Positions 1-64,000 of a DNA stretch of 64,000 nt are shown one piece after another. Source of the DNA: Oceanisphaera pacifica (GTDB taxonomy: Bacteria > Pseudomonadota > Gammaproteobacteria > Enterobacterales > Aeromonadaceae); assembly GCF_017498065.1 (NCBI RefSeq), contig NZ_JAGDFX010000006.1, positions 124,001-188,000 of the forward strand. The letters run 5' to 3'. The translations under genes and the position numbers were made by a program. The notes beneath the pieces were generated by a model. That model was given only the letters and a program-made list of their open reading frames with translations, was not told the DNA's origin and did no database searches. Position 1 is the stretch's first letter. Every line of letters starts with the position of its first letter.

Positions 1-16
1 TAAATGCTTAATAAAC

Positions 17-49
17 ACAACAAAACCGCCTATAAAGCGGTTTTGTTGT
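17..49. terminator. Bidirectional terminator-type hairpin
   Basis: A perfect 13-bp stem (17-29 with 37-49) around a 7-nt loop, with A-rich and T-rich flanks on both sides. It probably ends a gene lying left of the window and separates it from the chemoreceptor remnant. Confidence 0.7.
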
Positions 50-87
50 TTATTGGTTCGCTAGAATAATGGTTATTCAATGATTCA

Positions 88-1573
88 GTGAGACTGCGTA
101 CAAAGTCATCGCGTATTGTGCTTGCCTTGTGCATATAATGTGCGCAGGCTTATGTGGTTTGGCAATTGGAGTGCCCTATGCTTTAGTATTTGGCGCAGCA
201 CTTTATTTCTTATTGCAGTCTCAGCAGTCGGTCAGCCAGACTCAAGAAACGCGATACCAGTCTTTTAACTCTAGTAATATGATACGGATGTATTCGTTAG
301 AGCTATCAAACGAGATCCGTAACTATGCGGTGACGAGTGAGCCTCAATATTTAAAGGCCTACAAGGCGGTGCTTGATATCACATTAGGGCGTGCCCCTCG
401 TGCCGGTGGCCGAGTTATTAGAGGCAGGGGTCGCTGCGACTGTGGCCATGGTGCTATAGAAGAAAAAGCCATTGCCCTAGTGCAAGCAGGGCGTGCTGAA
501 GCAGCACAACGCCTAGTATTAGGGGAAGAGTATCACCAAGGCCGTATGACCATGGCTAACTCTGTGAATACGGCCATTTCTAAACTGATTGGCCGCTTAG
601 AAGCTCAGTTAGAGACAGAGTATCAGCTTAATCAACAGTTAGTCTTCTTGATGACCGGGCTAGTGATACTGTTTGTATTGCTGAGCTTACTGCTTGGCTG
701 GACATTAAGTCGTCTGGTATTGCAGCCATTAGGTGCTGAACCCAGTGAAATGGAACGAGTTGCTTCCGCCATTGCTGAAGGAGATTTGAGCCTGACCTTT
801 CATCCGAATGCCACGGGCGTTTATGCAAAGCTACAGCATATGGCCGAAAGATTAAGAGAGGTCATTGGTCATATTCATCTTTCTAGTAGCAGCTTATCGG
901 CAGCGGCATCTTCAGCTCAGTCTGCGAATGAATCTGCAGATCAGGGGCGAGCTATGGTACAGCAGACAATCGCCTCTATTGGCAAGCTTGCTGATGATGT
1001 GGTTTCTACAGGCTTAGTCGTGCAGTCGTTAGCTGATAGCAGTACACAAATTAGTACTGTGTACAGGTGATTCAAGATATTGCTGATCGTACTAACTTAT
1101 TAGCACTTAACGCGGCCATTGAAGCGGCACGGGCTGGTGAGCAAGGGCGTGGTTTTGCGGTAGTGGCCGATGAAGTCCGCCAATTGGCAGGTCAAACCTA
1201 AACCTCGTCACAAGAAATTATAACAACTGTTGCTAAGCTTCAGGAAGATGCTGAAAAAGCCATGGGGGCTATGAGTAATGGTCGTCAGCAAGCAGAGTTA
1301 ACGGTAGGGCAAGCGCAAGAAGCTGAGCAAGCATTAGAGTTAATTAGTGCAGCGGTGCAAACCATTAACGATATGAATACACAAATTGCCACTGCCGTAG
1401 AAGAGCAGGCGACGGTCACCGAAGATATCAGTCGTAATTTAACGGTGATTAATGAAATTAGTGATGAAACGTCAGCCGGTGCAGAGCAAACCTCGAGTGC
1501 GAGCCGCGAACTGACAGAATTAGCTGCAAGTCTACAGCAACTGATACAAGGGTTTACATTAGAAACACGTTAG
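88..1573 (+). pseudogene. Decayed methyl-accepting chemotaxis protein (paralogue of the next gene)
   Basis: Read against the intact chemoreceptor at 1860-3536, this copy keeps TM1, the start and end of the sensor domain, TM2, HAMP and most of the signalling domain, but is broken repeatedly. About 19 codons of the sensor domain are missing near 415-460. About 46 codons are missing near 905, just after HAMP, removing an early methylation-helix segment. A 1-bp loss near 1060 shifts the frame just before the conserved hairpin tip. TAA at 1199-1201 replaces a CAA/CAG-type codon. The last 103 codons (1262-1573) stay open. The start is also doubtful: from GTG 88 a basic leader and the beginning of TM1 can be read, but it stops at 136 and TM1 continues in another frame from 129/138. 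Non-functional with high probability. Confidence 0.85.
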
Positions 1574-1595
1574 TTTATTCAATAACACAGTAAAG

Positions 1596-1633
1596 AAAAA
1601 GCCCTTATAGCCTAGTGCAGATAAGGGCTTTTT
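1596..1633 (+). terminator. Rho-independent terminator after the chemoreceptor remnant
   Basis: 13-bp stem (1596-1608 with 1621-1633), 12-nt loop and a run of T. It still follows the degraded gene, so the ancestral unit was transcribed separately from its paralogue. Confidence 0.85.
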
Positions 1634-1859
1634 TGATCTAGATCAGAGATATGCAGCTCTGTTGTTGGTATGTGTCATTTGTTATCCAGTGGTTAAATAC
1701 TGGTCTTATTTTGATTGTTTGTTGTTGTTTTTGTTATTTTTGGGCTGCTCGGTTACATTTTGTATACGGTATTGTGTGTTTTGTGTGTGCATTTTATAAG
1801 AAGGAGCGATTTTATCTTGATATAATAATATATTGGTCTGGTTGTTATTAGAGATATAA

Positions 1860-3536
1860 ATGTACAAACAATTAACATTAAAAGCGGTGATCCGCTTGGT
1901 ATTCTTAGGCATGTTGGCGCTAGCTGTCACCTTGGGAGCTGCCTTATATTTACTACTGCAATCCCAAGGTGCCGTCATTCAGGCGCAGAATGATCGCTTT
2001 AATTATTTTAATAATGCCGGCATGATCCGGACGTACTCTGCTGAAAAAACAGCCTCTATTCGTGATTATGTGGTGACGGGCAATAGTGATCAGCTAGACG
2101 TCTATCAGCATACCAACAGAATAACAGAAGGGCGCGCCCCACGAGCTAACGCTCGTGTCATTTCAGATCAAGATATGCTTGAGCAAATGAAGCTGACTGC
2201 GGCTGAGCGTAGTGCGCTTCATCAAGGGCAAAAAGCCGTTGCCCTCTTAAATGCTTTAGAAGAGCAGGCCATTGCATTAATGCAGGCTGGTCGTGCTCAG
2301 GCGGCACAAAATCTGGTATTAGGTGATAATTATGAACAATCACGCTTAAAGAACTTAGAGGCTGTTGAAGCCTTTATCACCTTACTGCTCGATCGCCTAC
2401 ATACCTCTTTAGCGGAAGAAGAACAGCGCAACCAAGCCATGGTTACCATTATTACGCTAGTTGTTATTTTACTTGTTGTATTTAGCTTATTATTAGGATG
2501 GGTGCTAAAGCGCACTGTACTGCTCCCTTTAGGGGCAGAGCCCAGCGAAATGGAGCGAGTCGCGAATTCCATTGCTCAGGGTGACTTAAGCATAACATTT
2601 GGTGGTGAGAGCCAAGGAGTATATAGCAAGTTACAGCATATGACTCATCAGTTACGTGAGCTTATTGGGCATATTCATCAATCTAGTAGCAGTTTGTCAG
2701 CCGCGGCAGAAGAGACATCGGCCGTGTCTTTACAAACCAGTGCTAATTTGGAACGCCAGCAACAAGATACCGATCAGGTGGCAGCGGCAATAAATGAAAT
2801 GTCAGCGACAGTACAAGAAGTGGCGAATAATACCAGTTTAGCCGCCTCCTCGGCACGTTCTGCTAATGAGGCTGCTGAGCAAGGTAAAGCTGTGGTACAA
2901 GAAACAGTAGTGTCAATTAGCCAGCTTGCTGATGATGTGACTGCTACAGAACAAGTGGTACAGTCGTTAGCCGATAGTAGTACACAGATAAGCACAGTAG
3001 TGGAAGTGATTCAGGAAATTGCTGAACGAACTAACTTACTGGCGCTTAATGCGGCTATTGAAGCTGCTCGCGCAGGGGAGCAAGGGCGTGGTTTTGCTGT
3101 GGTAGCCTCAGAAGTGCGTAATTTAGCAGAGCAAACTCAGCACTCTTCACAAGAAATAGTTACGACCATTGCTAAGTTACAAGCAGACGCTAAAAGCGCG
3201 ATGGCGGCTATGAGTGGCGGCCGTCAGCAAGCAGAGCGTACGGTTAGTCAAGCACAAGAAGCAGAGCAAGCCTTGGAGCTGATTAGTACAGCGGTACAAA
3301 CTATTCATGATATGAATACGCAAATTGCTACCGCAGTAGAAGAACAAGCGACAGTAACAGAGGATATTAGCCGTAACCTGACAGGTATTCATGAGGTGGG
3401 TGATGAAACCGCTGCCGGCGCTATACAAACCGCCAGCGCCAGCCGTGAGCTGACGGAGCTGGCGTCTAACTTACAGCAGTTAGTACAAGGCTTTAGGTTA
3501 GAGGCTGAGGTGCCAACAATCAGCTATTCTAGATGA
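1860..3536 (+). CDS. Methyl-accepting chemotaxis protein (transmembrane)
   Basis: 558-residue inner-membrane chemoreceptor that would signal through CheW/CheA to the flagellar motor. Order: short basic N-terminus, TM1 (about 11-33), a helical periplasmic sensor of about 160 residues, TM2 (about 194-216), HAMP (about 217-270) and a coiled-coil signalling domain (about 285-545). The conserved hairpin tip is intact at about 388-428 ([16 protein letters not shown] followed by [11 protein letters not shown]). There is no C-terminal NWETF-like pentapeptide, so CheR/CheB would act without a tether. The ligand cannot be told from sequence. The ATG at 1860 has a weak ribosome site and follows an unusually T-rich, G+T-biased stretch (1660-1850). 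It lies next to a degenerate paralogue, so a tandem duplication is likely. Confidence 0.9.
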
Positions 3537-3578
3537 TCGATTAGCATTAAAGTACACGATTTTTTAAGTTGAATCAGG

Positions 3579-3604
3579 CCCAGCCACTGTTGAAAGTGAC
3601 TGGG
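3579..3604 (+). terminator. Possible terminator hairpin after the chemoreceptor
   Basis: 10-bp stem with one mismatch (3579-3588 with 3595-3604), followed by TCTTGTT. The short T tract makes this a moderate call. Confidence 0.4.
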
Positions 3605-3663
3605 TCTTGTTCATTTCGGGGCCGCTCAGTATACTGCCGACTCCCAAAATGCGAGGTTTAGTC

Positions 3664-4389
3664 ATGTTAAAGCTGTTGCGGCTATTATTATTGGTACTGG
3701 CCATGGTGCTGGTGTTCATCTTAGGGACTGTGGTGTGTGTGCTGCGTCCTCGTCATCCTAATAATGTATATTTCTTAGGACGCTTATTTAATAAAGCCTG
3801 CATTATCATCGGGCTTAAGGTGACGTTCAGAGGTTATGAGAATGCCAATAACTTACAGTCGGCAGTTTATATTGCCAATCACCAAAGTAACTGGGACATT
3901 ATAGCTCTGACCGGAGCCGTGATGCCGCGCACCGTGGCGATTGGCAAAAGTAGCTTGTTTTGGATCCCTTTATTTGGTCAGTTATTTTGGCTTAGTGGTA
4001 ACTTATTGATCAATCGTGAAAATAAAGCCAAGGCTGCTAGCACTATAGGCAAAGTGGTTGAGAAAATACGTGAACGTAACACTTCTATTTGGATGTTTCC
4101 TGAAGGAACGCGCAGCCAAGGTAAGGGGCTGCTGCCCTTTAAAACCGGGGCTTTTCATATTGCCATGCAAGCCAAGGTGCCGTTAGTGCCCATTGCCTGC
4201 TCTAGCTATTTTGGTCAAGTTGATCTTAATCGTTGGGATAATGGTGAGTTAATTGTTGAGATTATGCCCCCCATTTCAGTTGAGGGCTATGAGCCTAAGC
4301 AAATTCGCGACTTGTTAAAGCATAGTCGCCAAACGCTTGAAACGCGCATTGCCGAATTAGATCAAGAGGCTCGACGCCCCTTGAGTTAG
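3664..4389 (+). CDS. plsC: 1-acyl-sn-glycerol-3-phosphate acyltransferase
   Basis: Inner-membrane enzyme that acylates lysophosphatidic acid to phosphatidic acid, the second acylation of phospholipid synthesis. The protein starts with a hydrophobic membrane anchor, then shows the catalytic NHQSNWD (HX4D) motif and the FPEGTRS glycerol-phosphate-binding motif, then the proline-rich LVPIACS block. I place the start at ATG 3664, which has GAGGT 6 nt upstream and gives 241 residues, close to E. coli PlsC (245). The frame is open further upstream from TTG 3607, but that would add a non-homologous leader. It stands alone here, away from the parC neighbour seen in enterics. Confidence 0.9.
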   Translation: MLKLLRLLLLVLAMVLVFILGTVVCVLRPRHPNNVYFLGRLFNKACIIIGLKVTFRGYENANNLQSAVYIANHQSNWDIIALTGAVMPRTVAIGKSSLFWIPLFGQLFWLSGNLLINRENKAKAASTIGKVVEKIRERNTSIWMFPEGTRSQGKGLLPFKTGAFHIAMQAKVPLVPIACSSYFGQVDLNRWDNGELIVEIMPPISVEGYEPKQIRDLLKHSRQTLETRIAELDQEARRPLS

Positions 4390-4488
4390 GGGGACGGGTA
4401 ATGTGTGCAGAGGACGAACATAACCCTTTTTAGCTGAAACTTAACACTGATAGCTGCCCGAAGGGCTTATATTAACTAGGACTCGTTT

Positions 4489-4833
4489 ATGACTGCATTA
4501 CAAGAATGGCAACAAGAAACCCAAGACATTATTAGCTCTCTACTTAATGACGGCAGTAACCCTGACGTGGAATACACCATAGAGCATCATTTTTCTGGGG
4601 CTAACTTTGATCGACTCGAAAAAGCAGCCATTGATTGCTTCAAAGCGGGGCTTGAAGTCAGTGATGCTGAAGAGCTGGAAGTAGAAAATGGACACACTGT
4701 ATTATGTTTTGATGCCATTAAAGAAGGGCCGTTAAACGAAACAGCCATTATGGCGCAAATTGAGTCACTATTAAAAATAGCCGAAAAACACCAAGTGGAA
4801 TACGATGGCTGGGGTACTTATTTCGAAGAATAA
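4489..4833 (+). CDS. rraB: Regulator of ribonuclease E activity B
   Basis: 114-residue acidic protein of the RraB (YjgD) family, which binds RNase E and modulates mRNA decay. Recognised from YTIEHHFSG, the FDRLEKAAIDCFKAG segment and the terminal YDGWGTYFEE. E. coli RraB is longer (138 residues), the extra being mostly an acidic tail. Start ATG 4489 has AGGA upstream. The preceding 100 bp contains a small GCCC-GAA-GGGC hairpin. Its 3' end carries a heptad array. Confidence 0.9.
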   Translation: MTALQEWQQETQDIISSLLNDGSNPDVEYTIEHHFSGANFDRLEKAAIDCFKAGLEVSDAEELEVENGHTVLCFDAIKEGPLNETAIMAQIESLLKIAEKHQVEYDGWGTYFEE

Positions 4834-4844
4834 TGGTGAGACAT

Positions 4845-4902
4845 AGCGCCGAGCACTAAGCACTCGGCGCCCAGTTAAAAAGAAACAGGGCTGTGTTTCT
4901 TT
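4845..4902 (+). repeat. Heptad array and two hairpins 3' of rraB
   Basis: 12 nt after the rraB stop, five 7-nt units beginning AGC or GGC run from 4845 to 4879. They contain an 8-bp palindrome (4846-4853 with 4863-4870). A second stem of 9 bp (4879-4887 with 4894-4902) follows and could act as a terminator. The downstream gene begins at 4924. Confidence 0.65.
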
Positions 4903-4923
4903 CTGCTGATAAGGAGCCTATCA

Positions 4924-5319
4924 ATGAGCCACCCTTACGACCCGCATGTTTTGCTCTGGGATGAGTATAAATATCGCCACGATCATATTTGGCAAAAACT
5001 ATTTCAAATCACTATTGCCGTGGTATTACTGGGTTCAGTGCCTTACCTTAAACCTGAGATTACTCAGGTGCTACAGGAATGGATATTAATTGCCCCTTTG
5101 TTGGGGAGTATGTTGGCGCTTATTACGCTGGTGCTGATGCATGTTGAACTGACGTTGTTTGCCAAAATTGCCGGTGCCCATCGCGCGCACCAAGAAGAGC
5201 TGGGCATTATTGAGCACAGTCGACATAACTATTTTCGTTATCTTGTGATTACTTATGTGAGTTTTCTATTACTGGTGAGCTTAGCTAACGTCGCTGTAGT
5301 GCGCTTATTATGGCTATAA
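4924..5319 (+). CDS. Small integral membrane protein of unknown function
   Basis: 131 residues. A soluble N-terminus rich in charged and aromatic residues (about 1-24) is followed by three hydrophobic segments at about 25-45, 50-72 and 105-129. Between the second and third is a basic, histidine-rich stretch with HRAHQEELGIIEHSRHNYFRY. I do not recognise the family. The ATG at 4924 has a good AAGGAG site. It is monocistronic, between rraB and osmB. It could be a small signalling or stress membrane protein, but nothing in the sequence shows this. Confidence 0.7.
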   Translation: MSHPYDPHVLLWDEYKYRHDHIWQKLFQITIAVVLLGSVPYLKPEITQVLQEWILIAPLLGSMLALITLVLMHVELTLFAKIAGAHRAHQEELGIIEHSRHNYFRYLVITYVSFLLLVSLANVAVVRLLWL

Positions 5320-5483
5320 AACGATAATGGGTAGCAGTGAAAGTTAAGTTTCGATCTAGTATTCACTTATCACTATCAGTGATAGACGACAGGGTTCGAC
5401 ATAGCGCAGGTGTTATATGAGGCTATGAAGCCATAAAGTCGTTACACTCGCTAGGTAATATTCATTTGTTTGAGGTAATAACT
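5320..5483 (+). promoter_or_regulatory. osmB upstream region with a perfect palindrome
   Basis: The 164-bp gap upstream of osmB contains a perfect 7-bp inverted repeat with a 3-nt centre (5368-5384), a possible operator. GAGG at about 5470 fixes the osmB start at 5484. I could not place a clear -35/-10 pair; osmB is osmotically and RpoS induced in E. coli. Confidence 0.35.
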
Positions 5484-5699
5484 ATGACCAACAGCAAAAA
5501 AATAATCGCAGGCAGTGCCCTAGTGCTTATGTTAGGGTTATCGGCATGCAGTAATATGTCGGACCGAGATCGTAATACCGCCATTGGTGCTGGTGCTGGT
5601 GGTGTGGCTGGCTCGGTACTTACAGACGGCAGCACTGCAGGCACCATTGGTGGCGCTGTAGTGGGTGGCGTTATTGGTAACCAAGTAGATAAAGATTAA
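5484..5699 (+). CDS. osmB: Osmotically inducible glycine-zipper lipoprotein
   Basis: 71-residue envelope lipoprotein matching E. coli OsmB (72 residues) along its length. It has a signal peptide with lipobox LSAC (Cys about 22), the SDRDRNTAIGAGAG block, then a glycine-zipper hairpin (repeated GxxxG within AGGVAGSVL and IGGAVVGGVIG). It would be lipidated and anchored in the outer membrane. In E. coli it is induced by high osmolarity and stationary phase. The frame is open to TTG 5466, but ATG 5484 carries the ribosome site. A strong terminator follows. Confidence 0.9.
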   Translation: MTNSKKIIAGSALVLMLGLSACSNMSDRDRNTAIGAGAGGVAGSVLTDGSTAGTIGGAVVGGVIGNQVDKD

Positions 5700-5725
5700 C
5701 GATTACAATCACTATATTAAGCAGT

Positions 5726-5758
5726 AGAGAGAGCATAAATCATGCTCTCTCTTTTTTA
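5726..5758 (+). terminator. Rho-independent terminator of osmB
   Basis: Perfect 11-bp stem (5726-5736 with 5742-5752), 5-nt loop and a run of T. Confidence 0.9.
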
Positions 5759-5932
5759 TGTTTCTCATTATTCTTATTGGTGGAAGACTGCTCCAAGGAT
5801 CCGCTGATTGGACGTTGTAGACTCTGTTTATCACCACTTTTAATGCTATGCTCTGAAAATAATGACCCTTTAACACAAGTAAAATGAATACGGTTTGGGC
5901 ATTGACCGATAAAATCATAAGGATATGAGCCT

Positions 5933-7231
5933 ATGCTAGGAACCAGCAAATTAAAGCGAGAGCTATCTCATTATCGCCAGCAGTACGAACAAGCGCATGC
6001 TGTTCAGCAAGCAATTCGCTCTCATATGGCGGTGATTGAGTTTACCCCACAAGGCGAAATATTAGACGCTAATAACCGTTTTTTAACCGTGGTCGGTTAT
6101 ACACTGGATGATATTGTTGGTGCTCATCATCGTATCTTCTGCTCTCAAGCTTTGTCCGAAACCGCCGAGTACGCACAATTTTGGCAACAATTACGACAAG
6201 GTGAATCACAAAGGGGCACCTTTGCTCGCTTTAACCGTCACGGCGATATTATTTGGCTAGAAGCAACTTATTTTCCTGTGCTTAATGAGCAAGGTGAAGT
6301 CGTCAGAATATTAAAAATTGCCAGCGATATTACCGAAAAACAGCATCAGCTTGCTGCTCAGCAAGCCGTCTTAAGCGCCTTACATTTATCGATGGCGGTG
6401 ATTGAGTTTGCCGTAGACGGCACTATTTTAACGGCTAATGAAAACTTCTTGAACGTAATGGGTTATCGTCTTGAGCAGCTTGTAGGCCAGCATCATCGTA
6501 TATTTTGTGATAGTGAGTTTTATCAGCAGCAGCCTAATTTTTGGCAAGATTTAGCAAAAGGCGAGCACAAATCAGGCCGCTTTAAGCGTGTGGATGCACA
6601 AGGTAATGACATTTGGCTTGAAGCGACCTATAACCCCATTTTTGATGGCGCAGGCCAAGTACACAGGGTGGTGAAATTTGCCAGTGATATTAGTGAACGT
6701 GTGCGCCAGTCACGTAAAAATCAACAAGCTTCAGAGCAGGCCTGTGATATTGCTGTTCAAACCTCTCATACTGTTGAGCAAGGGAATAACTCTTTATTAG
6801 CTTCGGTAAATACTTCAATACAAGTCTCGAATGATCTTGATCAGACGATGTTGGTAGTGAATCAGCTAAATGAACAGTCGCGTAATATTGAAGAAATAGT
6901 GGGTACTATTAGTAGTGTGGCCGAGCGAACTAATTTATTAGCGTTAAACGCGGCTATTGAAGCGGCACGCGCAGGTGAGCAAGGACGTGGCTTTGCCGTG
7001 GTCGCCGATGAAGTGCGCCAATTAGCAGGGCGAACCAGTGAGGCCACCAACGAAATAAGCCAAGTGGTGCAACAAAATCGTGAGCTGACAGAGCAAGTCT
7101 CTAAAGCCATTGTGAATGTTACCCAGGTGGCCGAGCAGGGCAAGCAGCAAGTATTAGATGTAGAGGCCGTGATGGGAGAAATACATCAAGGCGCATTGGC
7201 AGTACAAGAAACCGTGGCAGGACTCTCTTAA
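5933..7231 (+). CDS. Cytoplasmic PAS-PAS chemoreceptor (BdlA/Aer-like)
   Basis: 432 residues with no transmembrane segment. Two tandem PAS domains (about 27-133 and 149-255) share the same landmarks: a V(V/M)GY turn, the AHHRIFC/QHHRIFC block and the IWLEATY strand. A short methyl-accepting signalling domain (about 275-432) follows, with the tip [16 protein letters not shown] at about 331-346. Length and order match Pseudomonas BdlA (biofilm dispersal; two PAS and one MCP domain) and soluble Aer-like receptors. PAS domains of this type often bind haem or flavin and sense oxygen or redox, which is inference here. The signalling domain is short, so both helical arms are truncated relative to membrane receptors. 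Start ATG 5933 has AAGGA upstream. Confidence 0.85.
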
Positions 7232-7256
7232 GCCGAGAGGGTTCGTTTCACCATAA

Positions 7257-7284
7257 AAAAACCGACCCTTGGAGGTCGGTTTTT
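7257..7284. terminator. Bidirectional terminator between the chemoreceptor and valS
   Basis: 11-bp stem (7257-7267 with 7274-7284) with A and T tracts on both sides. It serves both converging units. Confidence 0.9.
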
Positions 7285-7327
7285 GTTTACTGTGGCGTGC
7301 AGCCTTGCCTATGCGAAAAGCACAGTC

Positions 7328-10183
7328 TTAAAGATCGGCTATTTGCACTTTTTGCGCTTCAAGCTTAGTTAGAGCTGCTCGATAGTCATCTAACTTTTCT
7401 TGCTCTTTAGCGACCACGGCCGCCGGTGCTTTGGCAACAAAACCGGCGTTATTAAGCTTGCCTTCAATGCGCTTAATTTCACCTTGGGTTTTATCCAACT
7501 CTTTTTGTAAGCGTGCCAGTTCGGCTGCTTTATCAATTAAGCCAGCCATAGGTAACAATAGCTCGGTGTCACCAATTAACTGCTTAGTAGAGGTCGGCGC
7601 CTCTTCCTCTGTGTCTAAGTGAGTAATGGCATCGAGCTTGGCCATGGCCTTCAAGAAAGCTTCATTATCGATAGCGCGGCGAGCGTCGTCACCAGCTGGG
7701 CGCAGTAACACCGACAGAGCCTTGCTTGGCGCTAAGTCCATTTCGGCACGCAGGTTACGAATCGACACAATAAAGCGCTTCACCCACTCAAGATCCGCCA
7801 TAGCATCAGCATCTTCCAGTGCCGCATCTGCTTGTGGATAAGGAGCCAGCATAATGCTTTCGCCCGCGCGGTTAGCCAGAGGAGCCACGCGTTGCCAAAT
7901 CTCTTCGGTAATGTAGGGCATAATGGGGTGTGCTAAACGCAATAAGGTTTCTAACACCTCAATTAAGGTCTTGCGGGTAGCACGCTGCTCAGACTCGCTG
8001 CCGTGCCACAATACCGGCTTGGTCAGCTCTAGGTACCAGTCACAAAATTGATGCCAAATGAATTCATACAGTGCATTAGCCGCACGATCAAAGCGATAGT
8101 CATCCAGTGCCTGGCGTACTTCTTTAATGGTCACTTGCAGTTGCGCCTGAATCCAACGATCGGCTAATGAATATTTTAGCTCGTCACTGTTGTTCAGCCC
8201 GCAGTCTTGATCTTCGGTGCTCATCAGCACATAACGCGATGCATTCCACAGCTTATTGCAGAAGTTACGATAGCCATCTAAACGGCGCATATCCCAGTTA
8301 ATATCACGGCCAGTCGAGGCCATGGCCGCTAAGGTAAAGCGCAGTGCATCGGTACCGTGAGCTTCAATGCCATCGGCAAAGGTCTTGCGGGTATCTTTTT
8401 CGATTTTGGCGGCCAGTTTCGGCTGCATCATATTGCCGGTACGTTTGGTCACCAAAGATTCAAGATCGATACCGTCAATCATATCGAGCGGATCGAGCAC
8501 GTTACCCTTAGATTTCGACATTTTGTCGCCATTTTCGTCACGAATAAGCCCAGTCACATAGACGGTCTTAAAGGGAACTTGTGGCTTACCGTTTTCATCT
8601 TTTATAAAGTGCATGGTCATCATGATCATGCGCGCTACCCAGAAGAAAATAATGTCAAAGCCGGTCACTAACACGCTACTGGGGTGGAAGGTGGCTAAAT
8701 CTGGCGTTTTTTCTGGCCAGCCCTGAGTTGAGAAGGTCCACAGTGCCGAGCTAAACCAAGTATCGAGTACGTCTTCGTCTTGATGCAGGGCGATATCTGC
8801 ACTCAAGTTATGAGTTGCCCGTACTTCGGCTTCATCGCGACCGACATAGACCTTGCCTTCGCTATCGTACCAAGCCGGAATACGATGTCCCCACCATAAT
8901 TGACGTGAGATACACCAGTCTTGTACATCGCGCATCCAAGAGAAGTACATGTTTTCGTACTGCTTAGGTACAAATTCAATATCACCGTCTTCCACCGCTT
9001 TAGTGGCTACTTCGGCCAGAGGGGCAGCGCGTACATACCACTGATCGGTAAGCATGGGCTCAATGGGCACGCCACCACGGTCACCATAAGGGACGGTTAA
9101 ATCATGATCTTTGACGCTATCTAACAAGCCGAGTGCGTCTAATGCACTGACAATGGCTTTACGTGCCGCATAACGCTCTAAGCCCTGAAACTCAGCAGGT
9201 AACGCATCAGAATAGGCTGTGCTTACTTCGCCTTTACTGGTAAAGACTTCTGCCTGTTCGCGAATATAGGCATTTAAAGTCAAAATATTGATTTGGGGTA
9301 ACTGGTGGCGCTTACCTACTTCAGCATCGTTAAAATCGTGTGCTGGGGTGATTTTTACGCAACCCGTGCCTTTTTCCATATCGGCATGTTCGTCGCCCAC
9401 AATAGGGATGCGACGGCCCACTAACGGCAGCTCGATGAATTTTCCAATCAGGCTCTGATAGCGCGGATCTTCAGGGTTAACCGCCACTGCGGTATCGCCC
9501 AGCATGGTTTCGGGGCGAGTGGTGGCCACTACTAGATAGTTTTTGCCATCAAGAGTGGTTGCGCCATCGGCCAGCGGATAGCGAAAGTGCCACATGTGGC
9601 CTTTTAATTCGCGGTTTTCTACTTCTAAATCTGAGATGGCAGTGTTGAGCTTAGGATCCCAGTTTACCAAGCGTTTGCCGCGATAAATTAAGTCATCTTC
9701 ATATAACTTAACGAACACTTCTTTAACCGCGCTCGATAAGCCGTCATCCATGGTAAAGCGCTCACGCTCCCAATCCACAGAAGTACCCAGGCGGCGCAGC
9801 TGCTGAGTAATGGTGCCGCCGGATTCTTTTTTCCAATCCCAAATTTTATCGATAAAAGCATCACGGCCGTAATCATGACGCGTTTTGTCTTCTTCTGCGG
9901 CGATCTTGCGCTCAACCACCATTTGCGTAGCAATACCTGCGTGGTCAGTACCCACTTGCCATAAGGTATTTTTACCTTGCATGCGCTGATAACGGATCAG
10001 GGTATCCATTATGGTGTCTTGAAAGGCATGGCCCATATGTAAACTGCCGGTCACATTCGGCGGCGGTATCATTATGCTGTAGGCGGGCTTGCTGGTATCG
10101 CCATGAGGCTTAAAGTAGCCCTTATTTTCCCATTGCTGGTACATGGCCTGTTCGACAGCGGTGGGGTTAAATGTTTTTTCCAT
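7328..10183 (-). CDS. valS: Valyl-tRNA synthetase
   Basis: 951-residue class I aminoacyl-tRNA synthetase, the same length as E. coli ValS. It charges tRNA-Val and has an editing (CP1) domain that removes mischarged threonine. The HIGH-type motif is [14 protein letters not shown] near residue 42, and the KMSKS loop is [14 protein letters not shown] near 555. The last about 65 residues form the basic coiled-coil arm typical of ValS. It starts 4 nt after the holC stop, in the conserved pepA-holC-valS operon, and ends at a shared terminator. Confidence 0.98.
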
Positions 10184-10187
10184 GATG

Positions 10188-10634
10188 TTATTCGTCTTGA
10201 GTTTGGGAAGGTACAGGGGCGGTAGTCAGTGTAAAACCGGCCTGACGATAAGCTTTAAAGCGTTCGCGCGCGGCTTGTTTACCCGCATCATCTGCGGGTA
10301 CAAAATCAACCAACTGTTTGAATCGGCGTGCAAAGTCGGGTGCTAAAGGCGCCAGGTTGATCAGTACGGCTCGACCACTTTGTGGCGTTTGCCAGCCAAT
10401 GATCACCTGTGCGCCTTGGAGCGGCCCTTCGCCTTGTAAGTTATGGGCAATAAAGCCGTCGGCAGGCTGCTGCCAAAATGCTTCATCGAGCATTTCGGCC
10501 TGTGCTTGGTCTTGGGCATAAATAAACACCCCCAGCCCCTGGCGATAATAATCGGTGGTCAGCTGACACACAGATAATATTAGCGCTTCGGGGCTGCTCG
10601 CCTCTGGCAATAAATAAAAACAGCCTTGGCTCAT
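10188..10634 (-). CDS. holC: DNA polymerase III chi subunit
   Basis: 148 residues, the same size class as E. coli HolC. Chi pairs with psi in the clamp-loader complex and links the polymerase to single-strand binding protein. Visible family landmarks are FYLLPE at the N-terminus, the DEAFWQ segment, the FIAHNL block and VLINL followed by a phenylalanine-rich helix. It lies 2 nt after pepA and 4 nt before valS, which confirms the assignment. Confidence 0.93.
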
Positions 10635-10636
10635 CT

Positions 10637-12148
10637 TTACTCTTCGATGTTGTTAACGCCGGCCCGGTTTAGTAAAAACTGGGTCAACAGAGGGACGGGG
10701 CGTCCGGTCGCGCCTTTATTTTTGCCACTATCCCAAGCCGTACCAGCCACATCTAAGTGTGCCCAATGATACTTCTTGGTAAAGCGACTTAAAAAGCAGG
10801 CCGCTGTAATGGAACCTGCCGCGCGGCCGCCAACGTTGGTCATATCGGCAAACGGGCTGTCTAATTGATCTTGATATTCTTCATTCATTGGCAGGCGCCA
10901 CGCACGGTCTCCGGCTTGCTCGGAGGCATTGAGTAACTCGTGTGCCAGCGGATTATGGTTGCCCAATAACGCGGAAGTTTGATGGCCTAATGCAATAATA
11001 CAGGCACCAGTTAGCGTGGCCACATCTACTACCACTTCTGGATCAAAGCGCTCGACAAAGGTTAAGGCGTCACATAATACCAAACGCCCTTCAGCATCGG
11101 TATTTAATACTTCAATGGTTTGGCCTGACATGCTGGTCAGAATATCACCGGGGCGGTAGGCGTTGCCATCGGGCATATTTTCGCAACCCGCTAAAATGGC
11201 CACCACGTTAATGGGCAACTGTAGCTCAGCTAGGGCCTGCATTGTACCTAATACTGCCGCAGCACCCCCCATATCATATTTCATTTCGTCCATGCCAGCG
11301 GCCGGCTTTAATGAGATGCCGCCAGCATCAAAGGTGAGGCCTTTGCCAACTAAGGCAATGGGGCGGGCATCGGCGTCTGGGTTACCTTTATATTCAATGA
11401 CCGACATCATGGCTTCATTATGTGAACCACGCGCCACGGCTAAATAGGCATTCATGCCCAAATCGGCCATTTCTTGCTCGCCAATGATCCGAGTGGTGAT
11501 ATTGTCCCACGCATCTGCCAGCTGACGCGCTTGAGAAGCCAGATAAGCGGGGTTACACACGTTAGGCGGCATATTGGCCACATCACGACACACTTTTACG
11601 CCTTTAGCGACACTTAAGCCATGAGCGGCTGCGCGCTCACCAATCGGTAGTTCGCGTCGGGTCGGCACATTAAAGACCATTTTGCGCAGCGGGCGGCGAG
11701 GCTCTGCTTTGTTGGTTTTAAACTGATCAAAGCTATACAGACTGGCTTTGGTGGTTTCTACCGCTTGGCGTACTTTCCAGTAGGTATCGCGCCCTTTAAC
11801 GTGTAGCTCAGTTAAAAAACAGACCGCTTCCATTGAGCCCGTATCATTCAGGGTGCTCATGGTGTTACGAAGAATTTGTTTATACTGACGCTCGTCTAAC
11901 TCGCGTTCTTTACCGCAACCTACCAGTAATACACGCTCGCTGAGTACACCAGGCACATGATGTAAAAGCAGAGTTTGGCCAACTTTGCCTTCTAAATCTC
12001 CACGGCGCAGTAGTGCGCTCAAGTAACCGTCGCTGATTTTATCTAGCTGCTCGGCCACAGGAGATAGACGGCGAGGGTCGAATACACCAACTACGATGCA
12101 CGCACTACGCTGTTTCTCGGGGCTACCACTTTTTACACTGAACTCCAT
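10637..12148 (-). CDS. pepA: Leucyl (cytosol) aminopeptidase A
   Basis: 503 residues, identical in length to E. coli PepA. An M17 di-metal aminopeptidase forming hexamers. In some enterics it also acts as a DNA-bending protein in Xer recombination and carAB control. The signature [14 protein letters not shown] and the metal-binding [14 protein letters not shown] block are intact. It heads the pepA-holC-valS operon and is divergent from lptF across 160 bp, which should carry both promoters. Confidence 0.97.
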
Positions 12149-12308
12149 GGATTCTCCTACGGCTTGAAGACAATGAGCGTTAGATCAACCATAATGATGA
12201 TCGTCGCAAAAACGGGCAGACTTTCGCAGAGCTAATGTGCGAAAATCGTGATTTACGCTTATTCTTAAGCGTTTCCATTGAAAAGACAAGTTTACACTGG
12301 GATTAGCG

Positions 12309-13424
12309 GTGATTGCATTTCGTTATTTGTTTTGGGAAACCCTCAAAACACAGTTAGCAGTATTATTTGTGCTGCTACTTATTTTTATAAGCCAGAACTT
12401 TATTGAGGTTCTTGGTGGCGCAGCTAATGGCACTATACCTGTGGGGTTAGTGGGCAAACTTTTGCTGCTTAATATGCCTGATATGGCGACCTTAATGTTA
12501 CCCATTAGTTTATTTTTGGGCATCTTATTTGCCCATGGTCGCTTGTATGCCGACAGTGAAATGACGGTGATGCGTGCCGTGGGCATAGGGCCTGGCAAAA
12601 TAATGACGGTGACTTTAGTACTAGCATTGTTTTGGACAGGTGCTGCATTATTTAACTCTCTATGGCTCAACCCTTGGTCTAAAGCACAAGTGTATCAGAT
12701 AAGAGAGGAAGTGAAGGCTGATCCTGGGTTTTCCTTGCTACGCCAAGCACGTTTTATGAGCTTAGACGGCGGCCGAGTAGTTGCCTACATTGAAAATCTC
12801 GACGCTAAAAGTGAAGCTGATAATAGCAGCCTAAGTCGATTATTTGTGGTGCAGAGAGCGCAAAACGAACAAGCACCTAGCATAGTGGTTGCTGATAGTG
12901 GGCGCTTTCATGAACGTGATGGTGGTCAGTGGTTGACCCTAGATAACGGGCGACGCTATTCAGGAGTACCGGGGAATCGAGCCTTTGATATTGCTGAGTT
13001 TGAGGAATATAGCGCGTTTATTCAAGCCAGTGAAATTGATGAAGTTGAGCGCAAAGAGTCCTCGGCGAGTAGCAAGCAGTTAAGTCAGTCAACTAATATA
13101 GAGGATATTGCTGAATTACAGTGGCGAGTCTCGTTACCCTTATCCATGTTGGTACTGGTATTTTTAGTGGTGCCCTTGGCGGTTCTTCGTCCTCGTCAAG
13201 GCCGCTATGCCAAGTTATTGCCGGGCATTTTGCTTTATTTAGCCTATTTCTTATTACAAAGTGCAGCACGCTCAGCGGTTGAAGCGGGCAGTCTGCCTAT
13301 CTACCCGGGGTTATATACAGTGCCGCTGGCCTTCTTGTTGTTCGTGGGCTTACCACTTAATTTACGAGAAACGGCGTGGTGGAGTCGTACCCGAGAAAAA
13401 TTTAAACGTAATAAGGCGGCTTAA
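12309..13424 (+). CDS. lptF: Lipopolysaccharide export permease LptF
   Basis: 371 residues. With LptG it forms the inner-membrane permease of the LptB2FG ABC transporter, which extracts LPS and passes it to LptC/LptA. Three N-terminal and three C-terminal membrane segments flank a periplasmic beta-jellyroll (about 125-260). The start is GTG 12309 with a weak GGGA upstream. The stop overlaps the lptG ATG by one base (TAATG), so translation is coupled. Divergent position next to pepA is conserved in gammaproteobacteria. Confidence 0.95.
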   Translation: MIAFRYLFWETLKTQLAVLFVLLLIFISQNFIEVLGGAANGTIPVGLVGKLLLLNMPDMATLMLPISLFLGILFAHGRLYADSEMTVMRAVGIGPGKIMTVTLVLALFWTGAALFNSLWLNPWSKAQVYQIREEVKADPGFSLLRQARFMSLDGGRVVAYIENLDAKSEADNSSLSRLFVVQRAQNEQAPSIVVADSGRFHERDGGQWLTLDNGRRYSGVPGNRAFDIAEFEEYSAFIQASEIDEVERKESSASSKQLSQSTNIEDIAELQWRVSLPLSMLVLVFLVVPLAVLRPRQGRYAKLLPGILLYLAYFLLQSAARSAVEAGSLPIYPGLYTVPLAFLLFVGLPLNLRETAWWSRTREKFKRNKAA

Positions 13425-14494
13425 TGTTAACTATATTTGATCGATACATAGGCCGTACTGTGCTCATGGCCATGCTGTTATGTGAGCTAACCTTAGTGGG
13501 CTTATCGGCCATTATTCGCTATGTGGAACAGCTGCGCAGTGTGGGCGAGGGCACCTACACGCTGCTCAGTGCTTTTCATTATGTGTTGCTCTCTATGCCT
13601 CAAGAAATTGTGCTCTTCTTTCCTATTGCTGCGCTGTTGGGGGGCTTGATTGGCTTAGGGCAGCTTGCCAGTAACAGTGAGTTAGTGGTCATGCAGTCGG
13701 CCGGGCGCTCGCGTTTTAATATTGTTATTAGCGCGCTTAAAACCACCTTGCCGTTGATGTTTGCCATTATGCTGGTGGGAGAGTACGTGGCGCCTGTGGC
13801 TAAACTCGCGTCAGATGACTTGCGAACACAAGCGCGATCCGATGGGCAAGTGGTGCTTTCTACGTACGGCGTTTGGGCCAAAGACAGTAATGCCTACATT
13901 AATATTAATCAGTCACGCAGAGACGGTATTCTAACCGGTATTACGCTGTATTATTTTGATGACAGCACGCGATTAACACGCATTACGCAAGCACAAAAAG
14001 CCGAGTATGCTGGCGAACAATGGCAGTTAACCAATGTCACCGATACAGTGTTTACTCAGGGAAAAATGATTGAAACCGTGCATCACCAAGCCCGTGAGTG
14101 GCAAACTAGCCTCACGCCTGAAAAGCTGGGTGTTGTGGCTGTTGAGCCGAATGAGTTATCTATGCGTGGCTTGTGGGAGTATCGAGGGTACCTTGAAGAC
14201 AATGGTCAAGATGGGGATCTATACGCCTTGGAGTTTTGGCGTAAAGCCCTGCAGCCCATCATGGTGGTGGCTATGATGTTACTTGCTTCTTCTTTTGTGT
14301 TTGGTGCTTTGCGCAGTGTCACCATGGGAGCGCGCTTGCTGATGGGCATTTTATTCGGCTTTGGCTTTTATGTAGCCAATGAAGTATTTGGCCCCATTAG
14401 TTTGGTGTATAGCGTGCCACCTGTGATAGGGGCTTTGGGGCCAAGTTTATTGTTTATAGGTATTGCGCTGTATTTGTTGAATAGAAAAGCTTAA
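13424..14494 (+). CDS. lptG: Lipopolysaccharide export permease LptG
   Basis: 356 residues, partner of LptF in the LPS export permease. The fold is the same: three membrane helices, a periplasmic jellyroll (about 130-260), then three helices. The coupling region LMSMPQEIVLFFPIA lies near residue 52-66. The 1-nt overlap with lptF implies fixed stoichiometry. A heptad array starts 5 nt after the stop. Confidence 0.95.
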   Translation: MLTIFDRYIGRTVLMAMLLCELTLVGLSAIIRYVEQLRSVGEGTYTLLSAFHYVLLSMPQEIVLFFPIAALLGGLIGLGQLASNSELVVMQSAGRSRFNIVISALKTTLPLMFAIMLVGEYVAPVAKLASDDLRTQARSDGQVVLSTYGVWAKDSNAYININQSRRDGILTGITLYYFDDSTRLTRITQAQKAEYAGEQWQLTNVTDTVFTQGKMIETVHHQAREWQTSLTPEKLGVVAVEPNELSMRGLWEYRGYLEDNGQDGDLYALEFWRKALQPIMVVAMMLLASSFVFGALRSVTMGARLLMGILFGFGFYVANEVFGPISLVYSVPPVIGALGPSLLFIGIALYLLNRKA

Positions 14495-14498
14495 ATAC

Positions 14499-14526
14499 AG
14501 CGCCAGGCAACCAGCGCCCAGCTAAA
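14499..14526 (+). repeat. AGC-heptad array 3' of lptG
   Basis: Four consecutive 7-nt units (AGCGCCA, GGCAACC, AGCGCCC, AGCTAAA) begin 5 nt after the lptG stop, in the convergent gap with the RDD gene. No T-tract terminator is visible here. Confidence 0.6.
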
Positions 14527-14552
14527 CCCGGCAGCGGGGGAGTTATAAGTCA

Positions 14553-15062
14553 TCAGCTGGGCTGTGTTTTATCTAGTAACTTCTTATTTAGTTCTTTACT
14601 CATGATAATGACTTCGCAGTCGGCGACTTTATCTTGTAGGGCTAACTTAATACGCGGGTTAACGAGGATCCAAAGATTGCCTAAGCCCAAAAGAGCGCTA
14701 GCAGCACGAATGATACACTGTGCTAATCGCAATCGGCTGCCGTCGGTATTTTGTACGCGCAAGCGCCATGCGCGCATACCGATAGTTTGGCCACTGGTGC
14801 GCCAAAACCAGCAATAGAAAAACAAGGCAACCAAGATCAGACATAACTGATACCAAGGGCTATTGCTCAGTAACGCCGCAGTATCTTCATGGTCGCCCAA
14901 GTTAATCCACCCCAGTTTCAGTGCCAGTACCGTTATCCCAAAATAGATAAAGCCGGTGACCATTATCAGTGAGACAACCACTAATACATCATAGAGCCAA
15001 GCCGCGAGTCGGCGCATTAATCCTGCCCGAGATAAGCCTATATACTCAGAATAAGAAGACAT
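14553..15062 (-). CDS. RDD family membrane protein
   Basis: 169-residue inner-membrane protein with an RDD domain. An arginine-rich start (RAGLMRRLAAWLYD) precedes hydrophobic segments at about 25-50 and 70-90, and the conserved GQTIGMRAWRLRV strand follows. The family is broad; some members are implicated in Na+/H+ exchange, but no function can be assigned. Same neighbour (lptG) as in related genomes. ATG start at 15062. Confidence 0.85.
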   Translation of the reverse strand: MSSYSEYIGLSRAGLMRRLAAWLYDVLVVVSLIMVTGFIYFGITVLALKLGWINLGDHEDTAALLSNSPWYQLCLILVALFFYCWFWRTSGQTIGMRAWRLRVQNTDGSRLRLAQCIIRAASALLGLGNLWILVNPRIKLALQDKVADCEVIIMSKELNKKLLDKTQPS

Positions 15063-15224
15063 TCGTTACTACCGCCATCCGTTAACATGAAAGAGAAGGG
15101 TCAATTTAGTGTGGCTACATTCTAGCAAAAGTGCGAGCATAGGGTGATGTTTGTGTGGTGATTGATAATATAATGTTTGGCTGCACAATTTATATGCAGT
15201 CAGTTAAAAAATAGTATAATTTGC

Positions 15225-15252
15225 TTGCGGCGAGCGTTTGAATACGTATAAT
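15225..15252 (+). promoter_or_regulatory. Probable promoter of tRNA-Leu
   Basis: A TTGCGG -35 (15225-15230), 16-bp spacer and a perfect TATAAT -10 (15247-15252) lie about 40 nt before the mature tRNA 5' end. A second TATAAT just upstream could also be used. Confidence 0.55.
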
Positions 15253-15292
15253 TCATCTCGCTCACCAAGGTGGAGCAAGTAAAATAAAATGT

Positions 15293-15377
15293 GGCGGTGT
15301 GGTGAAATTGGTATACACGACGGATTCAAAATCCGTTGCCTTCGGGCGTGGCGGTTCAAGTCCGCCCACCGCTACCA
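15293..15377 (+). tRNA. tRNA-Leu (anticodon CAA)
   Basis: An 85-nt class II tRNA. The acceptor stem 15293-15299 pairs with 15367-15373, with a G-U first pair as in E. coli leuZ. It has a D-arm with GG, an anticodon stem ACGGA/TCCGT with loop TTCAAAA (anticodon CAA, reads UUG), a long variable arm, a T-arm with TTCAAGT, discriminator A and encoded CCA at 15375-15377. Confidence 0.95.
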
Positions 15378-15609
15378 CTTTAAGTAAGTCAATATCCCAG
15401 TGCTAACTCCTCGAAATATCTCCTAGCAATACCTCTTCTAAATTAATGTTAAATTATTAGTCATTCGCGCTAATAAAAATTTTTTGCATTCTTATTACAT
15501 GACTTCATTTGTGGCAAGCATCGCGCGGTAATCTATTGTTTTTTTATAGATATTATGTTGAACGTCAAGGCTTTTCATTGAGCTTTTAAGCCGTACCATC
15601 ATTTTATGC
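15378..15609. other. AT-rich non-coding stretch after tRNA-Leu
   Basis: About 230 bp with no plausible gene, no clear terminator and no integrase-type signature. It holds a fragment resembling the GCGCGG-AATC end of the dispersed repeat described next. Confidence 0.4.
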
Positions 15610-15845
15610 GAGTAAATTCGTCCTACGAAAAGCCAGAGCCACCCTTTGGTCATTGCGAGGAGTGCAACGACGCGGCAATCCATTTAACAAACAGTAATAA
15701 GCTAGAAGCCGGAAGTAAAACCAAAAATAAAAATGCCTCAGTGTTTTTGTTTAGCTTACCGCTTCCAGCTCTGAGCTTCCGGCTTTCTATACGCTGAGCG
15801 CTGACGAAAAAAACACAACCGCAGCTTTTCTTTAATGTAAAGCGG
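15610..15845 (+). repeat. Dispersed mosaic repeat, copy 1 (inverted copy at 32048-32302)
   Basis: Block order: a GTCATTGCGAGGAG...GCGGCAATCCA element (15649-15682), an AGC-heptad array (15700-15720), an A/T-rich spacer with a small hairpin (about 15726-15750), a reversed heptad array (15754-15788) whose GAAGCCGGAAG arm is complementary to the first, and a GCGTAAAGCG tail. The same blocks occur in the same order on the opposite strand at 32.05-32.30 kb with scattered substitutions and three short indels. It sits downstream of barA and carries no ORF. Confidence 0.8.
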
Positions 15846-15871
15846 CTGGCGTATCAGGTACCGCTGCCTGT

Positions 15872-18571
15872 TCACGACAAATAAGTTTTTGCTTCAATTC
15901 GTACTTGTTCGATACGCTCTTCTAACTCCAATAGCTCAGGCTCCAGAGCGTCTAGGGGCTGTTTGGCCAACAGCGCCTTTTCTAACTCAGCAATTAATGC
16001 TTGCAATTGAACCACGCCGCAATAGGCACTGCCGCCATGCAACTTATGTAAAGGCGGATACAGCTGTTGCTCGTCTAAGTGCCCCGACAAAGCGGCATTT
16101 AAAAAGGGAGTAAATTCATCAAAGCTACTTAATAGTAGCTCAAGCATTTCTTTTGCTAGCTCCTCTTTATTTCCTGCCTGTTTGATAGCTAAAGACCAGT
16201 CTATTTGTCCTTTTGGCTGTGTATAACAGGCAAACTGCTTAATTATATTCGCCAACATAGATTCATCAATTGGCTTGGTTAAGTAATCATCCATGCCCTG
16301 AAGCATAAGCCGATCGCGCTCTCCCTCTATTGCATGAGCGGTCACTGCTACTATAGGGGTGTTGGTATTCGGGCCTTGGCCAGTGCGAATTTCTTGGGTA
16401 GCCTGAATGCCGTCGAGTAACGGCATTTGTATATCCATAAAAATAATATTGTAATGATGAGTGTTGGCCAGATTTAGTGCTTCTTGGCCATTAGAGCAAG
16501 TGTCCACTTGGCTAACCTGTTCGTTCAGCATGGCGCTGATCAGTTTAAGGTTAGCGGGGTTATCATCGACAGCCAGCACGCGCAATGTCTGTTTGGGTGC
16601 GGTGGGGGCCAAGATTGCCGGAAGCTGTTTTTTAGGCTCAATGACAACCTGACCCAGCAGGGCTTGTGCCAACTTTTGATAATGCACGGGTTTACTCAGG
16701 CACAGCTCGGCCCCAGCTTCAAGTGTTGCCTCGCTGAGTGCTGGGTCAGTGGAGCTCAACAGTGCGACTACACTATGCCCTTTTGCTTTTTGCTGGCTAA
16801 TGGCTTGCTCTATTTGGCTAGGTAAAGTGGTGGGGAGAAAACCGAGCAAGGCACAGTCTATGGCCATATTAGGATGATGCTTATGCAATATTTGTACGCC
16901 CCATTCTTGTAACAAAGCAGTGGTGGCCAGCCGGCTGAATTTGTCTTGTTCAATATAGAGTACGGTTTTACGACTAAGTTCGGTTAAGGGGAGCGGTTCG
17001 GATAGGGGGAGTGCAGCCCGGTCTAGCTCTAGGGTAAAACTAAACACAGAGCCCGTCCCTAGTTCTGAATGTAGCGCTATGCTTCCTGCCATTTGGTGTA
17101 CCAGCTTTTGGGTAATAACTAGGCCAAGTCCAGTGCCGCCATAACGACGCGAAATGCTGGAGTCGGCCTGATTAAATGCTTGAAACAATTGGCGGCGCTG
17201 GTTATCAGAAATCCCAATACCGGTATCTTGCACATGAATACGTAAAGCCGCTTTATTGGGTTGGCTAGCTGGGCGTGCGTCAACCCGCACATCAATATTT
17301 CCCTGTTCGGTAAACTTAACGGCATTCCCTACCAAGTTGGTTACAATTTGTTGCAGTCGTAACGAATCTCCCATTAACGCATCTTCTACTGCGGCATCAA
17401 TACGTAGTGATAACTCCAATCCCTTTTCGTGAGCACTGGGCGCGAGCAATGTCATCACTTCTTGTAAGCTATCACGCAATGAAAAAGGAATTTGTTCAAG
17501 CGTTAACTTGCCAGCTTCTAACTTAGAAAAATCGAGAATATCATTAATGATACAGAGTAAGTTTTGCGCCGACTTCTCAATTGTTTTTAGATAATCAAGT
17601 TGATTGGCCGTCATGCTGGTTTTTTGTAATTGTCGAGCAAAGCCGATCACCCCATTTAGCGGAGTACGTAGTTCATGAGACATATTGGCTAAAAATTCTG
17701 TTTTTACTCGGGCGGCTTCTTGAGCCCGCTTTTTTGCCATGTCCAGTTCAATATTTTGAATTTCGATCTGCTCTAAGGTTTCGCGTAGATCAGAGGTAGC
17801 TTGGTCGATATTTTGCTGCATTTCCTCATGATATTCAGACAAAGATTTGGCCATGGCATTAATGCCATGTTTGAGCATTTCCATTTCGCCACTAAACTCC
17901 CCTTTTACTCGGGTATCTAGTCGGCCTTCTCGGATCTTATAAACAGCGTTGACCATATCATTAACAGGTTGTGACACACCTCTAATTAATCGGCCACCAA
18001 ATAATGCGCTTAGCCCTACCGCCAGCAACACAATGAGGCCGGCAAAAAAGCTATCTTTATAATGAATCAACATGGTTGAGTCATTGGTCAGCTGCATGGC
18101 GATATAGCCTATGGGAACGGCGGATACCTCCTCCCAAGAGGAGTCGGTTTGAATATTATCGGTGAGCACGGGAGTGCGTAAGATAATGCCATTTTCCCCA
18201 TTTTCTACGAGTGTCGACTGAGGAATGGGCATATCTTTGGGTAAGCGTAATAGATTAAAATCGCGATGATAGTTAGAGGTAACTAATAAGCGCCCTTGCT
18301 TATCAAACAAGGCGATAGATTTAATTAGTGGGCTATTGTTACGGTGAATATTACTAAGTAGACGATTGAGTGACTCACGATTACGACTGGTTAATGCCAG
18401 TTCACTGGCTAATGCCATAGGCTCAATCACATTAACGCCTTGCTGAGTTAACGCATCTTCGAGTTGTTGATAGCGGCTCACAGAAAAGTAACCGGCTAAC
18501 GCAATGCCAATTAGCAGGGTGGGAATAATGGTATAGGCGAATATTCTTGCTCTTAGGCCGTATTTGGTCAT
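15872..18571 (-). CDS. barA: Hybrid sensor histidine kinase BarA
   Basis: 899-residue inner-membrane kinase (E. coli BarA 918) that phosphorylates UvrY/GacA and so drives Csr small-RNA synthesis. Order: TM1 (about 12-30), a periplasmic sensor (about 31-165), TM2 (about 173-192), HAMP, a HisKA helix with phospho-His 299 in ANMSHELRTPLNG, an HATPase domain, a degenerate receiver-like domain without the acidic pocket, a true receiver (MDIQMPLLDG, phospho-Asp) and a C-terminal HPt (LHKLHGGSAYCG). Divergent from rlmD as in E. coli. Confidence 0.95.
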   Translation of the reverse strand: MTKYGLRARIFAYTIIPTLLIGIALAGYFSVSRYQQLEDALTQQGVNVIEPMALASELALTSRNRESLNRLLSNIHRNNSPLIKSIALFDKQGRLLVTSNYHRDFNLLRLPKDMPIPQSTLVENGENGIILRTPVLTDNIQTDSSWEEVSAVPIGYIAMQLTNDSTMLIHYKDSFFAGLIVLLAVGLSALFGGRLIRGVSQPVNDMVNAVYKIREGRLDTRVKGEFSGEMEMLKHGINAMAKSLSEYHEEMQQNIDQATSDLRETLEQIEIQNIELDMAKKRAQEAARVKTEFLANMSHELRTPLNGVIGFARQLQKTSMTANQLDYLKTIEKSAQNLLCIINDILDFSKLEAGKLTLEQIPFSLRDSLQEVMTLLAPSAHEKGLELSLRIDAAVEDALMGDSLRLQQIVTNLVGNAVKFTEQGNIDVRVDARPASQPNKAALRIHVQDTGIGISDNQRRQLFQAFNQADSSISRRYGGTGLGLVITQKLVHQMAGSIALHSELGTGSVFSFTLELDRAALPLSEPLPLTELSRKTVLYIEQDKFSRLATTALLQEWGVQILHKHHPNMAIDCALLGFLPTTLPSQIEQAISQQKAKGHSVVALLSSTDPALSEATLEAGAELCLSKPVHYQKLAQALLGQVVIEPKKQLPAILAPTAPKQTLRVLAVDDNPANLKLISAMLNEQVSQVDTCSNGQEALNLANTHHYNIIFMDIQMPLLDGIQATQEIRTGQGPNTNTPIVAVTAHAIEGERDRLMLQGMDDYLTKPIDESMLANIIKQFACYTQPKGQIDWSLAIKQAGNKEELAKEMLELLLSSFDEFTPFLNAALSGHLDEQQLYPPLHKLHGGSAYCGVVQLQALIAELEKALLAKQPLDALEPELLELEERIEQVRIEAKTYLS

Positions 18572-18651
18572 AGTTTGCTAATGTGGGACAATGTGTACAT
18601 CAAATCAACAGGCGCTAATGATGACATAGCCGCCTCAAGGGCTCCACGTTT

Positions 18652-19968
18652 ATGGTTCAGTTCTTTAAGGAAAGTAAACCCAAACCGCAAAAGCAAGCAC
18701 TGTTAGACGTGACAGTGCTTGATACTAATAGGCAGGGAATGGGGGTGGCGCGTTACCAAGGGCGCCCTTTGTTAATAGCAGGGGCACTGCAGGGGGAGCA
18801 CGTTCGGGTGCGCTTGGCTGTACAAAACAATAAATATCAAAGTGCAGACTTAGTGAAAGTACTTAAGCCTGCTGACACACGGCTAACCCCGTTTTGTCGC
18901 TACACCCACGAATGCGGTGGCTGTACCTTGCAGCATATGGCAAGTGATGAGCAGCGCACCTTTAAAGCAAACGCCGTGCGACGTTTGTTTGCGCGCCAAG
19001 GCATAGATAAGTTACCTGAGTTTGAATGGCTAGAGCCTATAGAGACTCAGGCATACCGGCGTGTGGCCAGACTGGCGATTCGGCGGCAAAAAAAGGGCGT
19101 GGCATTAGGCTTTAGGCGTGGCCAATCCCATCAGCTGGTAGAAATTGAACACTGCGGTGTTTTGCGCCCTGCGTTGTCCGCCTTGATTGCACCACTGCGC
19201 AAGCTATTAAATCAACTGACCGCACTTAAGCAGTTAGGGCACCTCGAGCTTTACGATGCGGCAGAAGGGGTCGCGGTTTTGCTGCGCCATACCAACACCT
19301 TGCCAGCTAGCGATATTGAACTATTGCTCAGGTTTGCCCAGCAGCAAGAAATGGCTTTATTTTTACAAGATGATAATGGACGTCGTCCGCTGCACCTTCC
19401 CTTTTCACTTTATTATCAAATCGATAATATTAAGTTGTTTTTTACGCCTGGCGACTTTATTCAAATTAACGCTGAATTGAATGCACAAATGGTTAGCCAA
19501 GCACAAACTTGGCTGGCAGCTGCGCCTGAGATGCCTATTTTGGATCTGTTTTGTGGCGTTGGTAATTTTTCTTTGCCATTGGCAAGTGCAGGCCACCCTG
19601 TTATAGGTGTTGAAGGGGTGATGGAAATGGTGGAGCAGGCCAGAGGCAATGCTGAAGAGAATAATTTGGCTCAAGCCCGTTTTTATCGTGCCGATTTGGC
19701 TGCTGACTTCACTCAAGAAGTCTGGGCACAACAAGGGTTTGATTATGTTTTATTAGATCCAGGCCGTGCTGGCGCTGAAAAAGTAATGCCGTATTTATGT
19801 CAAATGGAACCTAAGCGGTTATTGTATGTCTCTTGTAATCCAATAACACTGGCGCAAGATAGTCACGTATTATTGGCGGCAGGTTATCAATTAACGCGGT
19901 TAAGTTTAATTGATATGTTCCCTCATACCGCACATTGTGAAGCAATGGCCTTATTTGAACTCAGTTAA
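18652..19968 (+). CDS. rlmD: 23S rRNA (uracil-1939-C5)-methyltransferase
   Basis: 438 residues. Uses SAM to make m5U1939 in 23S rRNA. An N-terminal TRAM domain is followed by an iron-sulfur cluster bound by Cys82, Cys88, Cys91 and Cys168, spaced as in E. coli RlmD. The SAM site DLFCGVGNFSLPLA and the catalytic SCNPIT motif are intact. The ATG at 18652 has only a weak ribosome site. Lies 9 nt before relA, so the two are probably co-transcribed. Confidence 0.95.
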   Translation: MVQFFKESKPKPQKQALLDVTVLDTNRQGMGVARYQGRPLLIAGALQGEHVRVRLAVQNNKYQSADLVKVLKPADTRLTPFCRYTHECGGCTLQHMASDEQRTFKANAVRRLFARQGIDKLPEFEWLEPIETQAYRRVARLAIRRQKKGVALGFRRGQSHQLVEIEHCGVLRPALSALIAPLRKLLNQLTALKQLGHLELYDAAEGVAVLLRHTNTLPASDIELLLRFAQQQEMALFLQDDNGRRPLHLPFSLYYQIDNIKLFFTPGDFIQINAELNAQMVSQAQTWLAAAPEMPILDLFCGVGNFSLPLASAGHPVIGVEGVMEMVEQARGNAEENNLAQARFYRADLAADFTQEVWAQQGFDYVLLDPGRAGAEKVMPYLCQMEPKRLLYVSCNPITLAQDSHVLLAAGYQLTRLSLIDMFPHTAHCEAMALFELS

Positions 19969-19977
19969 GGGATAGTT

Positions 19978-22209
19978 ATGGTTGCAGTACGCAATACTCA
20001 TCTAGCAGTTAACTTTAGCCTAGAAGAGTGGGCCAATAGCCTGCCCTTTACGGCCGATGAGCAACAACAACTGAAAGCGCTTTATGAGTATTGCTCTGAG
20101 CTTAAGGCGCCGGCTGACAACCCTTTGTTGCTACCCGCGCACGATCTTCATGCGCAAGGCGTAGAGATGGTAGGCATACTGCTTACCCTGAGTATGGACT
20201 TGGACACCATTAAAGCGGCGTTATTGTATCCGTTTCTTGAACAAGGCTATCTCGACTTAGCGCAAGTAACCGCTGATTTTGATAGTACCATCAGTCAGTT
20301 ATTACAAGGCGTGACTGATATGGAAGCGATTCGTTCGCTACAAGATGTGTACACCAATAACAACTCAGAAGTGCAAGTTGATCGTGTACGACGCATGCTA
20401 ATGGCCATGGTAGAAGACGTACGAGCCGTGGTAATTAAGCTTGCGGAGCGTATTAGCTGCTTACGTGAGCTTAAGCATGCTGACGAAGAAACTCGGGTTT
20501 TGGTGGCAAAAGAAATTTCCAATATTTATGCGCCTCTCGCCAATCGACTGGGTATTGGTCAGCTAAAGTGGGAGCTTGAAGATCTTTCCTTTCGTTATTT
20601 ACACCCAGATACCTACAAGTTAATTGCCAAGTTACTGCATGAAAAACGCCTAGCGCGAGAAGCCTACATCGATCAATTTGTTGACGGATTAAAATCCGCC
20701 TTTGCTGAGGCCGGAGTGCAGGCTGAGGTTTATGGGCGACCTAAGCATATTTACAGTATCTGGCGCAAAATGCAGAAGAAAAATCTGGATTTTGATGAGC
20801 TGTTTGATGTGCGAGCGGTACGGGTAGTGACGTCACATTTACAAGACTGCTATGGCGCATTAGGGGTGGTTCACTCTTTGTGGCGCCATATTCCTCGTGA
20901 GTTTGACGATTATGTTGCTAACCCTAAACCTAATGGTTATCAGTCTATTCATACGGTAGTAATAGGCCCCGAAGGGAAAACGGTAGAAATACAAATTCGC
21001 ACCGAGCATATGCATCAAGACGCAGAGCTGGGGGTGGCAGCGCACTGGAAATATAAAGAAGGCAGCAGTGGCGGTACCAAGCAAAGTGGCTTTGAAGATA
21101 AAATAGCTTGGCTGAGAAAGCTGCTGGCATGGCAAGAAGACATGGCCGAAAGTGGCTCTTTGGTTGATGAGCTGCGCAGCCAAGTATTTGAAGACAGAGT
21201 GTATGTATTTACGCCCAAAGGCGAAGTGGTGGATATGCCGCTAGGAGCTACTCCCCTTGATTTTGCCTATTACATTCATAGTCAAATTGGACATCGCTGT
21301 ATTGGGGCTAAAATAGACGGTCGCATTGTGCCTTTTACTTATCAGTTACAAACCGGCGATCAAGTGGAGATTATTACCCAAAAGCAGCCTAATCCTAGTC
21401 GCGATTGGATGAACCCAAATCAAGGCTTTTTACGCACCAGCCGTGCCCGCGCCAAAGTCAGTACTTGGTTTAAAAAACAAGACAGAGACAAAAATATTGT
21501 GGCTGGGCGCGAGGCATTAGAAAAAGAGCTAGAGCGATTAGGCTTAGCGTTTTCTTCCTTAAATAAAACCGTACTCGAGCGCTTTAATGTGGCGCACCTT
21601 GATGATTTACTGGCCGGCATAGGCGGGGGTGATCTTAGGATCAACCAGTTGCTGAATTTTTTACAAGCGCAATATAAAAAGCCCACCAGTGCCGAAGAAG
21701 ACGCTGAAGCCTTGCGGCAGTTGGAGTTAAAAGCCGCCAAAAAAGCGCCGGTGCAAAAGAATAAAGATCATGTAGTGGTACAAGGGGTTGGCAACTTGCT
21801 GACCAATATTGCCCGCTGTTGCCAGCCCATTCCAGGTGATGAAATTATCGGTTTTATTACCCAAGGTCGCGGCATTTCTATTCATCGCAGCGACTGTGAG
21901 CAGCTAAAAGAGCTACAAAGTCAGCATCCAGAGCGTGTGGTAGAAGCAGTATGGGGGGAAAATAACAGCGGTGGTTATCAGCTGACCTTGCGGGTGTTAG
22001 CCAATGATCGCTCTGGCTTATTGCGTGATATCACCACTATTTTGGCCAATGAAAAAATTAATGTTACCGAATTTAGTAGCCGAGCGAATCGTAAACAGCA
22101 AACGGCGACCATGGATATGGAGCTAAAAATCTACAATATAGATACGCTGAGTCGCGCGCTGGCTAAAATTAGCCAGTTGCCCGATGTAATAGAAGCGAAA
22201 AGACTATAA
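19978..22209 (+). CDS. relA: (p)ppGpp synthetase I
   Basis: 743 residues (E. coli RelA 744). Ribosome-associated enzyme that makes (p)ppGpp when uncharged tRNA occupies the A site. Order: an inactive HD hydrolase domain (the HD pair is replaced, for example by AALLYP), the synthetase domain with the YQSIHT motif, a TGS domain (VFTPKGEVVDMPLGATPLDFAY), a helical and zinc-finger region with a CC pair, and a C-terminal ACT domain. ATG with AGGGATAGTT upstream, 9 nt after rlmD. Confidence 0.97.
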   Translation: MVAVRNTHLAVNFSLEEWANSLPFTADEQQQLKALYEYCSELKAPADNPLLLPAHDLHAQGVEMVGILLTLSMDLDTIKAALLYPFLEQGYLDLAQVTADFDSTISQLLQGVTDMEAIRSLQDVYTNNNSEVQVDRVRRMLMAMVEDVRAVVIKLAERISCLRELKHADEETRVLVAKEISNIYAPLANRLGIGQLKWELEDLSFRYLHPDTYKLIAKLLHEKRLAREAYIDQFVDGLKSAFAEAGVQAEVYGRPKHIYSIWRKMQKKNLDFDELFDVRAVRVVTSHLQDCYGALGVVHSLWRHIPREFDDYVANPKPNGYQSIHTVVIGPEGKTVEIQIRTEHMHQDAELGVAAHWKYKEGSSGGTKQSGFEDKIAWLRKLLAWQEDMAESGSLVDELRSQVFEDRVYVFTPKGEVVDMPLGATPLDFAYYIHSQIGHRCIGAKIDGRIVPFTYQLQTGDQVEIITQKQPNPSRDWMNPNQGFLRTSRARAKVSTWFKKQDRDKNIVAGREALEKELERLGLAFSSLNKTVLERFNVAHLDDLLAGIGGGDLRINQLLNFLQAQYKKPTSAEEDAEALRQLELKAAKKAPVQKNKDHVVVQGVGNLLTNIARCCQPIPGDEIIGFITQGRGISIHRSDCEQLKELQSQHPERVVEAVWGENNSGGYQLTLRVLANDRSGLLRDITTILANEKINVTEFSSRANRKQQTATMDMELKIYNIDTLSRALAKISQLPDVIEAKRL

Positions 22210-22213
22210 AGAC

Positions 22214-22278
22214 GGCGGTACGCTTTACGCGATAAGTTAAAACAAAACGTGGTTCGTCTTTAACGTGTGGCGTACCGC
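22214..22278 (+). repeat. Heptad array and palindrome between relA and mazG
   Basis: Five 7-nt units begin 5 nt after the relA stop. A 9-bp inverted repeat (22215-22223 with 22270-22278) encloses them, and an inner GTTAAA/TTTAAC pair could extend the fold. It resembles the array after ispH. Confidence 0.55.
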
Positions 22279-22314
22279 GTATGACGTACGGCTTCTTTTA
22301 CATAGGAACTATCT

Positions 22315-23124
22315 ATGAAACAGCAAAATTATTCACTCGATGATTTACTGGCTATTATGGCGGCGTTGCGCGATCCGGTTAACGGCTGTCCGTGGGATAA
22401 AAAACAAACCTTGGCCAGCATAGTGCCTCATACGTTAGAAGAAGCCTATGAAGTGGCGGATACTATTGAGCGAGGAGCCATTACCGAACTGCCAGGTGAG
22501 CTGGGAGATTTATTATTTCAAATTGTATTTTATGCCCAACTGGGGAAAGAGCAGTCGCAGTTTGACTTTAATGATGTAATACAAGCAATAAATGACAAGC
22601 TGGTGCGCCGCCATCCTCATGTATTTGCTGATCAGGTTTTCTCTAGTGAAGCGCAGGTAAAAGCCAATTGGGAGCAGACGAAGGCCGAAGAGCGTCAAGC
22701 ATTAGATGCGAATGCGACTAGCGTGTTAGATGATATTCCTCGCAATTTACCCGCGTTAACCCGAGCGAATAAAATCCAAAAACGCTGCTCGGCGGTGGGC
22801 TTTGATTGGCGCGAATTAGCGCCTGTTATTGATAAAATTCACGAAGAGCTAGAAGAAGTGAAGGCTGAACTTACGCCTAGTCTGCCCAATCAGGAACGCA
22901 TTGCCGATGAACTCGGTGATCTATTATTTGCCTGCGTTAACCTAGTGCGCCACCTTAAAAAAGATCCCGAAGCTGTGTTGCGCGGTGCCAATGATAAGTT
23001 TGAACGCCGATTTAGAATGGTTGAAAAAGCCTTGCAGGCAGCAGGTAAAGACAGCCGTGAGTGCAGTGAAGAAGAGCTGGATCGTTACTGGCAACAGGCT
23101 AAGTTAGCAATCTCTCAGCAATAA
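22315..23124 (+). CDS. mazG: Nucleoside triphosphate pyrophosphohydrolase
   Basis: 269 residues (E. coli MazG 263). Hydrolyses NTPs to NMP and pyrophosphate; in E. coli it lowers ppGpp and limits starvation-induced death, which fits its place after relA. Two tandem all-alpha MazG domains are visible: CPWDKKQT followed by EEAYEV and a GELGDLLFQ metal site in the first, and EELEEVKAE followed by DELGDLLFACVNLVR in the second. Confidence 0.95.
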   Translation: MKQQNYSLDDLLAIMAALRDPVNGCPWDKKQTLASIVPHTLEEAYEVADTIERGAITELPGELGDLLFQIVFYAQLGKEQSQFDFNDVIQAINDKLVRRHPHVFADQVFSSEAQVKANWEQTKAEERQALDANATSVLDDIPRNLPALTRANKIQKRCSAVGFDWRELAPVIDKIHEELEEVKAELTPSLPNQERIADELGDLLFACVNLVRHLKKDPEAVLRGANDKFERRFRMVEKALQAAGKDSRECSEEELDRYWQQAKLAISQQ

Positions 23125-23195
23125 GCTGCCATTAGCTAAGTGGCACACTTATGCTTTAACACACAGTGCCGATAAGGTATGCAGGAGGACGGTCA

Positions 23196-23999
23196 ATGAC
23201 ACGTTTATGTGGATTACTATACTTGTGCTTGAGCCTATCGGTGATGGCCGCTGAGCGTTCAGAGCTGGCTGACACAGCTGTGAGTGATGCCAATGTTGCT
23301 AGCGATTCGCAAAACACAGGCTCACAAAAAGCGCAGGCAAACTCACCGCAGAGCACTCAGCCTAATAGCAAACCTGATCGAGAAAATGACGAGCTAACCA
23401 ATGCGCTTCAGTTAGCGCAAAGTGAAGTTGAAGAGGGTGAGCTACGTGCCATTCCCTTATATGAAGAGTACCAGCTGATTGAGTGGATTAATGCCAACCA
23501 CCATTTAAAGCAAGTGCGTGATATTGATAACTGCCAATTAGTACAAGATATTGAAGCTCGAGCTGAAGTCTTGCGTTTACCTGCTTATCAGTTTTTATGG
23601 GGAGATATGCTGGCGTGGGGAGTTTGTGTTCCTCAACAACCTCGCCGCGGATTAACCATGCTCTGGAAAGCCGCTGAGCAAGGGCTACCAGCGGCATTGG
23701 AGCAATTAGGGCGTTATTATTATAATGGCACCTTGGTACAAAAAAACCGCCAACGGGCTGCACCTTTAATGCAAGAAGCTGCCAGTCTCGGGTTAGAAAA
23801 AGCGCAGTTTGCCTGGGCGCGCTGGTTATTAGCTGGCAGTGGCAGCCCTCTTGATTATCCTCAAGCTTATTTGTGGTTAAAAAAGATGGTGCTGGCCGAT
23901 AAAGCACAGCATCAAGAGGCGGAAAAGCTGAGTGCAGCTTTAGCCAGTAAAATGCCGGCGAGTAAGGTTAAGCAGTTAAATAATCAGCTACTTTTTTAG
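23196..23999 (+). CDS. motX: Sodium-type polar flagellar motor protein MotX
   Basis: 267 residues. MotX and MotY form the periplasmic T ring that holds the PomA/PomB stator in Na+-driven polar flagella. A signal peptide (1-18, cleavage near VMA-AE) is followed by a low-complexity Ser/Gln/Asn linker (about 20-80) and then the MotX core. The core has CQLVQDIEARAE, the YQFLWGDMLAWGVCV block, and Sel1-like repeats including GLPAALEQLGRYYYNG and SLGLEKAQFAWARWLLAGSGSP. I place the start at ATG 23196 because AGGAGG lies 7 nt upstream; an earlier in-frame start at 23166 would disrupt the signal peptide. The linker looks longer than in Vibrio MotX. It is isolated from any flagellar operon here, as motX usually is. 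Confidence 0.85.
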   Translation: MTRLCGLLYLCLSLSVMAAERSELADTAVSDANVASDSQNTGSQKAQANSPQSTQPNSKPDRENDELTNALQLAQSEVEEGELRAIPLYEEYQLIEWINANHHLKQVRDIDNCQLVQDIEARAEVLRLPAYQFLWGDMLAWGVCVPQQPRRGLTMLWKAAEQGLPAALEQLGRYYYNGTLVQKNRQRAAPLMQEAASLGLEKAQFAWARWLLAGSGSPLDYPQAYLWLKKMVLADKAQHQEAEKLSAALASKMPASKVKQLNNQLLF

Positions 24000-24088
24000 T
24001 GTAAAAGCGAGGCTGCTCTTTAAATCAATGGGCGAGTTAAGAATTCTCTGGTAAATTTCTATATATATAAGTATTAAGTGTTATTCTA

Positions 24089-24115
24089 CACGGCTTATTG
24101 TGCCAATAAGCCGTG
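24089..24115 (+). other. Perfect inverted repeat upstream of nsrR
   Basis: Perfect 11-bp stem (24089-24099 with 24105-24115) and 5-nt loop. There is no T tract, so it is a poor terminator for motX; it could be an operator or a leader hairpin for nsrR, whose ATG is 78 nt downstream. Confidence 0.5.
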
Positions 24116-24193
24116 CCTGTGGCTGCATGCGTGGCTATATGCATATATGAAGCTATTTATACCTCACGTTTTTCTTATTCAGGATATGTCGAC

Positions 24194-24637
24194 ATGAAGC
24201 TGACCACCTATACCGATTTTGGTCTAAGAACCTTGATGTACTTGGCAACCCTGCCCGAGGGAGAGCTAACCAGCGTGGCGCACGTTGCTAATGTGTATGA
24301 GATATCGCGTAACCATTTGGTTAAAATAGTGAATCAGCTGGCGCGTGAGGGTTATATTCGTGCTATTCGCGGTAAAAACGGCGGTATTTGCTTAGCGCGT
24401 AAGCCTGCTGACATTAACATTGGTACTGTGATCCGCACTTTAGAGAATAATATTCAAGGTATAGATTGTGGCAGTCCCGCTTGTTACTTGGTGAAAGTCT
24501 GCCGATTAAAGGATGCGTTAAAGAAAGCCATGGATGCTTTTTTAGCCGTGATGGACGGCTATACCTTGGCGGATCTTATTGGTAACCGAGACGAACTAAT
24601 GGTGATTTTTAGCGAGCTAGACCCCCCGAAAAAATAG
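24194..24637 (+). CDS. nsrR: Nitric-oxide-sensing repressor NsrR (Rrf2 family)
   Basis: 147 residues. Winged-helix Rrf2 protein that binds an iron-sulfur cluster through Cys92, Cys97 and Cys103, matching the E. coli NsrR ligands 91/96/102. The recognition region ISRNHLVKIVNQLAREGYIRAIRGKNGGI is close to E. coli. NO would destroy the cluster and derepress NO-detoxification genes. The start at ATG 24194 has AGGA 9 nt upstream; upstream in-frame codons are not homologous. In enterics nsrR precedes rnr, but here rnr is 30 kb away. Confidence 0.88.
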   Translation: MKLTTYTDFGLRTLMYLATLPEGELTSVAHVANVYEISRNHLVKIVNQLAREGYIRAIRGKNGGICLARKPADINIGTVIRTLENNIQGIDCGSPACYLVKVCRLKDALKKAMDAFLAVMDGYTLADLIGNRDELMVIFSELDPPKK

Positions 24638-24709
24638 CGGTCAGCTGGAAGCTAGAAGTGAAAACCCAAACATACTGATTTAGTCTCTTTCTTCCAGCTT
24701 CCAGCTTTC
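24636..24709. repeat. Paired AGC-heptad arrays between convergent nsrR and yfjD
   Basis: Plus-strand heptads begin inside the nsrR stop codon, and minus-strand heptads begin within about 3 nt of the yfjD stop. Each reads AGC on its own gene's strand. The arrays are complementary: 24644-24658 pairs with 24691-24705 at 14 of 15 positions across a 32-nt loop. This gives both transcripts a 3' hairpin. Confidence 0.7.
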
Positions 24710-25974
24710 TATTTGTAATAGTGGGGGAGTATGCGTACTAGCTTGATCATATTATTTTCTACATCAAGAATTTCAATAGGATAACCGGCTAGGCGTAGGC
24801 AGATATTAGCTTTAGGAATATCTTCTAAATACTCGATAATTAAGCCGTTCAGCGAGCGGGGGCCATCGTTAGGTAACTGCCAATTAAGCTCTTTGTTGAT
24901 ATCACGAATACTCACCGAGCCCTCTATAAGGTAAGAACCGTCATCTTGCGGTGTTATCTCTTCACTCAAGGTAGGGCTAATGGTGGTGGTAAAGTCACCG
25001 ACAATTTCTTCCAGAATATCATCCAAGGTCACTAACCCCTGAATGTCCCCGTATTCATCTACAATAATGCCAATGCGCTCTTTGTTACGCTGAAACTTAA
25101 CCAGTTGCACATTGAGCGGTGTGGCCTCGGGAATATAGTAAAGCTCACGTAGGGCACGCATTAAGTTCGATTTACTAAATTCATCTTTTGCAAATAAGCG
25201 TAGCGCATCACGGGCATGGATAAAGCCCAGAGCATCGTCAATATTATCCCGATATAACAACACTTTAGTGTGCGGGCTTTGCATTAACCGGCGGCTAATA
25301 CTCTTCCAATCTTGTGTGACATCTATGCCGTAAATTTCATTACGCGGCACCATAATATCGTCTACTGTGACCTTTTCTAAATCTAAAATAGACACCAGCA
25401 TATCTTGGTGACGACTCGGGATCAGCGCCCCCGCTTCGTTGACTATGGTGCGTAATTCTTCAGAGCTAATCGCATTATCTTCTTGGCTATGAGGGTTAAT
25501 ACGAAATAACAATAGTAGGCCATTAGAAATCGCATTAATCATCCAGACCGCAGGGTATAAGAGAACCATGAGTGGCTTAAGTATCACAGAAGCCGGAAAG
25601 GCGACTCGTTCAGGATATAAAGCCGCGAGTGTTTTAGGCGTGACTTCGGCAAAAATAAGCACCACTACGGTCAGTGCCACAGTGGCAATGGCCACCCCAT
25701 AATCGCCAAATAAACGCATTGCAATTAAGGTGGCAATAGCAGATGCCAAGATATTGACGAGATTATTACCGATTAAGATCAGGCCAATAAGCCGGTCTGG
25801 GCGAGATAATAAAGTTTCTACTCTTAACGCTGACTTATGTTTATTTTGCGCTAAATGCCGCAACCGGTAGCGATTTAACGACATCATGCCCGTTTCTGAG
25901 CTGGAGAAAAAAGCAGAAATAAAAAGTAGTACTATCAGGATACCGCTAAGGGTACCCGTGGATATCTCGTCCAA
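24709..25974 (-). CDS. yfjD: CNNM/CorB-type membrane protein with CBS domains
   Basis: 421 residues. Order: a DUF21/CNNM transmembrane domain (about 1-185) with FFSSSETGMMSLNRYRLRH and VVLIFAEVTPKTLAA, tandem CBS domains (about 200-335, with DIMVPRNEI and DEYGDIQGLVTLDDILEEIVGDF) and a CorC/HlyC C-terminal domain. Close to E. coli YfjD (CorB). Family members are linked to Mg2+ or Co2+ transport. Start is TTG 25974, aligning with the YfjD N-terminus. Order yfjD-ypjD divergent from ffh is conserved. Confidence 0.92.
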   Translation of the reverse strand: MDEISTGTLSGILIVLLFISAFFSSSETGMMSLNRYRLRHLAQNKHKSALRVETLLSRPDRLIGLILIGNNLVNILASAIATLIAMRLFGDYGVAIATVALTVVVLIFAEVTPKTLAALYPERVAFPASVILKPLMVLLYPAVWMINAISNGLLLLFRINPHSQEDNAISSEELRTIVNEAGALIPSRHQDMLVSILDLEKVTVDDIMVPRNEIYGIDVTQDWKSISRRLMQSPHTKVLLYRDNIDDALGFIHARDALRLFAKDEFSKSNLMRALRELYYIPEATPLNVQLVKFQRNKERIGIIVDEYGDIQGLVTLDDILEEIVGDFTTTISPTLSEEITPQDDGSYLIEGSVSIRDINKELNWQLPNDGPRSLNGLIIEYLEDIPKANICLRLAGYPIEILDVENNMIKLVRILPHYYK

Positions 25975-26042
25975 GCAGACCGTCCTGTCTTATATACCAA
26001 TTTAAAATAAGGGCTAACATTATAGCTGTATCACCACATAAT

Positions 26043-26831
26043 TTACCCTAATAGCACTTCTCGTACAAAGCGACTACCAAAATAGGCCAATGTTAATAGC
26101 AAACTGCCCGCCACACTGGTCCAGATCACTTTACGACCACGCCAGCCTAAGCGGTGATGTCCCCACAATAAGCCAACATAGACACACCAAGCAAGTATGG
26201 TCAGCACGGCTTTATGTGCTTTGGTAGGGCTAAACATATCTTGCAAGAAGAACAGGCCGGTAGAAATAGACAGCGTTAATAACACCACCCCCACAAAAAT
26301 CAGCCGAAATAGATAACGTTCTATGGTCATTAGTGGCGGCATGGCGGGGAGGTTAGTCAGCTTATGATTTTTTAATCGATTATTTAAAAAGCCGAGTAAA
26401 ATAGCTAACAGTGAGGCAATGGCCAGTAGCGAGTAAGACATTAAGCCTAAGCCAATATGGACTAATACCTCGGGGCGAGTTTCTAGATACATGCTGTAAT
26501 AACTGGGTAATAGCACATCGGCGGCCAGCAAAATGCCCGCAAAGCCATAAACCAGCGGCATTAGCAGCCAAACTTTAAAGCGCGTCACCAGTAACGTCAT
26601 CATAATACTAATAATCAGACTGACCAGCGAGGCGACATGTAGAATGCTTAAATTTTGCCCAGGCACTAGCACCACAGAATCGAACAGCCAAAGGCCGTGC
26701 AATAAAATGGCGCATGTTGCGGCCAGCAGGCTATAGCGGCGCCGATTGCCCTTAGGGTTGAGCATGTTATGTATACAGGCGAAGGCCGCTAATAAATAAA
26801 ATGCCATCGCCAAAACAGCAAGCAATTTCAT
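26043..26831 (-). CDS. ypjD: YpjD-like inner-membrane protein of the cytochrome c assembly family
   Basis: 262 residues with about eight hydrophobic helices, of the CcmC/CcsA-related fold. GxLSYSLLAIAS in the middle and the KAVLTILAWCVYVGLLWGHHRLGWRGRK segment near the C-terminus include the histidine-rich loop typical of the family. E. coli YpjD is a homologue next to ffh; its exact function is unsettled. Divergent from ffh across 144 bp and 68 nt upstream of yfjD, so they may be co-transcribed. Confidence 0.88.
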   Translation of the reverse strand: MKLLAVLAMAFYLLAAFACIHNMLNPKGNRRRYSLLAATCAILLHGLWLFDSVVLVPGQNLSILHVASLVSLIISIMMTLLVTRFKVWLLMPLVYGFAGILLAADVLLPSYYSMYLETRPEVLVHIGLGLMSYSLLAIASLLAILLGFLNNRLKNHKLTNLPAMPPLMTIERYLFRLIFVGVVLLTLSISTGLFFLQDMFSPTKAHKAVLTILAWCVYVGLLWGHHRLGWRGRKVIWTSVAGSLLLTLAYFGSRFVREVLLG

Positions 26832-26975
26832 AATGAATTTAAGCCATTAATCGGTTAAATGAGAAGAGTTGTCAGTATACCCTTAACACAAAGCATATCG
26901 CTACCCAAGCTCACTTAAGTTCGGTGGATTATTTGGGTATACTAGTAGTAATTTTCGCCAAATGCGGGCTACATC

Positions 26976-28367
26976 ATGTTTGAAAATCTTACCGAAAGAC
27001 TATCGCATACCCTGAAAAACATCAGTGGTCGTGGTCGTTTGACTGAAGACAATATCAAAGAAACCTTGCGTGAAGTGCGCATGGCTTTATTAGAAGCCGA
27101 CGTGGCACTGCCAGTGGTTCGGGAATTTGTGAACCGAGTAAAAGAGCGTGCGGTGGGGACTGAGGTCTCTAAATCACTGAGCCCAGGACAGGCTTTTATT
27201 AAAATAGTGAATGCTGAGCTGGTTGCCGTGATGGGGGAGGCCAATGAAGGGCTTAACTTATCGGTAGCACCGCCGGCCGTTATTTTAATGGCGGGCTTAC
27301 AAGGGGCGGGTAAAACCACCTCTGTGGGTAAGCTGGCTAAGTATTTAAAAGAAGAACAAAAGAAAAAAGTATTAGTGGTGAGTGCCGATGTGTATCGACC
27401 TGCCGCTATTAAGCAGCTAGAAACTCTGGCCTCAGATCTAGGCGTGGAATGCTTCCCCAGTAATATAGAACAAAAGCCAGTTGATATTGGGCGCAATGCG
27501 TTGGATTACGGGCGCAAACAATTCTTTGACGTCTTGTTGGTGGATACCGCCGGCCGTTTGCACGTTGATGAAGACATGATGGGGGAAATTCAGCAGCTGC
27601 ATGACGCCATCACCCCTATAGAAACGCTGTTTGTGGTGGATGCTATGACCGGGCAAGATGCGGCTAATACCGCCAAAGCCTTCAGCGAAGCGCTACCGTT
27701 AACCGGTGTAATTCTGACCAAGGCCGACGGTGACGCTCGTGGTGGTGCCGCCCTGTCTGTGCGCCACATTACCGGTAAGCCGATTAAGTTTATTGGTATG
27801 GGCGAAAAAATAGAAGCCCTAGAGCCCTTCCATCCTGAGCGTATTGCTTCTCGTATTTTAGGCATGGGTGACATGCTGTCTCTTATTGACCAAATGGAGC
27901 GCTCGGTTGATAAGGATAAAGCCGCCAACATGGCGAAAAAGCTGAAAAAAGGCAAAGGCTTCGACTTAGAAGACTTTCGCGATCAGCTAATACAAATGCG
28001 CGACATGGGTGGTATGTCTAGCCTAATGGATAAGTTACCGGGCATGGGGAAATTACCTGACTCGGTAAAAGATCAGGTTAACGATAATATGACGGTGCGC
28101 ATGGAAGCCATTATTAGCTCTATGACCCCCAAAGAACGTCGCTTTCCTGATTTAATTAAAGGTTCGCGCAAACGCCGTATTGCCATGGGCTCTGGCACCG
28201 AAGTGCAAGAGGTGAATAAATTGTTGAAGCAATTTACCCAGATGCAAAAAATGATGAAGAAAATGTCCGGCAAAGGCGGCATGCGTAAAATGATGGGCCA
28301 AATGAAAGGCATGATGGGCCCAGGTGGTATGGGCGGCATGGGGGGAGGCGGACGCGGCCCTTTCTAA
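26976..28367 (+). CDS. ffh: Signal recognition particle protein (SRP54 homologue)
   Basis: 463 residues (E. coli 453). GTPase that, with 4.5S RNA, delivers nascent membrane proteins to FtsY. N domain (about 1-90); G domain with P-loop GLQGAGKTTS, DTAGR and TKADGDARGG; then a methionine-rich M domain (about 300-463) with the RNA-binding SGTEVQEVNKLLKQF block and a Met/Gly-rich tail. Followed by 200 bp carrying the rpsP promoter, so the ribosomal operon has its own start. Confidence 0.97.
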   Translation: MFENLTERLSHTLKNISGRGRLTEDNIKETLREVRMALLEADVALPVVREFVNRVKERAVGTEVSKSLSPGQAFIKIVNAELVAVMGEANEGLNLSVAPPAVILMAGLQGAGKTTSVGKLAKYLKEEQKKKVLVVSADVYRPAAIKQLETLASDLGVECFPSNIEQKPVDIGRNALDYGRKQFFDVLLVDTAGRLHVDEDMMGEIQQLHDAITPIETLFVVDAMTGQDAANTAKAFSEALPLTGVILTKADGDARGGAALSVRHITGKPIKFIGMGEKIEALEPFHPERIASRILGMGDMLSLIDQMERSVDKDKAANMAKKLKKGKGFDLEDFRDQLIQMRDMGGMSSLMDKLPGMGKLPDSVKDQVNDNMTVRMEAIISSMTPKERRFPDLIKGSRKRRIAMGSGTEVQEVNKLLKQFTQMQKMMKKMSGKGGMRKMMGQMKGMMGPGGMGGMGGGGRGPF

Positions 28368-28468
28368 ATAGATTCAGCTTGCCCTGCCAGATAATGGCTG
28401 CAAGCAGCCATCAATGAAATATTTGGCGTATTAGGCCAAAACTTGCGGTTGTGCGGATGTCAATTTGG

Positions 28469-28496
28469 TTGCATTGTCGCCATATTAGAGTACACT
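28469..28496 (+). promoter_or_regulatory. Probable promoter of the rpsP operon
   Basis: TTGCAT (28469-28474), 16-bp spacer, TACACT (28491-28496), 70 nt upstream of rpsP. No better pair is visible in the ffh-rpsP gap. Confidence 0.5.
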
Positions 28497-28518
28497 TGCG
28501 CAGCTTATTTTAAGCTCG

Positions 28519-28539
28519 GGTTCGCACTGTCTGCGAACC
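28519..28539 (+). promoter_or_regulatory. Leader hairpin before rpsP
   Basis: A perfect 8-bp GC-rich stem (28519-28526 with 28532-28539) with 5-nt loop is followed by CGTTTGTTTC and then the rpsP ribosome site. It lies inside the predicted leader and could act as a weak attenuator or a structure sensed by a ribosomal protein. Confidence 0.45.
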
Positions 28540-28567
28540 TCGTTTGTTTCAGTATATAGAGGACGAT

Positions 28568-28819
28568 ATGGTAACCATTCGTTTACAACGTGGTGGCGCA
28601 AAAAAGCGTCCGTTTTACCAAGTAGTTGTTGCAGATAGCCGTTATGCTCGCGATGGTCGTTTCATCGAGAAAGTAGGTTTCTTCAACCCTATCGCAACTG
28701 GCCAAGCAGAAAAACTGCGTTTGGACCTAGAGCGTATCAACCATTGGGTTGGCCAAGGTGCTAGCGTTTCTGAGCGTGTAGCCAAATTGGTAAAAGATGC
28801 CACTAAAGCGGCAGCTTAA
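28568..28819 (+). CDS. rpsP: 30S ribosomal protein S16
   Basis: 83 residues, matching the S16 family from [17 protein letters not shown] through the [13 protein letters not shown] segment. Binds 16S rRNA in the body of the small subunit. The start is ATG 28568 with GAGG upstream; the frame is open to 28544, but that would precede the ribosome site. First gene of rpsP-rimM-trmD-rplS. Confidence 0.97.
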
Positions 28820-28840
28820 GTTTTAAGGTAGGGAATTAAA

Positions 28841-29362
28841 GTGAGCGAACCTGTAGTTGTAGGCCAACTGGGCGCCGTTTACGGCATTAAAGGTTGGTTG
28901 AAGGTCAACTCCTTTACCGACCGACCAGAAGGCATTTTCGATTATCAGCCTTGGCTGATGAAAGACGGAAGCGGCTGGCGAGAAGTTCAGGTATCTGGAT
29001 GGAAACGTCATAACAAAGGTCTTATTTGTAAGCTGAGTCATGTAGAGCAGCGCGAAGAAGCCCAACTGCTTACCGGCTTCGACATTGCCGTAGATGCAGC
29101 CTCGTTTGTTGCGCTACCCAATGACGAGTTTTACTGGCGCGATTTAATCGGCTGTCGGGTGAAGAACACCAAAGGCTATGACTTTGGCTTGGTGTCTCAG
29201 CTGATGGAAACCGGTTCTAACGACGTATTAGTAATTAAAGCGAATGCTAACGATGCATTTGGTAAGCACGAACGGTTAATTCCTTTCGTGGAAGACCAAG
29301 TAATACAGTCTGTTAATATTACAGACCGCATCATTGAAATTGATTGGGATCCGGATTTTTAA
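28841..29362 (+). CDS. rimM: Ribosome maturation factor RimM
   Basis: 173 residues. Binds S19 and promotes maturation of the 30S head. N-terminal RimM beta-barrel with [18 protein letters not shown], then a PRC-barrel with [11 protein letters not shown] and the [10 protein letters not shown] strand. GTG start at 28841, 21 nt after rpsP, with AAGGTAGGG upstream. Confidence 0.96.
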
Positions 29363-29389
29363 CTCAAGTCACATTGCACGGAGAAGTTC

Positions 29390-30139
29390 ATGTGGATAGG
29401 GGTTGTTAGCCTCTTCCCGGAGATGTTCCGGGCAGTATCTGACTATGGAGTGACCGGGCGGGCCGTTAAAGAAGGTCTGCTGACATTTGAATGCTGGAAT
29501 CCACGGGATTTCGCCCAGGATAAACACCGCACTGTTGATGACAGACCCTACGGGGGCGGACCTGGGATGCTAATGATGGTTCAACCATTGCGTGACGCTA
29601 TTGCGGCAGCGCGAGCGGCAGCCGGCGAGGGAGCCAAGGTAATTTACCTTTCTCCTCAGGGCCGTAAGTTGGATCAGCAAGGCGTGACTGAGCTGGTAAC
29701 CAATAAGAAATTAATTTTGGTTGCAGGCCGGTATGAAGGTGTGGATGAGCGCATTATTCAAGCTGACGTTGATGAAGAATGGTCAGTGGGTGATTATGTG
29801 CTTAGTGGTGGTGAGTTGCCGGCCATGGTGCTGGTGGATGCGGTGGCCCGTTTGGTGCCCGGCGTTCTGGGTGACATGGCGAGTGCCGAGCAAGACTCTT
29901 TTACAGAAGGCTTGTTAGATCATCCTCACTACACGCGCCCTGAGCAGCTAGCGGGAATGGCCGTTCCTCGTGTGTTGTTAAGTGGCCACCACGCCGATGT
30001 GGACCGTTGGAGAATGCAGCAGTCGTTAGGCCGCACTTGGTTAAGAAGACCGGAGCTTTTAAACAACCTAGCTCTGACTGACGAGCAAGAACAGCTTCTT
30101 GCCCAATTCATTCGCGATTACCGCGCGTCTGAACAGTAG
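29390..30139 (+). CDS. trmD: tRNA (guanine-37-N1)-methyltransferase
   Basis: 249 residues. SPOUT-class enzyme making m1G37, needed to prevent +1 frameshifting. The trefoil-knot SAM site is seen in [12 protein letters not shown] and [13 protein letters not shown], and the [11 protein letters not shown] segment is intact. C-terminal helical domain with [22 protein letters not shown]. 27 nt after rimM. Confidence 0.97.
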
Positions 30140-30171
30140 AGTTTTCAGTTTACCCTAGGTAAGGAAATATT

Positions 30172-30531
30172 ATGAGCAACATCATTAAGCAAATTGAAGA
30201 CGAACAGTTACGTACCGACCATCCTGAGTTTAACCCAGGTGATACCGTACGTGTTCAAGTACGCGTTGCCGAAGGTGGCAAAGAGCGTCTACAGGCATAC
30301 GAAGGCGTGGTAATTGCTAAGCGTAACCGTGGCCTGCACTCTTCTTTCACCGTACGTAAAGTATCAAGCGGTGAAGGCGTTGAGCGTACATTCCAGACTC
30401 ACAGCCCGTTGATCGGCAGCGTAGAACTGAAGCGCCGTGGCGCTGTACGTCGCGCTAAACTGTACTACTTGCGTGAGCGTTCAGGTAAATCAGCGCGTAT
30501 TAAAGAGCGTTTGGTTCCTCGCGGCAAGTAA
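30172..30531 (+). CDS. rplS: 50S ribosomal protein L19
   Basis: 119 residues of the L19 family, at the 30S-50S interface. Recognised by [13 protein letters not shown], the [13 protein letters not shown] block and [27 protein letters not shown] ribosome site. Last gene of the operon; a strong terminator follows 20 nt later. Confidence 0.98.
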
Positions 30532-30551
30532 TACTGCCGACCGGTTGTGTC

Positions 30552-30580
30552 AAAAGGCCCGCATTTGCGGGCCTTTTTGT
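30552..30580 (+). terminator. Rho-independent terminator of the rpsP operon
   Basis: 11-bp stem (30552-30562 with 30567-30577), 4-nt loop and a T run. Confidence 0.93.
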
Positions 30581-30593
30581 TTGCTAAAAGTGA

Positions 30594-30621
30594 AGCGCCA
30601 AGCGCCCGGCGCCCAGCCAAG
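30594..30621 (+). repeat. AGC-heptad array after the rplS terminator
   Basis: Four 7-nt units (AGCGCCA, AGCGCCC, GGCGCCC, AGCCAAG). This is the one clear case where an array follows a classical terminator. Its CCAAG end is complementary to the reversed array at 30687-30742. Confidence 0.6.
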
Positions 30622-30686
30622 AGTAAACAGCTATTTTCTCCTCCTGATACTGGTCAGGAGCTGGTTTTGATGTCTATTATTTAGCC

Positions 30687-30742
30687 TTGGTGCTTGGTGC
30701 TTGGTGCTTGGTGCTTGGTGCTTGGTGCTTGGTGCTTGGTGC
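30687..30742. repeat. Eight perfect tandem copies of a 7-bp unit
   Basis: TTGGTGC repeated eight times without a mismatch (56 bp); read on the minus strand it is AGCACCA. It ends 20 nt before the MFS start codon. Perfect copies imply recent expansion and possible length variation. Confidence 0.95.
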
Positions 30743-30762
30743 TGTTACTTGAGGGAATATAA

Positions 30763-31944
30763 ATGCCTATTACGGTGTGGGGCTTATCAATAGCGCAGGC
30801 GCTATTGATGTCGGGTAATATTTTACTGGTGTCTATTTCAGCGCTAGTCGGGCAAGAGCTAGCCGTGCATCCGGCACTGATCACCTTACCCATCGCCTGT
30901 CAGTTTTTAGGCTTAATCACGGCCACCTTGCCAGCAGCCCATCTAATGCAAAAACTGGGACGAAAAATCGGCTTTATTCTAGGTAACTTAATCGGGTTGT
31001 TAGGCACTTGGGTGGCGTTACAGGGCTTGGTAGCAGCCAGTTTAACCTGGTTTGCCCTAGGCACTTTTTTAATTGGTATCGCCATTGGTGTTGGCCAGCA
31101 ATACCGCTTTGCGGCATTAGAGGCCTGTGCGTCGGCCCAGCATGCGCGCGCCATTAGTATGGTGATGGCCGGGGGCGTTTTAGCCGCCATTATTGGCCCT
31201 AACTTGGCGATATTATCGCAAAATTGGCATGATGCTAGCCCCTACGCTGGGGCATTTTATGGTTTGTTTGGTCTCTATGTATTAGCACTATTATTAATTG
31301 TGAGCTTACCGCTGCTTAAACCAAGTGTGGAGCATATAGACACTGGCGTTCGGCCTTATCGCGTGCTATTTCGCCAACCATTACTGGTGGCGGCCATTGC
31401 GTCTGGCATGATTGGCTATGGCATTATGGTGTTGATCATGACCGCCACGCCACTGGCAATGAACCAAGCACAACATGGCTTTAATGATACCGCCTATGTC
31501 ATTCAGTGGCATGTGCTGGGCATGTTTGTGCCATCCTTTTTTACTGGTAACTTGATCCGACGCTTTACTACCCGCCGCGTTATTTTATGGGGTTGTGGGG
31601 CTTTATTGCTCAGTGTGGCGGTGAATTTGGCTGGGCAGGGTTTTTGGTATTATTGGTGGGGCTTATTATTACTGGGTGTGGGTTGGAACTTTACGTTTAT
31701 TGGCGCCACGCATTTGCTGACGTTTAGCTATTTACCTGCAGAAAAAGCCAAGGTACAGGGCATTAATGAATGCTTTGTTTTTAGCGCAGCCGCATTAGGC
31801 AGCTTATTTGCCGGACAGGGCTTGGCGATGCTGGGTTGGCTTGGCTTAAACCTTTTTGCAACACCTTGGATCTTATTCGTCGCCATGCTTATCTGGCGAT
31901 TAAAAGAACAAACTCCCAGCGCAGCTGTTAGTGAGCAGCCGTAA
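30763..31944 (+). CDS. MFS transporter
   Basis: 393 residues, about 12 hydrophobic helices. The major facilitator loop 2-3 signature is present in reduced form (HLMQKLGRKIGFILGN, about 67-82). A central cytoplasmic loop near 190-205 separates two six-helix halves. The N-terminal half has an unusual GVGQQYRFAALEACAS segment. I cannot assign a substrate. ATG with GAGGG upstream. The 8-copy heptad array ends 20 nt before it, so array length may affect expression. A short array begins at its stop codon. Confidence 0.85.
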   Translation: MPITVWGLSIAQALLMSGNILLVSISALVGQELAVHPALITLPIACQFLGLITATLPAAHLMQKLGRKIGFILGNLIGLLGTWVALQGLVAASLTWFALGTFLIGIAIGVGQQYRFAALEACASAQHARAISMVMAGGVLAAIIGPNLAILSQNWHDASPYAGAFYGLFGLYVLALLLIVSLPLLKPSVEHIDTGVRPYRVLFRQPLLVAAIASGMIGYGIMVLIMTATPLAMNQAQHGFNDTAYVIQWHVLGMFVPSFFTGNLIRRFTTRRVILWGCGALLLSVAVNLAGQGFWYYWWGLLLLGVGWNFTFIGATHLLTFSYLPAEKAKVQGINECFVFSAAALGSLFAGQGLAMLGWLGLNLFATPWILFVAMLIWRLKEQTPSAAVSEQP

Positions 31945-32302
31945 GCGGTCAGCTGTTTTGTAGCCGCTGCGTTAGCTGCGAAATTCAGCGCGGCAATCCA
32001 TTTCGAAAGAAAGCGCTACGCCTAACGTTGAGCGCTTTACGTTAAAGAAAACTGCGATTTGGTTTTTCTCGTAAGGCGCTCAGCGTAAAGCGTATAGAAA
32101 GCCGGAAGCTCAGAGCTGGAAGCGGTAAACTAAACAAAAACACTGAGGCATTTTTATTTTTGGTTTTACTTCCGGCTTCTAGCTTCAAGCTTATTACTGT
32201 CTGTTAAATGGATTGCCGCGTCGTTGCACTCCTCGCAATGAGCAATCCTCGCAATGACCAAAGGGGGGCTCCGGCTTTGCGTAGGGTCGAATTCATTCGA
32301 CC
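31944..32302. repeat. Intergenic repeat block with dispersed mosaic copy 2
   Basis: This 370-bp convergent gap between the MFS gene and mutH has no gene. From the left: AGC heptads starting in the MFS stop codon; a partial GCGGCAATCCA element (31990-32001); GCGTAAA-type heptads; the reverse-complement copy of the 15610-15845 mosaic (about 32048-32302) including the CATTGCGAGGAG element (32209-32258, with an extra partial tandem copy); and GTAGGGTCGAATTCATTCGACC (32281-32302), a palindrome seen again at 58301. Confidence 0.8.
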
Positions 32303-32315
32303 GCTTTTGCTTTAT

Positions 32316-32993
32316 TTACAGCATAAAATGTTTGGCGAGCAGGGCGGCGGTGAAGGGGATCTTTAAATAAAAACCGCGAGGTAGCGTCATAATGGGCTGA
32401 CCCTGTTCGCCTATGGCCTCAGTCAGTGCTTTACTGTTGGCAGCCTTAGGGCGCAGTTGCAGCACTTGGCCATGGCGAGCACTAATACTTTGCACTTGGC
32501 CTAAGCTTATCAACTCCATGATCTCTTCCCAGTCTTGGCGTAATAGTTGTTCTTGCTCTGCACTGGGGCGCCATAATAATGGCTGGCCTATTATACGATC
32601 CCCAGGCGGCGAAGCGCGATCGCCAATAATAGGGATCCAAAGTACGCAAGATAACTTATTTCGCACATTTGAGTCCTGCCAGCGTAAGCCACTAATGCCG
32701 ATTAACGGCGCCACACTAACAAAGGTGGTCTCTAATGGCTTAGCTTGGTGATTGATAGGGATCGTTTTAAGCTCTACCCCTAACTCAGGAAAATCTTGCT
32801 CAGGCTTAGATCCAGCGCTCGCCCCTAAAGCTAATTCCAGTAATTGACCAATCCACCCTTTATCCCTTCGTAGATCGTTAGGTGTGGCAATCGATAGGCT
32901 ATCGGCCAGCTCTCTCAATGACCAGCCAGCTAATTGTTCGGCGCGATCTAATAACAAGGCGACTGAGCTAGGAGGATCAATATGGCTGTTCAA
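32316..32993 (-). CDS. mutH: DNA mismatch repair endonuclease MutH
   Basis: 225 residues (E. coli 229). Nicks the unmethylated strand at hemimethylated GATC sites when activated by MutL. The catalytic triad Asp67, Glu74, Lys76 (in [11 protein letters not shown]) matches E. coli D70/E77/K79. Presence implies a Dam-methylating, MutHLS-type organism. The start is TTG 32993 with a weak ribosome site, so the N-terminus could be a few residues shorter. Confidence 0.95.
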
Positions 32994-33666
32994 AATATCA
33001 CCAATGATAGATAGAAATATAAATATTGACTACTCGATCAATAAATAGTGTAAAGCATTGATTGTAATAGATTAATCGTTAAAGACTAATTTGCTTTTTT
33101 CATTACGACATCATATAGCGTTTTTATCTAACTATAAACAGTCTGTTACACAGGCTTATCCACAGGAATTCTGGATAACTGTTATCTGTTATAATTTTGC
33201 TATTTATTGTCACTGTTACTCAAGGTGAATGGTATTTTACGCGCTAATACAGAACATTTTTTGTTACTTTTTGTGGATAACTAGGTGTTGGTTGTTTTTT
33301 GAGCTGTGGGTTTTGCTCACAATATGATTATTTTTATATAAACTGTAAGAAGATCCAGCATGATCCTTTTTTGTTTGTCTAAGCTTTTGATTTTATAGTG
33401 ATATTATTTTTGTGTTTTCATTTTTATACAGTGTATTCATGAGTCGATATAAGATAAGATCTCAAGCTATACAGCATTTACCACAAGCTTATCCACAACA
33501 TTTGGGGAAGATGCTCCTGCACTCATGATTTTTTTGTTTATAACTATTGACAAAAATACAAGTTATTCAGTATTGCTGTGAATTTTTTTGTTTGTAGCAT
33601 CATTTGCCGAGAATAGGGGAATATGGAACAATCCTGCTTATGTTATTTTTTTAGTCTGGTGATTGC
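32994..33666. promoter_or_regulatory. AT-rich DnaA-box cluster between mutH and rppH (DARS2-like candidate)
   Basis: 673 bp without a gene. Three consensus DnaA boxes TTATCCACA occur: 33156-33164 (+), 33272-33280 (-) and 33489-33497 (+). A weaker CTGGATAAC lies 7 nt after the first, and GATC sites are at about 33035, 33352, 33362 and 33459. AT content is clearly higher than in neighbouring genes. In E. coli the locus DARS2, which regenerates ATP-DnaA, lies beside mutH. Box spacing differs from what I can recall of the DARS core, so the functional call is inference. Confidence 0.55.
33547..33576 (+). promoter_or_regulatory. Possible rppH promoter
   Basis: A perfect TTGACA -35 (33547-33552) is followed after 18 bp by TATTGC. 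The -10 is weak, so this is a tentative call. It lies about 90 nt before the rppH start. Confidence 0.35.
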
Positions 33667-34179
33667 GTGATAGATGGCGACGGTTTTCGTCCCAATGTAG
33701 GCATAGTGATCTGCAATCGCAAAGGTCAAGTGTTATGGGCTAGGCGCTATGGGCAACACTCTTGGCAGTTTCCTCAGGGGGGCGTAGATGAGGGTGAAAC
33801 CCCAGAGCAGTCTATGTACCGAGAGCTGTATGAAGAGATAGGACTTAGGCCTGAGCACGTTACTTTGCTGGCCGTAACACGACATTGGCTTAAATATAAA
33901 CTGCCTAAGCGGTTAGTGCGTTGGGACAGTAATCCTGTTTGCATTGGGCAAAAACAAAAATGGTTTTTGTTGAGGTTAGAGCCTGAACACGAATCCCATA
34001 TTGAATTTGGCTGTCATGGGCTGCCGGAGTTTGATGATTGGCGCTGGGTCAGTTATTGGTATCCGGTGCGCCAAGTGGTGTCTTTTAAACGTGAAGTGTA
34101 CCGACGGGTGCTTAAAGAATTTGCTCCCATTGTCATGGCCGAGCAGGGGCGCCGAGACGTGCGTAAACGACACCGGTAA
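33667..34179 (+). CDS. rppH: RNA 5'-pyrophosphohydrolase
   Basis: 170 residues (E. coli 176). Nudix enzyme that converts 5'-triphosphate or diphosphate mRNA ends to monophosphate and triggers RNase E decay. The Nudix box spans about 38-60 ([20 protein letters not shown]). [11 protein letters not shown] at the N-terminus and the [19 protein letters not shown] block are typical. GTG start at 33667. Order rppH-ptsP-lgt-thyA is as in E. coli. Confidence 0.95.
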
Positions 34180-34194
34180 AAAGTAATAGCCGCA

Positions 34195-34341
34195 AGCGAT
34201 AAGCTTGAAGCAGTAAGTTAACAGCAAGAGAAAGCCGTACTTTTTGATGCAGCGTTAAATACAAGACTCAGTCATTGGCTGCAATGTGGTAAGACATATA
34301 GCGTAAGGCGTATAACTTAAAGCGTATAATTTCAGGCGCAT
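34195..34341 (+). repeat. Two AGC-heptad arrays between rppH and ptsP
   Basis: Six units (AGCGATA, AGCTTGA, AGCAGTA, AGTTAAC, AGCAAGA, GAAAGCC) run from 34195, 16 nt after the rppH stop. Six more of the GCGTAA/GCGTAT type run from 34300 to 34341, ending just before the ptsP ribosome site. Confidence 0.6.
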
Positions 34342-34363
34342 ATCTGTATTTAAGGAGGTGGCT

Positions 34364-36640
34364 GTGCTAAAGGAATTGCGAGCAATCGTTCAGCAGGTAA
34401 CGGCCAGCTCCGATCTGAATAACGCCATGAAAGAATTAGTGCAGCAAACCCGCTTTGCCATGCAGGTGGATTGCTGCTCTATTTATTTGTATCAAGAACG
34501 CCAGCAAAACTATTTATTAACAGCCACCGACGGTTTAGCCCCGAGTGCCGAGGGGCGCGCTATTATGCCCTTGGGGCAGGGGATAGTTGGCTTGATTGGT
34601 GATAAAGAAGAGCTTATAAACTTAGCTGATGCCCGCTCGCACCCTCAATTTAAATACCTGCCTGAAACCGGTGAAGACGCCTTTATTTCATTTTTAGGCG
34701 CGCCCATTATTCACCAACGTAAAACCTTAGGTGTGCTGGTAGTACAGCAAAAACAAGCACGGTTATTTGAAGAGGGTGAAGAATCTTTTCTGGTTACGCT
34801 GGCGTCACAACTGGCCACTGTTATTGCCCATGCCGAAGCTAAGGGCAACTTACTCTCACCTAATTGGCACGGTGTATTGCGAGGGTTGGCAGGATCGCCT
34901 GGGGTGGCCATTGGGCGTGCTTGGGTATGGCGACCCAGAATTACATTGGATCAAGTGAAAGAGCGCCAAGGGAATGATATCGCCTTACAGCACGCTCGGT
35001 TAGACAAGGTACTAATACAAGTTGAAGATGAACTGAATGGCTTAGCGCTGCGCTTTCAAGAGTCGCAAGCCAGTGAGTCAGTCGCCGTGTTTGAGGTTTA
35101 TCAGTATATCCTTAAAGATCCCATGTTTATTGGTTTGATCCGCGATGAAATATACGCAGGTTGGATTGCTGGCAGTGCCGTAAAGCGAGTATGTGAGCGA
35201 CAAATTAAGAAATTTGGCAATATGTCAGATTTGTATTTGCGTGAGCGAGCGGCAGATATTCGTGATTTAGGACAGCGATTAATTACCCGCTTGATTCATG
35301 AAGACGAGGGAATGTTTACCCTTACCCTAGATGAGCCTATTATTTTGGTGGCTGATGAAATTAGTGCAACCTTAATTGCTGAAATTCCCCCTAATAAACT
35401 TAAAGGCATGGTCTCGGCCAAAGGATCCATTAACTCTCATGCCGCTATTTTGGCGCGATCTATGGGCATTCCCGCGGTGATGGGGATTGATCACACCTTT
35501 GAGTTGTTAGAGGATCGCACTCTGATCGTTGATGGTTTTCATGGGGATCTGTTAGTTGAGCCCATTCAGTCAGTGCTGCGTGAGTACCGGCGTTTGATCG
35601 CTCAAGAAGAGAAAATGGATGCGCTATTTGCCAGTGTCTTGCATCAAGACGCCATTACCCTAGACAAAGCGCCGGTCTCTTTACTGCTTAATGCCGGTTT
35701 AAGTGTTGAAACGGATGTGACGGCGAACGATGCGGTGGATGGCATTGGGTTATTTCGCACCGAAATTCCTTTTATGATGCGCGATCGCTTCCCCTCAGAA
35801 CAAGAACAAGTCATTTGTTATCGTCGGGTAATGGCGGGGTTTGTGGGTAAACCCGTGTGTATGCGCACCTTAGATGTGGGCGGCGATAAACAATTACCCT
35901 ATTTCCCTATTGTAGAAGAGAATCCTTTTCTGGGCTGGCGGGGCATACGCCTAACGTTGGATCATCCCGAGATATTTTTAGTTCAGCTTAAAGCCATGCT
36001 TCGTGCCAGCCAAGGCTTAGATAATCTATCTATTATGTTGCCCATGGTGACGAATTTAGATGAGGTGCGGGTAGCGCGGCGCATGCTTGATCGCGCGTGG
36101 CGAGAAGTATCCGCCGAAACGGCACAGCAAAAAGGCGATATTCGTTATCCCTGTTTAGGGGTGATGATAGAGGTGCCCTCGCTGCTTTATTTATTGCCCG
36201 AATTAGCGCCCTTAGTGGACTTTTGGTCGGTAGGAACCAACGATTTAACCCAATACTTACTGGCAGTAGATCGAAATAACGGTCGTGTTGCCAGTATTTA
36301 TGATGCCTTTCATCCTGCGATACTGCGCGCCCTGCAACAAATTTTTGACGTAGCCGAGCGTTATGGTAAGCCTGTTTCTGTATGTGGTGAGCTAGCTGGC
36401 GACCCTATTGGTGTGTTAGTACTGATGGCCATGGGATACCGGCGCTTTAGTATGAATAACAGTAATATTTTGCGTATTAAATACATAGTACGCCAATCTC
36501 GTTGTGATGAACTGCAAAAACTATTACAAGATTTGCTGAGTCAGCAGCAAGTGGGGGCGATTCAAGAAGCATTCAGTCGTTATTTAGAAGAGCGTGGGCT
36601 AAGCGGCCTACTGCGCGGCCCTAAAACTCCCAGACGATAA
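34364..36640 (+). CDS. ptsP: Phosphoenolpyruvate phosphotransferase EI-Ntr
   Basis: 758 residues. First enzyme of the nitrogen PTS; passes phosphate from PEP to NPr and EIIA-Ntr. N-terminal GAF domain (about 1-165, with glutamine/2-oxoglutarate sensing in enterics), the EI N domain, the phospho-His loop SAKGSINSHAAILARSMG (about 356-373) and the PEP-binding TIM barrel with MRTLDVGGDK, GWRGIR and VGTNDLTQY. I start it at GTG 34364: AAGGAGGT lies at 34352-34359, so the in-frame GTG at 34358 would overlap the ribosome site. Confidence 0.95.
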   Translation: MLKELRAIVQQVTASSDLNNAMKELVQQTRFAMQVDCCSIYLYQERQQNYLLTATDGLAPSAEGRAIMPLGQGIVGLIGDKEELINLADARSHPQFKYLPETGEDAFISFLGAPIIHQRKTLGVLVVQQKQARLFEEGEESFLVTLASQLATVIAHAEAKGNLLSPNWHGVLRGLAGSPGVAIGRAWVWRPRITLDQVKERQGNDIALQHARLDKVLIQVEDELNGLALRFQESQASESVAVFEVYQYILKDPMFIGLIRDEIYAGWIAGSAVKRVCERQIKKFGNMSDLYLRERAADIRDLGQRLITRLIHEDEGMFTLTLDEPIILVADEISATLIAEIPPNKLKGMVSAKGSINSHAAILARSMGIPAVMGIDHTFELLEDRTLIVDGFHGDLLVEPIQSVLREYRRLIAQEEKMDALFASVLHQDAITLDKAPVSLLLNAGLSVETDVTANDAVDGIGLFRTEIPFMMRDRFPSEQEQVICYRRVMAGFVGKPVCMRTLDVGGDKQLPYFPIVEENPFLGWRGIRLTLDHPEIFLVQLKAMLRASQGLDNLSIMLPMVTNLDEVRVARRMLDRAWREVSAETAQQKGDIRYPCLGVMIEVPSLLYLLPELAPLVDFWSVGTNDLTQYLLAVDRNNGRVASIYDAFHPAILRALQQIFDVAERYGKPVSVCGELAGDPIGVLVLMAMGYRRFSMNNSNILRIKYIVRQSRCDELQKLLQDLLSQQQVGAIQEAFSRYLEERGLSGLLRGPKTPRR

Positions 36641-36718
36641 CACAGCCTCTCGGTACTTCTGGTATTTTGCACGCTGGGATCGCACAATAGCGCCTTTTGT
36701 TATTGGTGGAGTAAAGGC

Positions 36719-37534
36719 ATGTCTGAGAGCCACTGGGTATTCCCAGGTTTTGATCCCGTTGCCATACAAATAGGGCCGCTTGCGGTGCATTGGTACGGAC
36801 TAATGTATTTACTGGGATTTCTATTTGCCTGGCTAATGGCTAATCGTCGTGCGGCACAGCCGGATTCAAATTGGACTCGGGATCAAGTGTCTGATGTGCT
36901 GTTTTATGGCTTTTTAGGGGTGATCGTCGGTGGTCGCCTTGGCTATGTCTTTTTCTATCAGTTTGATGTCTTTTTAGATGATCCTCTCTACCTGATTAAG
37001 ATCTGGACCGGCGGTATGTCGTTTCATGGCGGCTTAATGGGTGTGATCACCGCACTCTGGCTATATGCCCGCAAGCAAGGCAAAACCTTCTTTGCGGTGG
37101 CCGACTTTATTGCTCCCTTAATCCCTTTTGGCTTAGGTGCAGGCCGCATTGGTAACTTTATTAATGGCGAGCTATGGGGACGCGTGACTGAGGTGCCTTG
37201 GGGCATTATCTTTCCGGCTGCTGGCATGCTGCCTCGTCATCCCTCTCAGCTGTATCAGTTTGCCCTCGAAGGGGTGGTGTTACTCATTATACTGAATCTT
37301 GCTTGGCGTGCGCGTCCTCCAAGGGGGGTTGTGTCGGGCTTGTTCCTGAGTTGCTATGGGCTATTTCGCTTTTTGGTCGAGTTTGTACGAGAGCCAGACG
37401 TACAACTGGGCTTGTACTTAGATATGTTTAGCATGGGGCAGTTATTGTCGATGCCGATGATGCTGGCAGGTGCGTTTATGATTTGGGCGGCGTTTCGTCG
37501 TCCACAATGGTTTGGTAAAGGGGAAGTAGCATGA
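36719..37534 (+). CDS. lgt: Prolipoprotein diacylglyceryl transferase
   Basis: 271 residues, seven membrane segments. Adds diacylglycerol to the lipobox Cys of prolipoproteins. Conserved HGG (SFHGGLMG, about 101-108), the Lgt signature [14 protein letters not shown] and the LVEFVREPD segment are all visible. Ends with a 4-nt overlap (ATGA) with thyA, so translation is coupled as in many gammaproteobacteria. Confidence 0.97.
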
Positions 37535-38325
37535 AGGCTTATCTAGAATTAATGCAACATATACTGGATAAAGGGGCGGTAAAAGAAGACAGAACCGGCA
37601 CTGGCACCTTATCTGTATTTGGCCATCAAATGCGCTTTGATCTGGCACAGGGCTTTCCGCTGATCACCACTAAAAAGTGTCATTTAAAATCGATTATTCA
37701 TGAGCTGCTGTGGTTTCTAAATGGCGATACTAATATTGGCTATCTAAAAGAACATGGCGTGCGAATTTGGGACGAATGGGCCGATGAAAATGGCGACTTA
37801 GGCCCTGTTTATGGCCACCAGTGGCGCAGTTGGCAAGGGGCTGATGGCAGCACTATTGATCAAATTAGCCAAGCATTAGCGACCATTAAAGCTAATCCTG
37901 ATAGCCGTCGTATTATTGTCTCGGCTTGGAACGTGGGAGAGTTAGAGCAAATGGCATTAGCCCCTTGCCATGCCTTATTTCAGTTTTATGTGGTCAATGG
38001 TAAATTATCTTGTCAGCTTTATCAGCGCAGCTGTGATGTGTTTTTGGGTTTGCCTTTTAATATTGCAAGCTACGCCTTATTAACGCACATGCTGGCACAA
38101 CAGGCCGGCTTAGAGGTGGGAGACTTTGTGTGGACGGGGGGCGATGTTCATCTTTATAGTAACCATCTAGAACAAGCCAGACTACAGTTAGCCCGTGAGC
38201 CTTATGCACTGCCCAAGTTGCGTTTGGCACGCAAACCCAGCTCCCTATTTGACTATACTTTTGATGATTTTGTTATAGAGGATTATCAAGCGCATCCTCA
38301 TATTAAAGCGCCGGTGGCTATTTAA
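37531..38325 (+). CDS. thyA: Thymidylate synthase
   Basis: 264 residues, the same as E. coli ThyA. Makes dTMP from dUMP using methylene-tetrahydrofolate. The catalytic Cys lies in [12 protein letters not shown] (Cys146); the substrate arginine pair DSRRII, the [20 protein letters not shown] block and C-terminal APVAI are intact. Confidence 0.98.
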
Positions 38326-38431
38326 CAGTGAGCTTGGCGCAGTGATACTCATAGCACGACAATAAGTCTCACCATAAGCAGGTTAGGCTTTTGTGTCTGC
38401 TGATTGCGCCATTGTGTTATGGAGATGACGT

Positions 38432-39376
38432 TTGTCACACCTAAATTACAATCATCTATATTATTTTTGGATGACGCAAAAAAAAGGCTCAGTGACGAAA
38501 GCTGCCGAGGCGCTATTTTTAACGCCGCAAACGGTCACTGGGCAAATTCGCCAGCTAGAGCAGCGTCTTGGCGGTAAGCTATTTAAGCGAAAAGGGCGGC
38601 AATTAGAGGCCAGTGAGCTGGGGCAATTGGTGTTTAAATACGCCGATCGTATGTTTAGCCTTTCTTATGAAATGCTTGATATAGTGCATTATCGTAAAGA
38701 AGATCACTTGATCTTTGATGTGGGTGTGGCCGATGCGCTCTCTAAGCGTTTAGCGAGCCGAGTGTTAATGTCGGTGATCCCCAATGATGATTCAATTCAT
38801 CTGCGCTGCTACGAGTCGACTCACGAAATGCTGTTAGAGCAGTTGAGTGAGCATAAATTAGATATGATCTTATCTGACTGTCCCGTCGACTCGGCCCAGC
38901 ATGCGGGGTTATTATCGAAGAAATTAGGGGAGTGTGATATTGGTTTTTATTGCCGAGAGCCACTGCCAACTAAGCCGTTTCCTGATTGCTTAGAAGAGCG
39001 TAGACTCTTAATTCCTGGACGGCGTACGGCCATGGGGCGACAATTACGCCATTGGTTAGAGGTACAGGGTTTAAAGCCGCAAATTTTAGGTGAGTTTGAT
39101 GATGCGGCGTTAATGAAAGCTTTTGGTTTTTTTAACCAGGGTATTTTTGTGGCCCCTGCTATTTATCGTGATGCAATTTTACAGTATCAACCGGTTATTG
39201 AAATTGGGCGAGTAGAAGAGCTAAAAGAAGAGTATTACGTGATTTTTGCCGAGCGAATGATCCAGCACCCCGCAGTGAAGCGGCTTTGTGAGAGTGATTT
39301 TACGTCACTGTTTTCGGGGCTGGACGATTTTTCTGCCGGTGTCGCTCCCGTGAGTTTTGACGGTGAATTTAGTTAA
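38432..39376 (+). CDS. nhaR: LysR-type transcriptional activator NhaR
   Basis: 314 residues (E. coli 301). Na+-responsive LysR regulator that activates the nhaA antiporter in E. coli. Strong similarity throughout: [11 protein letters not shown], the helix-turn-helix [53 protein letters not shown] and EIGRVEEL followed by [20 protein letters not shown] start at 38432 with GGAG 7 nt upstream. No nhaA lies next to it here, so its target is elsewhere. Neighbour rpsT matches the E. coli nha region. Confidence 0.93.
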
Positions 39377-39386
39377 TTATTTGAAA

Positions 39387-39698
39387 ATGGACACCATGAT
39401 GGAATTGGACATGCAAGCGATGGAGGCGAGTGCCACCAATGCAGTGAAACTGCTCAAGGCGCTGGCCAATGAGCGCAGATTATTTATTTTATGCCATTTA
39501 CTCGACAAAGAACTATCGGTAGGTGAAATGAACGAGCATTTGGGGTTAAGCCAATCAGCGCTATCTCAACATTTAGCATTACTGCGTAAAGATGGCTTTG
39601 TTCGTACACGAAAAGAAGCGCAAACCGTTTACTATTCACTAAAAAGCGATGAAGTGCGAGAAGTGATCGCATTGCTGCACAAACTTTACTGTAAATAA
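39387..39698 (+). CDS. hlyU: ArsR-family regulator, HlyU-like
   Basis: About 103 residues. Winged-helix ArsR/SmtB protein. The span SATNAVKLLKALANERR to LHKLYCK closely resembles Vibrio HlyU, including ELSVGEMNEHLGLSQSALSQHL (recognition helix) and TRKEAQTVYYSL. HlyU and relatives (BigR, YgaV) are redox or sulfide-responsive rather than metal sensors; the Cys in LFILCHLL and in the terminal LYCK sit where HlyU has its cysteines. The start is uncertain: ATG 39387 is used, with further ATGs at 39396, 39399 and 39411, and an earlier open TTG at 39357 overlapping nhaR. The symbol rests on similarity alone. Confidence 0.8.
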   Translation: MDTMMELDMQAMEASATNAVKLLKALANERRLFILCHLLDKELSVGEMNEHLGLSQSALSQHLALLRKDGFVRTRKEAQTVYYSLKSDEVREVIALLHKLYCK

Positions 39699-39751
39699 CA
39701 GTAAAAATGTGAGGAGTGAGGAGTGAAGGGGACTACTTGAAAATAGGCAAT

Positions 39752-39778
39752 AAAAAACCGGCGTTAAGCCGGTTTTTT
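39752..39778. terminator. Bidirectional terminator between the ArsR gene and rpsT
   Basis: 11-bp stem (39752-39762 with 39768-39778), 5-nt loop, A and T tracts on either side; serves both converging genes. Confidence 0.92.
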
Positions 39779-39800
39779 TACGCTTATAAAAAACTCTAAC

Positions 39801-40061
39801 TTACAGAGCTTTAATTTTAGCGTTAAGGCGGCTCTTATGACGAGCAGCTTTATTCTTATGGATCAGACCTTTAGTGGCCATACGATCCAGCAGAGGCTGT
39901 GCTTGGTTGAATGCAGCTTGTGCATTCTCTTTGTTGCCGGTAGCAATAGCTGCAATAACTTTTTTCATGTAAGTGCGAACCATTGAACGGCGGCTAGCAT
40001 TATGCTTACGGCGTTTCTCTGATTGAAGCGCGCGCTTCTTAGCAGACTTGATATTAGCCAA
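39801..40061 (-). CDS. rpsT: 30S ribosomal protein S20
   Basis: 86 residues, basic, from [18 protein letters not shown] to the C-terminal [19 protein letters not shown]. Primary 16S rRNA-binding protein. Divergent from murJ across about 200 bp. In E. coli it represses its own translation; no leader structure is obvious here. Confidence 0.98.
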
Positions 40062-40258
40062 GGTAAAACTCCTAGAACTGTCTTAGCGAGTGTTAATAAA
40101 AGGCTGAGGAATATGCCCTTTTCACTGCTAAATGTCAATTAATTTGTGCAAATAAACACCGCCCTGTGGTCAGATACAGGGCCGAGGGTTAAACTGTCGT
40201 GCGGATTCTACCAGCATTCCCCTGCATACAGCAATTTTCTTAATAAGAGGTTTTCATT

Positions 40259-41818
40259 TTGAGCAAAGCATTACTGCGATCGGGCCTAGTTGTGTCCGCT
40301 ATGACCCTAATATCTCGGGTGCTCGGATTAGTGCGTGATGTCGTGATCGCCAACTTATTAGGAGCGGGTGCCTCGGCCGATGTGTTCTTCTTTGCGAATC
40401 GCATTCCCAACTTCTTACGCCGTTTATTTGCCGAAGGCGCTTTTAATCAAGCCTTCATCCCCGTAATGACAGAATACAAGCAAACCCGTAGCTTTAAGGA
40501 TACCCAAGACTTATTAGCGGCTGTATCGGGCACCCTAGGTCTGATAGTGACGCTGGTAACCTTAGTGGGTGTAGTGGGCTCAGGTGCGGTAACGGCCTTA
40601 TTCGGTATGGGGTGGTTTTTAGAGTGGGCGAACGATGGCCCCGAAGCCTATAAATTTGAGCTGGCCTCGTTATTACTTAAAATTACCTTTCCTTATTTGT
40701 GGTTTATTAGCTTTACCGCTATGGCGGGGGCCATTTTAAATACCTTTGGTAAATTTGCGGTCTCGTCCTTTACGCCGGTATTTCTCAACTTGGCGATCAT
40801 TGCAGCCGCACTTTGGATTTCGCCACGCCTTGCTGAGCCCGAGCTTGGGTTAGCAATAGGGGTATTTTTGGGTGGTTTACTGCAATTTTTATTTCAGTTT
40901 CCATTTTTATGGCGTTTGCGCATGTTGGTGCGTCCTCGTTGGGCCTGGCATCATCCGGGGGTAGTTAAAATACGCACACTTATGATACCGGCCTTGTTTG
41001 GGGTCTCGGTAAGTCAGGTCAACTTACTGTTTGATACTGTACTGGCGTCTTTTTTGGCTACCGGCTCCATTAGTTATTTATATTACTCCGATCGCCTGTT
41101 GGAGTTTCCGCTCGGGCTGTTTGGCATTGCCATTGCTACCGTCATTTTACCGGCCTTGTCCAGTCGTCATGTTGATCAGTCTAAAGAGGGCTTTGCTGCC
41201 ACCATGGATTGGGGAGTGCGCATGGTATTACTAATGGGCTTTCCGGCTATGGTGGGCTTAATTGTGCTCAGTGAACCCATGCTTAGGGTGTTGTTTATGC
41301 GCGGTGAATTTGGGGCAGAAGAAGTATTGGCTGCCAGTAAAAGTTTGATGGCCTATGGTGTGGGCTTACAAGCCTTTATGCTGATAAAGGTATTGGCACC
41401 CGGTTATTATGCGCGCCAAGATACCAAGACACCGGTACGCTTTGGTATTATCGCCATGGTGGCCAATATGGTGTTTAATGCCATGCTGATTTTCCCGCTA
41501 GGATACGTCGGTTTGGCCTTGGCTACGGCCATGTCGGGTATATTAAATGCAAGCTTGCTGGCATGGGGCTTAAGCCGTCGTGATGTTTACCAGCCGAGTC
41601 GTCAAACCTGGCTATTTGGCGCTAAAGTGTTCTTTGCCAGTGTGGGCATGGCGGCACTCTTGTGGTGGCTCTCCCCTTCGTTAACGGTGTGGGCCGAATG
41701 GGGCTTATTGAGCAGTAGCTTGCATTTATTTGGCTATATTGGTGCTGGTGCCCTGTGTTACGGTATTTTGTTAGTTATTAGTGGTGTGCGTATAAAGCAC
41801 TTTAAAAGCATCGAGTAG
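40259..41818 (+). CDS. murJ: Lipid II flippase MurJ
   Basis: 519 residues with about 14 membrane helices of the MOP/MviN exporter fold. Moves lipid II across the inner membrane for peptidoglycan synthesis. Signature RVLGLVRDVVIANLLGAG, the NRIPNFLRRLFAEGAFNQAF block with the essential arginines, and the YYSDRLLEFPLGLFGIAIAT segment are present. TTG start at 40259 with AGAGG upstream. Leads into ribF 66 nt downstream. Confidence 0.96.
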   Translation: MSKALLRSGLVVSAMTLISRVLGLVRDVVIANLLGAGASADVFFFANRIPNFLRRLFAEGAFNQAFIPVMTEYKQTRSFKDTQDLLAAVSGTLGLIVTLVTLVGVVGSGAVTALFGMGWFLEWANDGPEAYKFELASLLLKITFPYLWFISFTAMAGAILNTFGKFAVSSFTPVFLNLAIIAAALWISPRLAEPELGLAIGVFLGGLLQFLFQFPFLWRLRMLVRPRWAWHHPGVVKIRTLMIPALFGVSVSQVNLLFDTVLASFLATGSISYLYYSDRLLEFPLGLFGIAIATVILPALSSRHVDQSKEGFAATMDWGVRMVLLMGFPAMVGLIVLSEPMLRVLFMRGEFGAEEVLAASKSLMAYGVGLQAFMLIKVLAPGYYARQDTKTPVRFGIIAMVANMVFNAMLIFPLGYVGLALATAMSGILNASLLAWGLSRRDVYQPSRQTWLFGAKVFFASVGMAALLWWLSPSLTVWAEWGLLSSSLHLFGYIGAGALCYGILLVISGVRIKHFKSIE

Positions 41819-41884
41819 GGCTGATCCTAACGGCCAGCTGGGTTATAATCCGCTCATTTACAGCTAAGGTCAGTCACGGAATCT

Positions 41885-42832
41885 ATGGAGCTTATACGCG
41901 GCATTCACAATATTAAGCCATGGCATAGTGGCTGTGTGCTGACCATTGGTAATTTTGATGGCGTGCACTTAGGGCACCAATCGGTATTGCGCCGCCTTAT
42001 TGAGCAAGCTCGCAGGCTGAATGTACCGGCTTGCGTGATGATCTTTGAGCCCCAGCCCAGAGAGTTGTTTACGGGCAATGACGCCCCACCGCGTTTAACT
42101 CGACTGCGTGAAAAATACCAGCAGTTGGCACGCCTTGGCATCGATCGTTTACTGTGTGTGCGCTTTAACGAAGCCTTTGCGGCACAAAGCCCTGATCATT
42201 TTATTCGCGATCTTTTGGTGGATAAACTTGGAGTGCGGTTTTTGGTGGTCGGCGATGATTTTCGCTTTGGCCAGCACAGAGGCGGCAATTTTGAGTTACT
42301 CACTCGTGCAGGGCAGCGCTTTGATTTTGAGGTGGTGAGCACCCAAAGTTGGTGCATGAACCGCCAACGAGTCAGCAGCACCTTGATCCGTGATGCCATG
42401 GTCAACGATGAGCTCACCAGAGCCGCTGCCATGCTCGGGCGCCCTTTTAGCTTATGTGGCCGAGTGGCTCACGGTGCCAAGCTGGGCCGCACCATAGGTT
42501 TTCCGACGGCAAACGTGGCGCTAAAACGTCAAGTCAGCCCTGTATCGGGCGTGTATGCTGTTGAGCTCTGCCTAGATGGGCAGCGCTACCCAGGGGTGGC
42601 TAATATCGGTAATAAACCTACCGTCAATGGCACCCAAGCTTTATTAGAAGTTCACTTGTTTGATTTTTCCGGTGATATATACGGCAAACAGGTGGAAGTT
42701 GAGCTTCGCCATAAACTGCGAAGCGAACAAAAATTCGCATCCTTTGAGCTGTTAAAGGAGCAAATTCAACGCGATGCCGCCACTGCCCGCCACTGGTTTG
42801 GGTTAGCGGTATCAGAACCGAACGGAATGTAG
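41885..42832 (+). CDS. ribF: Bifunctional riboflavin kinase / FAD synthetase
   Basis: 315 residues (E. coli 313). The N-terminal adenylyltransferase domain has [11 protein letters not shown] and STLIRDAMV; the C-terminal flavokinase domain has [18 protein letters not shown] and [11 protein letters not shown]. Makes FMN and FAD from riboflavin. Five bases before ileS, conserved order murJ-ribF-ileS-lspA. Confidence 0.97.
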
Positions 42833-42837
42833 GACCC

Positions 42838-45657
42838 ATGACCGATTATAAAAATACCCTGAATTTGCCTGAAACGGAGTTTCCGATGCGCGGTAATCTG
42901 GCCAAACGTGAGCCAGAAATGTTAGCCCGCTGGATGGAGCAAGACTTATACGGCGCTGTGCGTCAGGCTAAAGCCGGTAAAAAGCCGTTTATCTTGCACG
43001 ATGGCCCTCCTTACGCCAATGGCAGCATTCATATTGGTCACTCGGTAAATAAGATCTTAAAAGACGTGATCGTCAAGTCTAAAGGCTTATTAGGATACGA
43101 CTCTCCCTACATTCCCGGTTGGGACTGTCACGGCTTGCCGATTGAATTAAAAGTAGAAGCAAAAGTCGGCAAGCCTGGTGTTAAAGTCTCGGCGGCTGAG
43201 TTTCGCCAAGCCTGTCGTGCTTATGCGCAAACTCAAATTGAGGCGCAAAAAACCGATTTTGTTCGCCTAGGTGTGTTAGCTGATTGGGATAATCCTTATC
43301 TGACCATGGACTTTGGCACCGAAGCCAACATTATTCGTACCCTAGGTAAAATTATCGATAAAGGTCACTTGCACAAAGGCTCAAAGCCGGTGCATTGGTG
43401 TACCGATTGTGGGTCTGCCTTAGCCGAAGCGGAAGTTGAGCATGAAGACAAGCGCTCTCCTGCCATTGATGTGCGTTTTAAGGCGATGGATGCCACCGAG
43501 GTGGCAGCCAGCTTTGATTGTGCCGATGGCCATACCGGACACGGACCCATGTCTGTGGTTATTTGGACCACCACACCTTGGACCTTGCCGGCTAACCGCG
43601 CCGTGGCGCTACATGGCGAGCTTAGCTATGCGCTGGTGCAAGTGGAAGGTGAGCAGCCTGAGCGTTTAATTGTCGCGGCAGATCTTGTTACCGAGGTGAT
43701 GGATCGCGCTGGCATTACTCAATACCACAACTTAGGCTACTGTGACGGTGCCAAACTTGAGCTAAAGCGTTTTCAGCATCCGTTTTACAGCTTCGACGTA
43801 CCGGTTGTATTGGGTGAGCACGTGACCACAGATTCAGGCACGGGTGCTGTGCATACTGCCCCTGGCCACGGTCAAGAAGACTTTGTGGTGGGCCAACAAT
43901 ATGGCTTAGAAGTGGCCAACCCTGTGGGCGGCAATGGGGTATATTTACCCGATACCGAGTTATTTGCCGGTCAGCATGTGTTTAAAGCCAACGATGCCGT
44001 GGTTGAAACATTAAAAGAGCATGGCGCACTGTTACATCATCACGCCATTATGCACTCCTATCCGCATTGCTGGCGCCATAAAACGCCGATTATTTTCCGT
44101 GCAACGCCACAATGGTTTATTAGCATGGAACAAGGCGGCTTGCGTGATAAAGCATTAGCCGAAATTAAAAAGGTACAGTGGGTGCCAGAGTGGGGTGAAA
44201 ATCGCATTCAGGCCATGGTTGAAAACCGCCCAGACTGGTGTATATCACGCCAGCGTACTTGGGGTGTGCCCATTGCCTTATTTGTACATAAAGAGACACA
44301 AGAGCTGCACCCTAGAGCCACTGAGTTAATGGAAGAAGTGGCCAAGCGCGTAGAGGTGGCGGGCATTCAAGCGTGGTGGGATCTGGACCCTGCAGAGCTT
44401 TTGGGTGATGAAGCGGCTCAGTACGATAAAGTATTGGATACCTTAGATGTGTGGTTTGACTCAGGCTCTACGTTTGCATCTGTAGTGGATGAACGTGGTG
44501 AGTTTAAAGGCCACAATGCTGATATGTACCTAGAAGGGTCAGATCAGCACCGAGGTTGGTTTATGTCATCGCTGATGATCTCTACCGCCATTAACGATCA
44601 CGCCCCTTATCGCCAAGTTTTAACCCATGGTTTTACCGTAGACGGTAATGGGCGCAAAATGTCAAAGTCTGTGGGTAATGTGGTGAGTCCGCAGCAGGTG
44701 ATGAACAAACTAGGCGCCGATATTTTGCGCTTATGGGTGGCCAGCACTGACTATACCGGCGAAATGACGGTATCAGATGAAATTTTAAAACGCAGTGCTG
44801 ATGCCTATCGCCGTATTCGTAATACCGCGCGCTTCTTGCTGGCAAACCTCAATGGCTTTAATCCGGCAACCGATATGGTTGCCCCCGAGGAGATGATCAC
44901 CATAGATCGTTGGGCTGTGGGCCGTGCACAAGCTATTCAGCAAGAAATTACTCAAGCGTATGATGAGTATAACTTCCATTTAGTGACGCAAAAGCTAATG
45001 CAGTTCTGCTCCATCGAGATGGGCTCTTTCTATCTGGATGTAATTAAAGACCGTCAATACACAGCCAAAGCCGACGGCCTAGCCAGACGCTCTTGCCAAA
45101 CGGCCTTGTATCATATTGCCGAAGCCTTAGTACGCTGGATGGCGCCTATTATGAGCTTTACCGCGGATGAAATTTGGAACTCCTTACCCGGTGAGCGCGC
45201 ACAGTTTGTATTTACTGAAGAGTTCTATGAGGGCTTATTTGGTCTGGCCGAAGGTGAACAACTCAATGATAGTTACTGGGCTGAGTTACTTAATGTACGC
45301 CAAGCGGTAAACAAGGCGTTAGAGCTGGCACGTAAAGACAAAGTCATTGGTGCGGGCCTTGAAGCGAGCATTACTTTGTTTGTGGAAGAATCATTAGCGA
45401 CTAAGCTTGCCTTACTTGGCGATGAGTTGCGTTTTGTGTTACTGACTTCTAGCGTACAAATAGAGCCTTTGGCTAATGCCGGTGACGCCACCGATACCGA
45501 GCTTGATGGCTTGAAAATTCGCGTTGCGAAAAGTGAAGCCGAAAAATGCAGCCGTTGCTGGCACCATGTTGCTGATGTGAGTACTGAGCAAGCGGGTATT
45601 TGTGGCCGTTGTGTGACCAATATTTCAGGAGACGGTGAAGTCCGTCAGTTTGCTTAA
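42838..45657 (+). CDS. ileS: Isoleucyl-tRNA synthetase
   Basis: 939 residues (E. coli 938). Class I synthetase with editing domain. HIGH motif [14 protein letters not shown] (about 57-70), KMSKS motif [10 protein letters not shown] near 604, and a C-terminal zinc site formed by CSRCWHH and GICGRCV. This is the bacterial (mupirocin-sensitive) type by architecture. Stop overlaps the lspA start by one base. Confidence 0.98.
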
Positions 45658-46148
45658 TGGCTAGCTTTAAAGAAACCGGTTTGCGCTGGTGGTGGTTAGC
45701 CATTGTGGCTATTGTGGTCGATCAGGTCAGTAAATGGCTAACGGTTGCTAACCTAGACTATGGTTATCCTGGGGTGGAGATCACCCCGTTTTTTAACTTA
45801 GTACATGTGTATAACCCAGGCGCTGCGTTTAGCTTTTTAGCGGATCAAGGGGGCTGGCAGCGTTGGTTTTTTGCCGGTTTAGCAACCGCCGTTACCCTGC
45901 TACTGAGTGTTTGGATGGCCAAGTTGCCTAAAGCCGCTCGTTGGTTACCCGCCGCCTATGCCTTGGTGATTGGTGGCGCCATCGGTAATGTGATTGACCG
46001 CTTAGTGCTAGGGCATGTGGTCGATTTTTTAGATTTTTATGTTAATAACTGGCATTGGCCGGCCTTTAATCTTGCCGATAGCTTTATTTTTATAGGTGCT
46101 GTCATGATTATTATCGACAGTTTTAAAAAGGATAACTCTCATGACTAA
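45657..46148 (+). CDS. lspA: Lipoprotein signal peptidase (signal peptidase II)
   Basis: 163 residues, four membrane helices. Aspartyl protease that cleaves diacylated prolipoproteins before Cys. Catalytic aspartates are in GGAIGNVIDRL and FNLADSFIFIG; DQVSKW at the N-terminus and the NPGAAFSFL loop are conserved. Coupled to ileS (TAATG) and overlapping fkpB by 8 nt. Confidence 0.97.
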   Translation: MASFKETGLRWWWLAIVAIVVDQVSKWLTVANLDYGYPGVEITPFFNLVHVYNPGAAFSFLADQGGWQRWFFAGLATAVTLLLSVWMAKLPKAARWLPAAYALVIGGAIGNVIDRLVLGHVVDFLDFYVNNWHWPAFNLADSFIFIGAVMIIIDSFKKDNSHD

Positions 46149-46608
46149 GCAAATAGGTGCACAAAGTGAAGTGGTCTTTCATTTTACCATTAAGCTTGAA
46201 GATGGCTCTGTTGCCGATAGCACACAGTTACAAGGCAAGCCGGCTAAGCTAATTATGGGCGATGGCAGTTTAACGCCAACCTTTGAAGCCTGTTTATTAG
46301 GCTTAAAAGAGGGCGATAGCCATAGCTTTGACTTAGGGCCCGATGACGCCTTTGGCCCAGTAAACCCTAATAACATCCATTATATGGACAGAAGTAAGTT
46401 TGCTGGTGATATGACCTTAGAAGAAGGGGCCATCGTTGCCTTTACCCAACCTAACGGTGCAGAAATTCCGGGCATAGTGCGCAATATTGCCGGTGACTCT
46501 GTAACGGTAGATTTTAATCACCCCTTGGCAGGACATGGCGTGACCTTTGAGGTGGAAATATTGACGGTTGACTCTGCTGCTAGTACACCAGAGTCGGTGA
46601 CAAATTAA
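46141..46608 (+). CDS. fkpB: FKBP-type peptidyl-prolyl isomerase, SlpA-like
   Basis: 155 residues. Cytoplasmic FKBP with an inserted flap (IF) chaperone domain (about 70-125). Seen: [38 protein letters not shown] and the NPLAGH-like [15 protein letters not shown] strand. In E. coli the gene is fkpB (slpA), in the same place between lspA and ispH. Confidence 0.95.
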
Positions 46609-46618
46609 GGAGCCTGAT

Positions 46619-47563
46619 GTGGATATTTTACTTGCCAACCCCCGTGGTTTTTGTGCCGGCGTTGATCGTGCTATCAGCATAGTGCAAAGTGCGTTAGAAA
46701 AATTTGAAGCGCCGATTTATGTCCGTCACGAAGTGGTGCATAACCGCTATGTGGTAAATAAACTCAAAAATGCTGGGGCGGTATTTGTAGAAGAACTCGA
46801 TCAGGTGCCCGACGATAATATTGTTATCTTCTCGGCGCACGGTGTGTCTAAAGCAGTGCGTGAAGAAGCAAAAAACCGAGGGCTAAAAGTTTTTGATGCC
46901 ACCTGCCCCTTAGTTACTAAGGTTCATATGGAAGTGCATCGCGCCAGCAAAAAAAATATCGAGACCATACTGATTGGCCACGCAGGCCACCCAGAGGTTG
47001 AAGGTACTATGGGCCAATATGAAAGTGCCACCGGTGGCATGTATTTGGTAGAAAACCCAGCCGATGTCGCGACTTTGCAGGTCAATAATCCCGATAACCT
47101 GACCTTTGTCACGCAAACTACACTGAGTGTTGATGAAACCTCCGATGTGATTGATGCTTTACGTGAGCGCTTTCCGGCTATTGTTGGCCCACGCAAAGAC
47201 GACATTTGCTATGCCACACAAAACCGCCAAGACGCGGTGCGCGAGTTGGCAGCTAAAGTGGATGTGATGTTAGTGGTGGGCTCTAAAAACTCTTCTAATT
47301 CAAATCGCTTACGGGAGCTGGCAGAAAAAATCGGCACGCGTGCTTATTTAATCGATTGTGTCGAAATGATTGATGCTAGCTGGTTACAAGGTGTCGAACG
47401 GGTGGCGGTGACGGCCGGAGCCTCAGCCCCTGAAATACTCGTGCAAGAGGTGATTAACCATCTTAAGTCCCTCGGCGGCAAGACGGTTATTGAACACCCC
47501 GGGCGTGAAGAAAATATCGTATTTGAAGTACCTGCCGAGCTAAAAGTAAAGCAAGTGTCTTAA
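46619..47563 (+). CDS. ispH: 4-hydroxy-3-methylbut-2-enyl diphosphate reductase
   Basis: 314 residues. Last step of the MEP isoprenoid pathway, giving IPP and DMAPP; needs a [4Fe-4S] cluster. The three ligand cysteines lie in [12 protein letters not shown] (Cys12), DATCPLVTK and [34 protein letters not shown] and SSNSNRL are intact. GTG start at 46619 with AAGGAG 7 nt upstream. Confidence 0.97.
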
Positions 47564-47574
47564 AAACAGATACC

Positions 47575-47665
47575 AGCTGTACGCTATACGCCGACCGCGG
47601 TACGAAAACATCAAAACCGCTGTTTTTGTTTAACGTAAGGCGCACAGCGTAAAACGTACAGCGCT
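47575..47665 (+). repeat. Heptad array 3' of ispH
   Basis: Units of 7 nt (AGCTGTA, CGCTATA, CGCCGAC, CGCGGTA, CGAAAAC) run from 12 nt after the stop to 47609. A second run (AGGCGCA, CAGCGTA, AAACGTA, CAGCGCT) covers 47638-47665. The halves are partly complementary. Confidence 0.55.
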
Positions 47666-47699
47666 GTTTTCGCCGCGCCCAGCTTAAAGAAAGATCCTA

Positions 47700-47730
47700 A
47701 ACAGCGCCCTATATAGGCGCTGTTTTTTTA
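47700..47730. terminator. Terminator between ispH and pilE
   Basis: 9-10 bp stem around 47700-47708 and 47716-47724, loop CTATATA, followed by seven T. Probably ends the ileS-ispH operon. Confidence 0.85.
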
Positions 47731-47732
47731 TG

Positions 47733-47754
47733 CTCGGCGCTTGGTGCTGGGCGC
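47733..47754 (-). repeat. Minus-strand heptads 3' of pilE
   Basis: Read on the minus strand, AGCGCCC, AGCACCA and AGCGCCG follow the pilE stop after 6 nt. The AGC phase is on the coding strand of the minus-strand gene. Confidence 0.6.
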
Positions 47755-47760
47755 TAATGA

Positions 47761-48156
47761 TCACCAACACTCAACTGGGGTTTTGGTGTTGTTGCTGTCT
47801 AGGCTTAGGGTGTGACAGGCGGTGTTGCCGGCTTTATCTTGATATTGGGCTGAGGTTTGTTTAGCACTGGCAGTTAGCCTGTATTGATGGGCACTTGCGT
47901 TACTGACCGTAAATACATAATGTTGATGAGTCGGTAAAAAATGCGCACTTGCCTCCGTTTGACTGGCATAAGACGCATGAGTGACCCGCCACTTCTCCTG
48001 TTGTAGCTGCAGAGCATACAGCGTTTGCATGGCTGCCATGCGCTTACTCTTAACTAAATAATGAGACAAGCTGGGGTAGGCCACCAAGGCTAATATGGCC
48101 ACAATGGCCATGGCGATTAATAACTCGATCAGAGAAAACCCCCGTATTCTTTTCAT
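47761..48156 (-). CDS. pilE: Type IV minor pilin, PilE-like
   Basis: 131 residues. Class III leader MKRIRG with cleavage before Phe (RG-FSLIELLIAM), Glu5 present, hydrophobic alpha-1 helix, then a short beta domain with a CxW-type C-terminus and two cysteines (Cys114, Cys130 by count) that could form the D-loop disulfide. Divergent from the fimT-pilW-pilX-pilV genes across about 90 bp. A minor pilin of the PilE/ComP-like class; not the major subunit by length or context. Confidence 0.85.
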   Translation of the reverse strand: MKRIRGFSLIELLIAMAIVAILALVAYPSLSHYLVKSKRMAAMQTLYALQLQQEKWRVTHASYASQTEASAHFLPTHQHYVFTVSNASAHQYRLTASAKQTSAQYQDKAGNTACHTLSLDSNNTKTPVECW

Positions 48157-48242
48157 GGCTTTACCTTGTTGAATGTGCGGCTATAGACCAAGCTTAGCTG
48201 TAATCAAGGATTGTGCAGACCTTAAGTCTGTAAGGAGCCTGA

Positions 48243-48746
48243 ATGGAGATTGGGCAGCGAGGACTGACGCTTATCGAGTTGAGCATCGGGATTGCCGTGG
48301 TGGCCATTCTTTTGTCGTTGGCTGTGCCTCGTTTTCAACGTTTAGCCCAAAAAAACAGTGTCCGCAGCGCCGGCATGGCGCTTTATAGCGATCTTCAGCT
48401 AGCCCGCAGTGAAGCCATTAAGCGCAACCAAGATATTACCGTCTGCTTTAGTGGTTCGGGCACGGCTACGTGGAGCTATCAGATTAAGGTGTTGGCTCAA
48501 CCATCAGATTGCAGCTCCAATATGCTGCACCTTATTCGTGCTATGGATCATAATGATGCCTCCAGCTTAAACTTTAGCGCCTCTTATGCCCGTGACTACC
48601 TTATTTTTAAACCCAGAAGAAGCAGCTTAGTCGCCGGTAATATCACCCTCACTGAACAGGGGCAAAGCATTACCGTTAAAACTTGGAATAACGGCATTAT
48701 TCGAACCTGCTCTAGTAGCAAATTGTCGGGGGTGCCCAAATGCTAA
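48243..48746 (+). CDS. fimT: Type IV minor pilin, FimT/FimU (GspH) family
   Basis: 167 residues. Leader MEIGQRG with cleavage before LTLIELSIG (Leu1, Glu5). The GspH/FimT pattern shows in RSAGMALYSDLQLARSEAIKRNQ, and the C-terminus holds a cysteine pair (RTCSSSKLSGVPKC). Predicted pilus-tip or priming subunit; in several naturally competent bacteria FimT binds DNA, so a role in uptake is possible. Overlaps pilW by 7 nt. Confidence 0.88.
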   Translation: MEIGQRGLTLIELSIGIAVVAILLSLAVPRFQRLAQKNSVRSAGMALYSDLQLARSEAIKRNQDITVCFSGSGTATWSYQIKVLAQPSDCSSNMLHLIRAMDHNDASSLNFSASYARDYLIFKPRRSSLVAGNITLTEQGQSITVKTWNNGIIRTCSSSKLSGVPKC

Positions 48747-49378
48747 TGCGTGCTGCTGGATTTTCGCTAGTGGAGTTATTAGTCGCCATGGTGGCTGGGT
48801 TACTGGTGTTGGCGGGAGCCTTGTCATTGTTTACTAGCGTGCTGGCCGCCGGTAGTACTAACTTGGTGTTATCGCGCCTTAATTTAGAGGTGCAAGCTGT
48901 GGCTGATGTGATTGCTCGAGATCTACAAAAAGCCGGCTATCACCCTAATGCCGTTACCGAAATGGCATTAAAGAGTCCCCAGAGCACGGATCCTGCCGAG
49001 CATTATATCTTTGCTGCGGCCGATGATATTTATAGCGCATCAAATCTGCATTGTATTCGAGTTAAATTTTGGGATGCGACGGCTCCTTTGGGAAAAGAGC
49101 CCAAGGTACATCTTTATGGCTATAGCCGTCGCTCACAAAAAGTCACTTTATATACCAAGCTGAGTGCCAATAGCTCGGATCCATTAAAAGATCACTGTGG
49201 CCGTGGCGCTCAACTCATCTCTAGTGCAGAAGTCCACGTAAAACAGCTATTGTTTACCCCCATCATGTATGCTGATGCAACCAGTATAAAAATGACCATT
49301 ACCGCAGCTCATGCCCAACAGCCGCAGTTTCCCATAACAATAACGCGCTATGTTCACCTTAGAAATGGTGGGCGCTGA
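48740..49378 (+). CDS. pilW: Type IV minor pilin PilW
   Basis: 212 residues. Leader MLMRAAG, then FSLVELLVAMVAG with Glu5, long hydrophobic helix, VIARDLQKAGYH (the PilW-type landmark) and a beta-rich C-terminal domain. Would form part of the priming complex with PilV, PilX and FimU. Confidence 0.88.
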   Translation: MLMRAAGFSLVELLVAMVAGLLVLAGALSLFTSVLAAGSTNLVLSRLNLEVQAVADVIARDLQKAGYHPNAVTEMALKSPQSTDPAEHYIFAAADDIYSASNLHCIRVKFWDATAPLGKEPKVHLYGYSRRSQKVTLYTKLSANSSDPLKDHCGRGAQLISSAEVHVKQLLFTPIMYADATSIKMTITAAHAQQPQFPITITRYVHLRNGGR

Positions 49379-49380
49379 CA

Positions 49381-50505
49381 ATGATAAAAAATAAGGGATT
49401 TACGACCCTCACCATAACGGTGATATTGCTTTCTTTGTTAATGTCAGCCTCTGTATTTATTGGCAAAGTATTGGTGTCTGAAAAGCGCATCACCTTAAAC
49501 GAGCTTGAATATCGGGTTGCGCAAGCAACAGCCGAACAAAGTTTGGCTGAGGCCCTTGCCTTATTTAAGGTGCAGCCCTCAACTCGTAGCGTGGCTGGCA
49601 CCGTCTCCAATACTGTGGCTGAGGTGAGCTATACGGTAAGCATTACCCCTAACACTGCTTTGGCGGGTGTGTATCAGCTAGAGTCTGTGGCCAGCTTGCC
49701 TAACGGGGGTGAAAGTCGGGTAAGCCTAAGCGTGGCGCGCCGCTCTGTGCTTAAGCCCATTCAAAACCAAAAAGTTGCCTCTTTAATGTTAGCGGGTGCG
49801 AGTAACGATATTAATGGTGATATTCGCTTAGTCGCTGATCCTCATGGTGGCGGTAGCGGTATCCCCCTGTCACTTTGGTCGAGTGGTGGCATAAGCAGCA
49901 GTGGGCGCATACAAAGCTGTCACTTGAGTGACTTTGATGCACAAGCGAATCACTGTGTGCTTGAGTTAAGTTATATCAGCAACAGCAGCCAAGATATTAA
50001 TGGGGATATGCTGTTAAGTGCTACTGATTTTCCGGCTGACTTACTGGATCATATTTTTGGTTATGGTCAAGCGCAGTGGTCCAGCCTAGCAGCCATGGCG
50101 GTCTCATCTGTTGCTGGCTGTGAAGACATTAACCGTAGTGGCTTTTTTATTGTGCAACATGGTGGCACTTGTTATCTCAACCAAGTGACCAGTACGCCTT
50201 TATCTCCAGTGATCTTGTTCGTTAAAGATACGGCGGTCATCGCACCCATAAACACAGAATTTTATGGCTTATTGGTGCTTTATGACAGCCAGCCTAATGA
50301 TAGTAATGTGATGGCAGCACAGTTTGGCTCAGGCAGTCAGGTGTGGGGGAGTGTAGTGAGTCGTCTTGGCAATAATCAGCTAGCAGGGGATTTGTCCATT
50401 ATTTATCACGCGGGGATACAGTGTTTGCTGAGTAATTGTAATCAAGAGCCAAACAGCCCCTTTGTGAATCTATATACCATACCCGGCAGCTGGAGTGACC
50501 ATTAA
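49381..50505 (+). CDS. pilX: PilX-like minor pilin with EF-hand-like loops and no Glu5
   Basis: 374 residues, 2 nt after pilW. A pilin-like N-terminus (MIKNKG, then FTTLTITVILL) has Thr at mature position 5 instead of Glu, as in GspK/PilX-type tip pilins. The long ectodomain has DINGD motifs at 143-147 and 205-209; the second fits a 12-residue EF-hand/dockerin loop (Asp205, Asn207, Asp209, Ser213, Asp216). A third DINRSG occurs at 249-254. Several cysteines (about 180, 192, 247, 264, 348, 353) suggest disulfides. Longer than usual PilX, and I see no pilY1 in the cluster. Symbol by position and N-terminus only. Confidence 0.7.
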   Translation: MIKNKGFTTLTITVILLSLLMSASVFIGKVLVSEKRITLNELEYRVAQATAEQSLAEALALFKVQPSTRSVAGTVSNTVAEVSYTVSITPNTALAGVYQLESVASLPNGGESRVSLSVARRSVLKPIQNQKVASLMLAGASNDINGDIRLVADPHGGGSGIPLSLWSSGGISSSGRIQSCHLSDFDAQANHCVLELSYISNSSQDINGDMLLSATDFPADLLDHIFGYGQAQWSSLAAMAVSSVAGCEDINRSGFFIVQHGGTCYLNQVTSTPLSPVILFVKDTAVIAPINTEFYGLLVLYDSQPNDSNVMAAQFGSGSQVWGSVVSRLGNNQLAGDLSIIYHAGIQCLLSNCNQEPNSPFVNLYTIPGSWSDH

Positions 50506-50509
50506 TGAC

Positions 50510-50584
50510 AGCGCCCAGCTTCAGGGCAGTGCTGAGTGTTGAGGGATTAGTATTTAGTGAAACTGCTTAAAGCTGACAGCTATC
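50510..50584 (+). repeat. Heptads between pilX and pilV
   Basis: AGCGCCC and AGCTTCA begin 5 nt after the pilX stop (50510-50523); AGCTGAC and AGCTATC occur at 50571-50584, just before the pilV ribosome site. Confidence 0.5.
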
Positions 50585-50601
50585 TTCCTCAGGGGTAGGG
50601 T

Positions 50602-51063
50602 ATGAAACAACAAAGTGGGTTTGGTTTAATTGAGGTGATGGTCGCTTTTGTGATCTTGGCCCTAACTGCGGGTTCTTTATTACAGCTGAGCAAACAATAT
50701 TTATCATACAGCCGAGACGGGCGCGCTCAAGAAGTGGCATTGCGCTTGGTGGAGTCTAAATTAGACGAGCTCAGGCATCAGCAGCTAAGCCTTGGATATA
50801 ATAATGTGGTGTCTGGCAGTGATACGAGCAGGTTGATGGATATAGACTTCACTGTGACATGGACGGTAGAGGCGAAAGCATGGAATGCCGCACAAGGTCA
50901 GTGGTTAGCGTCTGCCAGTGGCGTCAGCAATAAAAAAGACGTAAAAGTGTCTCTCTCTTGGCAAGACAGTCAGGGAGTATTAAATACCATGGCGTTGGAG
51001 TCCGCCATCACCCCCATTACTCCCCTCTACGCCGGCCCCTTTGGCGAACGCTATCCCTTGTAA
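50602..51063 (+). CDS. pilV: Type IV minor pilin PilV
   Basis: 153 residues. Leader MKQQSG, then FGLIEVMVAFVILALTAG with Glu5; RAQEVALRLVESKLDELR follows, typical of PilV/GspI-type pilins. The beta domain is short. Last gene of the minor-pilin run; 96 nt after pilX, so it may have a separate start. Confidence 0.88.
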   Translation: MKQQSGFGLIEVMVAFVILALTAGSLLQLSKQYLSYSRDGRAQEVALRLVESKLDELRHQQLSLGYNNVVSGSDTSRLMDIDFTVTWTVEAKAWNAAQGQWLASASGVSNKKDVKVSLSWQDSQGVLNTMALESAITPITPLYAGPFGERYPL

Positions 51064-51180
51064 TGCCCTTCGGGCAGCGGTAAGCCGTCAGCCTGTCACT
51101 TAGTCACATCTTTTTGTTGATGTTTGAGTGGAAGTCAGGCAGAGCGCACTGCTCCGCTCGACTCGTCGCTGGGATAGCCA

Positions 51181-51240
51181 CCTTCGCTGGGTAACGGCTA
51201 CAAATATTCACAGGATATTTGGTCCATTACCCAGCAAAGG
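51181..51240. repeat. Nested palindrome, element 1
   Basis: Outer arms 51181-51194 and 51227-51240 pair at 13 of 14 positions. An inner 6-bp stem (51202-51207 with 51215-51220) displays a loop TCACAGG. Confidence 0.75.
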
Positions 51241-51534
51241 TACACGGCAGCAAGCTGCCCCATACGGGCTCCGCCGCGACATCTGACCGCCAAGGATGGC
51301 GGGAATGCAGAAATGGCAGGAGCATTTTTCTGCCCTGGCGCGGAGGGTCGACGAAGCAGACACCCTCTGCCTTCCCATTTGCACCTGAGCTGCCTGAAGG
51401 TGTAGGCGAACGCTTGCTCTCGCATTGGGCCGCAGGCGCAAATTAGCTTCTTTTGGGAAATGGCTTGATTTTAACCATTCGCTCAAGGGTATCGGTAATC
51501 GATACCAATAGGCGACACCGAGGTGTGGCCGGAT

Positions 51535-51631
51535 AAAGGGATCTACTCCACCGACCATCACATAACAGGGATGTTATGTGTTTGAGCGCCACATGGACGT
51601 GCTTGCAGCGTGTCGGTGGAGTAGACCCTTT
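51535..51631. repeat. Nested palindrome, element 2
   Basis: Outer arms 51535-51555 and 51612-51631 are complementary over 20 bases with one bulged A. Inside, a perfect 9-bp stem (51559-51567 with 51572-51580) has loop GGGA. Same plan as element 1: long outer arms, inner hairpin with ACAGG at the loop. Confidence 0.8.
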
Positions 51632-51875
51632 GTTCGGCAGTTATGCAGGCCGAGCCGACTACATCATGCACCTTGTTTTTATTTATAATGCAAGCAGAAG
51701 ATGTGATGAAGTCACAGGCCGTCAGCTGTAAGTTAAAAGACAACTATGCCTTCAATCTTCATGGATTTAGGCTTTGATGTTTTGTTTAGCTCGGCGCGGT
51801 AATTTCCCTTTCCTCTAGCTGTTATTGCTAATTTTTAATAGTATGCAAGTATCACCGTTTTAAGCGAATGCATTC

Positions 51876-53516
51876 ATGTCCTCACAGCAACCCTTAACCT
51901 TAACGTTAGCGCTGGCCCAATTAAACCCAACGGTTGGCGCCATAGAAGCCAACACCCACACTATGCTTAGCGCCTTAGCCGATGCCGAACACCAAGGTGC
52001 CGAGCTGGTGTTATTTCCGGAACTGGCCATTACCGGCTATTCTCCTGAAGACTTATTACACCGTGACGATTTGCACCAGCGAGTAGAGAGTGCGCTGGCG
52101 CAACTCGCTGCGGCCAGTGCCAACACTGCAGTTGTAGTAGGGCACCCGTGGCGAGAAGCTGGGGGGTGCTATAATGCGGCCTCTTTTTACTATCAGGGTG
52201 AATTGCGAGGGCGCTATTTTAAACATGCCTTGCCTAACGGTAGCGTGTTTGATGAGCCACGCTACTTTAGCGCGGGTGAACAGGCCTGTGTACTTGAGTT
52301 TAAAGGCCATCAGTTAGGGCTGTTAATTTGTGAAGACGTGTGGCACGCGGGCCCAGCTGCCAAGGCTAAGGCGGCTGGCGCTGAATTATTACTGTGTTTG
52401 AATGCCTCGCCTTATCATCAAGAGGTGGTTGAGCTGCGAAAGCAACAACTGGTTCAGCGCTGTCGTGAAACTGAATTGCCACTGGTTTATGTGAATCAGG
52501 TGGGCGGGCAAGATGAACTCGTGTTTGATGGCCGCTCTATGGTGTTTAACGCTCAAGGTGACATTACACACAGTGCCATTGCCTTTGAGTGTGCGCTTGA
52601 TTTGGTCGAGTTTAAGCAGGCAGTTCCCCAGCTAGGCACTATTACTGAGCCGTTAGCGCCGTTGGCCGATTTGTATCAATCGTTGGTATTAGCGACTCGG
52701 GATTATGTGAATAAAAATGGCTTTAATGGCGCTGTGCTAGGCTTGTCGGGAGGCATAGATTCAGCACTGGCGGTCGCTATTGCGGTTGATGCACTTGGCA
52801 AAGACAAGGTTCAGGCGGTGATGATGCCGTTTCGTTATACCGCCTCCATTAGCGTGGCAGATGCGGAAGAAGAAGCTCAGCTGCTGGGTATTGAATATAA
52901 TAGCGTCTCAATCGAACCTATGTTTGATGCCTTTATGGGGCAGCTAAACCCTTTGTTTGGTGAAGAAGCCCCTCAGGCGGGAGACACCACAGAAGAAAAC
53001 TTGCAAGCTCGAGCTCGGGGCGTGTTACTGATGGCGTTGTCGAATAAGCGTCGTCGCCTAGTATTAACCACCGGCAATAAAAGTGAGCTGGCGGTGGGAT
53101 ATTGCACCTTATATGGCGATATGGTTGGCGGCTTTGCGCCATTAAAAGACGTGTCTAAAACCTTGGTGTTTGCGTTATCGCGTTATCGTAATACCGTCAG
53201 TTATGTGATCCCGCAGCGGGTGATTGAGCGTCCGCCGTCAGCTGAATTAGCACCAGATCAACTCGATCAAGATAATCTGCCGCCTTATGATGTGCTAGAT
53301 AAGATACTTGAAGCCTATGTTGAGCAAGATAAAAGTCTGAGTGACTTATTGGCGTTAGGCTTTAATGAAGCCGATGTACGCCGGGTAATCAAATTGGTGG
53401 ATATTAATGAATATAAGCGCCGCCAAGGTGCCTTAGGCCCACGGGTAACAAGGCGCAACTTTGGCAAAGACAGACGTTACCCTGTGACCTCAGGTTTTGG
53501 AAAAATAAACTGGTGA
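51876..53516 (+). CDS. nadE: Glutamine-dependent NAD+ synthetase
   Basis: 546 residues, two domains. N-terminal nitrilase-type glutaminase (about 1-255) with catalytic Glu in LFPELAITGYSPED, Lys in YFKHALPNG and Cys in LLICEDVWHAGPA. C-terminal NAD synthetase (about 270-546) with the PP-loop LGLSGGIDSALA and STEENLQARARG-like segment (TEENLQARARG). Uses glutamine as nitrogen donor, unlike the short ammonia-dependent NadE of E. coli. Lies just upstream of glnB, the nitrogen-status regulator. Confidence 0.95.
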   Translation: MSSQQPLTLTLALAQLNPTVGAIEANTHTMLSALADAEHQGAELVLFPELAITGYSPEDLLHRDDLHQRVESALAQLAAASANTAVVVGHPWREAGGCYNAASFYYQGELRGRYFKHALPNGSVFDEPRYFSAGEQACVLEFKGHQLGLLICEDVWHAGPAAKAKAAGAELLLCLNASPYHQEVVELRKQQLVQRCRETELPLVYVNQVGGQDELVFDGRSMVFNAQGDITHSAIAFECALDLVEFKQAVPQLGTITEPLAPLADLYQSLVLATRDYVNKNGFNGAVLGLSGGIDSALAVAIAVDALGKDKVQAVMMPFRYTASISVADAEEEAQLLGIEYNSVSIEPMFDAFMGQLNPLFGEEAPQAGDTTEENLQARARGVLLMALSNKRRRLVLTTGNKSELAVGYCTLYGDMVGGFAPLKDVSKTLVFALSRYRNTVSYVIPQRVIERPPSAELAPDQLDQDNLPPYDVLDKILEAYVEQDKSLSDLLALGFNEADVRRVIKLVDINEYKRRQGALGPRVTRRNFGKDRRYPVTSGFGKINW

Positions 53517-53517
53517 G

Positions 53518-53557
53518 GGCCCTTCGGGCAGCGGTAAGCGATCAGCCGTCAGTTTAA
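53518..53557 (+). repeat. Hairpin and AGC-heptad array 3' of nadE
   Basis: A GCCC-TTC-GGGC hairpin and AGCGGTA, AGCGATC, AGCCGTC, AGTTTAA start right after the stop. The same hairpin-plus-AGCGGTA composite follows pilV at 51064. Confidence 0.65.
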
Positions 53558-53660
53558 TGGCCAAGCGCGTTGGCTTGGCTGTATTTATGGGGGGCTCTGG
53601 TTCCCTTACGCTTAACCCCTCACCCCTAACTGGGCTGCGCTTTCACCATTACACATATAA

Positions 53661-54008
<348 letters not shown>

Positions 54009-54013
54009 AAGAC

Positions 54014-54041
54014 AGCTGTCAGCCGTCAGCTGTCAGGTAAG
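54014..54041 (+). repeat. AGC-heptad array 3' of glnB
   Basis: AGCTGTC, AGCCGTC, AGCTGTC, AGGTAAG starting 6 nt after the stop. The final unit plus TACC is nearly identical to the end of the array at 59366. Confidence 0.65.
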
Positions 54042-54248
54042 TACCAAGATCAGGCCAATGCCTGCTAACTAGAGCTAGGCGGTGAGCTTAACAAAAAGAG
54101 GCTTGCTCTGAGTGTATGGCGTAAAGTGGGTAAATCGACACTTATCGAGCATCAATTGCCTTTTAAACGCCTTTATTGTTGAATTACCTTGGCCATTACC
54201 CTTTTCTTTGTCACAATCTCTAAGACATCTAAATAGAGGAATAACCCA

Positions 54249-54758
54249 ATGCCATTGTTAGACAGTTTTACCGTTGATCATACCCGTATGGAAGCACCGG
54301 CGGTGCGAGTAGCCAAAACCATGGCCACCCCTAACGACGATACCATCACTGTATTTGATTTACGCTTCTGTCTGCCTAACCAAGAAATATTGTCAGAAAA
54401 AGGCATTCACACCTTAGAGCACCTGTTTGCAGGCTTTATGCGTGACCACCTCAACAGCGATGGCATAGAGATTATTGACCTATCACCCATGGGGTGTCGT
54501 ACCGGCTTTTATATGAGCCTTATTGGGGCACCTAACGAGCAGCAGGTGGCAGATGCTTGGCAAAGCGCGATGCAAGATGTGCTTAAAGTAGAGAGCCAGT
54601 CGCAGATCCCCGAGCTAAATGAATATCAATGTGGCACTTTTGTCATGCACTCGTTAGATGAAGCCAAAGCCATTGCGCGTAATATTGTGGAACGTGGCAT
54701 AGGCGTGAACAGCAACCAGGCGCTGGCGCTGCCAGAAGAGATGCTTAAATCTCTGTAA
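54249..54758 (+). CDS. luxS: S-ribosylhomocysteine lyase (AI-2 synthase)
   Basis: 169 residues (E. coli 171). Cleaves S-ribosylhomocysteine to homocysteine and DPD, the AI-2 precursor, in the activated methyl cycle. Metal ligands His54 and His58 (HTLEH) and Cys128 are present, with catalytic Glu57 and Cys83 ([10 protein letters not shown]). Monocistronic with its own terminator. Whether AI-2 is a signal here cannot be told. Confidence 0.97.
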
Positions 54759-54778
54759 TGCAATGCCGCTTCCTGTTG

Positions 54779-54830
54779 TGACAAAAGCGCCCGGTTTAAG
54801 CAAGCACTGGCTTAACCGGGCGCTTTGTCA
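54779..54830 (+). terminator. Terminator hairpin of luxS
   Basis: A long stem (about 54779-54800 with 54810-54830, two bulges) of high GC content; the T tract after it is interrupted. Confidence 0.65.
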
Positions 54831-54890
54831 CTTGTTATTCTTATACTTTAGATACTCTTTCCTTATTTCAGTGCGCAAATGGACTACTTT

Positions 54891-57236
54891 ATGTCAGAAC
54901 AACAAGATCCTTTCCTCAAGCGGGAAGCAGAAAAATACGAAAATCCAATTCCAAGCCGCGAATATATTCTGGAATTAATCAAAACCAAGCAAAACCCTAT
55001 CTCGCGTGATGAAATATTTGATGAATTAAAGCTAGACGGCGAAGAGCAAGAAGAAGCACTACGCCGCCGACTGCGCGCCATGGAGCGCGATGGACAATTA
55101 GTGTTCACGCGCAATAAAAGCTACGCCTTGCCAGAAAAAATGAACCTGATTAAAGGGCGTGTTATTGGCCACCGTGAAGGCTTTGGTTTTTTACGCCCCG
55201 AAGATGGCGGCGACGATCTCTTCTTATCACAGCGCGAAATGGACGCCCTTATGCATGGCGACCAAGCTTTAGTGCAGCCGCTGCGCTTTGACTCAAGAGG
55301 GCGCCGCGAAGCGCGCGTCGTTCGGGTGTTAGAGTCCCGTGACCTTGAAGTTGTGGGGCGCTATTTTGTAGAAAATGGCGTGAGTTATGTGGTACCAGAT
55401 GACAGCCGCATCGCTCAAGATATTTTGATCCCTCAAGGTGAAACCCAAGGCGCACGCATGGGGCAGGTGGTGGTTATCCATATTACCCAGCGCCCTACCA
55501 AACGTATGACAGGCGTTGGTAAAGTGGTGGAAGTGCTAGGTGAAACCATGGATCCGGGCATGGAAATTGAAATTGCTCTGCGCACCCATGGTATTCCCCA
55601 TGTTTGGCCAGAAGAAGTGAAGCAAGAAACCAGCTCACTGACTGAAGAAGTACCAGAAGAGGCCAAAGCAGGTCGCCGTGATTTACGTGACTTGCCGCTA
55701 GTGACCATAGATGGTGAAGATGCGCGTGATTTTGATGATGCGGTGCATTGTCAGGCTAATCCCGACGGTGGCTGGCACTTATGGGTGGCCATTGCCGATG
55801 TGTCTTACTATGTACGCCCGGGTACGGCGTTAGACAACGAAGCCTATTTGCGCAGTAACTCTGTGTACTTCCCCGCACAAGTGATCCCCATGTTGCCTGA
55901 AGTGCTGTCTAATGGCTTATGTTCGCTTAACCCACAGGTTGATCGCTTATGTATGGTGGCCGAGATGAATATCTCAGCCAGCGGTAAGTTATTGGATGCT
56001 GAGTTTTATGAAGCAGTAATGAGCTCTCATGCACGCTTAACCTACACCAAAGTGGCTGCCATTATTGATGGTGATGAAGGCCTGCGCGAGCGTTATGCCC
56101 CGCTAGTTTCGCACTTAGAAGTGCTAAATAGCATGTACCATGCGATGAAGTCGGCTCGTCATCAGCGCGGTGCGGTTGAGTTTGAAAGCGATGAAACGCA
56201 ATTTATCTTTAATGCCCAGCGTAAAATAGAAAGCATAGTGCCAGTGGTGCGCAACGATGCCCATAAGATCATCGAAGAGTGTATGATTGCCGCCAACGTT
56301 GCTGCCGCGCGCTTTATTGAGAAGCAAGAGGCTCACGCCTTGTTCCGCGTGCACGAGAAGCCAGGCGATGAAAAGTTAGTGGGCTTTCGCAGCTTCTTAG
56401 CAGAGCTAGGCCTAGAGCTTAAAGGCGGTGAAGAGCCTGAGCCATCAGATTACGCCTTATTGGCCGAGCAAATTAAAGACAGACCCGATGCCGGTTTAAT
56501 TCAAACCATGTTGCTACGCTCCATGAAGCAGGCCGTTTATCAGGCTGAAAACAATGGTCACTTTGGTTTGGCGCTTAACTCATACGGGCACTTTACCTCA
56601 CCAATTCGCCGCTACCCCGACCTTATTATGCACAGAGCCATTAAGGCACAACTTTGCAAAATAGCCGGCACGGGTAAAAGTAAAACCGGCGGTGTGCCTT
56701 ACACCCTAGAAGAAGTGGCTCCTATGGGAGAGCACTGCTCGCAAAACGAGCGCCGCGCCGATGATGCCACCCGTGATGTTGCCGATTGGCTCAAGTGCGA
56801 GTACATGCTGGATCATGTAGGTAATGAGTTTTATGGCACCATTGCCAATGTGACCGGTTTTGGTTTCTTTGTCCGCCTTGATGACATTAACATTGACGGC
56901 TTGGTCCATATTTCTAGCTTACAAAATGATTACTATCAGTTTGATGCGGCACGCCAAACTCTAATTGGCGAGAACTTCCGCCGTCGCTACCGTTTAGGCG
57001 ATAAGATCAGAGTGAAGGTGATGGCGGTGAACCTTGATGACAGTAAAATTGACTTTGAAACCGTTGAAGAAGCCCTGCCAGCTGGTGCTAAAAGCGGTAA
57101 AGGAGCCAAAAACCTGAAATCACGCCAGCGCGCTAAGCCGAAAAGAAAAAACAAGCCTAAAGGCGCTAAAGGCTCTGACAACAAAGGCGATAACAAAGGT
57201 GACAATAAGCCCAAAGGGGCTAAAAAGCCGCATTAA
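54891..57236 (+). CDS. rnr: Ribonuclease R
   Basis: 781 residues (E. coli RNase R 813). Processive 3'-5' exonuclease that degrades structured RNA. N-terminal winged helix ([15 protein letters not shown]), cold-shock domains with [20 protein letters not shown], the RNB catalytic domain with [19 protein letters not shown] (metal aspartates), S1 domain near 640-725 and a Lys-rich tail with short GDNK repeats. The frame opens at 54879, but ATG 54891 (MSEQQDPF) aligns with the family start; neither has a strong ribosome site. In enterics nsrR precedes it; here it does not. Confidence 0.95.
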
Positions 57237-57323
57237 TGGTTAGTTAATAATAAAGGGGTTAGTGGCTAGGGATTGCTCTCTAACTGCTAGCCCCATTTTT
57301 TCTTCTGTATATTGAGACACCTT

Positions 57324-58058
57324 ATGAGCAATGAACTCATTTTTGGCATTCACGCCCTAGATTCACTCTTAGAAACCCATCCCGAAAAAATACTGGAAGT
57401 CTGGTTACTAAAAGGCCGAGATGATGAGCGCTTAAACGCTCTGCAAGCCCGTTTATTAAATGTGGGGATAAAGGCGCAATTAGCCAGTCGCTCGGCCTTA
57501 GATAACAAAGCCAAGGGCGGCCAGCACCAAGGTGTGGTGGCCAAGGTACAGGCGGCGCCTATTTTAAATGAAACCGACTTAGCCAAACTACTTGATGAGC
57601 AAGCCACGCCATTATTATTGGTATTGGATGGCGTCACCGACCCTCATAATTTGGGTGCGTGTTTACGCACCGCCGATGCGGCAGGGGTGCAGGGGGTGAT
57701 TGTTCCTAAAGATAACTCGGCAGGCTTAACGCCCATTGTGCGTAAAGTAGCCAGTGGCGCCGCCGAAACAGTACCGTTATTTCAAGTGACCAACTTGGCG
57801 CGCACGTTACGTGCGCTACAAGAGCGAAATATATGGGTAGTGGGCACAGCAGGAGAGGCCGATCATAGCCTGTATCAGTCTACCTTTAGCGGTGCCTTAG
57901 CATTGGTGATGGGCGCCGAGGGCAAAGGAATGCGCCGCTTAACGCGTGAGCATTGCGATGAGTTAATTCGCATCCCTATGGCGGGCTCTGTATCTAGCTT
58001 AAACGTATCCGTTGCCACCGGTGTCTGCCTGTTTGAAATGATCCGTCAGCGCGGATAA
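57324..58058 (+). CDS. rlmB: 23S rRNA (guanosine-2251-2'-O)-methyltransferase
   Basis: 244 residues (E. coli 243). SPOUT (SpoU) enzyme making Gm2251 in the P-loop of 23S rRNA. N-terminal L30e-like domain ([11 protein letters not shown]), then [23 protein letters not shown] (motif 1), [12 protein letters not shown] (motif 2) and [17 protein letters not shown] (motif 3). I start at ATG 57324; TTG 57312 in the same frame would add four residues. Follows rnr as in E. coli. Confidence 0.95.
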
Positions 58059-58072
58059 GGGGGACGAAAACA

Positions 58073-58175
58073 AGCGCCCAGCGCCCGGCTCCAAGCGCCA
58101 AGAAGAGCTAAACCTAGACAAACGCCCAGCGTAAGGGCAGTTAAACCTGACAGCTTACCGCTGATAGCTGACGGC
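58073..58175. repeat. AGC-heptad array and reversed array 3' of rlmB
   Basis: Five units (AGCGCCC twice, GGCTCCA, AGCGCCA, AGAAGAG) start 15 nt after the stop. A reversed array (AGC phase on the minus strand) lies at 58148-58175, followed by GAAGGGG. Confidence 0.6.
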
Positions 58176-58191
58176 TTTCCGAAGGGGTTGG

Positions 58192-58225
58192 GTCATTGCG
58201 AGGAGCGTAGCGACGCGGCAATCCA
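58192..58225 (+). repeat. Dispersed CATTGCGAGGAG element, third copy
   Basis: Begins GTCATTGCGAGGAGCG and ends GACGCGGCAATCCA, with ATTGC/GCAAT inverted ends. Other copies: 15649-15682 (+) and 32209-32258 (-). Elements of this type are known as dispersed intergenic repeats in many bacteria. Confidence 0.8.
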
Positions 58226-58300
58226 CTGCACAAACGGCTGCATGCTTACGCCAAACAAACCTGTGTGCTTTTTTGACGTACAGCGTACAGCTATCTTTTG

Positions 58301-58409
58301 TAGGGTCGAATTTATTCGACCAAGACTCATCACTTGGTCTCAACCTTTGCAGGGCGCTTACCGTGGGTAAAATATTTGTACAAAATCGGTCCAATGAATT
58401 GGACCCTAC
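58301..58409. repeat. Small element with palindromic inverted ends (MITE-like)
   Basis: Left end 58301-58321 and right end 58388-58408 are each palindromic (GGTCGAA...TTCGACC and GGTCCAA...TTGGACC) and inverted relative to each other, matching at most positions. The 66-bp interior has no gene. The left-end palindrome recurs alone at 32281-32302. Confidence 0.6.
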
Positions 58410-58497
58410 GCTAAAATAGGTGCCCCACAAAGTTCGAGTCGGTGTCCGTTGTTAGCTGGGCGCCGCATTCCCTACCCATCATGATCAGGAAATAAAC

Positions 58498-59361
58498 ATG
58501 CAACAATTAATGGCTCGGGTGGCGGCAGATCGACAGATGTTGGCCATTTTATTACTGGTGCTCGGTAATTTAATGATCTCAGTGGGCGATGTATTGGTGA
58601 AGTTACTGGGGGACACCACAGTCACTCCTTATCAATATGTGGCACTGCGCTTTTTGTTGACCAGCTTATTGTTATTACCATTTTGGTTACGGCTTCCTCG
58701 TGCCAAAAAAGGCATAGCAGAGTGGAAAATACACCTAGTGCGCGGGCACTTGTTACTGATTGGTTCGGCGTGTGTGTTTATTAGCCTAATCTATTTGCCG
58801 CTGGCCACGGCCAATGCCGTGTTTTATGCCTCGCCCTTACTGACACTGCCACTGGCGGTACTGCTTAGCAAAGAGCAAGTGCGCTTACCCGCTTATGGGG
58901 TAAGTTTACTGGGGTTTGTCGGAATTTTAATTGTGCTAAATCCCGCCCAGTGGCATTGGGCGGGGTGGGTTGCGTTATTAACCGCCTTTACCATGGCTGC
59001 CAGTAATGTACTGGTGCGCCGCTTACCCCAAGGGCGGTCTGTGTTGGCCACTTTGTTTTTAACACAGGCATTGGCCTTACCCATCAGCTTTGCTTTAGCG
59101 CTGCCTACCTGGCAGCCATTAACTCAGGAGTTATGGCTGTTGCTAGCGGGGGCGACACTGGTAGGCATTGTATATCAGGGAGTCTGTATTTTGGCGTATG
59201 CCATGGCCGATGCCAGTAAAATAGCCGCCAGTGAATACTCAGGCCTGATATTTGTCACTATTATGGGCATGGTATTATTCAGCGAGTTTCCCGCTTTTAA
59301 TGTCTACCTAGGCGCTGCTGTAGTGATAGTCGCGATCGGTTTACAACGTAAGCTGCGTTAA
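58498..59361 (+). CDS. EamA/DMT family transporter
   Basis: 287 residues, about ten hydrophobic helices arranged as two EamA repeats (about 15-140 and 155-285). Opening helix with GNLMISVGDVLVKLL, the PYQYVALRFLLTSLL segment and YLPLATANAVFYASPLLTL are typical of drug/metabolite transporters. Substrate unknown. ATG with AGGA upstream. It follows a 440-bp repeat-rich gap and precedes a heptad array. Confidence 0.85.
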   Translation: MQQLMARVAADRQMLAILLLVLGNLMISVGDVLVKLLGDTTVTPYQYVALRFLLTSLLLLPFWLRLPRAKKGIAEWKIHLVRGHLLLIGSACVFISLIYLPLATANAVFYASPLLTLPLAVLLSKEQVRLPAYGVSLLGFVGILIVLNPAQWHWAGWVALLTAFTMAASNVLVRRLPQGRSVLATLFLTQALALPISFALALPTWQPLTQELWLLLAGATLVGIVYQGVCILAYAMADASKIAASEYSGLIFVTIMGMVLFSEFPAFNVYLGAAVVIVAIGLQRKLR

Positions 59362-59365
59362 AGAA

Positions 59366-59407
59366 AGCTATCAGCCGTTAGCCGTCAGCTGTCAGATAAG
59401 TACCGTC
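59366..59407 (+). repeat. AGC-heptad array 3' of the EamA gene
   Basis: AGCTATC, AGCCGTT, AGCCGTC, AGCTGTC, AGATAAG, TACCGTC, starting 5 nt after the stop. AAGCTGATCGCTTAAAGC follows with partial complementarity. Confidence 0.65.
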
Positions 59408-59457
59408 TTTAACTGAAAGCTGATCGCTTAAAGCTTTCCTTTAAGGTGTTTATGTTT

Positions 59458-59463
59458 TATAAT
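59458..59463 (+). promoter_or_regulatory. Probable -10 of the rpsF operon promoter
   Basis: Perfect TATAAT about 97 nt before rpsF; a CTTTCC near 59434 is the best -35 but is weak. It lies just downstream of the heptad array. Confidence 0.45.
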
Positions 59464-59503
59464 CCGCCACCTTAAAATCAGTCGTTGTACTTATAAGTTC
59501 CTT

Positions 59504-59537
59504 GCCTCCGATGGTCTGACTGAACCCGCGCAGAGGC
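59504..59537 (+). promoter_or_regulatory. Possible S6:S18-binding leader of rpsF
   Basis: A GCCTC/GAGGC stem (59504-59508 with 59533-59537) encloses a CCG-containing internal region (CCGATGG). rpsF leaders in many bacteria carry a stem with a CCG motif that binds the S6:S18 complex and represses the operon. Assignment is by resemblance and position. Confidence 0.4.
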
Positions 59538-59559
59538 TATAACCCGTAAGGAGCAATCC

Positions 59560-59970
59560 ATGCGTCATTATGAAATCGTATTTATGGTTCACCCTGATCA
59601 GAGTGAACAAGTTCCAGGCATGATTGAGCGTTATACCGCTGCAATCACTACTTCTGGTGGCCAAGTTCACCGTTTAGAAGACTGGGGCCGTCGTCAGTTG
59701 GCTTACCCGATTAACAAGCTGCACAAAGCACACTACGTTCTAATGAACGTAGAAGCTGGTCAAGCTGTTATCGATGAGCTGGAAGACAACTTCCGCTTCA
59801 ACGATGCTGTGCTGCGTAACATGATTATGCGCACTAAGCAGGCCGTCACCGAGCCTTCTGAAATGGCAAAAGCCAAAGAAGAACGCGCACCACGTCGTGA
59901 CGACGCTCCTCGCGCAGAAGCTGCTCCACGTGCAGAAGCTGCACCTAGCGCAGACACTGCTGCTGAGTAA
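59560..59970 (+). CDS. rpsF: 30S ribosomal protein S6
   Basis: 136 residues. [33 protein letters not shown] and [12 protein letters not shown] define the family. The C-terminal tail is acidic/alanine-rich with an imperfect repeat (PRAEAA) instead of a poly-Glu tail; in E. coli RimK adds glutamates to S6. AAGGAG site. The next gene is rpsR, 27 nt later, with no priB. Confidence 0.97.
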
Positions 59971-59982
59971 TCCACGTTTTAG

Positions 59983-60225
<243 letters not shown>

Positions 60226-60263
60226 GCAGCGGCCTAACTCGTTCACTTTTTTGAGGAAAGGTA

Positions 60264-60713
60264 ATGCAAGTTATTCTACTTGATAAAATCGCCAAATTAG
60301 GCGGCCTGGGCGACCAGGTAACCGTAAAAGCCGGTTATGCTCGTAACTTTTTGTTGCCACAAGGCAAAGCCGTATTAGCAACAAAAGATAACGTAGCCAC
60401 TTTTGAAGCGCGCCGCGCTGAATTAGAAGCTAAGTTAAACGAACAGTTGGCAGCCGCTCAAGGGCGCGCTGACCAGTTATCTGGTTTAGCAAGCGTAGAA
60501 ATCGCTTCTAAGTCTGGTGACGAAGGCAAATTGTTCGGCTCTATTGGTGCTCGTGACATTGCTGACGCTATTACTGCAGCAGGTGTTGACGTTGCTAAGA
60601 GCGAAGTTCGTTTAACCGACGGCGTTTTACGTAACGTTGGCGAGTATGAAGTAGGTGTGCAGCTGCACGCTGACGTTCAAGCAACCGTGACTATTGCGGT
60701 TGTTGCTATCTAA
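60264..60713 (+). CDS. rplI: 50S ribosomal protein L9
   Basis: 149 residues (E. coli 149). N-domain [19 protein letters not shown] and [16 protein letters not shown], long central helix, C-domain with [14 protein letters not shown]. Ends at a strong terminator. Confidence 0.98.
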
Positions 60714-60732
60714 TTTAGATTGCTCGTTAAAG

Positions 60733-60760
60733 AAAACCCGCGCTTGTCGCGGGTTTTTTA
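60733..60760 (+). terminator. Rho-independent terminator of rpsF-rpsR-rplI
   Basis: 10-bp stem (60733-60742 with 60748-60757), 5-nt loop, T run. Confidence 0.92.
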
Positions 60761-60808
60761 TTGTCTGCAATAAGGCTACAGTAGGATAAATCTTACGGAG
60801 GTATAGCA

Positions 60809-61546
60809 ATGGCAGATTGGGTTACGGGTAAAGTGAAAAGCCGAACGCAGTGGTCGGATACGCTATTTTCTTTGGTAGTGGATGCCGAGGTTGCGCCTTT
60901 TAAAGCCGGGCAGTTTACTAAACTGGCGTGGCATAGCGAGCATCATAAAGTATCGCGGGCGTATTCTTATGTGAATGCTCCGGGTGAAGATAGCGAATTT
61001 TATGTTGTTAACATACCTGAAGGTCAACTTACGCCGCACTTGGCAGAGCTGCAAGTGGGGGATGAGCTATTAGTTGAACGCTCAGCGGCAGGCTTTTTAA
61101 CGCTAGATGAAGTACCAGCAGGGCGAGATTTATGGCTAATGGCCACCGGCACCGGTATTGGCCCATTTATTTCTATGTTAGCTGAGGGAAGTTGCTGGCA
61201 GCAGTTTACCAATATCATACTAGTGCACGGTGTTCGCCTAGGTGAAGAGCTTGCCTATCAAGCGCGCATTCGCGAGTTAACTCAAGATCAACCGAACTTT
61301 CAGTATATTCCCTTTGTCTCAAGAGAGGCTCACGCTACTGCCGAGCCTGGGCGCATTACTCATGCCATTGCCAACGGCAAGCTTGAGCAAAAAGCGCAGT
61401 TGGCTTTTACGGCTGAGCACAGCCGTGTGCTTTTGTGCGGCAATCCGCAAATGGTGCGCGACAGCTTAAATGAGCTAAAAGAAAAAGGCCTAAAAAAGCA
61501 CCTAAGACGCAAAGCCGGGCAAATTTTAATGGAAAATTATTGGTGA
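60809..61546 (+). CDS. fpr: Ferredoxin/flavodoxin-NADP+ reductase
   Basis: 245 residues (E. coli Fpr 248). FAD enzyme reducing flavodoxin or ferredoxin with NADPH. MADWVTGKV start, FAD site RAYSYVNAPG, NADP site ATGTGIGPF, LCGNPQMVRD and the terminal YW match E. coli Fpr. AGGAGGT-like site (ACGGAGGTATAGCA). A long heptad array starts 6 nt after its stop. Confidence 0.96.
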   Translation: MADWVTGKVKSRTQWSDTLFSLVVDAEVAPFKAGQFTKLAWHSEHHKVSRAYSYVNAPGEDSEFYVVNIPEGQLTPHLAELQVGDELLVERSAAGFLTLDEVPAGRDLWLMATGTGIGPFISMLAEGSCWQQFTNIILVHGVRLGEELAYQARIRELTQDQPNFQYIPFVSREAHATAEPGRITHAIANGKLEQKAQLAFTAEHSRVLLCGNPQMVRDSLNELKEKGLKKHLRRKAGQILMENYW

Positions 61547-61551
61547 AAAAT

Positions 61552-61628
61552 AGCTATCAGCTTTAAGCCGTCAGCTTTCAGCTTTCAGCTTTCAGCTTTA
61601 AGCCGTCAGCTTCCGGCTTCCAGCTGTG
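61552..61628 (+). repeat. Eleven-unit AGC-heptad array 3' of fpr
   Basis: Eleven uninterrupted 7-nt units from 61552: ten begin AGC and one GGC. AGCTTTC occurs three times in tandem, AGCTTTA twice and AGCCGTC twice. The longest array in the window and the clearest proof of the 7-nt phase. It ends 3 nt before the stop codon of the minus-strand small gene. Confidence 0.9.
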
Positions 61629-61630
61629 GC

Positions 61631-61798
61631 TTAGCGCGTGACGTAGATCATTAGGCTTAAAAAGGCGGCCAGTCCCCAACCTAGCCCCATGATCCAATAA
61701 AACACCCGTGCGCCCTGTTTAATGGGAATTTGGTGGTAACGTAAAAATAAATACCAAAATAAAGCCGGTAGCAAAGGTAATAAAAACAGTCGGGACAT
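61631..61798 (-). CDS. 55-residue small membrane protein
   Basis: Begins MSRLFLLPLLPALFWYLF. Two hydrophobic helices (about 4-19 and 32-51) flank a basic loop (RYHQIPIKQGARV), and it ends IYVTR. AGAGG lies 9 nt before the ATG at 61798. Composition, two clean helices with a positive loop, and a ribosome site argue for a real gene. No family recognised. Convergent with fpr. Confidence 0.6.
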   Translation of the reverse strand: MSRLFLLPLLPALFWYLFLRYHQIPIKQGARVFYWIMGLGWGLAAFLSLMIYVTR

Positions 61799-62019
61799 GA
61801 TAATCAGCCTCTACTTAGGATGGTAAAATAAAGCGAATCTAGATGATGGACAAACCATAGCGTATTTAATGCCCGGCCAACAGCACGACACGCAAGACGC
61901 ATTATGCTTCATAAGCAATTGGGTCCATACTGTAGCATGCTAAGCCTATATAGCGGCTTGGCGTGCGATAAGGTTGCGAGCGGAGTGCTCGCTTATTGTA
62001 AAGCGATAAGGAGTATCAA
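61799..62019. promoter_or_regulatory. Divergent promoter region
   Basis: About 220 bp between the small membrane gene and the oxidoreductase; should carry both promoters. A GCGAGC/GCTCGC palindrome is near 61977-61992, followed by AAGGAG before the oxidoreductase ATG. No clear -35/-10 pair. Confidence 0.35.
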
Positions 62020-62952
62020 ATGAAACACTTGGTAATTAAGGCGTTTGGTGATGCGGATCAGTTGGTATTAACTGAATCAACAGTGAACGCTCTGGCCAGT
62101 AATGAAGTGCGTATTAAGGTTGAGTACGCAGGTGTGAACCCCGTTGATGCCAAAACCCGCGCCGGTTTAGGCTGGGGAGCCGAGGCCATTAAAGATCAGT
62201 TACCCTGGACCCCAGGCCTTGAAGTGATGGGCATAGTAGAAGAAACGGGGTCTGAGGTCAGCATTCACCATGCAGGTGATCGCGTGTGCGGCTTATTGGC
62301 TGGGGGCGGCTATAGCGAAGTGGTGGTGGCACCGGCGAATGCCTTGCTACGGGTGCCCAGAGCCGTTAGCAATGAGATGGCCGCCGGTGTTTCTTTAGCG
62401 GGCATTACCGCATTACAAGCTCTAACCGAGCACGGCTGCTTGCTAGCTAACGAGCGTGTACTTATTTCTGCCGCTGCCGGTGGTGTTGGGCATTTAGCCG
62501 TACAATTAGCCAAAGATATAGGTGCGAGCGTGGTGGCGTTAGCCTCCCCCAATAACCATGAATTTTTACGTGGGCTAGAGGCTGATGAAGTGATTGATTA
62601 TCAAGATGAAGCGCAATTAGCAGCCCTAGCTCCCGCTGACTTATTGCTTGATTTGGTCGGGGGCGAGTCAGCTCTGGGACTATTATCGCACCTTAAGCCA
62701 AATGGTCGCGTGGTCACTGTCCCGACTATTACCGCCGAGCAAGTGGTTGCGGCGGCCAAAGCGGCAGGCTTAACCGCCACCGGCATGCTTAAACATAATG
62801 ATACTCAACAGTTATCTTTGTTACTCGATGCGGTTGCCGAGCAGCGACTGCATGTAGAAGTGAGCCATGTGTATCCATTAGCCGAAGGGGCCAAGGCGCA
62901 TCGCCAAGTGGAAACTGGCCACACCCGAGGTAAAATACTGCTTAAAAACTAA
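62020..62952 (+). CDS. NADP-dependent MDR-family oxidoreductase (quinone reductase-like)
   Basis: 310 residues. Zinc-independent medium-chain dehydrogenase/reductase. N-terminal GroES-like domain with VEYAGVNPVDAKTR, then GLEVMGIVEETG; Rossmann nucleotide site AAAGGVGHLAVQLAKDIGA (about 150-168). The C-terminus HVYPLAEGAKAHRQVETGHTRGKILL is typical of the QOR/Qor2 group. No catalytic zinc cysteines. Probable electron acceptor a quinone or enone; substrate not known. 22 nt before the M16 peptidase gene. Confidence 0.85.
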   Translation: MKHLVIKAFGDADQLVLTESTVNALASNEVRIKVEYAGVNPVDAKTRAGLGWGAEAIKDQLPWTPGLEVMGIVEETGSEVSIHHAGDRVCGLLAGGGYSEVVVAPANALLRVPRAVSNEMAAGVSLAGITALQALTEHGCLLANERVLISAAAGGVGHLAVQLAKDIGASVVALASPNNHEFLRGLEADEVIDYQDEAQLAALAPADLLLDLVGGESALGLLSHLKPNGRVVTVPTITAEQVVAAAKAAGLTATGMLKHNDTQQLSLLLDAVAEQRLHVEVSHVYPLAEGAKAHRQVETGHTRGKILLKN

Positions 62953-62974
62953 GCTGTTTATATAAGGAAACCCC

Positions 62975-64000
62975 ATGAAGTTGAAGACTTGGTCTCTGTT
63001 ACTCTTGCTGTGTCCGCCTTTAGTCAGCGCCGCCCCTACTTTAATTAAGCAAGTAGAGCGCGCACAAGACGGTTTAGTGATCCCCTATCAAGAGTATCAA
63101 CTCGATAACGGCCTGACTTTGCTCCTTAATACCGATAAGTCAGATCCTGTGGTGCATGTTGAAATGACTTACCATGTAGGATCAGCGCGCGAAGAGCCAG
63201 AGCAAACTGGCTTTGCCCACTTCTTTGAGCACATGATGTTTCAAGGCTCTAAGCATGTGGGGGATCAAGAGCACTTTCGTTTGATCAACGAAGCCGGTGG
63301 CACCATGAACGGCTCCACCAACCGAGACCGCACCAACTACTACCAAACCGTGCCGGCTAACCACTTAGAAAAAGTACTCTGGTTAGAAGCGGATCGCATG
63401 GGGTTTTTATTAGAAGCCGTTAGCCAACATAAATTTGAAATTCAGCGCGACACCGTTAAAAACGAGCGCAGTCAACGCATTGATAACCAGCCCTATGGCC
63501 TAGTGGGTGAGCGCATGGGTGAGCTTCTCTATCCTCGTGACCATCCTTATAGCTGGCAGCCCATTGGCTATGTTGAAGACCTAGACAGGGTAAATGTTGA
63601 ACATTTAAAAACCTTCTTTAAGCGCTGGTATGGCCCCAACAATGCCACTTTAGTGATCAGTGGTGATTTTGATACTCAGCAAACCCTTGCTTGGGTTGAA
63701 AAGTACTTTGCTTCTATTCCTGCCGGACCCGAGGTTAAATCAGCCACTCCTCAACCGGCTCAGCTCGACGACAACCGCTATCAAACCTTAGTGGACTCAG
63801 GTATTCGCATGCCGATGTTGTATATGTCATACCCGACTGTGTGGTTAGGCCATAAAGACGAAGCGGCATTAGATGTGCTGGCCAATGTACTGGGTGGAGG
63901 CAAAAGCTCACTTTTGTATCAAGAGCTAGTTGAAACCGGCAAGGCAGTGAGCGCCGGCGCCAGTCATTATTGTGCTGAGCTGGCTTGTACGCTTAGCGTA
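62975..64000 (+). CDS. M16 family zinc peptidase, 5' part (runs off the window)
   Basis: 342 codons are open to the window end. Signal peptide (about 1-19, cleavage near VSA-AP) places it in the periplasm or envelope. The inverted zinc motif HFFEH (HXXEH) lies in TGFAHFFEHMMFQGS (about 75-89), with the second metal Glu expected in the VKNERSQRIDNQ segment. The conserved WYGPNNATLVISGDF and VLGGGKSSLLYQ follow. Similar to large tandem-domain PqqL/YhjJ-like proteases of marine gammaproteobacteria; a second M16 unit probably lies beyond the end. AAGGAAA ribosome site at 62963. Confidence 0.88.
   Translation, partial: MKLKTWSLLLLLCPPLVSAAPTLIKQVERAQDGLVIPYQEYQLDNGLTLLLNTDKSDPVVHVEMTYHVGSAREEPEQTGFAHFFEHMMFQGSKHVGDQEHFRLINEAGGTMNGSTNRDRTNYYQTVPANHLEKVLWLEADRMGFLLEAVSQHKFEIQRDTVKNERSQRIDNQPYGLVGERMGELLYPRDHPYSWQPIGYVEDLDRVNVEHLKTFFKRWYGPNNATLVISGDFDTQQTLAWVEKYFASIPAGPEVKSATPQPAQLDDNRYQTLVDSGIRMPMLYMSYPTVWLGHKDEAALDVLANVLGGGKSSLLYQELVETGKAVSAGASHYCAELACTLSV

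Follow-up and report, generated by a model that had tools for sequence, protein, structure and literature searches.

Many gene ends in this Oceanisphaera pacifica genome (G000) carry short intergenic elements whose arms consist of about four 7-nt units. Typically, the stop codon is followed by about four heptads, a core running from A-rich to T-rich and, usually, a second set of heptads in inverted orientation, which for the most part belongs to the same family. AGC, the triplet on which the original prediction for the 64-kb window (the whole stretch of DNA analyzed, 64,000 nt) was built, is merely the commonest unit of this genome and one dialect among several. That the elements form a 3'-end stem-loop common to transcripts from both sides, working like the REP elements of Escherichia coli, appears plausible, if somewhat short of probable.

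Heptad arrays and their position behind stop codons

Genome-wide, (AGCNNNN)4AGC had 314 matches (169 and 145 by strand) vs. none for the reversed pattern (0 + 0), making the phenomenon larger than first noted. Within the window, AGCN4AGCN4AGC matched 38 times over both strands, where dinucleotide shuffles gave an expectation of 1.06 (maximum 4 in 100). In the noncoding part of a nonrandom sample of G000 (four long contigs, 820,611 of 3,109,059 bases), AGC at spacing seven ranked first (156) and GCT at seven next (142), against a median of 1 for 60 nonhomopolymer triplets at spacings of 4 to 14. Stop anchoring and strand bias, both predicted from the window, withstood the originally proposed refutation test in this 26% sample: of 143 intergenic arrays, 54 started no more than 25 nt from a stop codon and on the strand of their own gene, where 13.4 were expected and 1000 permutations never exceeded 25; 4 of the 143 lay near a stop on the wrong strand. 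Arrays most often began 4 to 5 nt behind the stop, with a typical range of 2 to 6 nt. An antisense-pattern control, which matched 73 of 430 ends, carried no information, given that the pattern also fits some sense units (AGCT and AGCC, for example).

For comparison, 200 kb around rlmB (120 kb in G020) was scrutinized in six relatives, the genus having 22 genomes besides G000. With genes called by our own script (83.7% coding in G000), by which small genes were missed and some tandem gaps are possibly mis-typed, lag-7 arrays in G000 gaps of 45 to 250 nt occurred in 23/57 convergent, 27/199 tandem, and 1/59 divergent gaps, compared with 3/57, 12/199, and 6/59 for a lag 6 or 8 control. Corresponding values in the six relatives were 29/82, 31/260, and 2/89, with 4/82, 17/260, and 4/89 for the control.

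Gene kinds in the window were taken from Pfam; the exact gene names nsrR, rppH, yfjD, pilE, and fpr come from the original prediction. The following elements were found.

4845..4868, plus strand: sense GCRCC-like array after rraB, 11 nt from stop to first unit
14499..14522, plus strand: sense array 4 nt past the lptG stop
22216..22293 (C34:146216-146293), unstranded: GCNNTAC-type palindrome after relA with both arms, by folding
24638..24708, unstranded: GCNNGAA-type palindrome that fills the gap between the convergent Rrf2 and yfjD-like genes; the first AGC (24636) overlaps the stop
30594..30617, plus strand: sense GCRCC array, 3' of the rplS terminator
30686..30743, minus strand: inverted arm of 8.3 perfect CTTGGTG copies, pairing with 30594-30617 by folding
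31937..31953, plus strand: sense array that overlaps the MFS stop codon
32012..32097 (C34:156012-156097), unstranded: GCNNTAC-type palindrome between the converging MFS and mutH genes
32100..32191, unstranded: GCNNGAA-type palindrome, of which the genome has close copies at other sites
34188..34211, plus strand: sense array after the NUDIX gene, 8 nt behind the stop
39709..39726, plus strand: GTGAGGA heptads following the gene that ends at 39698
47574..47662 (C34:171574-171662), unstranded: GCNNTAC-type palindrome after ispH, by folding
47732..47755, minus strand: sense GCRCC array of the minus-strand pilE-like gene (stop at 47761)
50565..50581, minus strand: inverted array 3' of the gene ending at 50505
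51076..51092, plus strand: sense array following the pilin-like gene that ends at 51063
53530..53546, plus strand: sense array after nadE
54014..54036, plus strand: sense array 5 nt past the glnB stop
58073..58096, plus strand: sense GCRCC array after rlmB
58153..58176, minus strand: inverted array 3' of rlmB
59366..59389, plus strand: sense AGCNNT array after the EamA gene
59419..59435, minus strand: inverted arm, pairing with 59366-59389 by folding
61552..61625, plus strand: the window's longest array, about 11 heptads, after fpr

Arrays were thus present at the gene ends originally named, namely those of rraB, lptG, relA, the Rrf2 gene (nsrR), the NUDIX gene (rppH), ispH, nadE, glnB, rlmB, the EamA gene, and fpr, as well as at the MFS gene and after the minus-strand yfjD-like and pilE-like genes. 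Of the two ends named in the pilin region, the one at 51063 has its array and the one at 50505 lacks a run of three sense units (two by eye).

The original prediction listed several roles and picked none. An alternative terminator of the canonical intrinsic kind, a GC-rich hairpin followed directly by a U-run, is unsupported because the T-rich stretch sits inside the element, before the inverted arm. A common C-rich rut site for Rho is unlikely because GTGAGGG sense arms contain no C. By our own detector, canonical terminators occurred at 12/52 convergent ends with an array and 43/116 without (P = 0.08), and at 8/33 and 53/232 other ends, respectively. The predicted rarity of arrays after strong terminators is therefore at best weak, and the rplS array (30594) lies behind a strong one. 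At all 20 array-bearing ends with a canonical terminator, the terminator was a separate feature downstream of the array, an order nearly forced because only arrays in the first 45 nt were counted. At the gathering score, Rfam matched only a tRNA and an RpsF leader in the window, and none on the arrays.

Unit families and their exchange between relatives

Period seven at gene ends also characterized the six relatives; other leading units there were GTGAGGR, GGGAYTN, GCRCCNR, and GCNNTAC, among others. Each unit family has one sense strand. Using patterns and sense strands of our own, defined after viewing the data, sense-to-antisense counts within 60 nt after stops in G000 were 43:1 for AGCNNTM, 24:0 for GCNNTAC, 11:0 for GCRCC, and 7:0 for GCNNGAA, with smaller families TGTTGA (5:1) and GTGARGR (3:0). 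In the six relatives, the counts were 38:8 for GTGARGR, 20:1 for GCRCC, 18:8 for GGGAN, and 7:3 for GCNNTAC, followed by the rarer GCNNGAA (6:3), AGCNNTM (5:0), and TGTTGA (2:0). The earlier observation that the 7-nt phase is kept while units vary was right, and seven unlike families follow one positional rule.

In two close pairs of species, 20 orthologous gaps had an array in both members, and a further 6 had one in a single member. The unit family differed in about 8 of the 20 shared gaps, a count lowered from 10 because G005@145055 reads as the same element and the call at 126228 depends on just one or two matches. Between G002 and G006, GGGAYTN and GTGAGGR were exchanged at the same gene ends. 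Corresponding gene ends of related species therefore tend to retain an element, though sometimes of another family, which points to a kept architecture, not sequence. Where both orthologous ends were convergent, pooled co-occurrence of arrays was weak (odds ratio 2.1, P = 0.057, treating both tails of one convergent gap, which are not independent). This weak co-occurrence falls where a stem-loop model predicts the strongest.

The GGGAYTN arrays, present with inverted mates in G002, G006, and G020, are of the unit type for which excerpts of PMC4692102 propose G-quadruplexes in Xanthomonas and Nostoc, and they alone comprise the G-quadruplex-capable unit GGGANTN. The main families AGCNNTM, GCNNTAC, and GCRCC follow the same position rule without any G-tract, and the swap of GGGAYTN for GTGAGGR at the same ends likewise argues against quadruplex-type heptads, to which we give almost no credence.

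Replication slippage favoring 7-nt units, tolerated in the 3' gaps between genes, could leave heptads as a mutational by-product. Excerpts of PMC4692102 cite heptameric repeats as over-represented in several bacteria and a proposed slippage tied to polymerase contact length, and single arms do homogenize: at position 182158 one arm reads CAGTCCC six times in G002 vs. CATTCCC five times in G006, the other arm being nearly unchanged. However, neighboring AGCNNTM units carried an identical variable dinucleotide in only 26 of 231 cases (0.113 vs. 0.155 expected), the opposite of fresh slippage, and the strand and start rule, the pairing of arms that are mostly of one family, and the kept presence would all go unexplained. 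We regard this origin as very unlikely.

Pairing, dispersal, and a candidate mechanism

As predicted from the window, a reversed array often follows the first and can pair with it. Sense and inverted arms co-occurred in tandem gaps of G000 (both in 24, one only in 14 and 27, none in 236), the two ends of convergent gaps paired mutually at 0.33 with heptads (n = 63) vs. 0.19 without (n = 74; P = 2e-4), and arm pairing at the family level far exceeded that of shuffled arms. Folding of convergent gaps gave z = -4.6 with heptads (n = 28) and was nearly as good without (z = -3.6, n = 27). Likewise counting against a stem-loop, 14 of 38 sense-bearing tandem gaps in G000 had no inverted arm by our patterns, and a hairpin does not explain the unit length of seven. 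Arm covariation, tested twice as proof of a hairpin, was negative at the level of the locus, with a Watson-Crick fraction of 0.616 for real arms vs. 0.607 (SD 0.013) for arms swapped between loci, and with about equal duplex energies for the two; since a strongly selected hairpin should covary, we retain this as evidence against one.

Arms that do not covary, yet hold strictly to AGC..T and draw their variable pair from TG, CG, TA, GG, TT, GA, and CA in 319 of 335 units, would suit a protein that reads the 7-nt repeat, whether on the transcript just after a terminating ribosome or on the DNA, as gyrase reads BIMEs, with the palindrome arising only since both neighbors need a site. The usual start a few nucleotides behind the stop fits as well. 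We nonetheless consider such a protein site quite unlikely: even tandem gaps where no converging gene was called contain inverted arms, and seven unlike families following the same rule make a single sequence reader improbable.

The original suggestion of a mobile short repeat held in part. Elements of the GCNNTAC type are dispersed palindromes, each about 90 bp long, with a shared core, one seed copy yielding 48 matches over both strands of the sample (about 24 elements). Two further search rounds gave 137 matches; AGCNNTM and GCNNGAA elements were drawn in among the 67 on the plus strand, and because the iterated model drifted, dispersal is judged on the 48 first-round matches only. GCNNGAA elements have close copies at several genome loci, and heptad elements nest inside other palindromes and one another. 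These observations favor a selfish, MITE-like palindrome that lands behind stops or survives only there, serving no host function. Against it, no target-site duplication was seen by eye at 41 longer palindrome matches, some of other unit types, and no mobilizing enzyme was found for the heptad palindromes; the RAYT-like genes carry other repeats. Neither would insertion alone predict kept presence with a changed family. AGCNNTM modules are mostly not mutual copies: among 903 pairs of 43 modules, two of three units were shared in 35 (25.9 expected) and all three in 5 (1.0 expected), an excess too small to support recent copying from a common ancestor. A selfish origin thus seems unlikely to us. 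The plasmid collection had no match to the rlmB region.

Among the roles originally listed, stem-loop protection of the mRNA 3' end would be the best fit. Under the stem-loop reading, polymerase would run past the element, leaving a ragged 3' end that exonucleases trim back as far as the stem, such that the mRNA would finish in a stable structure directly behind its stop codon; at convergent genes a single element would serve two mRNAs. The selected property would be "a heptad palindrome here", and a lost or decayed element could consequently be replaced by one of another family, while within an arm the number and sequence of units would turn over through slippage. Selection would then seemingly act on mRNA 3'-end architecture while sequence is exchanged, raising the questions of why seven and how elements are swapped. 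The elements offer testable candidate ends for convergent transcripts that have no canonical terminator.

Relation to described repeats

The original prediction knew of no described family with this rule; Xanthomonas GGGAATC heptads, however, follow much of it. According to excerpts of PMC4692102, the heptamers of Xanthomonas and Nostoc (GGGAATC, GGGGA(C/T)T) are degenerate 7-nt units, usually four, at a mean of 28 nt from the upstream ORF vs. 160 nt from the downstream one, with inverted converging array pairs in 70 and 75 cases and few arrays in divergent gaps; they mostly lie between the same genes in two species and vary much in length and sequence. Our elements likewise combine a 7-nt unit, about four copies, a place beside the upstream stop, inverted mates, and rarity at divergent gaps. 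Unlike the single G-rich unit type of those excerpts, read as a G-quadruplex and lying between convergent ORFs in just 16% of cases, one genus here holds seven families, most without G-tracts, which start a few nucleotides behind the stop, are strongly enriched at convergent gaps, have arms mostly of one family, and are exchanged at orthologous sites.

It is possible, though we hold it as doubtful, that these belong to one architecture-defined class of bacterial 3'-end elements, in which a 7-nt period, about four units per arm, a start near the stop, and a same-family inverted arm are kept while whole elements swap families at a fixed post-stop niche by copying or insertion, in several lineages, Xanthomonas GGGAATC being one dialect. 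If true, scattered heptamer reports, interpreted as G-quadruplexes in Xanthomonas and unexplained elsewhere, would be united as a single class under a shared rule. Among the papers listed, none treated such arrays in Oceanisphaera, Oceanimonas, or Zobellella, most subscription journals lying outside the search.

DNA uptake sequences are short repeats that often stand inverted behind genes, as the heptads do, and are often paired as terminators. The uptake idea arose when the pilE-like protein matched ComP_DUS, a match that alone is no proof of DUS binding. Such a sequence was rejected, there being no fixed word: even the most frequent 10-mer occurred just 45 times in 820 kb, and many variants stand at the top with it. 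Uptake sequences in PMC1852404 and PMC2397512, by contrast, are one fixed word in great excess. The TAACTGA repeats of marine Beggiatoaceae also form intergenic heptamer arrays in gammaproteobacteria; unlike ours, they lie mostly just upstream of start codons, with a single fixed unit and one inverted case, in the excerpted text of PMC4679880.

The resemblance of the heptad elements to REP/BIME palindromes with RAYT lies in position. In excerpts of PMC3733652 and PMC12306157, those palindromes sit 3' of genes at convergent and unidirectional ORFs, a share of them within 15 nt of the stop, and REP hairpins stabilize RNA 3' ends without termination in that of PMC13289151. Unlike the REPs so described (PMC3733652, PMC12306157), heptad elements are longer, made of 7-nt direct repeats, and without the GTAG/CGTC tag of the 20-40 bp palindromes, which was absent from the AGCNNTM module, the GCNNTAC consensus and, by eye, the other families. 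Y1_Tnp matches, some IS200-like and the weaker ones labeled RAYT-like by us, occurred in 18 of the 23 genus genomes. Heptad arrays lay within 420 nt of a few RAYT-like loci, where they may belong to the RAYT-like gene or to another gene end. A RAYT/REP origin of the heptads was rejected, as RAYT-like genes are flanked by other repeats: the genus has its own GTAG-tagged repeats, found by eye at the gene in 10 of 10 RAYT-like loci from eight genomes.

Arrays of AGC heptads behind stop codons

In the window, AGCN4AGCN4AGC matched 38 times against 1.06 expected, in agreement with the AGC-heptad arrays originally noted there. Pattern matching covered the whole 3.109-Mb draft of the window's own genome (G000), in which the five-unit pattern (AGCNNNN)4AGC occurred 169+145 times and its reversed form 0+0 times. 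Gene-end statistics were taken from an 820,611-base sample of this genome, with genes from our own calling script. By RlmB, whose closest named matches were a gammaproteobacterial MAG (85%) and Zobellella and Oceanimonas (77%) in a comparison that possibly excludes entries from G000, the organism would probably fall in the Oceanimonas/Zobellella/Oceanisphaera group of Aeromonadaceae. Across 60 non-homopolymer triplets and spacings of 4 to 14 (median count 1), AGC at spacing 7 (156) and GCT at 7 (142) were the top two in noncoding sample DNA. Segments self-matching at lag 7 numbered 53, 51 of them noncoding, and lags within 4-21 that are not multiples of 7 gave at most 12 each.

The sample held 179 arrays of at least three AGC units, 143 of which lay outside called genes, in gaps 25 nt or longer. 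Fifty-four of the 143 started within 25 nt of a same-strand stop, against 13.4 expected and never more than 25 in 1000 permutations, and only 4 were wrong-strand arrays near stops (13.4 expected), so that the proposed stop anchoring and strand rule both held. Near a start codon, 4 of 143 were found vs 8.5 expected. Among the 488 gene ends whose tail was 40 nt or longer, 86 bore an array. Offsets were counted at the 430 gene ends whose gap was 60 nt or longer: 85 had an array within the first 45 nt, and in 35 of these the first unit followed the stop by 4 or 5 nt, with a smaller group one heptad on, at 11-12 nt. In the commonest module the stop was followed after 4-5 nt by AGCNNTM units and then, among 104 strict arrays, by AGTTAAA in 31 or AGCTAAA in 9. 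AGCNNTM draws the bases at its two variable positions from a limited set, and adjacent units are alike less often than expected (26/231, or 0.113, vs 0.155); these arrays are therefore not fresh slippage products.

Unit families, gap types and breadth

The 7-nt rule at gene ends stood, whereas AGC as its unit did not: AGC is one dialect among several in the genus. Spacing-7 triplet triples exceeded all other spacings from 4 to 12 at gene ends in G000 and six same-genus relatives, and the leading units varied by genome, with GTGAGGR, GGGAYTN, GCRCCNR, GCNNTAC, and GCNNGAA alongside AGCNNTM. Each family favoured one strand after stops, with offsets clustering at 2-6 nt in most; GCNNTAC offsets in G000 were more scattered and TGTTGA offsets had no peak. 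The 60 nt upstream of starts held at most six heptad arrays per family and strand.

Gene-end spacing and co-occurrence of arrays with G000 at orthologous gene ends, by genome
Genome: spacing 7/highest other spacing; odds ratio (p)
G000: 612/37
G002: 116/7; 5.0 (0.016)
G005: 165/17; 2.7 (0.04)
G006: 64/8; 3.4 (0.07)
G014: 231/10; 5.0 (0.002)
G017: 32/13; 4.0 (0.09)
G020: 53/4; 5.3 (0.02)

Sense:antisense arrays within 60 nt after stops
Family: G000; six relatives
AGCNNTM: 43:1; 5:0
GCNNTAC: 24:0; 7:3
GCRCC: 11:0; 20:1
GCNNGAA: 7:0; 6:3
TGTTGA: 5:1; 2:0
GTGARGR: 3:0; 38:8
GGGAN: relatives 18:8

Lag-7 arrays by gap type (lag 6 or 8 control in brackets)/gaps
G000, 45-250 nt: convergent 23 (3)/57; tandem 27 (12)/199; divergent 1 (6)/59
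Six relatives, 45-250 nt: convergent 29 (4)/82; tandem 31 (17)/260; divergent 2 (4)/89
G000, 250-800 nt: convergent 20 (7)/29; tandem 35 (21)/84; divergent 7 (5)/36

The five-unit AGC pattern had at least one match in all 22 other genus genomes (range 3 to 452) and few or none in other genera of the family; the reversed control also matches in some. AGCNNTM matched 406 times in G000. Of the 369 gammaproteobacterial genomes in the sample, G000 among them, 24 had any match, those listed being mostly single-unit microsatellites plus a few mixed arrays. GTGARGR arrays were present in 17 of the 35 relatives, none of the 17 from outside the genus, and in 4 of the 114 class genomes, both counts taking in G000 itself; in G007 and G019 its reversed control also matches (35 vs 103 and 18 vs 103). 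G375, a genome of another family, had 156 AGCNNTM matches and two post-stop AGCGTTC-type arrays in 134 kb; these, at loci L244 and L262 of an AT-rich genome, begin a few nt behind stops and are possibly an independent case.

Palindromic layout and exchange at orthologous ends

Heptad elements are typically palindromes. Sense and inverted modules co-occurred in G000 tandem gaps (both 24, sense only 14, inverted only 27, none 236), and by raw family counts the inverted arm was of the same family as the sense arm in 39 cases vs another in 14 (tandem 18 and 9; convergent 21 and 5). The GCNNTAC type forms a dispersed palindrome of ~90 bp with a common core (48 first-round hits, both strands). Predicted folds of window examples gave arm-joining stems, clearest at 24636-24710, 30586-30762, and 59362-59450. 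With seven genomes pooled, the two 40-nt ends of convergent gaps paired with each other at 0.33 with heptads (n=63) vs 0.19 without (n=74; p 2e-4).

Real arms paired far better than shuffled arms in AGCNNTM, GCNNTAC, GCRCC, and GCNNGAA. When arms were exchanged among loci of one family, real vs swapped energies were -21.6 vs -20.1 (sd 1.0, n=34), -21.5 vs -22.6 (n=15), -38.9 vs -38.4 (n=7), and -23.2 vs -30.2 (n=5), respectively; real pairs being about equal to swapped ones, a simple hairpin account is weakened. Locus-specific covariation was absent from 39 aligned GCNNTAC-model elements, a few of them of other types (Watson-Crick fraction 0.616 real vs 0.607 swapped). Each arm has an individual sequence within a common pattern.

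Across species, array presence is kept and sequence exchanged. Arrays co-occurred at orthologous gene ends, with odds ratios above 1 in nine comparisons: six with G000, and G002/G006 (97, p 5e-9), G005/G014 (9.8, p 6e-4), and G005/G017 (3.0, p 0.22). Lag-6 and lag-8 controls reached p <0.05 in 2 of 9. Pooled G000 co-occurrence was 3.6 (p 6e-6) where ends were not both convergent and only 2.1 (p 0.057) where both were. In the close pairs G002/G006 and G005/G014 (median protein identity 97% and 95%), orthologous non-divergent gaps with an array in both, one, or neither numbered 12/5/26 and 8/1/45. By our own patterns the family differed in 10 of 20 shared-array gaps, about 8 being safer. A 70-bp gap in G002 is filled with a GGGACTG-type palindrome and its 71-bp counterpart in G006 has a GTGAGGG-type one, with the opposite exchange at another gap of this pair; behind the conserved rplS terminator stands AGCGCCC in G005 and GTGAGGG in G014. 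At site 182158, one arm was homogenised to unlike units in G002 and G006, the other remaining nearly unchanged.

Known repeats and a putative 3'-end role

No Rfam family matched the arrays in the window, and our own detector found a canonical terminator absent at 65 of 85 array-bearing ends. The GGGAATC heptads of Xanthomonas (PMC4692102) have, in the available part of that account, much the same layout. New relative to that part are a single rule obeyed by several unit families, the close offset, exchange at orthologous ends, arm pairs that mostly share a family, and the finding that G-tracts are dispensable. The best-supported reading, stepping from architecture to function, is that the heptad palindrome would be a REP-like 3'-end structure common to both sides and serving the flanking genes from each. 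Published passages describe REP hairpins that stabilise 3' ends but do not terminate transcription (PMC13289151) and REPs at most 15 nt from the stop that can stall ribosomes (PMC12306157), a range that includes the heptad start offsets.

Eighteen of the 23 genus genomes contain Y1_Tnp genes. RAYT/REP repeats were rejected as the heptad source, since repeats at 10 of 10 RAYT-like loci (our label for weaker Y1_Tnp matches) were GTAG-tagged by eye, and DNA uptake sequences were rejected as no uptake word was found in the sample.

Other repeats and neighbours in the window
15650-15681, 31991-31999, 32210-32241, 58193-58224: second dispersed palindrome, TCATTGCGAGGAG..CGGCAATCC
30686-30743: one arm downstream of rplS, CTTGGTG x 8.3, perfect copies
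32281-32302, 58300-58321: GTAGGGTCGAATTYATTCGACC-type palindromes
47761-48156 (-): PilE-like pilin matching PF16732 (ComP_DUS, E 6e-14)
59481-59562: RpsF leader (RF02893), directly downstream of the EamA heptad element

The GTAGGGTCGAATTYATTCGACC type is the GTAG-tagged repeat adjoining RAYT-like genes in G000 and some relatives. The pilin matches ComP_DUS; an uptake-sequence-like word was not found in the sample. GCNNTAC elements lodge between the halves of the second palindrome at several loci. The CTTGGTG arm is probably length-variable between strains. On G000 contig C25 (153076-153532), AGC heptad arrays at four places with 142-base spacing probably represent a 142-bp tandem duplication containing an array.
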